DNA from: a virus | Virus record (IMG/VR): IMGVR_UViG_3300032116_000596 | Coordinates: 1-37,628 of that record | DNA: 37,628 nt | Direction: 5' to 3' (one strand) | Made by a program: the position numbers and the translations under genes | The notes under the pieces: generated by a model | The model's input: the letters and a program-made list of their open reading frames with translations, nothing else | Databases searched by the model: none | Told to the model about the DNA's origin: nothing | Part shown: positions 1 to 37,628 of the stretch, piece by piece | Layout: the number at the start of each line of letters is the position of its first letter | Position numbering within the stretch: position 1 is the stretch's first letter

Positions 1-167
1 ATGAACCTATTTTGAACCTCGTCTGGAGAAAGGTTACTATTGTTGCAAACTTCCGCGATTTCTTCACTTGCGGCGCGGAAATTTAATTGGGCCGCCTTAC
101 AGAAGATTTCTAACCTACAAAGGCGAATTTCTTCATTCTTTAAGAAGTTTAATAGACCGATGTTCAT
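1..167 (-). CDS. Hypothetical protein, 3' end outside window
   Basis: Open frame starting at an ATG whose first bases overlap the TGA stop of the upstream gene (ATGA, 4 bp) and running off the left edge without a stop, so at least 55 residues. It begins MNIGLLNFLKNEEIRLCRLE and looks helical, with several Glu, Leu and Ala residues and two Cys. The overlap makes it a translationally coupled member of the minus-strand early gene chain. I do not recognise a family, and the missing C-terminus prevents more. Confidence 0.6.
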   Translation of the reverse strand, partial: MNIGLLNFLKNEEIRLCRLEIFCKAAQLNFRAASEEIAEVCNNSNLSPDEVQNRF

Positions 168-400
168 CGCTCAATAACAGGCGAAACCCCATACTCCAAT
201 TTAGCACTTCCGCCCTTTACTGTTAAGCGAATGTCCAAAGTTTGGCCGTCTTGTTTTTCTAATTCGGCCCAAAAGTAATCAAAAATAGGCCCAAGTGATT
301 GCTGGATGCTTGGCAACAAGGAAATTCCGCCGCGCCCTGTTTGAAAATTGCCATCATTTTCGGCGGAAAATAGGTCGGTTAGTTGGTGGGTTTCGGTCAT
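164..400 (-). CDS. Hypothetical protein, 78 aa
   Basis: Begins MTETHQLTDLFSAENDGNFQ. A Gly-rich stretch at residues 21-26 is followed by a probable amphipathic helix and a Thr/Lys/Gly-rich C-terminal part that may be beta-stranded. Its TGA overlaps the ATG of the next gene by 4 bp; the preceding 49-residue gene ends 8 bases before its ATG. No signal peptide or membrane segment. Family unknown; called on coding density, overlap and orientation within the early chain. Confidence 0.6.
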   Translation of the reverse strand: MTETHQLTDLFSAENDGNFQTGRGGISLLPSIQQSLGPIFDYFWAELEKQDGQTLDIRLTVKGGSAKLEYGVSPVIER

Positions 401-408
401 ATTGTTTA

Positions 409-558
409 TTATTTTGGGCCATTTTTCTTTTGGCGGCGGATGTAATTTACATTAGGGTGATACCATGTGCAACCGTTTTTTAGACATTGGCCAGCTCCTT
501 GATAATGGTCTTTGGGTAGTTCGCCGCAGTCGCATTTTACTTTGGATAGTTTAGTCAT
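409..558 (-). CDS. Small Cys-rich protein, 49 aa
   Basis: Starts at an ATG overlapping the end of the upstream gene by the 8-base string ATGACTAA. The protein begins MTKLSKVKCDCGELPKDHYQ and continues with GQCLKNGCTWYHPN, so four Cys and two or three His are placed as in a small zinc-binding knuckle. It ends in a basic, Arg/Lys-rich tail. It is shorter than usual gene-calling cutoffs, but it closes the gap between its neighbours and shares the recurrent ATGACTAA junction. Zinc binding is an inference from Cys/His spacing; the function is unknown. Confidence 0.6.
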   Translation of the reverse strand: MTKLSKVKCDCGELPKDHYQGAGQCLKNGCTWYHPNVNYIRRQKKNGPK

Positions 559-883
559 CTTTTCTTTGATTCAAGAATCGCCGAAATTGTTCTTTTTCTT
601 CATTTCGGCGGAATTCAATTTCTTCTTGTAGGTTTAGGAAACCTACTTTTTGCCTAGATTTTTGAAGTGTATATCCTCTTTTTGCCATCCACCACAAAAA
701 CACATCAATGATGAAAATGTGACAATTAATCCACCCCAAGCTTTGAATTTCTTTCGGGAATTTGCCGAGGTCCATGCTTGAATGCATTGTTTTGAAAACA
801 TCCTTTGCATCGTGGAAATCCCTAATAATCGGCGGAAGGTGTTTGCCGCTGGTTATGAATTCGTCTGGGGTTTGTTTAGTCAT
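551..883 (-). CDS. Hypothetical protein, 110 aa
   Basis: Begins MTKQTPDEFITSGKHLPPII. The middle (about residues 51-70) is hydrophobic and aromatic with a WW pair (IFIIDVFLWWMAKRG) and could be a buried core or a short membrane-associated helix. The C-terminal third is highly charged and Arg/Glu-rich, probably helical. It overlaps both neighbours by the same 8 bases (ATGACTAA: last codon GAC and TAA stop of the upstream gene containing the ATG). Family not recognised. Confidence 0.65.
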   Translation of the reverse strand: MTKQTPDEFITSGKHLPPIIRDFHDAKDVFKTMHSSMDLGKFPKEIQSLGWINCHIFIIDVFLWWMAKRGYTLQKSRQKVGFLNLQEEIEFRRNEEKEQFRRFLNQRKDD

Positions 884-1343
884 CTGATAAAGCGTCAGCC
901 GTTATTGCGGCGCATTGTTCTTTAAACCTTTTCTCGGCCAAATCGAGTTGCAGTTGGTGATAACTTTTGGCAAACTCGTCAATGCCCCAACTGATTTTGT
1001 CGTAGAATGCGATTGGATCAACGGTTGGAGAATTGTATCCGCCGACTGATAAATCGCAAGCGATTCGGCGGAGAATGTCTTCTAATGCGTCGATTTTAGC
1101 CATTGCATCCTCAACCTTGCACCACATTCCTTTGGGCGGCAAGACTTTTCCTTCCTTGTCTGTTCCGCCGAAATCTCGCGCAACCATAGTCCCGTGATCT
1201 GGATAAGGATACCCACCCTGAACCATGTCGTAAACGTTAAATGGGGGCCAGTCACCAGTCTTTTCTTCTGGTTTTAGGGTTTTATAAATCCACAAGAGGC
1301 GGTCTTCGGATTCTTTGGAGATTAGGTTGTCGGGGTAATTCAT
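876..1343 (-). CDS. Hypothetical protein, 155 aa
   Basis: I chose the ATG at 1343 because it overlaps the metallopeptidase stop in a TAATG junction; a GTG at 1382 in the same frame would give 168 residues but a 40-bp overlap. The start is MNYPDNLISKESEDRLLWIY. The middle is Gly/Tyr/Pro-rich (VQGGYPYPDHGTMVARDFGG) and the C-terminal 60 residues are helical and charged. It ends in SDD followed by the ATGACTAA junction with the next gene. No known family recognised. Confidence 0.65.
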   Translation of the reverse strand: MNYPDNLISKESEDRLLWIYKTLKPEEKTGDWPPFNVYDMVQGGYPYPDHGTMVARDFGGTDKEGKVLPPKGMWCKVEDAMAKIDALEDILRRIACDLSVGGYNSPTVDPIAFYDKISWGIDEFAKSYHQLQLDLAEKRFKEQCAAITADALSDD

Positions 1344-1840
1344 TAAATTTTGGGAAAGAACGTCCGCCCATCTTTTTGCCACAGGATATTTGCTTGATAA
1401 ACTTCGGGGGAGTTTTCACCATGTCTTGCGGCGATTTCCTTGAACCAGCCCATTTGGTAGTCGTGTTTTTTGAGGCGGAGTTTGCTGCGGTTAGCATCGT
1501 CTGTTTTAATGTTGCCTTCCTTATCGCGAACAACGAGCAAATGGTATAGCTCATGATCTAGCAATGCGATCTTTTGAGGATTATTTAAAGCATCGTATGC
1601 ATTTTTGTCAATTGTAATTTCAGCATCAGCAAATCCTTTGACCCTATTCTTTAGAGAGTTGATGCGGATACATGCAAGGGCTGGGTATCCATTAGCCTTT
1701 ACAGGATAGCCTCCTTTGTCATCAAAAGCCATGACGGCTTCGATTGTAACTTGGGCCTCTACAAGCTCTGGATGGTATTTGTTAATGGTTTCATTAATTA
1801 GAGAGATGATTTCTGGGGTTGCTTGATCGTAGTTTGGCAT
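1343..1840 (-). CDS. Putative phage metallopeptidase (HExxH), 165 aa
   Basis: Residues 96-100 are HELYH, a zinc-metalloprotease HExxH motif, in the context ALLDHELYHLLVVRD. Size, N-terminal region and motif context fit the phage metallopeptidase domain family found in many environmental phages, whose biological substrate is not known. The start MPNYDQATPEIISLINETIN is preceded by an A-rich leader without a Shine-Dalgarno. Its TAA overlaps the next ATG (TAATG). A second, truncated copy of the same gene's 5' end lies at 2705-2827 beyond the HNH gene, and the two N-termini align clearly (HPELVEA is identical in both). The catalytic motif is visible; peptidase activity is inferred. Confidence 0.8.
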   Translation of the reverse strand: MPNYDQATPEIISLINETINKYHPELVEAQVTIEAVMAFDDKGGYPVKANGYPALACIRINSLKNRVKGFADAEITIDKNAYDALNNPQKIALLDHELYHLLVVRDKEGNIKTDDANRSKLRLKKHDYQMGWFKEIAARHGENSPEVYQANILWQKDGRTFFPKI

Positions 1841-1880
1841 TGTTTTTGTGCTTTTTTGTTATTTACTATGTGTTTTTAAC

Positions 1881-1887
1881 GTGTAAC
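1881..1887 (+). promoter_or_regulatory. GTGTAAC motif before the HNH gene
   Basis: GTGTAAC with 11 bases between it and the ATG at 1899. It is one of about a dozen GTGTAAC/GTGTAAT copies in this window placed just upstream of genes and in their orientation. I interpret it as the core of a phage late promoter; the role is inferred from recurrence only. Confidence 0.5.
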
Positions 1888-1898
1888 CATTATTGCTT

Positions 1899-2708
1899 AT
1901 GAATAAATATCAAAAATGGTACGATAAAATTATTGCTAGGGCTAAAAATAGGGTTTTATGTGGGTATTTTGAATTTCACCATATAACACCTCTCTGTGTT
2001 GGTGGTTCTGACGATGATGATAATTTGGTAGCTTTGACGGCTGAGGAGCACTATGTCTGTCATCAGCTTTTAATAAAAATATATCCAGGAAATAGAAAAA
2101 TAGTTTTTGCAGCGAATATGATGTGCGTCGGAAACACTGACGCTCAAAGGCCGAATAATAAAACGTATGCATGGTTAAGAAAGAAACTAAAAGATTCTCT
2201 AAGCCATCAAAGGTCTAACTCTTTTTGGATTAACAAGGATGGTAAAAACAAATGGGTTAGTTCTGACAAAATTAATGAATTTATCAATAATGGATGGGAA
2301 AGAGGCATGTGCAAAGGCAGACTATCGGAAGAGTGGAAGGAAAAAATACGGAAAAGTAGGAATGAGAAATATAAGTTAGATGTTGATAATTATTATAAAC
2401 AGCCATTAAAATGTCACATATGCGGAGATGTATTGCCCTATCAGCATTCAAAAGCGAGGGATGAAAGATTGAAAAGAACCAATGGAAAACCAAGGTGTAA
2501 AAAAACAGAGTGCAATTCAATCACAACAAAAAAATTCTTTGAAGAAAAAAGGCTGAATTCACCGCCGAAAGAAGCCTCCTATAGTTCTTGCCAGTGTTGT
2601 GGGGGCAGAACAAATGGGAAGAAAAGGAAGTATTGTTCTCAAAAATGCCACTTAAAAGTACTAAACGAAAGCAAGAGAAAATCTGAACAAAATAATAAAG
2701 CCTATTAA
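1899..2708 (+). CDS. HNH homing endonuclease, 269 aa
   Basis: The N-terminal 60 residues carry an HNH nuclease core: FEFHHITPLCVGG, an acidic run DDDDNLVAL and EEHYVCHQLL, giving the His-His, Asn and final His pattern of free-standing phage homing endonucleases. The C-terminal half has two Cys clusters, CHICGDVLP with a later C-x4-C, and CQCCGGRT with YCSQKCH, likely zinc fingers for DNA binding. It lies against the strand of all its neighbours, is AT-richer and contains almost no GGCC, unlike the phage genes, which points to recent arrival. Start: ATG at 1899, with an in-frame TTG at 1893 possible. Beside it lies a truncated relative of the adjacent metallopeptidase gene, suggesting homing into that locus. 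Confidence 0.85.
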   Translation: MNKYQKWYDKIIARAKNRVLCGYFEFHHITPLCVGGSDDDDNLVALTAEEHYVCHQLLIKIYPGNRKIVFAANMMCVGNTDAQRPNNKTYAWLRKKLKDSLSHQRSNSFWINKDGKNKWVSSDKINEFINNGWERGMCKGRLSEEWKEKIRKSRNEKYKLDVDNYYKQPLKCHICGDVLPYQHSKARDERLKRTNGKPRCKKTECNSITTKKFFEEKRLNSPPKEASYSSCQCCGGRTNGKKRKYCSQKCHLKVLNESKRKSEQNNKAY

Positions 2709-2716
2709 TAATAGGC
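2700..2716. repeat. Inverted repeat at the HNH/remnant junction
   Basis: GCCTATTA and TAATAGGC, 8-bp arms around a single A. It contains the stop codon of the HNH gene on the plus strand and the stop of the metallopeptidase remnant on the minus strand. Read on the minus strand it is followed by a T-rich run and could act as a weak terminator; it could also be a scar of the insertion event. Confidence 0.5.
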
Positions 2717-2827
2717 AAAAATACTGTCAACGGTTGCATTAGCCTCTACCAGTTCGGGGTGGTTAGCTTCAATGAGTTTGGTGATGGTTTCAGCGATTTG
2801 TGGGCTGGTAATATCGAATGATGGCAT
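2705..2827 (-). pseudogene. Truncated metallopeptidase paralogue, 40 codons
   Basis: A 40-codon reading frame starting MPSFDITSPQIAETITKLIE and continuing with ANHPELVEANATVDS. It aligns along its whole length with the first 39 residues of the metallopeptidase at 1343-1840 (MPNYDQATPEIISLINETIN, then HPELVEA) and then stops at the edge of the HNH gene, before any HExxH motif. Sequence divergence is substantial, so it is not a fresh duplication. Its A-rich leader also resembles that of the intact gene. It is best read as the 5' remnant of a related allele or paralogue cut off by the HNH insertion. Whether the 40-residue peptide is still made is unknown. Confidence 0.75.
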
Positions 2828-2861
2828 GGTTTGTGTGTTTTTGGGTTTGTTTGGTTAAAAT

Positions 2862-3020
2862 TTAGTCTTTCTTTTCGGCCAGTTTTAGGCAGGTTTCTCT
2901 GATTTTACTATCTAGACAAGCGGCAACGGCCAATGTGACCATGCATTCTTGAATATGTTCAAGCTCTTCGGGCGTGAAGTCCCAAGTGCTTTCTAGTTCG
3001 TCTAGGAGGGTTTGGATCAT
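2862..3020 (-). CDS. Small acidic protein, 52 aa
   Basis: Begins MIQTLLDELESTWDFTPEEL and continues as a Glu/Leu/Ala-rich sequence ending LAEKKD, predicted mostly helical with two Cys in the middle. It directly follows a strong TTGACA-N17-TATATT promoter whose -10 box ends six bases before the ATG, so the transcript should start at or next to the start codon. No Shine-Dalgarno is present. Function unknown; the promoter position supports the start choice. Confidence 0.6.
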   Translation of the reverse strand: MIQTLLDELESTWDFTPEELEHIQECMVTLAVAACLDSKIRETCLKLAEKKD

Positions 3021-3026
3021 GGGCAA

Positions 3027-3055
3027 AATATAAACTCTCAGGGTTAGTTTGTCAA
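3027..3055 (-). promoter_or_regulatory. Sigma70-type promoter, leaderless geometry
   Basis: On the minus strand, TTGACA (3055-3050), a 17-base spacer, then TATATT (3032-3027). Six bases separate the -10 box from the ATG at 3020, so the predicted start site falls on or beside that ATG. Confidence 0.75.
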
Positions 3056-3058
3056 GGG

Positions 3059-3226
3059 TTAATCTAACAAATCTTCTTCTTCCACGAAATAGCCGTAAGA
3101 GTCTAATTCTTTTTCATTCAATTCGGCGCATTTACTTTGGGCCGAACTTTTGTTTCTATAAGCGGCCATTAATTGGGCGGTTTCGCATTTAGAGTGGTCG
3201 ATTGAGAATAGGAGGTAGATTTTCAT
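3059..3226 (-). CDS. Small protein, 55 aa
   Basis: Begins MKIYLLFSIDHSKCETAQLM and ends in an acidic tail (VEEEDLLD). The ATG overlaps the TGA of the YopX-like gene (ATGA), so translation is probably coupled. Two Cys and a His are present but no clear zinc motif. Its stop lies just upstream of the promoter for the next gene. Family not recognised. Confidence 0.6.
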   Translation of the reverse strand: MKIYLLFSIDHSKCETAQLMAAYRNKSSAQSKCAELNEKELDSYGYFVEEEDLLD

Positions 3227-3603
3227 GTTAACAATTCTGGGTTTTCAAATCTGTTGCCAATGATTTCAACAATGTTGTCCACTTCTGAAACTGGAACAAT
3301 ATCTCCGTAGCTTTCATCAATAAAAAACATTCCCATGTCAAAGATTACTTCTTTGTTTCTATCGCCAATTTTTACAATATCTCCCTCATAAATCTTGCGG
3401 CCATTTTTATCTAGAAGGCCAGTGAATTGTTGGATTACAAGGTTGTCGCTACTCTCATGCGTGTTATACCATTCGTCATAGAGGTCGCTAAAGGCCCAAA
3501 CTTCTAGTTCTCCTGTATGAGCATTGATGAGGAATTTATTGAGATTCCCGCAAAAAACTTCGCCGATTTTATCCCATACTCGGAATTTGATTGGTCTATT
3601 CAT
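3223..3603 (-). CDS. YopX-like phage protein, 126 aa
   Basis: The start MNRPIKFRVWDKIGEVFCGN and the segment LVIQQFTGLLDKNGRKIYEG followed by DIVKI and a C-terminal GNRFENPEL are the conserved landmarks of the YopX family, small beta-rich proteins frequent in phages and prophages. Their biochemical role is not established. Length and landmark order match the family. ATGA overlaps occur at both ends, tying it into the early operon. Identity is confident; function is not known. Confidence 0.85.
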   Translation of the reverse strand: MNRPIKFRVWDKIGEVFCGNLNKFLINAHTGELEVWAFSDLYDEWYNTHESSDNLVIQQFTGLLDKNGRKIYEGDIVKIGDRNKEVIFDMGMFFIDESYGDIVPVSEVDNIVEIIGNRFENPELLT

Positions 3604-3833
3604 AGTTTATTAAATTCTTCAATATTTAAAAGCGAAAACGCTTGTTTGCAGTCTTTTTCTGTAATTCCTAGCTTGGAAAAGAAATCGGCCAAGTGAATTT
3701 CGCCGCCAGAAATTCCAACCATGCCGTCATACCAGCCGCCGATTCTCAAAGAGTTGGCTGATTTGATGTATGTTATGTCAATACCACTGTGTCTGGCGTT
3801 TTCGGGTAAGTAAATTTTCTTGGGTTTGGCCAT
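3600..3833 (-). CDS. Hypothetical protein, 77 aa
   Basis: Begins MAKPKKIYLPENARHSGIDI, with a Gly-rich middle (GGWYDGMVGISGG) and a helical C-terminus. Its TGA overlaps the ATG of the YopX-like gene by 4 bp. The upstream 29-residue membrane peptide gene ends four bases before its ATG, and the two probably share the promoter at 3932-3959. Not recognised. Confidence 0.6.
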   Translation of the reverse strand: MAKPKKIYLPENARHSGIDITYIKSANSLRIGGWYDGMVGISGGEIHLADFFSKLGITEKDCKQAFSLLNIEEFNKL

Positions 3834-3836
3834 AAG

Positions 3837-3926
3837 TTAATGTGTCAATGATGCTAGTGCCATAAACAGAAAAAATAAACCTAAAATATAGACTGGCGCA
3901 TCTTGGATTAGTTGTTCGGTGGTCAT
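3837..3926 (-). CDS. Small single-pass membrane protein, 29 aa
   Basis: Begins MTTEQLIQDAPV, followed by the hydrophobic run YILGLFFLFMALASL and a short polar end (TH). This is one likely transmembrane helix after a polar N-terminus. It lies immediately behind a TTGACA-N16-TAAATT promoter, whose -10 box ends five bases before the ATG, and it is the first gene of a short early transcript. The size is far below usual calling cutoffs, but promoter, start and hydrophobic profile agree. Small phage membrane peptides of this kind may inhibit or exclude, but nothing here shows which. Confidence 0.55.
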   Translation of the reverse strand: MTTEQLIQDAPVYILGLFFLFMALASLTH

Positions 3927-3931
3927 GGGTT

Positions 3932-3959
3932 AATTTACTAGCTTTTGGAAGATTGTCAA
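3932..3959 (-). promoter_or_regulatory. Sigma70-type promoter, leaderless geometry
   Basis: Minus strand: TTGACA (3959-3954), 16-base spacer, TAAATT (3937-3932), then five bases to the ATG at 3926. The same TTGACA-N16-TAAATT layout recurs at 5489-5516 and 7355-7382. Confidence 0.65.
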
Positions 3960-3962
3960 GTT

Positions 3963-4199
3963 TTAATCATTCGCCAACTCCTTCATTTTTGGTAAAATTT
4001 TGTTCAACTCTTCTCCCAAAAGAACGCGACAACAGCTAATAAAAACGGGCGAAAATTCTTGACCACTATCACTTTCTTCTTTAGTGTCTAGGATTTCGAA
4101 GAAGCGTTTGGTTAGGGTTTTGAGTTCTTGGGTTGATTTTTTGTCCTTGGCAACCGCCAAAGCTTTATCGTAGTCAAAAGTTTCGTCGTGTACGCTCAT
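3963..4199 (-). CDS. Hypothetical protein, 78 aa
   Basis: Begins MSVHDETFDYDKALAVAKDK and is rich in Lys, Glu and Leu, predicted helical, with a Cys pair (SCCRVLL) near the C-terminus. It starts one base after the stop of the preceding gene, so it is part of the same operon. Its TAA lies next to the -35 box of the following promoter. No family recognised. Confidence 0.6.
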   Translation of the reverse strand: MSVHDETFDYDKALAVAKDKKSTQELKTLTKRFFEILDTKEESDSGQEFSPVFISCCRVLLGEELNKILPKMKELAND

Positions 4200-4200
4200 G

Positions 4201-4401
4201 CTAATCTTTCCATTCGTTTTTGAGGTTTATTTCAAACCTTTTTATCTTTTCTCTACGTTCAATACCTTTAAAATATTGGACAATTGATTTGGCCGCTTTG
4301 TTGTATTGTTCAATTTTCGTTTCCTCAGAAACGCTCCAGTTAACCATCCAGTCAACGTGTTTGGCGATTAGTTTGGATATGTGTTTTTGGTTTTTAGTCA
4401 T
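4201..4401 (-). CDS. Hypothetical protein, 66 aa
   Basis: Begins MTKNQKHISKLIAKHVDWMV; basic and helical with a predicted pI well above 8, which would suit nucleic-acid binding, although no motif is seen. It overlaps the upstream release-factor-like gene by the 8-base ATGACTAA junction. Ends in a TAG stop, one base before the next ATG. Not recognised. Confidence 0.6.
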   Translation of the reverse strand: MTKNQKHISKLIAKHVDWMVNWSVSEETKIEQYNKAAKSIVQYFKGIERREKIKRFEINLKNEWKD

Positions 4402-4603
4402 CTTTCCAGCCTATTTCTGTTAAGCCCCATTCGATCATGCTTTGGGCTACTTTTTTGTTCTTGAGTTGGGAGCGTTCAGTGTTGACAATAACTTGTAAAC
4501 CAGTGGGTTCGTGAATTACTTGGATGCCATAGGAAATTCCCACATGTTGACCGCCTTTGTTGCGGGGAGGGTAAGTGTTAATGGTTAGGTCAGAGTCTTT
4601 CAT
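4394..4603 (-). CDS. Standalone GGQ (RF-1-type) domain protein, 69 aa
   Basis: Residues 17-20 are GGQH, within RNKGGQHVGISYG, followed by IHEPTGLQVIV and ERSQLKNKKVA. This is the order of landmarks in the catalytic domain of class I release factors and ArfB/YaeJ-type ribosome rescue proteins: the GGQ loop that triggers peptidyl-tRNA hydrolysis, the central strand, and the RSQ..NK element (R44, S45, Q46, N49, K50). At 69 residues it is essentially the bare domain, without a codon-recognition domain or the long basic ArfB tail. The Asn usually following GGQHV is a Gly here. I chose the ATG at 4603 because it overlaps the upstream TGA (ATGA). The role could be ribosome rescue or abortive peptide release; activity is inferred. 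Confidence 0.75.
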   Translation of the reverse strand: MKDSDLTINTYPPRNKGGQHVGISYGIQVIHEPTGLQVIVNTERSQLKNKKVAQSMIEWGLTEIGWKDD

Positions 4604-4860
4604 TCGCCGTAAAAGTTTTCTTTGCCGTCTCGGTAGCCCCAACTATAGGCTTCATTTGTTGCATCGTCAAGTTCTTTTTTGGTGTAGAGTTTGGAATTTG
4701 GAGTCCATTCTCCTTTTAGGCGCAGGTTGAATACAGCGTTCTCTGTTTCGGCCCATTCTAGGCGGGAGTAGAGTTCGTCCACAAAACTAATTGTTTCTGC
4801 CGACCATTCGGGGAGTAGTTTTTGGCGGGTTGCGATTAGGTCTTTGATTGGGCGGCTCAT
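4600..4860 (-). CDS. Hypothetical protein, 86 aa
   Basis: Begins MSRPIKDLIATRQKLLPEWS; Glu/Leu-rich helical N-terminal half, then a Tyr-rich C-terminal part (AYSWGYRDGKENFYGE). I prefer the ATG at 4860, one base downstream of the preceding stop, over an in-frame upstream start at 4899 that would lie inside the previous gene. Its TGA overlaps the ATG of the GGQ protein. Family unknown. Confidence 0.6.
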   Translation of the reverse strand: MSRPIKDLIATRQKLLPEWSAETISFVDELYSRLEWAETENAVFNLRLKGEWTPNSKLYTKKELDDATNEAYSWGYRDGKENFYGE

Positions 4861-4861
4861 A

Positions 4862-5074
4862 CTAAAATTTCTTAGGTTCTCGAACGTCTGGCGCTCCACA
4901 GCTTGAGCAGTTTTTGCCGACTTCTGTTTGTGTTTTGCAGTAAGAGCAGGTTCGCCATTTGGAGGGCGTTTGATACATGGATGGAGATGCTAATGGGCCA
5001 GCGTAGAAGCCGCTTACAGCAAAAGATAAGCCTGATATTGAAGAGTAGTCTTCGTGGTATTGTGGATTGGACAT
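4862..5074 (-). CDS. Small zinc-ribbon protein, 70 aa
   Basis: The N-terminal half is Ser/Gly/Tyr-rich and probably disordered; the C-terminal half has CSYCKTQ and, 13 residues on, CSSCGAP, a C-x2-C...C-x2-C zinc ribbon. It ends in a TAG stop one base before the next gene. It starts three bases after the stop of the deaminase gene. Zinc binding is a good inference; the function is not known. Confidence 0.65.
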   Translation of the reverse strand: MSNPQYHEDYSSISGLSFAVSGFYAGPLASPSMYQTPSKWRTCSYCKTQTEVGKNCSSCGAPDVREPKKF

Positions 5075-5077
5075 AGG

Positions 5078-5482
5078 TTAGTAAATAATTCCTTCTTCTG
5101 ATTCAGAAATCGAGTAAATAATTCGGCGAAATCCAGTTCTCTTGAACAAAGCCTCGCAGTTCTGGCAAGGACGGGCTAGGGCTACTTCGTCTTTATTATT
5201 GATGCGAACAATGGCAAAAGTTATTTCGGAAGGATCATGTTTTAAACGTTTGATAAGCGCCACCTCCGCGTGCAAACTGGCAACATATTTGGCATTCGAG
5301 TCGCGAGTTGGCTTGTAGTGCCCATATCGGTGATATGGATGGAGTTTGTTGTAATTGTTAAAACCCAACCCTACGAGTCGATTTTTCTTAAAAGCACCCG
5401 CCAAAATAAAGTGCTGGCCCGTCTGCTTTTCGGGCCGATAGATTCGGGCGAGGTCGATTAAGGTTAGGAGTTTTTTGTTCAT
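5078..5482 (-). CDS. Cytidine/deoxycytidylate deaminase-fold protein, 134 aa
   Basis: Residues 71-73 are HAE (SLHAEVALIKRL) and residues 105-109 are PCQNC (ARPCQNCEALFKRTG). These are the zinc-binding and proton-shuttling motifs of the cytidine deaminase superfamily. In phages such enzymes usually convert dCMP to dUMP for dTMP supply or edit other pyrimidine substrates. Length is typical for the single-domain type. The gene has its own promoter, TTGACA-N16-TAAATT, lying inside the end of the upstream gene, with the -10 box six bases before the ATG. Substrate cannot be decided from sequence by eye. Confidence 0.8.
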   Translation of the reverse strand: MNKKLLTLIDLARIYRPEKQTGQHFILAGAFKKNRLVGLGFNNYNKLHPYHRYGHYKPTRDSNAKYVASLHAEVALIKRLKHDPSEITFAIVRINNKDEVALARPCQNCEALFKRTGFRRIIYSISESEEGIIY

Positions 5483-5679
5483 GCGGCTAATTTAACGCTT
5501 TCGGGCGGAATGTCAACGGTTTTTTCTCCCGCCAATTCTTCGCAAATATAAAAACCCTTTTCGCCAAGCGACGGCGGAACAAAATGCCCGCCTGTGATTC
5601 TTTGTTTGCAATTTGGGCAATTATGAAACCATGTAGAGTAGTGTTTGCGCTTATTTTTTGTTTCTTTTGAAAGTTTCAC
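5479..5679 (-). CDS. Small zinc-ribbon-like protein, 66 aa, GTG start
   Basis: Starts with GTG (AAG-TGA of the previous gene overlaps it as GTGA). The product begins MKLSKETKNKRKHYSTWFHN and has CPNCKQ at residues 21-26 and a further Cys about 20 residues later (YICEELAG). One half of a zinc ribbon is clear, the second half is incomplete. Its TGA overlaps the deaminase ATG (ATGA). Function unknown. Confidence 0.6.
   Translation of the reverse strand: MKLSKETKNKRKHYSTWFHNCPNCKQRITGGHFVPPSLGEKGFYICEELAGEKTVDIPPESVKLAA
5489..5516 (-). promoter_or_regulatory. Sigma70-type promoter inside upstream gene
   Basis: Minus strand: TTGACA (5516-5511), 16-base spacer, TAAATT (5494-5489), six bases to the deaminase ATG at 5482. 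It is embedded in the 3' end of the gene at 5479-5679 and predicts a leaderless deaminase mRNA. Confidence 0.7.
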
Positions 5680-5816
5680 TTAATTTTGTCCTTTATTTTA
5701 AGAATTGCTAGTATGAGATTCTGTTCTCCTCTTGTGAGGCCGAACTGTTTGAGGTATTTTCGGGCGAGTTTCCAAGATTTGGGGATTTTGTTAGTGATTA
5801 GTGGGTGGGGGTTCAC
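5676..5816 (-). CDS. Small basic protein, 46 aa, GTG start
   Basis: Fills the gap between the methyltransferase and the zinc-ribbon gene. Start GTG overlaps the methyltransferase TGA (GTGA), and its own TGA overlaps the next GTG in the same way. The protein begins MNPHPLITNKIPKSWKLARK and continues with LKQFGLTRGEQNLILAIL; it is basic and could contain one helix-turn-helix-sized pair of helices. Called on the exact overlaps at both ends; function unknown. Confidence 0.55.
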   Translation of the reverse strand: MNPHPLITNKIPKSWKLARKYLKQFGLTRGEQNLILAILKIKDKIK

Positions 5817-6406
5817 AAGTAGGAAATCTTACAATCGCCCGCTTGTTTTGTCAAGAGAATAGCCCCACACTGAAAACCGCCAGTTGTCCAGTCTTTTGGC
5901 GTTTCTGTATAAAGAATTTCGCGGATATAGAACCCCGCCTCTTTAACCATGCGAAGCCTTTTCTTGAGGGAGAGGATATGGCAGACAGTTCCGTAGAATA
6001 CTACATTATTGGCGATAGATAAAGACTTCTCCAAGAAATCAGCGTATTTACTAAATGGAGGGTTTGTGATGATCCAGTCATAATCCAGACCCCTCCACTC
6101 AAAAAAGTCTCTACCTTTAGACAACTCGCACCAATCAACTTCTCCGTTCGCGTATTCTTTTAAGTTATAGTAGAATGATCCTTCTCCCATACAAGGCTCC
6201 AATATAGAACCACTTGGATTAAAGTGGCGAACAATGTTTTGAGCCAAACTAAATGGTGTCATCACCAAATCCTTATCTGGTGAATTTTTGGGCGGACAAA
6301 GGTTTTTCTTTTTCGGAAATTTAATTCCGCCGAGTTTTGGTTTGTCCAATTCAGACAGAGGCTTGAAAGCCATCCCGCCCGATTCAAATTTGCGAATAGC
6401 CTCCAT
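5813..6406 (-). CDS. DNA adenine-type methyltransferase, 197 aa
   Basis: Residues about 57-70 contain LEPCMGEGSF (AdoMet-binding motif I), and about 50 residues later comes WIITNPPFSKY, the NPPF catalytic motif of N6-adenine methyltransferases. Motif I precedes the catalytic motif, as in the gamma/T4-Dam-like orders. The C-terminus carries a predicted strand-rich part ending KISYL. Likely function is methylation of phage DNA against host restriction; the recognition site is unknown. The ATG at 6406 lies 38 bases downstream of another ATG (6444) at the predicted transcript start, in a different frame, so a short overlapping leader frame exists. A TTGACA-N17-TAGGTT promoter lies upstream. Confidence 0.8.
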   Translation of the reverse strand: MEAIRKFESGGMAFKPLSELDKPKLGGIKFPKKKNLCPPKNSPDKDLVMTPFSLAQNIVRHFNPSGSILEPCMGEGSFYYNLKEYANGEVDWCELSKGRDFFEWRGLDYDWIITNPPFSKYADFLEKSLSIANNVVFYGTVCHILSLKKRLRMVKEAGFYIREILYTETPKDWTTGGFQCGAILLTKQAGDCKISYL

Positions 6407-6447
6407 TGCTTCTGGGTTTCGTTGGTTTCTTGGTCTTCTGTCATAAG

Positions 6448-6454
6448 GTGTAAC
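6448..6454 (+). promoter_or_regulatory. GTGTAAC motif overlapping an opposing promoter
   Basis: GTGTAAC oriented toward the gene at 6486. It is followed by AGGTTTAAGGA, a string also found after the motif at 29559. It overlaps on the opposite strand the -10 box of the methyltransferase promoter (6452-6457), and lies next to the inverted repeat AACCTA-GTC-TAGGTT (6452-6466). Confidence 0.5.
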
Positions 6455-6480
6455 CTAGTCTAGGTTTAAGGACTTGTCAA
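6452..6480 (-). promoter_or_regulatory. Early promoter of the left gene block
   Basis: Minus strand: TTGACA (6480-6475), 17-base spacer, TAGGTT (6457-6452), seven bases before an ATG at 6444 and 45 before the methyltransferase ATG at 6406. It would drive the chain of overlapping genes to its left. Confidence 0.65.
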
Positions 6481-6485
6481 ACAAA

Positions 6486-7358
6486 ATGTTCGTTTCTAGT
6501 AAAAATTGCCCAATTTTCGCCAACTTTTTGGCCCAAAACTCCGCGCCAACGACAGGGCAATTCTTTTTGGCGACAGACGCATCTATCTCTGTAGATAGCA
6601 GCTTGGAACCAAATCGCGTTTTCGGCCAGTCTAGAGTTTCTGATGATTTTAATGTAGCTGGAGCGCAAATTGGCAAGTTTTCGGCTACGTTTTTGCCACT
6701 GATTGGGCCGAATTCTGCCACGGAAACACAAAATCAGATTGCTTTAATAACAGGATTAACTGGTGATTTCGCTACGGGTCACAACATCAAGTTCGGCAAC
6801 TTCTCCCTCAAACAATGCTATTTGTCAAGTTTGAATTTGGACATTTCGCCGCAAACAGTTGTCGGGGTCAAGGCTGATTTTGACGTTTACAACCTATCAG
6901 AAATCACTGGCCAAAGTTTCACAGGCCAAAATGTTTCGCACATCTTAACAAACAATGGTTCTGGCGCGTATTTAGAAAGTATTCACGCTTTGGCGGTGGG
7001 AGTTTCTGGTTCTGGCGTTAGTTTGCCCGATTCTAAAGAGCAGATTTCGATTAGCTATAGGATAAACAGACAACCTGTTTATAATTTAGGCGATACCTAC
7101 CCATCAACAGTAATCTTAGATAGTATAGAAAAGCAAGTTTCAGTGAACGGCGAAAATGTTGGAAATTTTATTGGATTCTCTGGAGAACGTGCCGTCTTGA
7201 ATTTGGCGTTTCATCCTTTTTCGACATTTATTACAGGAACGGTGACGAATAATGGGTTGTTCGACATTTGCACTACGGGTAAGGTTGTTTCTCAGAATTT
7301 GGATGTTTCGGCGGAAGGTGCTGGTGGAGCGGTAACTATTTTAGAAAACGTCTATTGA
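6486..7358 (+). CDS. Tail-tube-like virion protein, 290 aa
   Basis: Ser/Thr/Gly/Asn/Val-rich with few charges, typical of a beta-sandwich virion protein. The segment CYLSSLNLDISPQTVVGVKA followed by DFDVYN parallels CFLNNYSLEAAVGSFPTVSV and SFDAANI in the tail tube protein at 26422-27546, and a later R-x-P...LG...P pattern (INRQPVYNLGDTYP against LSRTPIEQLGSRFP) also matches. I infer a diverged tube paralogue, perhaps a tail terminator or a decorated tube form. The ATG at 6486 is chosen because an AAGGA lies 14 bases upstream; an in-frame TTG at 6474 is possible. A GTGTAAC element lies upstream. It stands apart from the main tail block. Confidence 0.6.
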   Translation: MFVSSKNCPIFANFLAQNSAPTTGQFFLATDASISVDSSLEPNRVFGQSRVSDDFNVAGAQIGKFSATFLPLIGPNSATETQNQIALITGLTGDFATGHNIKFGNFSLKQCYLSSLNLDISPQTVVGVKADFDVYNLSEITGQSFTGQNVSHILTNNGSGAYLESIHALAVGVSGSGVSLPDSKEQISISYRINRQPVYNLGDTYPSTVILDSIEKQVSVNGENVGNFIGFSGERAVLNLAFHPFSTFITGTVTNNGLFDICTTGKVVSQNLDVSAEGAGGAVTILENVY

Positions 7359-7382
7359 CAAACTCTTGTTTTGGGATAAATT
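7355..7382 (+). promoter_or_regulatory. Sigma70-type promoter, leaderless geometry (plus strand)
   Basis: TTGACA (7355-7360), 16-base spacer, TAAATT (7377-7382), six bases to the methyltransferase ATG at 7389. The -35 box overlaps the stop of the preceding gene. It is the only clear plus-strand member of this class found here. Confidence 0.7.
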
Positions 7383-7388
7383 GGGCCG

Positions 7389-8144
7389 ATGATTGAAAAA
7401 CTAATTTTGGGCGATTGTTTGGAGAAAATGGCGGAAATTCCTAGTGGGTCGGTGGATTGTTTTATTTGTGATCCTCCATATGGGCAAACGCCGCTAAAGT
7501 GGGACAAACTATTGGATTTTAAACTTTTATGGAAAGAGTTAGATAGGATATGTAAAAAGGACGCTGCGATTTTATTGTTTGGACAAGAACCTTTTTCGTC
7601 TTATTTAAGGCTATCTAATATTTCGGCATATAAATACGATTGGTATTGGCAAAAAGAAAGACTAACGAACGTTTTTCAAGTTAAGAGACGGCCTGGGAGA
7701 GTCGTAGAAACCGTTTCTGTTTTTTATAAAGAGCAGCCCACCTATCAACCTCAAAAACAAAAGCACGAAGGAAAGTTAGTTTCTAATAAAATTGGAGAAA
7801 ATGCCAGATGGTCGGAAACAATGGCTGGCGCTAATCCGAAAACAAAACCATTGGAATATTTTGATGACGGCACTAGACATCCTCTTCAAATTCTAAAAAT
7901 AAAACGAGATAATTGCAGAAAACTCTTGCATCCGACACAAAAACCACTTGAGCTATTGGAATATTTCGTCAAAACATATACCGTAGAAGGTGACGTAGTT
8001 TTAGACTGCTGTATGGGTAGCGGCACAACATGTCTTGCCGCAAAAAACCTTGGACGGCAATTTATTGGCATTGAAAAGGACGAAAAATATTACAATATCG
8101 CCAAAACTAGAATATTTGGAGAGGATTCTGCCGCGCCGATGTAA
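7389..8144 (+). CDS. DNA methyltransferase, beta class (N4-C or N6-A), 251 aa
   Basis: The catalytic motif FICDPPYGQTPLKWDK is near the N-terminus (about residues 25-40) and the AdoMet-binding motif VVLDCCMGSGTTCLAAKNLG is near the C-terminus, followed by FIGIEKDEKYY. This circular order (IV before I) marks the beta class of amino-methyltransferases. The target-recognition region lies between, at about residues 90-190. Likely protects phage DNA or regulates it; no cognate endonuclease gene is adjacent. It is preceded by a sigma70-type promoter with the -10 box six bases from the ATG and no Shine-Dalgarno, so it may be an early gene among late ones. Confidence 0.9.
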   Translation: MIEKLILGDCLEKMAEIPSGSVDCFICDPPYGQTPLKWDKLLDFKLLWKELDRICKKDAAILLFGQEPFSSYLRLSNISAYKYDWYWQKERLTNVFQVKRRPGRVVETVSVFYKEQPTYQPQKQKHEGKLVSNKIGENARWSETMAGANPKTKPLEYFDDGTRHPLQILKIKRDNCRKLLHPTQKPLELLEYFVKTYTVEGDVVLDCCMGSGTTCLAAKNLGRQFIGIEKDEKYYNIAKTRIFGEDSAAPM

Positions 8145-8150
8145 TATAAT
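8145..8150 (+). promoter_or_regulatory. Candidate -10 box TATAAT before the PhoH gene
   Basis: TATAAT six bases before the ATG at 8157, the same -10-to-start spacing as the leaderless early promoters. No good -35 box is visible. A related GATGTAAT lies just upstream and may be a degenerate form of the GTGTAAT element. Confidence 0.4.
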
Positions 8151-8156
8151 ATATAC

Positions 8157-8897
8157 ATGGCTAAAAAATCTGCCCAACCAAAGGTCGCCGATAAATCTCC
8201 CAAGGTTTTTCAACGCGAGAAGATTTCTTACGAACTTAATATCCGCGAAAGGGATGATCTGACTGAAAAGCAGATAGAGATTCTAAAAACGGCCATTAAT
8301 AAAGACACGAAGGCTATTTGGATTGATGGAATTTACGGCAGCGGAAAGACTTTTTTGGCCGTGCTGGCTTCGCTTAAACTATTGAGCCAAAAGAAAATTG
8401 ACCAAATCATCTACATTCGCAATCCAGTAGAAAGCTCTACGACAGGGAAGGTCGGCTTCCTAAAAGGAGAGCTTTCGGAAAAGATGAGTCCCTATGCTTC
8501 TATCGTTTACGATAAGTTAGACGAGCTTCTTCCTCAAGGCCAAATCGAAATGCTGAAAATGGAAGAAAGGGTTGATGCTATCCCCCTTGGATTTTGCCGT
8601 GGCAAGTCTTGGAATTGTAAAGCTATTATTGTGGATGAAGCGAGTTCGATGTCGGCTGATGACTTAACCCTGCTTTTGACAAGATGCGGCGAATTTACTA
8701 AGATTTTCCTAGTGGGTGATTCTCACCATCAAAATGATATTGGCGCAAAGGCTGGATTTAGAAAACTATTCGATGTTTTTAACGATCAAGAGTCTAAAGA
8801 TAATGGAGTATTTTGTTACGAACTTCAAGAGAAAACTGATATTGTTCGGAGCGGCTTTGTTCGCTTCGTGCTAGAGAAATTGGGCGCTTTCAAATAA
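8157..8897 (+). CDS. PhoH-like ATPase, 246 aa
   Basis: P-loop at residues 58-65 (GIYGSGKT), Walker B around residue 160 (AIIVDEASS), and the PhoH-typical segments IYIRNPVES, GFLKGELSEKM and GDSHHQND. PhoH-family ATPases are widespread in environmental phages; an RNA-helicase or RNA-metabolism role has been suggested but is not settled. Length fits the phage form with a short basic N-terminal extension. The gene starts 12 bases after the methyltransferase stop and has no Shine-Dalgarno. Confidence 0.9.
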   Translation: MAKKSAQPKVADKSPKVFQREKISYELNIRERDDLTEKQIEILKTAINKDTKAIWIDGIYGSGKTFLAVLASLKLLSQKKIDQIIYIRNPVESSTTGKVGFLKGELSEKMSPYASIVYDKLDELLPQGQIEMLKMEERVDAIPLGFCRGKSWNCKAIIVDEASSMSADDLTLLLTRCGEFTKIFLVGDSHHQNDIGAKAGFRKLFDVFNDQESKDNGVFCYELQEKTDIVRSGFVRFVLEKLGAFK

Positions 8898-8941
8898 AAG
8901 CATTATAATTTCCATAACTCTCTAGGAATTTTCCCTAACCT

Positions 8942-8948
8942 GTGTAAC
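8942..8948 (+). promoter_or_regulatory. GTGTAAC motif before the PAS gene
   Basis: GTGTAAC with eight bases to the ATG at 8957 in a 59-base intergenic gap. No Shine-Dalgarno is present, so a transcript starting just after the motif would be leaderless. Confidence 0.6.
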
Positions 8949-8956
8949 CACTCTAT

Positions 8957-9625
8957 ATGGACGAACAGGTTGTTGCCTCACACATTGCCCAAATTATTGG
9001 AACTCTTGCCGCAGGGTTTGTTTTTTTGGCCAAGTATAGGGAAGTTTTAGGGTTTATTTGGCAGCTTTTTCTTCTTGCAGCCAAGCCTTTTCAATGTTTT
9101 TGGCGGTGGATTAAATTGGCACGGAAACTAGAGGCGTGTCAAGCGAAAAGCGAACAGCGCTTTGATTCAATAGAAAAGTCCATCAAAGACTTAACCCTTT
9201 TTGTAAAAGAAAAACTCTCTCCTAATGGAGGCTCCAGTCCCGTTGACGCTATTAAAAGAATTGAAAACCGCCAAATCGCCTCAGACGCTCGCCAAGCGGC
9301 CCTTTTAAACGATGCTAACGATGGAATTTTCTATTGTGATGTAAATGGCCGAAACTCTTGGGTAAACAGAACCTACGCCCGATTCTTGGGTTGCGGCACA
9401 AATGAGCTTTTAGGCTTGGGCTGGAAAAAGTTTATTCACACGGATGAGCTAAAGCGTTACCATCAAGTTTGGTCCGAGGCTTTTGCCGATGGTTGCGAAT
9501 TTGAAGACTTTGTAACCTTCTATGACGTAGAAAACAAGCCAATCAAACTAAAAATCGCCGCAAACGCCATCCAAAACGAAAAAGGCGAAACAGTTAGTTA
9601 CATTGGCCAAGTGATTAAGGTCTGA
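8957..9625 (+). CDS. Membrane-anchored PAS-domain protein, 222 aa
   Basis: Residues about 8-50 form one or two hydrophobic segments (IAQIIGTLAAGFVFLAKY, then VLGFIWQLFLLAA) followed by a basic stretch, so the N-terminus is probably in the membrane. Residues 60-110 look coiled-coil. From about residue 115 there is a PAS domain: ALLNDANDGIFYCDVNGR, then NRTYARFLGC, ELLGLGWKKFIHTDEL and a final GETVSYIGQVIKV strand. No kinase, cyclase or DNA-binding output domain follows. The N-terminal layout recalls holin-like anchors. It may sense a ligand or redox state at the membrane, but partner and output are unknown. PAS domain call is solid; function is inference. Confidence 0.75.
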   Translation: MDEQVVASHIAQIIGTLAAGFVFLAKYREVLGFIWQLFLLAAKPFQCFWRWIKLARKLEACQAKSEQRFDSIEKSIKDLTLFVKEKLSPNGGSSPVDAIKRIENRQIASDARQAALLNDANDGIFYCDVNGRNSWVNRTYARFLGCGTNELLGLGWKKFIHTDELKRYHQVWSEAFADGCEFEDFVTFYDVENKPIKLKIAANAIQNEKGETVSYIGQVIKV

Positions 9626-9640
9626 AATTAACTATAAATA

Positions 9641-9647
9641 GTGTAAC
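9641..9647 (+). promoter_or_regulatory. GTGTAAC motif before the sigma/terminase operon
   Basis: GTGTAAC directly preceded by TATAAATA (9633-9640), which matches the T4 late promoter consensus, although this is the only site where the two coincide. The motif is followed by an inverted GTTAC (GTAAC-N7-GTTAC). The ATG at 9668 is 20 bases downstream. Confidence 0.55.
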
Positions 9648-9667
9648 GGCTGGTGTTACTATTAAAT

Positions 9668-9994
9668 ATGACACCAAAGTATTGTCCCAACTGCGGAACC
9701 AAAGCTCCCTCCGCCACAGCCAAGTTTTGCACCAATTGCGGCCAAAGTTTAAATACGTTAACTTCTACCCTTGACAAGAAACTAGCCTCCCTGTCTAAGC
9801 TTGACTGGAGTGATAAAAGCGAGGCGGAAGAAACTAATGTGACTGAATTGCCAGATATTGAAGAACTCCAAGTAACAATTTCTGGCGATGATGACGATGA
9901 AAAATACGTCAACACCTTAACCTCATTCTCCTTTACCGCAAACGGCGGAACGGTTTTCGTCAAGCCAAAGAAAGTTAAACCCCGCCACATTTAA
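9668..9994 (+). CDS. Zinc-ribbon protein, 108 aa
   Basis: Residues 6-9 (CPNC) and 21-24 (CTNC) form a classic double C-x2-C zinc ribbon (YCPNCGTKAPSATAKFCTNC). The remainder is acidic, with a DDDDE run, and ends basic (KPKKVKPRHI). Start ATG at 9668 chosen over an in-frame GTG at 9653. Its TAA overlaps the sigma gene ATG (TAATG). Being first in the operon with the phage sigma factor, it could be an accessory transcription protein, but that is only context. Confidence 0.75.
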   Translation: MTPKYCPNCGTKAPSATAKFCTNCGQSLNTLTSTLDKKLASLSKLDWSDKSEAEETNVTELPDIEELQVTISGDDDDEKYVNTLTSFSFTANGGTVFVKPKKVKPRHI

Positions 9995-10677
9995 TGCTAA
10001 CCTACGAAGATTGCGCCGAACAAATCGAAAAAGAACTAAAAAAGCGCCGCCGAAAGTGGACGCTTGATATTCATCGTTGGCTGGATTGGGACGATGTTGC
10101 GCAAAATCTTCGCCTTCACATTTCTAAAAAGTGGCACCTTTGGGATCAAACGCGCAAACTTGCGCCGTGGATTCAGCGCATTGCGAGCAATCAAATCTAC
10201 AACATGTTTCGCAACCTTTACACGAATCACGCCCGCCCGTGCGTGCAGTGTAAATTTGCCGTTGGAGAAGACGGTTGTTCTGTTACCGAAAGCAACAACC
10301 AATGCAGCGAATGCCCCATCTACGAAAAGTGGGAAAAGACTAAAAAATACGGGTATCACGCCAAAATGCCGCTCGAACTTGAGCATCACGCCCAAGAAGT
10401 TAACAACAAAATTGACGACACAATCAATTTCCAAGAAACTATGCGGCGCGTCTTGGTTGAACTCGAAAAACACATGACCGCCAAAAGGTTTGAGGCGTTT
10501 AAAATGCTGTTTATCGACAATGTGCCAGAGGCAGATGTTGTAGTCGCCCTAAGAATTCGCGGCAATCCCAAGAATAAATATAGCCAGAAAAAATTACTAA
10601 GCGCATACCGTGAAAGTCTCGCCAAAGAGGCTAAAAAGATTATCGCGGAGAGCGATATAGCAGAATATTGGCCCTAA
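9994..10677 (+). CDS. Phage RNA polymerase sigma factor (ECF-like), 227 aa
   Basis: Residues about 28-75 match sigma region 2: LDWDDVAQNLRLHISKKW, then LAPWIQRIASNQIYNMFRN, the DNA-melting/-10 recognition helices. A Cys cluster follows (C83, C86, C95, C104, C107), which probably binds zinc and is typical of this environmental-phage sigma subgroup. The C-terminal part (RFEAFKMLFIDNVPEADVVV, then LRIRGNPKNKYSQKKLLSAY) resembles region 4. Such factors redirect host RNA polymerase to phage late promoters. The gene lies in a coupled operon ending with the large terminase, and that operon carries the GTGTAAC element also found before other structural genes, so autoregulation is plausible. Family call good; promoter specificity inferred. 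Confidence 0.75.
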   Translation: MLTYEDCAEQIEKELKKRRRKWTLDIHRWLDWDDVAQNLRLHISKKWHLWDQTRKLAPWIQRIASNQIYNMFRNLYTNHARPCVQCKFAVGEDGCSVTESNNQCSECPIYEKWEKTKKYGYHAKMPLELEHHAQEVNNKIDDTINFQETMRRVLVELEKHMTAKRFEAFKMLFIDNVPEADVVVALRIRGNPKNKYSQKKLLSAYRESLAKEAKKIIAESDIAEYWP

Positions 10678-10679
10678 AC

Positions 10680-11759
10680 ATGGCAACCCCGCCCAAAAAA
10701 CCCTACATCTTAAGCGAGAATCAAAAATCCTTGATTCTGGACAACTTTGGCAAAGGAGTAACCGACGTTAACCTCCTTACTAAACTCGTTACTGGCAACG
10801 ACAAAAAGGATGGCCGCGACATTGAAGGCAAAGCTGTTCGACTATTTTTGGCCGAAAACGGCAAACGCTACAAGACGAAACATAATCCAACACGCGAAGA
10901 TTCGCCAGAACTCTCAGAAGAAAATAAAAAGCAGATAGAATTATGGATGGCCGAAGACAAGACAACCTTGGAAATGGCCAAGGCAATTTTCGGCGCGGAA
11001 ACAAAAAAGTTGAGCCGCGAATGGCGGGCGGTTTTTGCCTTTGTGCAAGAGGTGAATCCAGATTATCGACCCGAACAAACGCCGCTTTCTACCACAAAAT
11101 ACTATGCGCCGAGGGAATTGAGTCGTGTAGTGGCTTACATTAATCAATCGGTTGGAATCTCCCTAGACCCTGAAAAAATCTCTGGCAAATACAAAGCCTA
11201 TGTCGAAAAACTAAAGTGCAACATGGGGTCGATGAGGTTTTCGCGCATTTGTGATTCGTATTTAAACCAGAAAGACCGCGATTTGTTTATCGAAGAGTTT
11301 GTGCGCTTGACATGGGACAAGCCAGATTTAACGGCAGATGAGCTTAACCTGTATATGAGTGTTTGCAAGGATATTGTGAACGGGGAAATTCTTTCGGCTC
11401 ATATTTTAACGCTAAACTCGGTGTTTGATGAAATGGGCGAAGACCCGACTGAATTTTCCGTCAAGTTTTCGGAGATGCTCAATGCCAAAACCTCCGAATA
11501 CCAGCAGAACCAAAAACGTGTCGCAGATACGATCAAAAAACTACAAGGTGATCGAGCGGATAGATTAAAGAGTCAATCCAAAGACGAAACATCGTTTATT
11601 TCTATTGTTCAACTTGCCCAAGAAGAGACAGAGCGTAAAAACATGCTTAGATTGGCCGAATTACAACGGGCCGCAATTACGGAAGAGGCTAATCGCTTAG
11701 AATCAATGGAAGGGTTTCGTTGTAGAATCATGGGAATAGGAAAAGAAGATGTTATCTGA
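10680..11759 (+). CDS. Candidate terminase small subunit / DNA-binding protein, 359 aa
   Basis: The N-terminal 120 residues contain two repeats of helix-turn-helix size: YILSENQKSLILDNFGKGVT onward, and LSEENKKQIELWMAEDKTTL onward, each followed by a basic helix. The middle is helical with conserved-looking aromatic residues, and the C-terminal 100 residues form a charged coiled coil (KRVADTIKKLQGDRADRLKS). DNA-binding N-terminus, oligomer-type coiled coil and position two genes before the large terminase fit a small terminase, but it is longer than usual and I cannot confirm homology. ATG at 10680, two bases after the sigma stop; overlaps the nuclease gene by 11 bases. Confidence 0.5.
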   Translation: MATPPKKPYILSENQKSLILDNFGKGVTDVNLLTKLVTGNDKKDGRDIEGKAVRLFLAENGKRYKTKHNPTREDSPELSEENKKQIELWMAEDKTTLEMAKAIFGAETKKLSREWRAVFAFVQEVNPDYRPEQTPLSTTKYYAPRELSRVVAYINQSVGISLDPEKISGKYKAYVEKLKCNMGSMRFSRICDSYLNQKDRDLFIEEFVRLTWDKPDLTADELNLYMSVCKDIVNGEILSAHILTLNSVFDEMGEDPTEFSVKFSEMLNAKTSEYQQNQKRVADTIKKLQGDRADRLKSQSKDETSFISIVQLAQEETERKNMLRLAELQRAAITEEANRLESMEGFRCRIMGIGKEDVI

Positions 11760-12663
11760 GTGTAAAAAATGCGGGAAAAAATTCCCAACAGAAAGAAGTC
11801 TCCACGCGCACTTTAAAGTGCATGGAATGACTTTGGCTGATTATTATTGCGAATTTTTTCCACGAAAAGACCTTCTAACGCGCCAAGCTCTCCAGTTTAA
11901 AAACAAGGATGAGTATTTTGCCACGGATTTTGCAACCCGAAACAATATGCTGGAATGGTTTTCGCTGGCAGATGAAGAGTCTGGTCGTCAAGTAGCCATG
12001 TCTATGCTCTTGTCAAGAATCAAATCCAAGAAACTAACCGTTGCTCCAAATGAGGTGGAGCTATTTTTTGCCGACCTTCCGCCGATCAAAGAATACAAAA
12101 GATTATTTGGATCGTTCACAAGGGCGTGTGAATTGGCCAAAGTTCAGCCAATGTTTTCAGGCAAGCTACCAAAAGAATGGTCTAATGATTTTTCTGGCCG
12201 CAAAATAGCCATTGACACAAGAGAGCAAAAGCGTTTGCAATTCGCGAATTGCGAATCTCTAAAGCTGGATATTGGAGATTATTCAACCCTTGGAAGCGAA
12301 TATACAAATACATTTGTTGACCGCAAATCATTTGATGACTGGTGTGGAACTCTGGTTGGCGATAATTTGGAGAGATTTCGGCGCGAAATTAATCGGGCGA
12401 AAACCCAAAACTGCTTCTTGTGGGTAGTAATTGAGTGTCAAATGGAAGACGTTTGTTCTCTAGCCAAGAAATCTTACCACAAGCCAAACATCTCCTTTAT
12501 TACTCATAACATGCGGCTGCTTCAACATGAGTTTAAAGATTGTTGTCAATTTGTTTTCTCTGGTAGCCGCGAAAATAGTCAATTAATCATTCCCAAACTA
12601 TTGTGCTTGGGACAAAAACTCTGGAATGTGGACATGCAATATTTTATAGGAGGGAATAGATAA
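11749..12663 (+). CDS. C2H2 zinc finger plus ERCC4-type nuclease, 304 aa
   Basis: Residues 5-25 are a C2H2 finger (C5, C8, H21, H25; CKKCGKKF...SLHAHFKVHG). From about residue 150 comes an ERCC4/XPF-like nuclease core: IAIDTREQKRLQF (155-160 is IDTREQ), LDIGDYST (G176, D177, Y178) and FVDRKSFDDW (V190-D191-R192-K193), the last matching the E/D-R-K metal-binding motif, followed by ERFRREINRA and WVVIECQ. ERCC4-family enzymes cut branched DNA. The stop overlaps the terminase start (TAATG), with AGGAGG just upstream, so it is made together with the packaging motor. A role in trimming branched concatemers before packaging, as T4 endonuclease VII does with another fold, is an attractive inference. 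A homing function is an alternative. Confidence 0.8.
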   Translation: MLSECKKCGKKFPTERSLHAHFKVHGMTLADYYCEFFPRKDLLTRQALQFKNKDEYFATDFATRNNMLEWFSLADEESGRQVAMSMLLSRIKSKKLTVAPNEVELFFADLPPIKEYKRLFGSFTRACELAKVQPMFSGKLPKEWSNDFSGRKIAIDTREQKRLQFANCESLKLDIGDYSTLGSEYTNTFVDRKSFDDWCGTLVGDNLERFRREINRAKTQNCFLWVVIECQMEDVCSLAKKSYHKPNISFITHNMRLLQHEFKDCCQFVFSGSRENSQLIIPKLLCLGQKLWNVDMQYFIGGNR

Positions 12664-14507
12664 TGGCGTGGATAAAAGGCCAGCAGGCAGACTTGCCTAA
12701 AGATAATTTGACAGAAAAGCTTTCTCTTGCGGAAGGATATTTGGAAGAGAAGGACGCTAAACTCTGGCTGTATGATTTCTTTAAAGAGAATACCCAATTC
12801 GCCGTGGATATGTTGATGGGGGTTGAGTTGTTTCCATTCCAGACAATGATGGTGAAAACCATGATGAAAAGCGATTATTTCTTGGGTATTTTAGGTCGTG
12901 GGTCATCGAAAACTTTTTCGTGTGGTATTTTTCTTGCTTTACATGCGATGCTAAACCAAGGTGTTCATATTGGTGTATTATCAGCATCCTTTCGTCAGTC
13001 CAAGGGGATAATGAAAAAAATCCTTGACATTCAAAAGTCGCCGAAAGCAAAACTTTTCAACGACTGTGTTACAAGAGTATCATTGCAAAATGACGAGTGG
13101 AATATTGAAATCGGCCAAAGTAAAATTACCGCTTTGCCACTAGGGCAGGGGGAAAAGCTTCGTGGTTTCCGTTTCCAAGTGATGGTAATGGATGAGCTTC
13201 TCTTGATGCCAGCCAAAATTGTCAACGAGGTTGTAATTCCGTTCCTTGCTGTTGTTACGAATCCTACGGAAAGAAAGAAGGTCAAAGACGCAGAAGATAT
13301 TCTGATTTCTCAGGGCAAGATGACAGAGGCTGATAGAAAAGTCTGGCCAAGTAATAAAATTATCGGTTTGTCTTCCGCATCGTATCAGTTTGAACATCTT
13401 TACACGATGTACAAAAACTACGAGGAGCTTATCCTTTCTGGCAAGAGTAAAAACGCTCATTATAGCATTTTCCACATGTCATATGATGCGGTGCCAGATG
13501 CATTGTATGACCCATCTCTTCTTGAGAAGGCCAAGTCTGAAATGTCGGAGGCTCAGATGGACCGTGAATTTCGTTCAATTTTTTCGAGCGATTCATCTGG
13601 ATTCTTTAAAATTTCAAAAATGATGGCTTGCACATTTGCGGATGGAGAAGGTCAATCGGTAGAATTGTTTGGAAATAAAGAAGATAAATATCTGTTAAGT
13701 ATTGACCCCTCATGGTCTGAAAGTGATGCTTCCGACTATTTTGCCATGCATGTTATGAAAATCAACGAGGCGGACGAAAATGGAATCTGTGTCCATCCAT
13801 ACGCTATTGCTGGCGGTCAACCCAAGGATCATATCGCGTATTTTCATTATCTTTTGACGAATTTTAATATCGAGTTTATCGTTGCAGACTTTATGGGCGG
13901 CGCTCAGTTTATTGCGTCATGCAATGAAAGTGAACTTTTCAAGTCGTCCAAAATTCAAATCAAAACTATCGACGTAGAGGTAGAAAACCCAGAAGAGTAT
14001 GGCGAAAATATTAAGGAAATTCGCCAGCAATATAATTTGACAGATAATCGTATTTGCTTTTTGAGAAAACCATCTGGCACATGGATTCGTTCAGCGAATG
14101 AACTTTTGCAGCGCTCATTTGATACAAAAGATGTAATGTTTGCTGGTGGGGCCATAGATGCAGATTTTACTAGACAGATTGCAAACCCTTCTAGAGTTGA
14201 AGGTTTAAAGTTTATTAGGGAGGAAAAGGGTGAAAGTCTTTCTATTGTGGATTTTGTGGAAAATTTAAAAGATTTGCTTACGTTGACAAAAACGCAATGT
14301 GCAATGATTGAGGTTTCGTCCACTCCGACTGGTCATCAAACATTTGACTTGCCCAAGAATCTAAAGCAGCAGAGAGGATCAAACCGCGCCCGAAAAGACT
14401 TGTATTCTGCATTGGTTTTGGCCAATTGGGGCAAAAAGATTTTCTTTGATATGAAGAAAATGCCAGTGGAAACAATTCAATCTACTTTTACGCCGTTTTT
14501 TGTTTAA
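12663..14507 (+). CDS. terL: Terminase large subunit, 614 aa
   Basis: Packaging ATPase-nuclease that drives DNA into the prohead through the portal. Walker A at residues 78-84 (GRGSSKT), Walker B at about 173-178 (VMVMDE, with D177 and E178). The RNase H-like nuclease half has its metal ligands in SIDPSW (D348), VADFMGG (D409) and KDLYSAL (D579). Length is normal for the family. The ATG overlaps the previous stop and has a strong AGGAGG eleven bases upstream, one of few clear Shine-Dalgarno sites in this window. It closes the operon beginning at 9668. Confident. Confidence 0.95.
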   Translation: MAWIKGQQADLPKDNLTEKLSLAEGYLEEKDAKLWLYDFFKENTQFAVDMLMGVELFPFQTMMVKTMMKSDYFLGILGRGSSKTFSCGIFLALHAMLNQGVHIGVLSASFRQSKGIMKKILDIQKSPKAKLFNDCVTRVSLQNDEWNIEIGQSKITALPLGQGEKLRGFRFQVMVMDELLLMPAKIVNEVVIPFLAVVTNPTERKKVKDAEDILISQGKMTEADRKVWPSNKIIGLSSASYQFEHLYTMYKNYEELILSGKSKNAHYSIFHMSYDAVPDALYDPSLLEKAKSEMSEAQMDREFRSIFSSDSSGFFKISKMMACTFADGEGQSVELFGNKEDKYLLSIDPSWSESDASDYFAMHVMKINEADENGICVHPYAIAGGQPKDHIAYFHYLLTNFNIEFIVADFMGGAQFIASCNESELFKSSKIQIKTIDVEVENPEEYGENIKEIRQQYNLTDNRICFLRKPSGTWIRSANELLQRSFDTKDVMFAGGAIDADFTRQIANPSRVEGLKFIREEKGESLSIVDFVENLKDLLTLTKTQCAMIEVSSTPTGHQTFDLPKNLKQQRGSNRARKDLYSALVLANWGKKIFFDMKKMPVETIQSTFTPFFV

Positions 14508-14524
14508 AAAATTGTCAAATTGTC

Positions 14525-14536
14525 AACTTTAAAGTT
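14525..14536. repeat. 12-bp perfect palindrome upstream of portal
   Basis: AACTTTAAAGTT, a perfect palindrome in the 70-base gap between terminase and portal, preceded by two TTGTCAA-like repeats. It may be an operator or simply AT-rich spacer; no function can be assigned. Confidence 0.35.
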
Positions 14537-14561
14537 ACTTTTGCCAACTTTCCATGCCCGC

Positions 14562-14568
14562 GTGTAAC
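14562..14568 (+). promoter_or_regulatory. GTGTAAC motif before the portal gene
   Basis: GTGTAAC with nine bases to the ATG at 14578. There is no Shine-Dalgarno. It supports 14578 as the real portal start rather than the in-frame ATG at 14554, which lies upstream of the motif. Confidence 0.6.
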
Positions 14569-14577
14569 TACCCTTAT

Positions 14578-16602
14578 ATGGCCCGCACTTACACGAAAAA
14601 AAGCCCCTACTGGTCGCAATTTTCTCAACCACAACCCGCCCCAACCCAAAACGTCGCAACCGCCTCTTGGGAACCTGTAAGTGCTGGTAATCCGTTTTAT
14701 ACCTCGTCTTCCACGGTTTTGGCCAACATTGCAAAAGCCTCAATCGCTGGCCGAACTTCCGCCGATTCAAACGCCACAACTGGCCGACGAATTAATTCCG
14801 CCGCTCTAGTGGGCGTTCCAGACCGTTTCGCCGCTATTCGTGCGGGAATGCTTCCTTATGTTTACTCACCAACAAGTGATTGCGTTGATGTTCGTGACGC
14901 TATTGAACTTTGCCAAAAAGCATATGCCAATGTGGCTATTTTTGCTAATGCTATTGACTTAATGAGTGAGTTTGCCAACACGGAACTCTACTTTGAGGCG
15001 GGAACTAAAAAGGCCAAAAAATTCTTTGAGGCTTGGCTGAAACGCATTAAAATTTGGAAAGTTTGTGATCAATATTTTCGCGAATATTATCGGTCAGGTA
15101 ATGTGTTTATCTACCGTGTGGATGGCGCATTTGACGAAAGGGACTACCGCCGACTCATTCAAGTATATGGAGCCGAAGACTCTATTGAGGGCAAAAACAA
15201 TGTGCCGCTCAAGTATATTTTCCTGAATCCTTACAATGTTGTGGCCAAAGCTTCTACTACTTTCGGTAATGATCAATATGAGCTTATCTTATCCAAGTAT
15301 GATTTACTGCGACTGGCCAACCCTCAAACCGAAGACGACAAAAAAATCGCCGAAAGCCTCCCAAAAGAAGCAAAAGAGGCTGTCCAAAAGAAAACTTGGC
15401 AGTCAAATGGCATCCGAATCAAGCTTGACCCCGCCCAATTAGTTTCTAGCTTCTATAAACGCCAGGATTACGAACCGTTTGCTATTCCCTTTGGCTATCG
15501 TGTCTTGGACGATATTAATGCTAAACTAGAGATGAAAAAAATGGACCAAGCTGTTCTAAGGACGGCGGAAAACATGATTCTTCTCATTACAATGGGCGCA
15601 AAACCAGACGAGGGTGGAATTAATCCCGCCAACTTGACGGCAATGCAGAACCTCTTCAAAAATGAGAGTGTTGGCCGCACTTTGGTTAGTGATTGGACTA
15701 CAAAGGCCGAATTCATTATCCCTGACTTGCAAAAAGTTCTTGGCCCCGCCAAATATGAAACTCTCAACAAGGACATTGCCGAAGGCTTGCAAAACGTTAT
15801 CATCGGCGAAGAAAAATACGGCAATACGCAAACCAAGGTTCAAGTCTTTCTTGAGAAATTGCGCGAAGCTCGGAATACTTTCCTAAATGATTTCCTCCAG
15901 CCTGAGATTAATCGTATTGCCAAAAATTTGGGGATGCAGAGTCCGCCGAAAGTAGCCTTCAAAGTTACAGACGCAAAAGACCCGACTCAAATGTGGCGCG
16001 TGGTTACTCGAATGATGGAGTTAGGATTGATTTCTGAAAAACAAGGGCTTGACGCTATCAGAACAGGTGTTTTCCCAGACCCATCTTCGGAAGAATTCGC
16101 CGCAGAACAAGAAGATTTTGTTAAACGCCGCCGAAAAGGGGAGTGCAACCCGCTCTCACCAGCGCCAGTGCTTCCGCCTCTTCTCGACCCAAATACCAAA
16201 TACTCTATCGACAATCAAAAAACCGCCGAAACTGCCCCTCCAAAAGCTAAGAGCAAGAGTACAATGCGTCAGTCTGGGAGGCCGAGGGACTCAAAAACAG
16301 CCAAAGCTAGCGTCGAAGATATTAAATCTATCGTCTATGAGACAGAAAATTTACTATCCTTTATCAAGGCGAAGATTCGTGAAAAACACGGACTAGAAAC
16401 CTTGAACGATTTCCAAAACCAAGCCGCTGAATCTTTAATGCAAAGCGTTGTCTGCGCGTCTGTTAAAGAAGATTGGCAACAATTGGCCGCTGAATGTGTG
16501 GCAGACCATAACAAAATTGGCGGACTCAGTGTTCGGCCCGAAGTTCTTCAACTTGCGGCGGAACATGGAATCGAGAGCTACGAAGCAGCTTTAATGCTTT
16601 GA
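14578..16602 (+). CDS. Portal protein, 674 aa
   Basis: Dodecameric gateway for DNA at one capsid vertex. It starts MARTYTKKSPYWSQF, a familiar start for portals of environmental tailed phages, and contains a typical portal core: VDVRDAIELCQKAYANVAIF, then FREYYRSGNVFIYRVDG, IFLNPYNVVA and PFGYRVLDDINAKLEMKKMD, the clip/stem region near residues 310-330. The last 150 residues are an extension rich in Ala/Pro/Lys with a helical end. It follows the terminase as usual. It ends one base from a convergent early gene with no terminator visible between them. Confident from context and sequence. Confidence 0.88.
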   Translation: MARTYTKKSPYWSQFSQPQPAPTQNVATASWEPVSAGNPFYTSSSTVLANIAKASIAGRTSADSNATTGRRINSAALVGVPDRFAAIRAGMLPYVYSPTSDCVDVRDAIELCQKAYANVAIFANAIDLMSEFANTELYFEAGTKKAKKFFEAWLKRIKIWKVCDQYFREYYRSGNVFIYRVDGAFDERDYRRLIQVYGAEDSIEGKNNVPLKYIFLNPYNVVAKASTTFGNDQYELILSKYDLLRLANPQTEDDKKIAESLPKEAKEAVQKKTWQSNGIRIKLDPAQLVSSFYKRQDYEPFAIPFGYRVLDDINAKLEMKKMDQAVLRTAENMILLITMGAKPDEGGINPANLTAMQNLFKNESVGRTLVSDWTTKAEFIIPDLQKVLGPAKYETLNKDIAEGLQNVIIGEEKYGNTQTKVQVFLEKLREARNTFLNDFLQPEINRIAKNLGMQSPPKVAFKVTDAKDPTQMWRVVTRMMELGLISEKQGLDAIRTGVFPDPSSEEFAAEQEDFVKRRRKGECNPLSPAPVLPPLLDPNTKYSIDNQKTAETAPPKAKSKSTMRQSGRPRDSKTAKASVEDIKSIVYETENLLSFIKAKIREKHGLETLNDFQNQAAESLMQSVVCASVKEDWQQLAAECVADHNKIGGLSVRPEVLQLAAEHGIESYEAALML

Positions 16603-16603
16603 G

Positions 16604-16816
16604 TTATCCGAGCCGTTGAATTCTATCGAGCATTTTAGCATTTTTTTTGTCAAGTTTTGACAGAGTTGATTCTAGTTCTTGAATCTTTCCTTTTGCGGCC
16701 AAAAGTTCCATCCAGAATTCTAACTCAGCGTTATTTGGGACGCCAACGTATTCATCATATCTAAATAGTTTATAGGGGGCGACTTTTTCGCCTGTTTCTT
16801 GGATTGAGTATTTCAT
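16604..16816 (-). CDS. Hypothetical protein, 70 aa
   Basis: Begins MKYSIQETGEKVAPYKLFRY; the C-terminal half is a Lys/Leu/Glu-rich probable coiled coil ending LDRIQRLG. Its ATG overlaps the upstream TGA (ATGA). It is the last gene of the second minus-strand early cassette and runs into the portal gene tail to tail. It may be distantly related to the next upstream gene, whose start (MEYRIAEKDG) is similar. Function unknown. Confidence 0.6.
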   Translation of the reverse strand: MKYSIQETGEKVAPYKLFRYDEYVGVPNNAELEFWMELLAAKGKIQELESTLSKLDKKNAKMLDRIQRLG

Positions 16817-17025
16817 GGGTAGTTATGAAATTTAATTTCATCATTTGCGGTTTTTTTATCTAGAAAAGCGCGGGCCTCTTCTAGGGATTTGAATTGGGCG
16901 GCTTTTTCGCTCATTCTGAAAGTGTTGCGCATTAGCTCATCATTTGATATGCCTCTCCAAATATTATCAGGCCACATTTGTTCTGGATAAAAAAGTCCGT
17001 CTTTTTCTGCGATTCGGTATTCCAT
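16813..17025 (-). CDS. Hypothetical protein, 70 aa
   Basis: Begins MEYRIAEKDGLFYPEQMWPD. The segment FKSLEEARAFLDKK is of a kind common in small phage proteins that follow a short beta-hairpin. TGA overlaps the next ATG by 4 bp; the previous gene stops one base before its ATG. No assigned function. Confidence 0.6.
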   Translation of the reverse strand: MEYRIAEKDGLFYPEQMWPDNIWRGISNDELMRNTFRMSEKAAQFKSLEEARAFLDKKTANDEIKFHNYP

Positions 17026-17026
17026 A

Positions 17027-17224
17027 CTAATCTTGCCCCAAGTAGTTAATCTGACTGATTATTTCTTGATGTTGCTCCTCTTCTAGGAGAGATTGGCGGT
17101 GTTTGTTTTTATTTTTGGTCTTTTCGGCCAATTTAACAATGTTCAGCAAATGGCCGATTGTTAGTTGGTGTTTCGGGCCGTGTCGATTTGCGGCGATTTC
17201 TAGGATTTGGATTAGTTCTTTCAT
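17027..17224 (-). CDS. Hypothetical protein, 65 aa
   Basis: I use the ATG at 17224, one base after the preceding stop; longer in-frame starts would lie inside that gene. Begins MKELIQILEIAANRHGPKHQ, with a Lys/Asn-rich basic middle and an acidic Gln-rich end. Wholly helical in appearance. Not recognised. Confidence 0.6.
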   Translation of the reverse strand: MKELIQILEIAANRHGPKHQLTIGHLLNIVKLAEKTKNKNKHRQSLLEEEQHQEIISQINYLGQD

Positions 17225-17225
17225 C

Positions 17226-17525
17226 TTAGTCTTCAAATTTATAACCTCTAACACTTTCAGAATAATCATAATCGGTATCCAAAAGTCTAGCCATTGCCTC
17301 TTTATCTCCAACTGTCAAAGCCGCCAAGTATTCGGCTATTCTTTCTATTTGCTGTTCTAAATGGCCGCGTGTTAAACTACCCGCAATAATAGAACGGGGG
17401 TTTTCTGCAAGAACATCTTTGTCCACCCATTCCACTCTTTTTCTTGGGCGTTTGTATTTTACCCCTTTTTCGCTATGAGTAATGGAGATTTCTTTTTTGA
17501 TGGAGAGTGTTTTATATAGTTTCAT
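17226..17525 (-). CDS. Hypothetical protein, 99 aa
   Basis: Begins MKLYKTLSIKKEISITHSEK; a basic first half (KYKRPRKRVEW) and a more acidic second half containing IERIAEYLAAL and ending YDYSESVRGYKFED. The ATG at 17525 lies one base after the preceding TAG. Operon member; family unknown. Confidence 0.6.
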   Translation of the reverse strand: MKLYKTLSIKKEISITHSEKGVKYKRPRKRVEWVDKDVLAENPRSIIAGSLTRGHLEQQIERIAEYLAALTVGDKEAMARLLDTDYDYSESVRGYKFED

Positions 17526-17526
17526 A

Positions 17527-17931
17527 CTAGTCAACAACTTTGGCCCATGTTCTTTGAATTGTCAAGACTTCTTTTTCTTCACGGGTTAAATAGTAGGATT
17601 CCCCAATCCAGTCAATGCATTCTGGCGATCCGTGCTTTCCGCCTCCATGCCAAAAATTATAACCAATCCAGCCATCGTCTGTTTTTAGCGCCCGAACCTC
17701 GCATTCGTAGTGTCTAGAAATTGGTGCAGGTAGGTCGGTTTCAAACCCTTCATGCCTTACCTCGTTTTTGATACCAAAAAGGTCTTTGTCGATTGTGTGT
17801 TCGTAAGCATCTTCGATTTGCTGCTCTGTTTCTAGCGGGCCGCTATAATTAAATCCACGGTAAGCCGTGTCGTTGGCTTGTTGGACGATATATTTCTTTA
17901 GGGCTAGTGGGGCGGGTAGTTTTGTTGTCAT
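17527..17931 (-). CDS. Hypothetical protein, 134 aa
   Basis: Begins MTTKLPAPLALKKYIVQQAN. The C-terminal half looks like a compact beta-rich domain (HYECEVRALKTDDGWIGYNF, then WHGGGKHGSPECIDW). ATG at 17931 is chosen because it follows the upstream stop by one base; an upstream in-frame start would overlap the previous gene. No membrane or signal segment. Family unknown. Confidence 0.65.
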   Translation of the reverse strand: MTTKLPAPLALKKYIVQQANDTAYRGFNYSGPLETEQQIEDAYEHTIDKDLFGIKNEVRHEGFETDLPAPISRHYECEVRALKTDDGWIGYNFWHGGGKHGSPECIDWIGESYYLTREEKEVLTIQRTWAKVVD

Positions 17932-17932
17932 T

Positions 17933-18109
17933 TTAGTTTTTGTTTTCCTCCAAAGCTTTCGCGGCGATTTCTTGCATTTCATTGGCGGAGAGTCCGATCC
18001 ATGCGCAACCGCCACGTTTTTTGGGCGTTTTTACACCTGATGCAATTTGTTGAAGGGCGCGTTTTAGGTTTTCGATTGTTCCTTGGTAGTGTTTTTCTGG
18101 GTCAATCAT
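17933..18109 (-). CDS. Small protein, 58 aa
   Basis: Begins MIDPEKHYQGTIENLKRALQ, with a basic Gly-rich middle (KTPKKRGGCAWIGLS) and a helical end NEMQEIAAKALEENKN. It fits exactly between its neighbours, starting one base after the lipoprotein stop and ending one base before the next ATG. Below common length cutoffs, but spacing and codon use match the cassette. Function unknown. Confidence 0.6.
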   Translation of the reverse strand: MIDPEKHYQGTIENLKRALQQIASGVKTPKKRGGCAWIGLSANEMQEIAAKALEENKN

Positions 18110-18110
18110 A

Positions 18111-18332
18111 TTATTTTTCTATTTCTTCTGGAAATCTTTCAAGGATTTCGCCCTTTGAATTTCTTACGTCATAGCATTCGCTGTAAAAGAATGGCCGATT
18201 TGTTCGACCAACGACTATCATCTTTTCGCCCGTTAGCTTATTGGAAACAATGTCGCCAGCCTTGAATTTCCATTCATTGGAATTTGATGGCTCGCAGCTA
18301 ACTAGGAGGATTGATAAAAGAAAGAATCTCAT
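18111..18332 (-). CDS. Predicted phage lipoprotein, 73 aa
   Basis: The N-terminus MRFFLLSILLVSCEPSNSNE is a short lipoprotein signal: hydrophobic core followed by the lipobox LVSC, with Cys13 as the lipidation site, then a Ser/Asn-rich linker. The mature part (FKAGDIVSNKLTGEKMIVVG, then YDVRNSKGEILERFPEEIEK) looks like a small SH3-type beta barrel often seen in short phage proteins. Phage lipoproteins such as Llp of T5 block the host receptor after infection, so superinfection exclusion is a reasonable hypothesis. The gene has its own early promoter and overlaps the upstream stop (ATGA). The lipobox is seen; the role is inferred. Confidence 0.7.
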   Translation of the reverse strand: MRFFLLSILLVSCEPSNSNEWKFKAGDIVSNKLTGEKMIVVGRTNRPFFYSECYDVRNSKGEILERFPEEIEK

Positions 18333-18718
18333 TTTCGGCCAAAATAATAATCCAAAAAGTCCAAACTGTCAAACAAAATGTTCGGCCAATACTTTCTGTT
18401 ATGCCAGAATCCGCCGCATGCGAAGCAAGAATGAGCCTCGAATTCATGGTGTTTATAGATTCTAGAAAAACTAGAAGCAGTTAAGGAATCAACCATTCTG
18501 CAACGCTCTCCCATAGCGCCTTTCAAATATCCGCCAAGTGGGCGCAATTCTTGGGTGTCACTATTCTTGCAATACGGGCAAAGGCTGCTGTTCTGATAGC
18601 GTTTCTTCCTTTGTAAGAGATTCGCGAGCTTGTTTAGCCTTGCGCTGTAATTCGGCGATTTTAGAGAAGAAAGCGTTGTTGTCGCCTTCATTTTTAACTT
18701 CAAAAAGATATTTGTCAT
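18329..18718 (-). CDS. Zinc-binding hypothetical protein, start uncertain
   Basis: The last 85 residues look real: CPYCKNSDTQ, then a Cys/His-rich HSCFACGGFWHNRKYW near the end, suggesting one zinc site built from two C-x2-C pairs. The N-terminal 45 residues are encoded in a frame that overlaps a more convincing coding frame (18561-18740), so the true start may lie further in, or the two frames may be joined by a shift. ATGs exist at 18718 and 18691. The stop overlaps the lipoprotein ATG. Treat the coordinates as an outer limit. Confidence 0.5.
   Translation of the reverse strand: MTNIFLKLKMKATTTLSSLKSPNYSARLNKLANLLQRKKRYQNSSLCPYCKNSDTQELRPLGGYLKGAMGERCRMVDSLTASSFSRIYKHHEFEAHSCFACGGFWHNRKYWPNILFDSLDFLDYYFGRK
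18344..18372 (-). promoter_or_regulatory. Sigma70-type promoter for the lipoprotein gene
   Basis: Minus strand: TTGACA (18372-18367), 17-base spacer, TATTAT (18349-18344), 11 bases to the ATG at 18332. It lies inside the 3' end of the upstream gene. A predicted leader of about four or five bases cannot hold a Shine-Dalgarno. Confidence 0.75.
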
Positions 18719-18740
18719 TGGTGAATTTTTCGGCGAACAT
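18561..18740 (-). CDS. Small helical protein, 59 aa, overlapped
   Basis: Begins MFAEKFTNDKYLFEVKNEGD and continues as a Glu/Lys/Ala-rich helix (AELQRKAKQARESLTKEETL) before a TAG. It starts two bases after the preceding stop. It shares about 160 bases with the zinc-protein frame, in the +1 frame relative to it. Codon choice (GCC, GAA, AAA) resembles the neighbours. Either a separate short gene, or the N-terminal half of the zinc protein separated by a frameshift. Confidence 0.5.
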   Translation of the reverse strand: MFAEKFTNDKYLFEVKNEGDNNAFFSKIAELQRKAKQARESLTKEETLSEQQPLPVLQE

Positions 18741-18742
18741 GG

Positions 18743-18925
18743 TTAGATTAGTCTATCTATAGAGGCTGTTTCCAGCCATTTGTTTTTGTCATTTTCTGTT
18801 GGATTTGATATTCCAAGTAGTTCGCAATAACAGCTAAAAGATAGGGCCAAATCAGTTTTAGGCGTTTGTTTGGACGTTTGCCCTCCAAATTTTACGATTT
18901 TTTGGAAGATTTCGTTTAAGTCCAT
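18743..18925 (-). CDS. Hypothetical protein, 60 aa
   Basis: Begins MDLNEIFQKIVKFGGQTSKQ and has a Cys pair (SFSCYCELLG) and a Trp near the end. I use the ATG at 18925, two bases after the upstream stop, instead of one at 18940 inside the previous gene. No family recognised. Confidence 0.55.
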   Translation of the reverse strand: MDLNEIFQKIVKFGGQTSKQTPKTDLALSFSCYCELLGISNPTENDKNKWLETASIDRLI

Positions 18926-18927
18926 AA

Positions 18928-19122
18928 CTATCGAACCCAAACAGCCAACCTTTGGCCGTCTTTGTGGACTTCTAGGGTGAATTTGTTTTGGTTGTTTTTC
19001 TTTAGTTCGGCGGATTTTTCAATCAGCGCGGACAAGCAGGAATCGGCAGTTATAATTTCTGTTGAGCGAAATGCCACGCCAAAATTGGCGGGTTGGGTGG
19101 TTAGGGTGTATTTTTTAGTCAT
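18928..19122 (-). CDS. Hypothetical protein, 64 aa
   Basis: Begins MTKKYTLTTQPANFGVAFRS; alternating hydrophobic strands around one helix (LSALIEKSAELKKN), ending VHKDGQRLAVWVR, likely a small alpha/beta fold. The ATG overlaps the upstream gene by the same 8 bases, ATGACTAA, seen at three other junctions on this strand. Ends in TAG. Not recognised. Confidence 0.6.
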   Translation of the reverse strand: MTKKYTLTTQPANFGVAFRSTEIITADSCLSALIEKSAELKKNNQNKFTLEVHKDGQRLAVWVR

Positions 19123-19507
19123 TTGTTGTTATTTGGAATGTTTTGCAATTATTTTGGGCCGTTCTCCAGTATTCTTTATAAGATTCGGCGGCTTGTTTTA
19201 AGTCATATGGTTGGCCGTTTAGGCTGCTCCAGAAAGATTCTAGGATAACTGTGCTCATGTCGTCAGGATGAGAGAATCCAAGAGATTCCATGTGTTGTTT
19301 TAGCTTTCCGCCCGACCATAAGTTCCAATGGTTTCTCATCCAGCGGCCCATTGTGTGGTGGTATTGGCAGAGGGATGATTTGTGGCAGTTTTTGATGGAT
19401 TCTAGGTCTTTGTTTGTCAGCCGTTCTAGCAGGAAGTTGTGACACTCTTCTATTGTAGATGGCAGCTTAGGCTTGAAGAAGGATTTTAGCTTTGAGAGAA
19501 GATTCAT
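19115..19507 (-). CDS. DUF6794-like protein, 130 aa
   Basis: The landmarks LPSTIEECHNFLLERL, YHHTMGRWMRNHWNLWSGGK and FSHPDDMSTVILESFWSSLN resemble the DUF6794 family: a start like P-x-T-x-E-E, then a central H-x(2)-G-x-W/I-x-R-N-x-W-x-L-W and a HPDDMS motif. The family is spread through bacteria and phages and its function is unknown. The assignment is from memory of the motif pattern. The gene has a TTGACA-N16-TATATT promoter 12 bases before its ATG and overlaps the next gene by ATGACTAA. Confidence 0.65.
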   Translation of the reverse strand: MNLLSKLKSFFKPKLPSTIEECHNFLLERLTNKDLESIKNCHKSSLCQYHHTMGRWMRNHWNLWSGGKLKQHMESLGFSHPDDMSTVILESFWSSLNGQPYDLKQAAESYKEYWRTAQNNCKTFQITTND

Positions 19508-19519
19508 TTCGGCGGGGGA

Positions 19520-19547
19520 AATATAATAGAGATTGGGCCGCTGTCAA
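19520..19547 (-). promoter_or_regulatory. Sigma70-type promoter before the DUF6794-like gene
   Basis: Minus strand: TTGACA (19547-19542), 16-base spacer, TATATT (19525-19520), 12 bases to the ATG at 19507. The -35 box overlaps the stop of the upstream gene. Confidence 0.7.
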
Positions 19548-19756
19548 GAAGATTGATTGCGTTGGTTAGAGAATTGGTCGGCCAATCTTACAAGATAGGC
19601 AATAATTAAAACACCAAAAAGTGGCGCTCCAATGACAAACCATAGGGGTATTGGGGTTGCAAACTCGTCTGGCCGACTCTCTCGGCTCGAATGCGAGTGG
19701 GGAATATACGGAATGTGTGGCCTATGAGGAATGTGGGGGATTAGGGCGATGTTCAC
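19544..19756 (-). CDS. His/Pro-rich small membrane protein, 70 aa, GTG start
   Basis: N-terminal region has a repeated I-P-H pattern (LIPHIPHRPHIPYIPHSH) followed by a Ser/Arg/Glu-rich linker and one transmembrane helix, PLWFVIGAPLFGVLIIAYLV, ending in a polar Asn/Gln/Ser tail. Six His in 20 residues suggest metal or proton binding, which is inferred. The start GTG at 19756 falls five bases after the -10 box of a strong promoter, so the mRNA would begin at or beside the GTG; the upstream TTG at 19762 would overlap the -10 box. First gene of the cassette. Confidence 0.6.
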   Translation of the reverse strand: MNIALIPHIPHRPHIPYIPHSHSSRESRPDEFATPIPLWFVIGAPLFGVLIIAYLVRLADQFSNQRNQSS

Positions 19757-19761
19757 GAACA

Positions 19762-19790
19762 AACATACCGCACGCAGGCTAAACTGTCAA
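19762..19790 (-). promoter_or_regulatory. Sigma70-type promoter of the second early cassette
   Basis: Minus strand: TTGACA (19790-19785), 17-base spacer, TATGTT (19767-19762), five bases to the GTG at 19756. Consensus -35 and ideal spacing. Confidence 0.75.
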
Positions 19791-20064
19791 GAAGTATTTC
19801 GCCGCGCAAAGAAGAAACCAAGTAACAAAATTGGGGAAACTTCTCGGACAATGCTCCCCCACCCCTCATAAAGAACGAAGGAATTAGGAGAGTGCTGACC
19901 AGATTTAGTTTATTCTCGCTCTGGTTATAAACCCCCAACGAGTCTCCCGTTTTGTATCGCGACGGAACTTAGGTGTCTCACTTCTAGCAACAACCGCTTC
20001 CTCTAGAGTTTCCTCTTTTGGATATAGAATCGTGTTTGAGGCTAAACTTACGATTAGGAAAAGC
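19791..20064. other. Non-coding divergent control region
   Basis: About 270 bases between the early cassette promoter and the small RNA candidate. No convincing reading frame: the only longer one (19753-19938, minus) runs through the promoter. It has purine-rich and C-rich tracts but no tRNA or obvious repeat. It may hold further operators; I see nothing definite. Confidence 0.5.
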
Positions 20065-20148
20065 AAAAGACCACTACTTTGCGGGGTGTAGTGGTCTCTG
20101 CCAAGGTTTTTGGGGAGATCGTTCTCCCCGCAGAGATTGACCTTTGTG
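20059..20148 (-). ncRNA. Candidate small structured RNA with terminator
   Basis: On the minus strand a GTGTAAT element (20161-20155) is followed within about seven bases by a roughly 90-base stretch with no reading frame. It holds an outer stem GCAGAG/CTCTGC-type pair (20135-20130 with 20101-20096) enclosing a hairpin of seven pairs (20129-20123 with 20118-20112, loop of four). Then comes a ten-pair hairpin AGACCACTAC/GTAGTGGTCT (20097-20088 with 20077-20068, loop of ten) running directly into TTTTGCTTTT, a Rho-independent terminator. Promoter-like element, structure and terminator together make a compact RNA gene. Start site and function are inferred. Confidence 0.55.
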
Positions 20149-20154
20149 AACTAT

Positions 20155-20161
20155 ATTACAC
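20155..20161 (-). promoter_or_regulatory. GTGTAAT motif before the small RNA candidate
   Basis: GTGTAAT read on the minus strand, about 20 bases before the first stem of the RNA candidate and 40 bases from the plus-strand copy at 20199, giving a divergent pair. Confidence 0.45.
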
Positions 20162-20198
20162 TGAAATTGGCGGAAAATCAGAAATTTTTTATTTTGGC

Positions 20199-20205
20199 GT
20201 GTAAT
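20199..20205 (+). promoter_or_regulatory. GTGTAAT motif before protease-scaffold gene
   Basis: GTGTAAT with 11 bases to the ATG at 20217; the intervening bases contain CTATAC and no Shine-Dalgarno. Confidence 0.6.
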
Positions 20206-20216
20206 AATTTCTATAC

Positions 20217-21752
20217 ATGCTCAATTTGGAACAATATCCCCACGTTAGCCGCTTTGACGATATTCCCATCTCTTATGCGTCAAGCCTGACAGACAAGCAG
20301 TTCTCAGAAGCTAAGGCTAGTCTAGATAACCTCAAAAACCTTCTTCCAGAGTGGCAAGTTAATCTGGACAAGAATGTTGACCTTCTAGGAATTTCTTTTA
20401 ACGCGGCGGTGGTTAATTCAGCCAATAAGAATGGCGATGTGATGGATACGGCCACGGCCATCAAGATGTATGACAGCTTTCGGAACAAGCATTTAAACCG
20501 TGAGCACAAGCGGGATAAAATTATTGGCCACATTATTAACGCTCAATTTTCATCCTACGGGGAGTCTAACTTGCTCTACCCAATGGACATTCAAGAGACA
20601 AAAGACCCATTCAATATTGCTCTTGGGGCGGTAGTTTATAGAGTTGTTGACGGTGACTACGCAAAACAAATCGAAGAATCAGCCAACGAAGATTCGCCAA
20701 AATATAACTCCCTAAGTGCGTCCTGGGAGGTTGGAATGGCCAATTATAGGATTGCAATGGGTAGCCCGAACCTAAAAGAGTGCCAGATTATCGACAACCC
20801 AAAGCATGTGACCGAATTAAAACAATATCTTCGCGCTTACGGTGGAGACGGAACATACAACAATGCCCCAATCTTTCGCCTCATTGGGGAAGAGTGTTTG
20901 GCTATCGGCTGTGCAATTACTTCCCGCCCAGCCGCCAATGTCAAAGGCATTCTCACTAGAAAAAAAGAAGCCGAAATGACTGCTGAAAATTCCCGCGCAT
21001 CTTTTTTTAATAATTTTTTCGACAAAAACCAAAAACAAAGTGTAACCCCCATCAAGACTCCTCAAAATATGGAAAAATTTGAACAAACTCTCGAAGAAAT
21101 CAAGGCTCACATCCTTAAAGAAAACACCTCGAAGGAACTAGAATCCTTCCTATCAGACCATATTCGCAAGGCGTCTGAAACTTGGGTTGCCCAAGCTGCT
21201 GAACTAAAAAATGCCAAAGAAAAGGCCGAAAAAGAAGCCGCCGATTTCAAAGCTTCCCAAGAAGCTCTCGCCGCTCAACTCGCCGAAACAAAAGACAAGC
21301 TCGCTAAAATTGAAGCCGCCGCTTCTGCCAAAGAAGCTGCCGACCTTTATTCCGCTCGCATGGCCGAATTTGACGATGAATTTGAACTCGATGCTGATGA
21401 CCGCCAGATTCTCGCCAGCGACCTCAAAGAAATCACCTCCGAAGACGCTTACGCCGCTTATAAAGACAAAATGGCCAAGCTGATGAAAAACAAGAACAAG
21501 AAAGCCAAAGAAAAGATGGCCGAAGAAGCCAAAGCTGCTGTTGACAAAGCTGTTGCCGAAAAGCTCGCCGAAATTTCCAAAGCTTCCACCAAAAAGCTCT
21601 CCGACAAAGAATTGGCCGAAAAAGCCCTAGAAGAAGCAAAAGCTTCCGAAACTAATCTTCCCAATAACAACGGTGGCCAGACCGCCGAAAACCTCAAAGA
21701 ACTTTTCGCCAAAGCATTTTCCGCCGAAAACGTCAAAATTTCCTTTAACTAA
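20217..21752 (+). CDS. Prohead protease fused to scaffold, 511 aa
   Basis: The N-terminal 245 residues look like a prohead maturation protease: LNREHKRDKIIGHIINA (candidate catalytic His in REH) and KYNSLSASWEVGM (candidate Ser), followed by CAITSRPAANVKGI. The first third has AAVVNSANKNGDVMD, typical of S21/S78-type proteases. From about residue 285 the sequence becomes a long Lys/Glu/Ala-rich coiled coil (AAELKNAKEKAEKEAADFKA and similar), as in scaffolding proteins, ending in KELFAKAFSAENVKISFN. It lies directly upstream of the capsid genes. An in-frame ATG at 21069, preceded by a GTGTAAC element, could give the scaffold alone. Fusion order matches lambda C/Nu3 and herpesvirus UL26/UL26.5. 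Confidence 0.8.
   Translation: MLNLEQYPHVSRFDDIPISYASSLTDKQFSEAKASLDNLKNLLPEWQVNLDKNVDLLGISFNAAVVNSANKNGDVMDTATAIKMYDSFRNKHLNREHKRDKIIGHIINAQFSSYGESNLLYPMDIQETKDPFNIALGAVVYRVVDGDYAKQIEESANEDSPKYNSLSASWEVGMANYRIAMGSPNLKECQIIDNPKHVTELKQYLRAYGGDGTYNNAPIFRLIGEECLAIGCAITSRPAANVKGILTRKKEAEMTAENSRASFFNNFFDKNQKQSVTPIKTPQNMEKFEQTLEEIKAHILKENTSKELESFLSDHIRKASETWVAQAAELKNAKEKAEKEAADFKASQEALAAQLAETKDKLAKIEAAASAKEAADLYSARMAEFDDEFELDADDRQILASDLKEITSEDAYAAYKDKMAKLMKNKNKKAKEKMAEEAKAAVDKAVAEKLAEISKASTKKLSDKELAEKALEEAKASETNLPNNNGGQTAENLKELFAKAFSAENVKISFN
21040..21046 (+). promoter_or_regulatory. Internal GTGTAAC motif inside the protease-scaffold gene
   Basis: GTGTAAC within the coding sequence, 22 bases before an in-frame ATG (21069) that stands at the protease/scaffold boundary. 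It is the clearest copy of the element in the sense strand of a gene body. Confidence 0.45.
21069..21752 (+). CDS. Possible nested scaffold protein (internal start), 227 aa
   Basis: In-frame ATG at codon 285 of the protease-scaffold gene, beginning MEKFEQTLEEIKAHILKENT. The product would be only the coiled-coil scaffold: helical, Lys/Glu/Ala-rich, with an acidic insertion (MAEFDDEFELDADDRQILAS) and a likely capsid-binding C-terminus. Preceded by GTGTAAC at 21040. By analogy with lambda Nu3 a separate scaffold made in excess of protease is expected; use of this start is inferred, not shown. Confidence 0.45.
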   Translation: MEKFEQTLEEIKAHILKENTSKELESFLSDHIRKASETWVAQAAELKNAKEKAEKEAADFKASQEALAAQLAETKDKLAKIEAAASAKEAADLYSARMAEFDDEFELDADDRQILASDLKEITSEDAYAAYKDKMAKLMKNKNKKAKEKMAEEAKAAVDKAVAEKLAEISKASTKKLSDKELAEKALEEAKASETNLPNNNGGQTAENLKELFAKAFSAENVKISFN

Positions 21753-21769
21753 TCTACCCCTAAACTAAT

Positions 21770-22393
21770 ATGGCCAAACGCCTCCTCCCCTACCAAAAAG
21801 AAAATCCTTACGATATTATCGTTGGATACGCTCTTGATGATTCTTTCATCAACAACAACCCCTCTGTCACTGGTTTCGGTGATGAAGGCGTTCTTGTAAC
21901 CGTCTCCGCTGCCAACCTTGACCTTGATCCTGTGAGTTTCTCTGCTGACAGCTATCTTGGCAAAACCTCCTACAATGGAGTTGGCTGGAATCAGCGCCCA
22001 AGTCTCACTCGCAAAATCAAGCCTGCCGTTTCGGGCGATATTCCCCTTGGCTTTACCAAGATGGAAACCGCTCTTTACGACGAAAACGGCGAATACTTCT
22101 CTCGTTACAAGCAGAAAGCTATTGAATGTAATGTTGCAATCAAGGGCCAAGACGTTCCAATTCTCACCAAGGGCGAACTAGACCTCTCTGTTCTTGCAAT
22201 CGACGGCACTCTTACTGTTGGCCAAGGCATTAAGCCTTCTACCACAAGTGGCAAAGTTACTGGTTGCACCTTCTCTGACAACCAACGTTTCGGTGTTGTT
22301 CTAGGCACTGGCTCTCGTGGCACCAGCAATCGCGGCACTTATGCTGACGGTTGGAGCGGCTTCCACGCCATCGTCAAATTCGACTGCAAATAA
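21770..22393 (+). CDS. Capsid-associated protein, 207 aa (decoration candidate)
   Basis: Begins MAKRLLPYQKENPYDIIVGY; rich in Gly, Ser, Thr, Val and Asp, predicted beta-sheet, no signal or membrane segment. It sits between protease-scaffold and major capsid genes with short gaps and the even, highly expressed codon use of the capsid gene. That position often holds a head decoration or stabilisation protein (as gpD in lambda), which is my inference. I do not recognise the family. No Shine-Dalgarno upstream. Confidence 0.6.
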   Translation: MAKRLLPYQKENPYDIIVGYALDDSFINNNPSVTGFGDEGVLVTVSAANLDLDPVSFSADSYLGKTSYNGVGWNQRPSLTRKIKPAVSGDIPLGFTKMETALYDENGEYFSRYKQKAIECNVAIKGQDVPILTKGELDLSVLAIDGTLTVGQGIKPSTTSGKVTGCTFSDNQRFGVVLGTGSRGTSNRGTYADGWSGFHAIVKFDCK

Positions 22394-22424
22394 TTTCTAA
22401 AACTCTAGAAAGACCCATTTCACA

Positions 22425-23561
22425 ATGAAAATTACTCTTAAAGAAACCCCCGAACAAATCCAGCTAATCCAAGCGATGGCTTCTCGCGATCCTCTCGTTC
22501 GCGTGCAAGCTCAAACCAGCTTTGCCGAATACATGGGCAAGCCTCTCGCCGAAGCGATCATGCAGGCTCCTACCATTGGCAACTTCTATACGCCAATGAC
22601 TTTTGCCAAGGACACCAACCCTACTATTCCGCTTGACCTGTTCAGTGATGTGAATGACGTTGGTTACTTCTCTGTGTGGAGTCAGCACGCCGATGGTGGT
22701 CTTGGCACCAATGAAATCAAGCCCCCTTCTCAAGAAATGCATGTGGACACTTACAAGCTGGAAACAGCCGTGAGTTTCCTTCGCAAGCATGCGGCCCAAA
22801 GCCGTCTTGGTGTGGTTGCTAAAGCTATGAGCCGTCTTGGTCAAGAAATTCTCTTCCTTCAAGACAATTTCGCCGCTGGCCCCCTCATGAACGCTCTTGC
22901 CAATGCTCAAACGAATGGCCTACAGCACGTTTTCCGTGTCGGCGTAACCGACCGTTTCCTTCCCCAAGATTTGGCCAACATTCGTCTTCGCATGAAACGC
23001 ATCAACACCTCTTGGATCAAAGGCACTCCTGTTGGCGCTCAAGGCAAAATCACTGACCTTCTCATGAGTCCCGAAGCTGCGGAAGAACTTCGTGGTATGG
23101 CTTACAACGCTATTAACACAAAGGCTGCCCCTCAAACTTCCGCCGTTAAAGATAGCGTTCCTGCTCCAGAAAGCATTCGTCAAAGCCTGTTTGAAAGCGC
23201 TGGTATCAGCGAATTTATGGGCATTACAATGCACGAATATAACGAGTTCGGCGAATCTCGCCGATTCAATACCGTGTTCGACGTTGCGGCTGGTTCTACC
23301 ACTTACGATACTTTCGCAGGTGGCAGCGCAAGTGCCTTCTCTGATTCTGGCGACCAGCTTATGCTCGGTATTGACCGCTCCAAAGAATGCTTGCTTCGCC
23401 TAATTGCGACCGACTCTGAAACTGGTTCTACGCTTGACCTTCAAGCTGACAATCAGTTCGGCGTTCTTAACCGCGCTCAAGAAAAGATTGGCTACTATGG
23501 CGGCATGGAAGAAGGTCGTCTAGTCCTTGACGTTCGCGGCTTGGTTGGTTTGATTCTCTAA
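22425..23561 (+). CDS. Major capsid protein, 378 aa
   Basis: HK97-fold-type capsid protein by position, length and sequence character: a helical N-arm, then PTIPLDLFSDVNDVGYFSVW (probable start of the E-loop region), a long helix around FLRKHAAQSRLGVVAKAMSR, the P-domain with GKITDLLMSPEAAEEL and a terminal strand RLVLDVRGLVGLIL. Codon use is more uniform than in other genes, as expected for the most expressed protein. A strong Rho-independent terminator lies 28 bases after the stop. Only a weak Shine-Dalgarno-like GAAAG precedes the ATG. Confidence 0.85.
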   Translation: MKITLKETPEQIQLIQAMASRDPLVRVQAQTSFAEYMGKPLAEAIMQAPTIGNFYTPMTFAKDTNPTIPLDLFSDVNDVGYFSVWSQHADGGLGTNEIKPPSQEMHVDTYKLETAVSFLRKHAAQSRLGVVAKAMSRLGQEILFLQDNFAAGPLMNALANAQTNGLQHVFRVGVTDRFLPQDLANIRLRMKRINTSWIKGTPVGAQGKITDLLMSPEAAEELRGMAYNAINTKAAPQTSAVKDSVPAPESIRQSLFESAGISEFMGITMHEYNEFGESRRFNTVFDVAAGSTTYDTFAGGSASAFSDSGDQLMLGIDRSKECLLRLIATDSETGSTLDLQADNQFGVLNRAQEKIGYYGGMEEGRLVLDVRGLVGLIL

Positions 23562-23588
23562 TCTGTTGGTTGTGTGTTGTGTTGGAAG

Positions 23589-23622
23589 CCCCGCCCATAA
23601 AAAGGCGGGGTTTCTTGTTTCT
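23589..23622 (+). terminator. Rho-independent terminator after major capsid gene
   Basis: CCCCGCC (23589-23595), eight-base loop, GGCGGGG (23604-23610), then the T-rich TTTCTTGTTTCT. Seven GC pairs and a U-tract on the plus strand. Confidence 0.9.
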
Positions 23623-23640
23623 TGCCGTTAATATATAGAT

Positions 23641-24174
23641 ATGGCCAAAGACCCAATCCTATCCGCCCTCCAAAAACAAACCAAGGCTATTAACGAACTA
23701 ACCAAGGTTATTATGAAACTCAATCTACCAACTCTAGAAGTTGCAAACGGACAATTCGATCCTTTGCCTACTGCTGATAATACAGAAAAAGTTTCCGTGC
23801 CGCTTGAAAATCTAGAAACTACCACTGGACAACTTCCCCCCGAACGAGAAAACCACGGTGTTGAACGCGAAAAACTTGAACGCGCTCTTAACATCAATCA
23901 AACCAACATCTTCGGCACCACAGATTTCGACACTTTCAAGGCTAAATTGAACGACATGACTTACCCAAGCATGCAAGATTTGGCCGAAAAACTACAACTT
24001 AACAAATTCGAAACCCCGCCGATTCTTAAAAAACAACTGGAAGAATCATTCTTTTCGCGCAATGCCGCCGCTGGAGCCATGAATAAAATGCCCAAACCAT
24101 TTGTGCGCAAACCTCTCAATCCAGCCAATCCAGAAGACCGAAAGGCAATGGAAGCCTTGGGGATGAAATTTTAA
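23641..24174 (+). CDS. Head-associated hypothetical protein, 177 aa
   Basis: Begins MAKDPILSALQKQTKAINEL, with a short helix, a Thr/Pro/Glu-rich linker (to about residue 80) and a helical C-terminal half with MTYPSMQDLAEKLQLNKFET and many Pro near the end. No Shine-Dalgarno; the start follows TATAGAT directly after the capsid terminator, so a new promoter there is likely. It could be a head-tail connector or an assembly protein by position. Family not recognised. Confidence 0.6.
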   Translation: MAKDPILSALQKQTKAINELTKVIMKLNLPTLEVANGQFDPLPTADNTEKVSVPLENLETTTGQLPPERENHGVEREKLERALNINQTNIFGTTDFDTFKAKLNDMTYPSMQDLAEKLQLNKFETPPILKKQLEESFFSRNAAAGAMNKMPKPFVRKPLNPANPEDRKAMEALGMKF

Positions 24175-24185
24175 CGGTCAAAAGT

Positions 24186-24356
24186 ATGAACGACCAAATC
24201 AATCAGTTAATTAAGCTATTTTTAACCGACCCCGAAACTGGAGAAGATTGTGTTGTTTGCTCCCCACTGGAACAAGATGGCGAATATTCAACATTTCACG
24301 TTCGCTCAAAAAGTGGTAATATTTGGAAACACACTTTTAAAACAGAAGAGGTTTAA
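24186..24356 (+). CDS. Small protein, 56 aa
   Basis: Begins MNDQINQLIKLFLTDPETGE, followed by DCVVCSPLEQDGEYSTFHVR and a C-terminal strand-like segment ending FKTEEV. It fits between two virion genes with short gaps, and its stop is one base before the next GTGTAAC element. Function unknown. Confidence 0.55.
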   Translation: MNDQINQLIKLFLTDPETGEDCVVCSPLEQDGEYSTFHVRSKSGNIWKHTFKTEEV

Positions 24357-24357
24357 G

Positions 24358-24364
24358 GTGTAAC
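24358..24364 (+). promoter_or_regulatory. GTGTAAC motif before connector gene
   Basis: GTGTAAC with seven bases to the ATG at 24372, preceded by GGTTTAAG. One of the tightest motif-to-start spacings. Confidence 0.6.
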
Positions 24365-24371
24365 CTACTGG

Positions 24372-24863
24372 ATGCCCAACATCTATTCCACCATTGCCAC
24401 TGGCATTTTCGACTACGAGTTTGACGGTAACACTGGCATTGCCACGGTTACACAAATTTCTGGCTGGCTTTCGGCCAACATTGGCGGGTTGAATGTTTTG
24501 CTGCATGAGAATTTTACGGGCGAAGACCCGAGCATTAATGACGCTGCCGCTGACATTTTCGGCAAACAATATTTGGCCGCTTACAACAAACGAGCGGCCC
24601 GAAATGCTCTACGAGGCGTTATTAACTCTTCTACTAATGGAGACAACATTCTTTCTGTAAGCGACGGCGACAACAGAATTTCGTTTGTTAATAAGCGGGA
24701 GGTAGCTCTCAGTTTCCAAAGTGCCGCGAAAGATTTGGCCGAAGAAATTGACGCTCTCTCTAACAAGTATCTCATGTATAAAGCCGCTCCGTTGCAAGTC
24801 GCTGGCTGGGAAGCGCCTTTAAGTGGCGCATATCCTTGGCTTATTGATCCTCCCCGAAGTTAA
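24372..24863 (+). CDS. Head-tail connector-like protein, 163 aa
   Basis: Begins MPNIYSTIATGIFDYEFDGN. A beta-rich first part (TGIATVTQISGWLSANIGGL) is followed by helices (AAADIFGKQYLAAYNKRAAR, later FQSAAKDLAEEIDALSNKYL). The helical bundle and size fit the adaptor proteins that attach beneath the portal, and the gene lies after the capsid module and before a terminator. The assignment is by position and fold impression only. Confidence 0.5.
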   Translation: MPNIYSTIATGIFDYEFDGNTGIATVTQISGWLSANIGGLNVLLHENFTGEDPSINDAAADIFGKQYLAAYNKRAARNALRGVINSSTNGDNILSVSDGDNRISFVNKREVALSFQSAAKDLAEEIDALSNKYLMYKAAPLQVAGWEAPLSGAYPWLIDPPRS

Positions 24864-24878
24864 AAACAGCCAAAAGAA

Positions 24879-24908
24879 AACCCGCCAGATTTGGCGGGTT
24901 TCTTATTT
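24879..24908 (+). terminator. Rho-independent terminator ending the head operon
   Basis: AACCCGCC (24879-24886), loop AGATTT, GGCGGGTT (24893-24900), followed by TCTTATTT. Sixteen bases after the stop at 24863. Confidence 0.9.
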
Positions 24909-24989
24909 GAGGGTTTAGCCGCTAGTTTTTAGGCTAATGCGGCCTTTAATTGAAAGTTTTTATATTTCTGGACGTAGAATATTACACTT

Positions 24990-25811
24990 ATGGAGAGAAG
25001 TGTCAAGCATTTGAAATTAAAAATCGGCCCCAAAATAGACAAAACTGGCCGCCGCTATGGAAAACTAGTTGCAATAGAGAGGTTTATCCGTGGTAACATC
25101 AAAAGAAAAAACATTTGGTATAAGTGTCGGTGTGACTGCGGAAACGTAATTGAAGTTAATTCGGAGGGGTTAAAGGGTAAAAAGAAAACCCATTGTGGAT
25201 GTTCAAATTTAAGAAAAGTTCGTAAGCATGATTTGCGCGGTCAAAAATTTGGAATGCTAACAGCAATAGAAGAAAGAAGTGACGAAAACAGGGAAAGAAA
25301 AGGGAATAACGTTTTTAAGGCATTCTGGCTTTGTAAGTGTGAGTGTGGTAAAGAGAAACTTGCCTTAGCTTCAACCTTAATGAATGGAACAACCTATTCC
25401 TGCGGCTGCGTCACACGAATACCAGAATTAAAAAACAAAGATAGGAAAGCGGCTTGTATAGATAGATTATACGCCTCCTTGCGTTCAAAAAATCAAAGGG
25501 TTTTTGGAGGAGAAGTTGACATTTCAATAAAACAGTTTTCCGCTTTATGCCAAATGAACTGTTTTTACTGTGGGTGCCCGCCGTCCTCTATAAGAAAAGA
25601 CGAAAAGCATGGAAGGAAAATAACTGATTTTGTTTTGTTTTATCATGGTTTAGATAGAATTGACAGTTTCAAGCCATATGTGATTGATAACGTCGTTCCA
25701 TGTTGCGCCACATGTAATAGGTTAAAATTTCAAGATAGTCTAATCAAATTCATTGAAAGAAATATCAACGGTTTCCATAATTATGAGAAAAGAAAACATA
25801 TTGAATGTTAG
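24990..25811 (+). CDS. HNH homing endonuclease with two zinc modules, 273 aa
   Basis: Two N-terminal modules share the pattern G-x-L-x-A-I-E-R...C-x-C-x-C-G...C-G-C: RYGKLVAIERF with CRCDCGN and HCGCSN, then KFGMLTAIEERS with CKCECGK and SCGCVTR. They are followed by an HNH domain: CFYCGCPPSS, YHGLDRIDSFKPY and NVVPCCATCNRLK. This architecture is standard for mobile phage endonucleases, which spread by cutting alleles lacking them. The gene is AT-rich and almost free of GGCC after its first 60 bases. It sits between convergent head and tail operons, downstream of a terminator. Confidence 0.9.
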   Translation: MERSVKHLKLKIGPKIDKTGRRYGKLVAIERFIRGNIKRKNIWYKCRCDCGNVIEVNSEGLKGKKKTHCGCSNLRKVRKHDLRGQKFGMLTAIEERSDENRERKGNNVFKAFWLCKCECGKEKLALASTLMNGTTYSCGCVTRIPELKNKDRKAACIDRLYASLRSKNQRVFGGEVDISIKQFSALCQMNCFYCGCPPSSIRKDEKHGRKITDFVLFYHGLDRIDSFKPYVIDNVVPCCATCNRLKFQDSLIKFIERNINGFHNYEKRKHIEC

Positions 25812-26415
25812 GGTTGGAAAGCTAGTTTCAACCTCTTATTGTGGGAATGGTAATAGCGGCCAATTATTAAATTGTTCCTGCGATTGCGGTCAATCAACCG
25901 TTGTTCCTATTTTTTATTTTTCTCGCGGAGCAGTTACTTCTTGCGGTTGTGAAAAAAATCTTGCGCTAGAAGAATTTTTATGGATAAGACTGTATAGGGA
26001 TAATGTCGTTTCCACAAATAAAGTTCGGGGGTTTAGCAGAGAGAACTTATCATTCGATAAATTTAAAAAACTTTGTTCTGCGCCATGCTTTTACTGTGGA
26101 GAATTACCGTCAAATACTAAGTCTTTTAGACAGAAAGAATGGGATAACAGTGATTTTCATAGCGTCATTAGAGTCACGCATGTCAAATATAATGGATTAG
26201 ATAAGATTGATCCACTTGGATTTTATGAGGAGGGCAATGTTCGCCCTTGCTGTCCTCAATGTAATGTTGGCAAATTAGACGAAAGCGATGAATTGCTTAT
26301 TTCAAAATTTAAAATGTTTCGTGATAAATGGGGGTCAAACCCTCCTCAAAAAATTTTGGATTGCATGAAAAAGCGCATGGAAAATCTCCATGCGCTTATC
26401 AAGAGTATTGAATAG
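25783..26415 (+). CDS. Second HNH homing endonuclease, 210 aa
   Basis: Related to the preceding gene but with a single zinc module (VRVGKLVST, then CSCDCGQ and SCGCEKN) before the HNH domain: CFYCGELPSN, YNGLDKIDPLGFY, NVRPCCPQCNVGKLD. Start ATG at 25783, overlapping the previous gene by 29 bases. The tandem arrangement suggests local duplication with loss of one module, or two successive insertions. Its last 45 bases hold a 10-bp hairpin that terminates the opposing tail transcript. Likely a selfish element without a role in virion assembly. Confidence 0.88.
   Translation: MRKENILNVRVGKLVSTSYCGNGNSGQLLNCSCDCGQSTVVPIFYFSRGAVTSCGCEKNLALEEFLWIRLYRDNVVSTNKVRGFSRENLSFDKFKKLCSAPCFYCGELPSNTKSFRQKEWDNSDFHSVIRVTHVKYNGLDKIDPLGFYEEGNVRPCCPQCNVGKLDESDELLISKFKMFRDKWGSNPPQKILDCMKKRMENLHALIKSIE
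26368..26396 (-). terminator. Terminator of the inverted tail operon, inside HNH gene
   Basis: Ten-base arms AGCGCATGGA and TCCATGCGCT (26372-26381 and 26387-26396), five-base loop, with a T-run on the minus strand after the hairpin. It lies 26 bases beyond the stop of the tail tube gene and within the coding sequence of the opposing HNH gene. Confidence 0.75.
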
Positions 26416-26421
26416 TATCCG

Positions 26422-27546
26422 TTAAGAGAATACCGCGTTGCTAGACGACCCAGAAACGAAGACCCCCTTATTCGTAGTATTCGGAGCGCCAAGCTGCGCA
26501 GAAAACGTCAGGTCAACGGTTCGATTAGAACCAATATCAACCGAAGAACTTTCGCTATCAAACTGACATCCTTTAAGGGTGTAAATCATAGCGGCAGCGC
26601 CATTTGGTTGATTAATATTGATAGTAATATCATTTGTAGAGGTGTCGTCAAGATAGGCCGCGAGGTTACGCTTAACCTGCTCATTTGCAATGGCCGAAAC
26701 AGAAAGGGTTGCTGTTACAGGGAAATCCACTGGACGAGCAAATGGGAATCTGGAGCCAAGTTGTTCAATCGGCGTACGAGAGAGCGGAAGTGAGAGCGAT
26801 AGATTTTGGACACGAATACCGTCTGTTCCATTTAGGTTATGCATTGGAGATGCAAGACCAGAAGCAGTTCCCGTAAGATTCCCCCATGTGATGGAAATAT
26901 CCCCTGGTCGAAGAGCGATTGGGCCAGTACCAGTTGTTGGCAGCGGAAGTCGAACGCCAGTATTTTGAGCAAGCGCTTGGCCATTCACAAGGTCAACGGC
27001 TGGTGAATTTGTTCCAGTGACGGCTCCTTGATGATAGTAAAGATCACCATTAATATTCGCTGCATCAAATGACACACTTACGGTTGGGAAAGAGCCAACG
27101 GCAGCTTCAAGAGAGTAGTTGTTTAGGAAACAGTTTCCGATACCGAGAACAGCCTTGCCAGAAAGAGAGGTTTCATTGTTAATGTCAATGCCTTCTGATG
27201 CTTCTACAACGTAAAGATTAATACCGCTAGAGGTTACGGCGTGGCCAGAGGCGAAGTTTGCCTGAGACAGCGAATTTGGATTTTGAACGTAAAAGCCCAA
27301 TGCCCTTTCTACCTCTCCATCTGTAAGGATGTAGGAAAGGTCAAAGGACACGGTTGGAGGGGAGGTCACAATGCTTCCGACCCTTGGTAATTCCCCAAGC
27401 TGCAAAATATCTGTACGCGCAATTTCGTCAGACCAGCCATAGCTCTGAACACGTTTAAGGTGATAATGAGAACCAGTGCCAGTAGAATTGACAGCTTGGC
27501 TTGCGTAAACGGCCAAAGCGTTGTAAAGTGAGCGATTTTTTGCCAT
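26422..27546 (-). CDS. Major tail tube protein, 374 aa
   Basis: Begins MAKNRSLYNALAVYASQAVN and continues with VQSYGWSDEIARTDILQLGE, then GSIVTSPPTVSFDLSYILTD. Repeated beta-strand patterns, few charged residues and Ser/Thr/Gly/Asn richness point to a tube beta-barrel, with an insertion domain in the middle. The end VDLTFSAQLGAPNTTNKGVF is typical of the final strand of tube-like proteins. A diverged relative lies at 6486-7358. It is the last gene of the minus-strand block and has its own GTGTAAC element. The tube call is from sequence character and position before the tape measure region. Confidence 0.7.
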   Translation of the reverse strand: MAKNRSLYNALAVYASQAVNSTGTGSHYHLKRVQSYGWSDEIARTDILQLGELPRVGSIVTSPPTVSFDLSYILTDGEVERALGFYVQNPNSLSQANFASGHAVTSSGINLYVVEASEGIDINNETSLSGKAVLGIGNCFLNNYSLEAAVGSFPTVSVSFDAANINGDLYYHQGAVTGTNSPAVDLVNGQALAQNTGVRLPLPTTGTGPIALRPGDISITWGNLTGTASGLASPMHNLNGTDGIRVQNLSLSLPLSRTPIEQLGSRFPFARPVDFPVTATLSVSAIANEQVKRNLAAYLDDTSTNDITININQPNGAAAMIYTLKGCQFDSESSSVDIGSNRTVDLTFSAQLGAPNTTNKGVFVSGSSSNAVFS

Positions 27547-27568
27547 ATTTTAAGAAGGGTTGTCTTTG

Positions 27569-27575
27569 GTTACAC
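27569..27575 (-). promoter_or_regulatory. GTGTAAC motif before the tail tube gene
   Basis: GTGTAAC on the minus strand, 22 bases from the ATG at 27546. It overlaps the last Val codon and stop of the upstream gene, so the element is embedded in that gene's end. Confidence 0.55.
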
Positions 27576-28439
27576 AGAGACGCGAGGATTTCTGTATTGG
27601 GCGCAATTAAAATCCACAAATCCAACATAAAGTTCTGTTTTTAGTCCGCGCCGAAGTGAGTCTGTCATTTTGCTGGTTGTTACTTCATCAATAAAAATGT
27701 TGTTCGTGCCGCTGGCCGCAACAGTTTCAGTGTAGGAGTAACGGTTGTTCTTCAAGCCGCCCCATTCATTTAACGGACTAGCTTCTAATGGCAATTCTTT
27801 GAAAACTTCATCGCTTGTATCGGCGAAAAGTCCCAAAACCCCGTCTAGTTGGTAGGGGTCTTTGGCAAAAACAACCATGTTGGCGCGAATTACAGAAGAA
27901 TCTGTCCCGCCCAAAGCTAGTGGCTCATTCTTTTGCGACTGAACGTTTACAAAAATCGCGGGAATTTTTTGAGCATACGGCGGAAGGTATGGGGTAGAAA
28001 TGTCTGTGCCGATTGTATTGTATTGGTTGTTGGAATTCTGGCAAACTTCGACAATGAGAGCTTCCTCGTCTTGGTTTGTAAGGTAAATGTTGAAATCTTT
28101 AACGGAATAGCTTCCCGTAATGCTTTGAGAGGAACTTAAACCGCTTGTGAGAACGCGGCCATTCTGGAAATCCATGTTAAAGTAATCGCCGCTAGGAGTT
28201 TGAAACGAACCATTGATGTAAAAACCGCTCGGAACCACCGCTCCAGAAACGGAAGAATCTGTGACCCATTCTTTGAATGGTGAACCCCATGCGCGAAGAT
28301 GGTCTGGTAACTGAGTGTCGCTGTAATGTGTCAAGGCCCCTCCAGTTACAGTAAAAGCGCCCCCTCTTTGTAGGAGGGTGTTGTCGGCCCAAAGCATGAA
28401 CGAATTGGTAAACTTGTGGATAAATTGCGGGGCGATCAT
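27570..28439 (-). CDS. Neck/tail virion protein, 289 aa
   Basis: Begins MIAPQFIHKFTNSFMLWADN. Ser/Gly/Asn/Thr-rich with long beta-prone stretches (GSYSVKDFNIYLTNQDEEAL, later IPAIFVNVQSQKNEPLALGG), no membrane segment. ATG overlaps the previous TGA (ATGA). Located between the neck-type gene and the tube gene, it may be a tail terminator or completion protein. Not recognised as a family. Confidence 0.6.
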   Translation of the reverse strand: MIAPQFIHKFTNSFMLWADNTLLQRGGAFTVTGGALTHYSDTQLPDHLRAWGSPFKEWVTDSSVSGAVVPSGFYINGSFQTPSGDYFNMDFQNGRVLTSGLSSSQSITGSYSVKDFNIYLTNQDEEALIVEVCQNSNNQYNTIGTDISTPYLPPYAQKIPAIFVNVQSQKNEPLALGGTDSSVIRANMVVFAKDPYQLDGVLGLFADTSDEVFKELPLEASPLNEWGGLKNNRYSYTETVAASGTNNIFIDEVTTSKMTDSLRRGLKTELYVGFVDFNCAQYRNPRVSV

Positions 28440-29074
28440 TCGGTTTTAATAGGGATAACTTTGGTATTGGAAATGGCCAAAAATTGGTTTCTGTATTTAT
28501 TTACAATTTCGGAAATGTATTTCGTGGCGATGAATGGTTCGCGAAAGGATTTTTGTGTTTTTACCTGAATACCAGCGCCAGAACGGCCATCTCTATATTC
28601 AATGTTCAAGTAACGGCCCAACCCAGAAATGCCTTTTTCGATTCCTCGCGCCCAAGATTCGCCATCCTTCCACGGCATTGGTGTTGCGGCGAAAATATCC
28701 GCCGCTGTAGGGAAATTTCTCACCTCGTAAATCCACTCCAACCCTTTACTTGTTACTGAAAACAAACGCATTCCTTTGATGAGTTTGCGCACTGGCTCTG
28801 TTGGATTGTCGTTGCGATCAAAGCCAATAAATGAGAACAAATCGCCATACCCGCGCAAAAACTTCGACTGGTAGCCGAGTTTTGGCCCCATGTCAATTTC
28901 TTGGGTAACTGGATGATTATCAAACTCGTCTAGCATTTCTTGGCGGATTTGGTTGAAAAGCGGGCGAATTCTCAATTCCACAACTTTTCGCAGGGCAAAT
29001 TGCACGACTTTACTCTCTTTAACCTTGCGGGTTATAAAATCGGAGATTCTTTTAATGGAAAGACGGCGGGCCAT
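28436..29074 (-). CDS. Neck/tail completion-like protein, 212 aa
   Basis: I use the ATG at 29074 (MARRLSIKRISDFITRKVKE), which overlaps the previous stop as TAATG; an upstream in-frame ATG at 29104 is less likely. Basic helical N-terminus, then mixed alpha/beta with GLGRYLNIEYRDGRSGAGIQ. Position after the head-closure-like gene fits an HK97 gp10-like neck protein, but homology is not evident by eye. Confidence 0.55.
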   Translation of the reverse strand: MARRLSIKRISDFITRKVKESKVVQFALRKVVELRIRPLFNQIRQEMLDEFDNHPVTQEIDMGPKLGYQSKFLRGYGDLFSFIGFDRNDNPTEPVRKLIKGMRLFSVTSKGLEWIYEVRNFPTAADIFAATPMPWKDGESWARGIEKGISGLGRYLNIEYRDGRSGAGIQVKTQKSFREPFIATKYISEIVNKYRNQFLAISNTKVIPIKTE

Positions 29075-29535
29075 TAGTCTGTTGGAACGAGGAAAAATTG
29101 CCAATAGTTCTGTTTGGCGAAAAATCCAACGGGCCGAGGATTTCCTTGTAAAATGTAACGCTTGCCAGCGATTTCGACTCGTTTCGCAGTTTTGAGAAAG
29201 TCGTAGGCTGTTGCATCTACCGTTAATTTGACGCTGCCAACGGGTAAAATAATTCTGTTGGTAATAGAAGTAACTTCCGAACCGTCTTTGTGGTCGAAAA
29301 CTTCTTCTTCTGATTTTAAGTAACGAATTCGGGCATTAAAAGTTAACGATCTTTCGGCGGAAGAAACTTGGGCCGAGTTTACGCGATATGCCGAGTTGTA
29401 ATTGGGATTTCCCGCGAGACTGGTTTTTTTATCAATTTGAAAAGCAGTAACTTCTTGGGCAAACGTCGCATGTACATTATCTACGAGCGAATCAACTATA
29501 TCCTTTTGCGCCTGTGATAAAAAACTTGTTGCCAT
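29074..29535 (-). CDS. Head-closure-like protein, 153 aa
   Basis: Begins MATSFLSQAQKDIVDSLVDN, a helix followed by a beta-rich domain (AERSLTFNARIRYLKSEEEV, then ILPVGSVKLTVDATAYDFLK and KRVEIAGKRYILQGNPRPVG). The helix-then-barrel order and 153-residue length resemble head-closure (stopper) proteins. It is the first gene of the inverted block, with GTGTAAT nine bases before the ATG. Function is inferred from fold impression and order. Confidence 0.55.
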   Translation of the reverse strand: MATSFLSQAQKDIVDSLVDNVHATFAQEVTAFQIDKKTSLAGNPNYNSAYRVNSAQVSSAERSLTFNARIRYLKSEEEVFDHKDGSEVTSITNRIILPVGSVKLTVDATAYDFLKTAKRVEIAGKRYILQGNPRPVGFFAKQNYWQFFLVPTD

Positions 29536-29544
29536 GATAAGGAA

Positions 29545-29551
29545 ATTACAC
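29545..29551 (-). promoter_or_regulatory. GTGTAAT motif of the inverted tail block
   Basis: GTGTAAT on the minus strand, nine bases from the ATG at 29535. It is back to back with a plus-strand GTGTAAC only seven bases away, so ATTACAC and GTGTAAC form an inverted repeat. Confidence 0.6.
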
Positions 29552-29558
29552 TTTTAAC

Positions 29559-29565
29559 GTGTAAC
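29559..29565 (+). promoter_or_regulatory. GTGTAAC motif of the right tail block
   Basis: GTGTAAC 27 bases before the ATG at 29593, followed by AGGTTTAAGGA, which provides a Shine-Dalgarno at good spacing. The same downstream string follows the motif at 6448. Confidence 0.6.
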
Positions 29566-29592
29566 TCTCTCAAAGGTTTAAGGATTTCCATT

Positions 29593-29880
29593 ATGCAGGC
29601 GAAGGCTTCTCTACAGCAACGTCAGCGTCGTCTTGTCACGGCGCTGTTCAAAGAGTTTCTAGAAATTCTAGAAGAACAAAAAGCAGCCCACGACGAATAT
29701 TTTGGAAATCTACTTGAAAAACTACCGCCTGAATACTTGCCCGTATTAGTTGTTGGAAATCCGTGGTCGGACGAAAAGCATCTTCGCCTCCGAAAAAAGG
29801 TTCTTGACAAGGGTAACAATGTTATCCGCGAATCGGATTTAGAGCTGGATAACTATTCAGTAGGCTTTTGCATTTCTTAA
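29593..29880 (+). CDS. Hypothetical virion-region protein, 95 aa
   Basis: Begins MQAKASLQQRQRRLVTALFK; a long basic-then-acidic helix (FLEILEEQKAAHDEYFGNLL) followed by LPPEYLPVLVVGNPWSDEKH and a charged end. It has a clear Shine-Dalgarno (AAGGA) nine bases before the ATG. First gene of the right plus-strand tail block. Not recognised; possibly a tail assembly factor. Confidence 0.6.
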   Translation: MQAKASLQQRQRRLVTALFKEFLEILEEQKAAHDEYFGNLLEKLPPEYLPVLVVGNPWSDEKHLRLRKKVLDKGNNVIRESDLELDNYSVGFCIS

Positions 29881-29895
29881 AGTTATTATTCACAT

Positions 29896-30639
29896 ATGAT
29901 TAAATTCACCCCCCTCTACGAATTCACCGTCCAAGAAAAGACCGAAAAAATCAACAAGGTCAAAAAAGAAATTGACGGCAAAAACGTTACTGTCGAAGAA
30001 ACTGAGATTGTTGAATCGCCTGTCAAGGTGTTTTTCAAGAAACCAAATCGCCGCGATGAAGAAGATGCCGATCTTTTCTTTGCCAAGCGCATGAATTGGT
30101 ATGTTAATGAGCACAAGCTGATGACCAAAGCTATGCTTTACAACAAATACAAGGATTCGGGCGGGTTGGTTAGCGAAGAAACTGTTAAAGAGCTTGTGAA
30201 AGTTTATGCTCGTATTGGTGAAACCGCTAATGAAATTGCTCTCCTCGAAGCGGCTAAAAAGAATTCGCCGAAACAAAAAATCAAGCTTGACAGCCTGAAA
30301 GAAGAATACGCCAACCTGCAAAAACAGGTTATCGACTTGCAGCAATACCAAAACTCCCTGCTTGCCCAAACCGCCGATTCAAAGGCTGAAAATGATCTTT
30401 ATTATTGGTATCTTTTCAACTTCACTTACACGCAAAAAGAAGATGAAGACCCTGTTAAACTCGTTCAAGGTTCTGAATTTGAAATTCAAAAGGATTATTT
30501 CTACAATCTTGAAGAGGAGCCAACCGACCTTTACAATCAAATGAAAAAGAAAGTCGATTTGATGGCCGCGATTTGGCTCTACAATAAGGGTCTTGCGCCC
30601 GAAAAATTCAAAGAATTGATGGACAAGGGCGGTGAATAA
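29896..30639 (+). CDS. Tail assembly chaperone candidate, 247 aa
   Basis: Begins MIKFTPLYEFTVQEKTEKIN. Mostly helical, Lys/Glu-rich, with a coiled-coil middle (SLKEEYANLQKQVIDLQQYQ). Two genes upstream of the tape measure is the usual place of the tail chaperones (G and GT in lambda). Here the second reading frame begins with a GTG overlapping this gene's end by eight bases instead of arising by an obvious slippery-site frameshift. A TATTAT six bases before the ATG may be a -10 box. Role by position only. Confidence 0.5.
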   Translation: MIKFTPLYEFTVQEKTEKINKVKKEIDGKNVTVEETEIVESPVKVFFKKPNRRDEEDADLFFAKRMNWYVNEHKLMTKAMLYNKYKDSGGLVSEETVKELVKVYARIGETANEIALLEAAKKNSPKQKIKLDSLKEEYANLQKQVIDLQQYQNSLLAQTADSKAENDLYYWYLFNFTYTQKEDEDPVKLVQGSEFEIQKDYFYNLEEEPTDLYNQMKKKVDLMAAIWLYNKGLAPEKFKELMDKGGE

Positions 30640-31615
30640 TTACACCAGCTTAATCTGCGAAATTTTCAACGGCTTCACCCCCATAAAGGTTGGAGCCGAA
30701 CTTTTATATTTGCGCCACATCAATTTGCACGATCAAGCAAATTTAACCGCCGCATTTGAGAAACAAAAACAGCGTGCCATTGATTCAAGCATTCCAACAG
30801 AGGCGGAGCTTACGGCCAAAATTAAGGAAAACGGCGAATGGCCTGAATCGGACCAACTTCTTCTTGTTGAGAAAGAATCTCATGTAGAAACCCTCAAAAA
30901 CACTAAGAAAGCGCTCCAACTAAAAAGCCAAAAGGACGAAATCCAAAAAACAATAGACGAAGAAACGGCCAAAATAAACGAATTGTTATTTAAAAAACGC
31001 GCCGCAATTTGTCAAATCGCCCCAAGTGGCCGAACTGCCGAAGATTACGCAGTTCAGTTTTCCAACGAAGAATTCATTCGGCATCTCGTATATTCCGATA
31101 GGGAATTAAAACAATTAAGATACGACGAAGAAGAATTCGCCAATCTAGATTTAAAACCCTTGATGGACGCTTATTATAAAGTGGCCGATTCAATTACTGA
31201 CGACACTATACAACATATAGTGTTGAGTGACGCTTTCTCGCTATATATTGGGCAAACAGACAAGCCGTATGACTTTTTTGCGCGGCCAATTGTATCTTTA
31301 AGCATTCATCAATTAAAGCTTTTAGTGTATGGGCGAATGTTCCTAAACATTTTCCAAAATGTTGAAAACATTCCCGAATCAATCAAAAAATCTCCCCAAG
31401 AACTACTAGATTTCGTTGACAGCCAAAGAAAACGCGAAAAAACCCAACAAAAGGGCGGCAAAAATCACAAAAACATGGGCCTAGTCGGTGCAACGGGCGA
31501 AGATTTGGACTACTATGATCCCTCCGCCAAGAAAATGAGTTTGGCCGAAGAATTAAAGAAAAACGGCGGCAAAATGAATGCCCAACAAATGATGGCGTTA
31601 ATGAATAAGTCCTGA
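30632..31615 (+). CDS. Second tail assembly chaperone candidate, 327 aa, GTG start
   Basis: Starts at GTG within the last codons of the previous gene (GTGAATAA). Begins MNNYTSLICEIFNGFTPIKV, a small beta start typical of a component binding a structural partner, followed by a long helical region with a coiled coil (KNTKKALQLKSQKDEIQKTI) and a Lys/Gln/Gly-rich tail (KTQQKGGKNHKNMG). Direct upstream position to the tape measure gene suggests a role in its assembly. Not confirmed by homology. Ends in TGA next to a GTGTAAT. Confidence 0.5.
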   Translation: MNNYTSLICEIFNGFTPIKVGAELLYLRHINLHDQANLTAAFEKQKQRAIDSSIPTEAELTAKIKENGEWPESDQLLLVEKESHVETLKNTKKALQLKSQKDEIQKTIDEETAKINELLFKKRAAICQIAPSGRTAEDYAVQFSNEEFIRHLVYSDRELKQLRYDEEEFANLDLKPLMDAYYKVADSITDDTIQHIVLSDAFSLYIGQTDKPYDFFARPIVSLSIHQLKLLVYGRMFLNIFQNVENIPESIKKSPQELLDFVDSQRKREKTQQKGGKNHKNMGLVGATGEDLDYYDPSAKKMSLAEELKKNGGKMNAQQMMALMNKS

Positions 31616-31622
31616 GTGTAAT
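31616..31622 (+). promoter_or_regulatory. GTGTAAT motif before the tape measure gene
   Basis: GTGTAAT immediately after the previous stop, 15 bases before the ATG at 31638. AAGGA lies between motif and start and may serve as a Shine-Dalgarno at short spacing. Confidence 0.55.
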
Positions 31623-31637
31623 CCCTTGACAAGGATT

Positions 31638-34600
31638 ATGGCCGAAAAATTGACATTTGGTGGAGTATTGGACCTCGAAACGAGGGCGGCAGCGGCGCGT
31701 TTAAAAGCGATTGAGGGACAGGCCCGCGATTCTTTCCGCAATATCAAGGTTGATTTTAATTCGGCCCCACTAAAAGCAGGTAGTGCTGCTCTTGGTAGAA
31801 TTCGCCGAGATGCTGACCAGTTTGAGAAATCAATGGAGGCGGCCAATGCCCGTGTTCTTGCTTTCGGAACAGCCGTTGGGGTTATTGAGGGAATGCGCCG
31901 TTCATTCCTAGCTCTGATTAAAACTACTGCTGATGTTGAAACGGCTCTGACTAAAATTTCTATCGTTGCTGGCTCTGATTTGGAGAAAACTGGCACAACC
32001 ATTGAAAAGGTCGGCAAACAAATTTTCAATGTTGCAAAACAAACGGGCCAAACATTCGCGGTTGCGTCCGAGGCTTATCTTGAACTCTCTCGTCAAGGCT
32101 TGGGACTTTCTCAATCTCTCGAAAGAACAAAAGTTTCCCTAGATGTTGTTCGCGCTTCTGGCGCAGAACATAGCAAAGTCATTTCTGGCCTAACCGCCGC
32201 ATACAACGCTTTCTCTGACACGGGGCTAACCTACACGCAAATTGCCGAAAAGATTGCCAACGTTGACGCCAAAACAACAACCTCTTATGAGGGTCTTTTG
32301 GATGTTCTTTCTCGCGCATCTTCGACGGCTAGACAAACTGGCACCTCTTTTGAGGAGCTTTTGGCTGTTACTTCTACTCTCAAAGACTTAACCGCCCGTT
32401 CTGAGAGCGTCATCGGTAACGCTTTTCGTTCCATTTCCACAAGATTGCTTGATCCAAAGATTTTGGAAAATCTTCAAAGTCTTTATAACATCGACACTAG
32501 AGCGCTTGACACTGGCGCGTTGCTCAAGCCTGTTGAAATCCTAACCAATGTCTCCAACAAACTCAAAGAGATTAGCGACCCATCTCAGCGAAACGAAATT
32601 GTCAAAAGCATTTCTGGCCTTTATCAGGCTGACCAATTAAATGCTTTGATTAAAGCTTTGTCTGACGCAAGCAATCTTCAAGGAATTTACCAAAAAAATC
32701 TTCGCGCCTCCACGGAAGAATCTGATGTTCTTGCTCGTTCAAGTCAAAAGTTTGCCGACACACTCAACAACCAGTTTGCCGTTCTTGGTGTCCAATTAAC
32801 AGAAATTCTCAATTCTTTTGGCAAGCTTGGATTAGCTCAACCGCTTTCCAGCCTTCTAAAGACTATTTCTGGATTGGCCGAAAACTTAAAAGGCGCGGCA
32901 GAAAATACAGATTTCCTATCCCAGGGCTTTCAATTTGTGGCTAAAATTCTTGGTGGCGCTATTTTCTCGAAAGCTGGGTTGGTTGCTATTGGCGTAATTA
33001 TTGGTAAAATCGCCAAAGATTTCGTAGCTTTTGGTTTAGAAGCGGGCCGTTCGTTCCTTGGCTTGAATAAAGCTGCTCGCGATCAAGCCGCCATTCAACA
33101 AAGCATTGCGGCCTATATTCAACAATCGGGCCAAAACCTCAACGTTCTTCTTAGCAGCGAACAGGCAAGACTAAATTTGACAAAACAAATTGCCGCCGCA
33201 TGGAACCAAAGTGTTCTTTCGGCGCAACAAATGGCTGCTGTTACCAAACAAATTGCGGTGCCGATTTTTAACTCTGGTCTTCGTGCTGGTCCTACTGGAC
33301 CATCTAGAAGAGCGGCAGACGGATTCGTTCCTCTTGTCAACGCGGAAATGAATGATGTAAAGCGTGGTGTTGGCGGCGCGAATCCTAATTCCAAAATTGT
33401 GGTTATGCCGAATTTTCCGTTTGGCGGCGGAAAACGCGGAATGATGGTGGCCAATTCGTCTGAAACTCTTGTTGACTATGGTGGCGGAAAGTATGGGATA
33501 ATGAATCCAGACATGATGGCTGGTAGAGCGGCTAGTGGATTTTTAAAGGGCCAAAAACCTCAAACTGTTTCTGGTAAATTTGCCCCTGTTGGTAATTTAG
33601 AGTCTGGGCTAGAAGCTCTTGTTAGCTTATATGTTGAAGCTGGCAAAAGCGCAAAAGAAATAAGTGGTTATGCTAAAATTGTCGCTCAATCGTTCAATTT
33701 AAACGAAAAGTCTTTGGATTTGGTTGTTTCTGCTACTGAAAAATACGCTGTTTCATTAAAACAAACCGCTGTTCGCCTAGAGCAGGAAGCTATCGCTGAA
33801 TCCCGAAGAATTGCTTTAGGAAAAGCAGATCAAATTATTCGTTCTACCCCAGAAAAAAGAGCGGCATTTTTAGATGCTCCAATTCTCCCAACCGCATCTG
33901 GTAAATTTATTGAAAGGCCATCTCCGAAAGCTATTGAAAGAGCTTTAAAAGAAAGCTCCGAAATTCTAACCAAGGAAATAGCTGACGCGGCTTATCAGGA
34001 AATCTATAACGGAATCCTCAGAAAAAGACAGGAAATTCTTGAGTATGTTAAGAACAATCCGCCGAATCCGTTAGCTTTTGGCGCTCCATCTAGAACCGTT
34101 TTAAGCGGAATCGAAACAAGTTCTGGAGTTCCAAGATATGATTCAAGTGGAAAACGTGTTTCTTCTCAAATGGGAAATGTTATTGCTGGACAACCAAATT
34201 ATTTTGGTAATCCCACCTTCTCCTATCTAAACCAACCAATCAGAAACCCTCTCTCGCCCCAATCTGCCGACCCCTTAACAAGAGCACAGGAAATTGGTCG
34301 TCTTCGTGAATTGGAGAGAATCAAAAACCAACCGAGAGGCTTGTCGAACGCTTCATCTATTCTTGCAGCTCAAGAAGACGCCGCATTTAGACAAAGAATC
34401 AAGGAATCAACCTCTAGGAGTAATTCATTGGCGGCCTTTGGTGCCGCACAAAGAATATCAGCAGAAAAAGAATTTCTTCAATCTAACGCTCCGAAAGGTT
34501 TCGACCCCGAAGCCTTTAACAAATTTGCCGCTAAATCTTTCGTCGCAATAGCCACCTTAGAGGGGTTTTCTTCCGCCGTTAGAGGAACGTCTCAGGGTCT

Positions 34601-37600
34601 TGACACGCTTTTAGGCGTTGCTAATAAATTGACTTTTGCTTTTACTGGTATTGCGGCGCTTCAACAATTCGGCGGAATTAATGTCACGAATCTTTCTGAT
34701 AAGGTTTTGGGATTATTTGGCAAAGGTGGTGGTATTTTTAGTAAAATTGGTGGATTTTTAGCTCCCCTAGTGAGGTCGTTGCCTGTTATTGGGCAATTGG
34801 GCATAGCTTTGACTGCGGTCAACTACTTATTTAAAGACCTTACTGGCACCAGTATTGTAGAAAAATTTACTGGAATGTCTGAAAGCGCCGAACGAGCTAA
34901 GGATAAGTTTAATGAAATCGCCCAACAGCTTTTTGATCCATCAACTGGAAAGTATGTGGGCAGAGGTCTTTCGGAAAGACAAACATCACTTTCTCAAACT
35001 AGAGAAGACGCAATTCAGCGTTTAAACGCAAAGGCTCGCGGAATAGATGTTTCTGGGAAAAATGCACAAGAAATATCTACTGCAAATTTTGGTAAATTTT
35101 TGTCTGAAAGCGTTTCTGGGGTAGAAACTGGAAATGTAAAAACAAGAGCAGCTAGAGTTGGCGGTATTGTCGGAGAGTTAAAAAGCGAAGCGGAGAGAAC
35201 TTATAGGGAAACCATTTCAAATTTAACTCCCGCAGCTCAAGATACTATTATTGAGGCATTGAAAGACGTTGTTGGCGGGACGCTAGAGGAACTTCGCGGT
35301 TTAGCCTCCCAAAAGGGAATTAAAAGTATTGGGGGAATTAAAGTCGAAAACGCTGATGCCGAAACTTTACAAAAGTCTCTTGCAAGAGCCTTTTTGGAAC
35401 AATTTATTAGAGAACAAAAACTAAGAATTGGCGGCGCAATTGATTTGGAGTCTGTTTTAAGTGGTGAGCGTGGTAGAGCCAGAATATCTGGTGCTGGTTT
35501 CAGATTTTCTAAAATTAATCCTACAGAACAAGCTGTTATTGGCACAAATAACAAGCCAGTTAACCCAAAAGACCTAATTAGTGCCCGTGTTGGTCAAGAG
35601 CGCATTCAGAATCTCGTTGACATTAAAACTCTACAACAAGATATTCTTTCTTTTGAAGAACTATCTCTTCAAACACTTGTCCGCACGGGAGAGCTGAATG
35701 ATTTAGAAATAGCCAAATTAGAGGCGAAGCAACGTCTTCTCGAAAATGAAAGAGAAGAGCGTCAAAGAATTGTTGACTTAATTGGCCGTTCTGTTTCTAC
35801 TTTCGGAAAAGAAGATTTAAAAAAGGGAATTGAGGCGTCCAAAGTTGACAGTCTTGAATCGCGTATTAAACAGTTCAATGGCGATGCCGAACAGGCCCGC
35901 TCTATTGTTGCTGAAATTGGCGAGCTTTTTGTCCCAGAAAAGGCCAAAGAGCTTACTCAAATTTTTGAAAGCGAAGTCAAAAGACTAGAAGAGCAGAAAA
36001 AAATCCGTCAACAAATTCTTCAACAAACGAACGATCAATCCATTAAAGAGGCCGAAATTCTCCAAAGGCTTGAAAGACAGCGCGGAATTCTCCAATCTGG
36101 ATTTGAGGCGAGAGAAAGTGGTAGAGAACTATTCCGAACTGGTTTGGAGGGTAGGGTATCATTGTTAGAAGCTCGCGCTAGCAGAGTAAATATAGGCACT
36201 GCTTCATCCGAAGCTATGCGGCGCGAAGCTATCGGCCTTCGTCAACAAGCTATTCAATCATCTATTCAGGGAATTGAGGATGAATATACAAAACTTTTGT
36301 CTGAATCTTTTTCAAAAGCAGTAAGTGAAGGTCTTTCTGGCAAAGAAATTGAAAACGAACTTTCCGTATTGGAAAACCAAAAAGCGCAACGAATTCAACA
36401 GCTCAAAGATGAATCCGCCGCTTTGGAAGAAAATTCTCGCCAAATCGGCCAAACCGCCAACAGTTTAGTTGAGTTTGGCAACTCTATTCTTGAATTCGAG
36501 AGAAGTCTTGGCTCTAATCGTGCCCAAAACCAATTCAACCTCTTACAGGCAACCGACAAATCATCCATTGTCGGCGGTTTAATCAGCGAAGGTGTGTTTG
36601 ACGATTCTGCTGGCAAATCGGGAGAAGAACTCGTCAAGTTTATCAGCGAGCAAAACGCTCTACGCCAACAGCAATTCGACATCGCTACTGCCGCGAGCAA
36701 AGTTGAAAAACTCAACCTTGAAACAGAGCTAGAACTAACCCAACAAATTCTCTCAATCAAAAACAGCGATTTGTCTGTTAGTGAAAAACAACTAGCCATC
36801 GAATCGGCCATTAACAACAATCTCGAAAAACGCCGATCATTTGGTTTTGGCGTTCAAGAAGCTCTTGGCGGAATGCAAGACGAGGTTAATAATTTTGGCA
36901 ACACTTTTGGCAAAACAGCCACGGAAGGTTTTCGAGACGGTCTTGTAAGCGCAATGCAAGCTGCTGTTTCTCAAACAGACAACCTCAAAGATGCTCTTCT
37001 TGACGTTGCATTGACTTTTGCAAACAAACTTCGTGACGCGGCGCTAACAAATCTGGCCAACATTATCACTTCTGGCTCTAGAAGCGGCCAGGGGTCGGGC
37101 GGATTTGGCGGCATTGTTTCTTCCATTTTGGGCGCTTTTACTGGAAACAGATATGCTACTGGCGGAAAAGTAACTGGCGGCTCTGGCACCAAGGATGACG
37201 TTCCAACGCTTCTCATGGGCGGCGAATATGTTATTAATAAAAAGAGCGTTCAAAAATACGGCCAAAGCTTTTTTGAATCACTTAACCGTGGCTCTGTTGG
37301 TCAAATGGCTCAAGGTGGGTATTTCGCGCCTGGAGTTCGCGGCCAAGGAAACATCACGGGCAAAGAAAACTTGTTAGATTTTGCGACACAAACGGCAACT
37401 TTTGGTGGACAAGACATTCGCCGTTCATTAAAAGGCGGCGCTGGAATGGTTTCTCTTGAACCTGAGAGTCTCCGTTTGTCTAACTTTGCCCGATTTGGGG
37501 ATTCGCCAATTGTTCAAGCTACTCAAGAGGCTAAAGAACAAGCATTTGGCTTATATATTGACCAACTCGGCCAAGAAAAACAATACCAAGAAGAACTTGC

Positions 37601-37628
37601 CAACTATTATCGCGAATTGGAAGAGGCT
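31638..37628 (+). CDS. Tail tape measure protein, partial (>=1997 aa)
   Basis: Frame open to the right edge, exactly 1997 codons so far. The N-terminal 400 residues match the TP901-type tape measure core: ARVLAFGTAVGVIEGMRRSF, ISIVAGSDLEKTGTTIEKVG, TGQTFAVASEAYLELSRQGL and AYNAFSDTGLTYTQIAEKIA. A hydrophobic segment follows at about 439-456 (GGAIFSKAGLVAIGVIIG), and another near 1050. Residues about 1200-1750 are long coiled coils. Near 1812-1880 the Gly-rich part and TGGKVTGGSGTKDDVPTLLM with GGEYVINKKSVQKYG are the usual late tape-measure signature. It sets tail length and helps eject DNA. The stop lies beyond the window. Confidence 0.93.
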   Translation, partial: MAEKLTFGGVLDLETRAAAARLKAIEGQARDSFRNIKVDFNSAPLKAGSAALGRIRRDADQFEKSMEAANARVLAFGTAVGVIEGMRRSFLALIKTTADVETALTKISIVAGSDLEKTGTTIEKVGKQIFNVAKQTGQTFAVASEAYLELSRQGLGLSQSLERTKVSLDVVRASGAEHSKVISGLTAAYNAFSDTGLTYTQIAEKIANVDAKTTTSYEGLLDVLSRASSTARQTGTSFEELLAVTSTLKDLTARSESVIGNAFRSISTRLLDPKILENLQSLYNIDTRALDTGALLKPVEILTNVSNKLKEISDPSQRNEIVKSISGLYQADQLNALIKALSDASNLQGIYQKNLRASTEESDVLARSSQKFADTLNNQFAVLGVQLTEILNSFGKLGLAQPLSSLLKTISGLAENLKGAAENTDFLSQGFQFVAKILGGAIFSKAGLVAIGVIIGKIAKDFVAFGLEAGRSFLGLNKAARDQAAIQQSIAAYIQQSGQNLNVLLSSEQARLNLTKQIAAAWNQSVLSAQQMAAVTKQIAVPIFNSGLRAGPTGPSRRAADGFVPLVNAEMNDVKRGVGGANPNSKIVVMPNFPFGGGKRGMMVANSSETLVDYGGGKYGIMNPDMMAGRAASGFLKGQKPQTVSGKFAPVGNLESGLEALVSLYVEAGKSAKEISGYAKIVAQSFNLNEKSLDLVVSATEKYAVSLKQTAVRLEQEAIAESRRIALGKADQIIRSTPEKRAAFLDAPILPTASGKFIERPSPKAIERALKESSEILTKEIADAAYQEIYNGILRKRQEILEYVKNNPPNPLAFGAPSRTVLSGIETSSGVPRYDSSGKRVSSQMGNVIAGQPNYFGNPTFSYLNQPIRNPLSPQSADPLTRAQEIGRLRELERIKNQPRGLSNASSILAAQEDAAFRQRIKESTSRSNSLAAFGAAQRISAEKEFLQSNAPKGFDPEAFNKFAAKSFVAIATLEGFSSAVRGTSQGLDTLLGVANKLTFAFTGIAALQQFGGINVTNLSDKVLGLFGKGGGIFSKIGGFLAPLVRSLPVIGQLGIALTAVNYLFKDLTGTSIVEKFTGMSESAERAKDKFNEIAQQLFDPSTGKYVGRGLSERQTSLSQTREDAIQRLNAKARGIDVSGKNAQEISTANFGKFLSESVSGVETGNVKTRAARVGGIVGELKSEAERTYRETISNLTPAAQDTIIEALKDVVGGTLEELRGLASQKGIKSIGGIKVENADAETLQKSLARAFLEQFIREQKLRIGGAIDLESVLSGERGRARISGAGFRFSKINPTEQAVIGTNNKPVNPKDLISARVGQERIQNLVDIKTLQQDILSFEELSLQTLVRTGELNDLEIAKLEAKQRLLENEREERQRIVDLIGRSVSTFGKEDLKKGIEASKVDSLESRIKQFNGDAEQARSIVAEIGELFVPEKAKELTQIFESEVKRLEEQKKIRQQILQQTNDQSIKEAEILQRLERQRGILQSGFEARESGRELFRTGLEGRVSLLEARASRVNIGTASSEAMRREAIGLRQQAIQSSIQGIEDEYTKLLSESFSKAVSEGLSGKEIENELSVLENQKAQRIQQLKDESAALEENSRQIGQTANSLVEFGNSILEFERSLGSNRAQNQFNLLQATDKSSIVGGLISEGVFDDSAGKSGEELVKFISEQNALRQQQFDIATAASKVEKLNLETELELTQQILSIKNSDLSVSEKQLAIESAINNNLEKRRSFGFGVQEALGGMQDEVNNFGNTFGKTATEGFRDGLVSAMQAAVSQTDNLKDALLDVALTFANKLRDAALTNLANIITSGSRSGQGSGGFGGIVSSILGAFTGNRYATGGKVTGGSGTKDDVPTLLMGGEYVINKKSVQKYGQSFFESLNRGSVGQMAQGGYFAPGVRGQGNITGKENLLDFATQTATFGGQDIRRSLKGGAGMVSLEPESLRLSNFARFGDSPIVQATQEAKEQAFGLYIDQLGQEKQYQEELANYYRELEEA

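Follow-up and report, generated by a model that had tools for sequence, protein, structure and literature searches.

What reads the short element that stands before so many genes of an uncultured tailed phage, and what do its position and spacing say about how those genes are expressed? The DNA analysed here, referred to as the window, is a 37.6-kb tailed-phage fragment (IMGVR_UViG_3300032116_000596, 37,628 nt), and an earlier note on it had described a repeated GTGTAAY, placed ahead of genes in their own orientation, as the core of a late promoter. There are 16 matches to GTGTAAY on both strands of the whole window, against a mean of 4.97 and a maximum of 10 in 100 dinucleotide shuffles; the roughly ten chance copies given in the note were thus too high an estimate. 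Eleven of the 16 lie no more than 40 nt upstream of a start, in positions that account for 3.0% of its length (P = 6.6e-14), where starts are those of a home-made caller with the gene called at 14554 restarted at ATG 14578. On sequence comparison, ATG 14578 and not 14554 is the true start of this portal-position gene, since its orthologue in G009, a 165-kb contig, begins at the matching ATG. The eleven sites that the note had listed before starts are all real, at 7–31 nt from the start codon, and the non-random placement that it asserted is borne out (Table 1). The element also inverts with the tail block, as had been claimed, in the block 26422-29535, and the minus-strand genes of early type lack it; 2862-3020 and 5078-5482 carry TTGACA-type sigma-70 promoters. 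Four minus-strand copies (20161, 24453, 24987 and 30645) have no gene start after them. The copy at 21040, a possible nested promoter, is kept in G009, G005 and L006, and in another clade the same letters form the codons G-V-I.

Table 1. Genes, putative late promoter elements and predicted early promoters in the window (distances run from the element to the start codon).
Feature	Position	Strand	Remarks
Homing-endonuclease gene	1899-2708	+	
DNA methylase gene	7389-8144	+	
Phage sigma factor (sigma A), 227 aa	9994-10677	+	Region 2, four-Cys insert, C-terminal HTH
Terminase large subunit (TerL)	12663-14507	+	Shares operon with sigma A
Putative major capsid gene	22425-23561	+	Named from position
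Tape-measure gene	31638-37628	+	
Putative late promoter element (GTGTAAC)	1881..1887	+	11 nt to ATG of homing-endonuclease gene 1899-2708
Putative late promoter element	6448..6454	+	31 nt before 6486-7358; longer leader; same distance in G009 orthologue
Putative late promoter element	8942..8948	+	8 nt before PAS-domain gene 8957-9625; heads sigma/TerL operon
Putative late promoter element	9641..9647	+	20 nt before zinc-ribbon gene 9668-9994; directly ahead of sigma gene
Putative late promoter element	14562..14568	+	9 nt before ATG 14578, portal-position gene
Putative late promoter element	20199..20205	+	11 nt before 20217-21752, gene preceding putative capsid gene
Putative late promoter element	24358..24364	+	7 nt before 24372-24863
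Putative late promoter element	27569..27575	-	22 nt before 26422-27546; inverted block
Putative late promoter element	29545..29551	-	9 nt before 29074-29535; inverted block
Putative late promoter element	29559..29565	+	27 nt before 29593-29880
Putative late promoter element	31616..31622	+	15 nt before tape-measure gene 31638-37628
Possible nested late promoter	21040..21046	+	Inside 20217-21752; 22 nt before in-frame ATG 21069 (codon 285)
Predicted early promoter, host sigma-70 type	7355..7388	+	TTGACA, AT-rich -10; before DNA methylase gene 7389-8144
Predicted early promoter, host sigma-70 type	5483..5516	-	Leaderless spacing; before gene 5078-5482
Predicted early promoter, host sigma-70 type	3021..3055	-	Leaderless spacing; before called gene 2862-3020

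No DNA match for the first 25 kb of the window was found in INPHARED, and the identity of its terminase to INPHARED sequences is only ~25%. Relatives are present in IMG/VR, among them G009, which is 88% identical to the window in the putative capsid gene; this gene gave no match to a capsid profile, and its position suggests the assignment. The window also encodes PhoH and homing endonucleases.

An unbiased hexamer scan covered 14 related IMG/VR contigs, taking 45 nt ahead of each of 1010 called starts. GTGTAA came out as the strongest hexamer (146 seen, 9.0 expected), and it ranks first in each contig set taken alone; the enrichment beyond shuffled sequence that the earlier note would expect of a promoter is found in the window, and the relatives too have far more copies than expected. 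Run through the same pipeline, T4 late genes gave TATAAATA (GTGTAA 0, with 0.28 expected) and Bacillus phage Staley gave the Shine-Dalgarno sequence GGAGGT (GTGTAA 2, with 0.76 expected). The distance from GTGTAA to ATG peaks sharply at 8–10 nt, a spacing found for 26% of copies as against ~5% for permuted hexamers. No clear enrichment was seen for any single-base variant, and all 18 lose the placement before ATG, which argues that all six bases matter. At the seventh position A, T and C all occur, and the flanks show no more than A/T-richness; of the proposed consensus GTGTAAY, the core therefore holds and the fixed pyrimidine does not. In 21 further contigs, outside the discovery set, there are 207 spaced elements compared with 26 for the reversed pattern, and 41 independent sigma-bearing loci, a set that overlaps the discovery contigs, hold 73 compared with 14 for permuted controls. 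A -35 element accompanying GTGTAA was considered and rejected: the upstream signal is marginal, peaking at 0.23 bit where the 95% control reaches 0.20, and beyond it nothing resembling the TTGACA that host sigma-70 promoters have 17 bp from the -10 was seen.

The element is also retained as the surrounding sequence changes. Eleven late genes have a G009 orthologue, and in ten of these pairs GTGTAAY stands at almost equal distance in flanks that have diverged, a conservation between related phages of the kind the earlier note had looked for; the eleventh, the PAS-domain gene, has CTGTAAT in G009. Among reciprocal best pairs with less than 50% protein identity, 152 carry the element in both members, where arithmetic gives ~65 if the two were independent.

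Where the element stands relative to operons is equally informative. After a strand switch, 41% of genes have GTGTAA before them; among genes packed within 15 nt of the previous one the share is 4%. A second upstream class, TTGACA-N17/18-TANNNT, ends 6–7 nt before ATG (TANNNT peaks at 6 nt) and is by its sequence a textbook host sigma-70 promoter; by a strict count only 2 genes have both classes. About half of the operon-first genes have neither motif, and a search among these for a third promoter class turned up no more than faint remnants of sigma-70 type and small sets of orthologues. Behind GTGTAA lie the tape-measure gene, the portal-position gene, the gene preceding the putative capsid gene, a minor tail protein, homing endonucleases and the sigma/terminase operon, while the sigma-70 class precedes genes for a clamp loader, a DnaB-like helicase, a DNA polymerase piece and an ATP-dependent protease. 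This gene content suggests that the GTGTAA genes are late and the sigma-70-class genes early.

Which protein could recognize such an element? The operon of TerL in the window includes a gene for a phage sigma factor, sigma A; both this gene and the leaderless spacing discussed below had been missed in the earlier note. Relatives of sigma A occur in at least 589 IMG/VR stretches, and tblastn detected none in INPHARED. Each of the 36 relatives that were aligned matches Sigma70_r2, and region 2 is almost without variation; five of the 36 also match Sigma70_r4_2, from which a -35 element would be predicted, and none is clear. The best PHROG match is phrog_1740 (35 of the 36 relatives, best E 7.2e-07; E 9.1e-04 for the copy in the window), the family that phiEco32 gp36 matches with E 1.9e-45, and hhalign of the sigma A profile with the single gp36 sequence gave E 0.31 over 26 columns. 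Membership in the T4 gp55 family (phrog_234) was rejected, with no significant profile match to sigma A. The earlier likening of the element to T4 late promoters stands as regards the way of working, but the sigma itself falls in phrog_1740 and not in phrog_234. The AlphaFold model of sigma A has a mean pLDDT of 75 and a pTM of 0.44; its top 50 PDB matches in Foldseek are nearly all sigma factors, led by ECF types. These matches are weak throughout, with a best E of 0.035 and none under 0.001, and uncertainty in how the domains are arranged accounts for at least part of the weakness. Around the sigma A gene the operon is conserved (PAS or ~230 aa, zinc ribbon, sigma, ~350 aa, ~305 aa, TerL), and in most contigs GTGTAA stands at its head.

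Larger relatives carry a second, phrog_351-like sigma factor, sigma B, present in all eight large contigs compared. The same promoter might be read by sigma B produced from an early operon, with sigma A as a product of GTGTAA transcription that acts later. The presence of sigma B in all these large contigs, its location in G011 and G012 in an operon that begins with a sigma-70 promoter, and the GTGTAA heading sigma A's own operon would fit such a classical cascade. However, no third strong promoter class was found for sigma A to serve under that arrangement, an invariant hexamer is better matched by the nearly invariant region 2 of sigma A than by the much more variable sigma B, and the phiEco32 gp36 family, a member of which reads a related element, best matches sigma A. 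Presence and absence do not discriminate: the two sigmas co-occur, and among twelve contigs with sigma B, seven have both sigma A and TerL and the others have neither, so that these others look like fragments. From these sequence comparisons we judge sigma A the probable reader and sigma B a distinctly less probable one, with a small share left for other readings.

The spacing of the element bears on translation as well as on transcription. Of the 79 close-spaced late genes 78 begin with ATG, and Shine-Dalgarno sequences are not enriched before them; in 70 of 149 cases GTGTAA lies further from the ATG, up to 50 nt, and in these longer leaders a Shine-Dalgarno sequence occurs in 18 of 70, compared with 6.3 in shuffles. 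Close-spaced genes of both promoter classes are without Shine-Dalgarno signals and nearly all start with ATG. Sigma-70 transcription starts ~6–7 nt after the -10 hexamer. Since TANNNT ends 6–7 nt before ATG, transcripts of the sigma-70 class would begin at the ATG itself, and with two bases added GTGTAA ends as far before the ATG as the sigma-70 -10 does. This spacing puts the ATG at the expected transcription start and suggests leaderless mRNAs in both classes; most late mRNAs are, on this ground, probably leaderless.

Could GTGTAA be something other than a promoter? A distance of 8–10 nt to the ATG is within the range of a ribosome-binding site, and the element might replace the Shine-Dalgarno sequence in the mRNA. 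Yet a translation-initiation element should not be so scarce before tightly packed operon-internal genes, nor exclusive with sigma-70 promoters, and nearly half of its copies lie further off, with enriched Shine-Dalgarno sequences in between; to our knowledge, standard 16S 3' ends do not pair with GTGTAA. We rejected this reading on operon position and the Shine-Dalgarno pattern and consider it very improbable. A short, strict and conserved word before genes might also be the binding site of a phage activator or repressor at ordinary promoters, but GTGTAA keeps a fixed distance to ATG in the position of a -10, is not palindromic and has no other conserved core promoter element nearby, so that a regulator site seems just as improbable. 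Phages with a single-subunit RNA polymerase also have phage-specific promoters before late genes. Such promoters are usually longer, however, and no result of the analysis points to one here; a PF00940 search found no gene for a polymerase of this type but, having had no positive control, carries no information. We rate this the least credible of the readings.

The reading that we think likely is a late promoter of which GTGTAA forms the single, -10-like core; host RNA polymerase would use it together with a phage sigma factor, and the resulting mRNAs would be mostly leaderless. The motif, its placement and conservation, the sigma gene and the two exclusive promoter classes are directly legible in the DNA, and the earlier proposal of a phage-specific -10-like core gains from orthologue conservation, the position at operon heads, the exclusion of sigma-70 promoters, the lack of a clear -35 element and the phage sigma gene. 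Early in infection, the early genes would be transcribed by host sigma-70 holoenzyme from their TTGACA-N17-TANNNT promoters. A phage sigma, we infer, would then bind GTGTAA and, without a -35 element, redirect host RNA polymerase to it; sigma A is the most likely candidate. Transcription would begin ~8–10 bp downstream of GTGTAA, usually at the ATG, yielding leaderless late mRNAs. Because its operon is headed by GTGTAA, sigma A may drive its own synthesis by positive feedback, and the first sigma A could come by read-through from the predicted sigma-70 promoter that precedes the DNA methylase gene and lies further upstream on that strand. A more far-reaching proposal, in which a two-stage programme of host sigma-70 early and phage-sigma GTGTAA late transcription is essentially all leaderless and two phage sigmas act in a cascade, has in our estimate an even chance of being correct.

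Late promoters that consist of one element and are read by a phage sigma are a known kind of mechanism. In phiEco32, gp36 reads the single element tAATGTAtA, with starts 6–8 bp downstream (PMC8948821); six of its middle/late promoters are known, and early genes depend on host sigma-70 (PMC8948821, PMC4331800). Common to both systems are a single conserved element, a sigma of phrog_1740, a phage-type promoter near the sigma gene itself and early genes on host sigma-70, and when tAATGTAtA and GTGTAA are aligned they share a TGTA core whose distance from the start is almost equal. The phages described here differ in consensus, in a sigma that carries a four-Cys insert and shows no significant similarity to gp36 in pairwise comparison, and in often having ten or more spaced sites per large contig with leaderless spacing as against six promoters; close relatedness to phiEco32 is not seen. 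T4 late promoters (gp55, gp33, gp45) likewise have a single -10-like element without a -35 before many late operons, but T4 elements lie ~24–30 nt from ATG, leaving room for a leader, and the T4 consensus does not describe an element that requires GTGTAA at all six positions. Phage 7-11 also uses a phage sigma with a region-4-like C-terminus for late genes, through SaPh711_gp47 promoters that are bipartite, GTAAtg-(16)-aCTA (PMC8948821), whereas here an upstream element is not clearly detected. AR9 too has a short phage-specific late element before many genes, AACA-(6N)-TA/G with leaders of 26–491 nt, read in that case by a phage multi-subunit RNA polymerase (PMC5312081); no such polymerase was found in seven contigs of the present lineage.

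We found no description of this consensus, lineage or leaderless two-class layout in the literature searched, outside which subscription papers and preprints largely fell. Bacterial matches that bear on the host are confined to two contigs, both binned as Flavobacteriales; these may be mis-binned, since the TTGACA/TATAAT early promoters of these phages are, as we take it, not Bacteroidota-like. If the leaderless reading is true, of which the early and the late spacing are two independent indications, it would describe a tailed phage built largely on leaderless translation and would point to a host efficient in that process. The element would add a new phage sigma specificity that may be used for orthogonal promoters. 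Finally, a six-letter late-promoter signature and its matching sigma family provide a searchable pair for a large group of uncultured phages, and GTGTAA would allow early and late genes to be sorted without culture in phages whose sigma has no detected relative in INPHARED.

Gene 20217-21752 of the window contains an internal GTGTAAC followed by an in-frame ATG, and both are retained in three relatives. This GTGTAAC is possibly a late promoter nested within the gene, from which the C-terminal part would be made as a separate, scaffold-like product. Alternatively, since these letters are codons for Gly-Val-Ile in another clade, coding constraint may be the cause of the internal GTGTAAC.

In both the window and its 165-kb relative G009, a four-gene block runs opposite to the neighboring late genes and has late promoters of its own. 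The longer leaders of late genes 6486 and 29593 in the window and of their G009 orthologues have a GGWTTAAGG-like sequence in common, perhaps a Shine-Dalgarno region of distinct type. Large in-frame inserts, possibly inteins, split the terminase large subunit (TerL) in three related contigs, and one of these genes (G024) seems to hold two.

Coordinates of the features in the window and related contigs (G handles)
Feature	Location	Length
Internal GTGTAAC and ATG	window 21040-21069; G009:68966-68997	
Inverted four-gene block	window 26422-29535; G009:54711-57845	
Free-standing homing endonucleases, late promoter	window 1899-2708; G009:28489-29274, 155552-156286, 158286-158978	
Interrupted TerL	G024:9186-13904	
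TerL-position gene, inserts	G012	1046 aa
TerL-position gene, inserts	G014	1029 aa
Sigma B family/third ECF-like	G009:131269-131820, 160266-160838	
Second sigma-like (sigma B family)	G012:35905-36519	
Second sigma-like (sigma B family)	G011:37353-37922	
Second sigma-like (sigma B family)	G005:4412-4978	
Second sigma-like (sigma B family)	G010:9040-9642	

The large relatives encode second sigma-like proteins of the more variable sigma B family, a type absent from the window fragment, and G009 adds a third, ECF-like protein. The only bacterial-genome contigs bearing sigma A, the window's phage sigma factor, are L142 and L143, from metagenome bins labelled Flavobacteriales; they are possibly mis-binned phage contigs. 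Finally, the late promoter recurs before free-standing homing endonuclease genes, as if the two travelled together.
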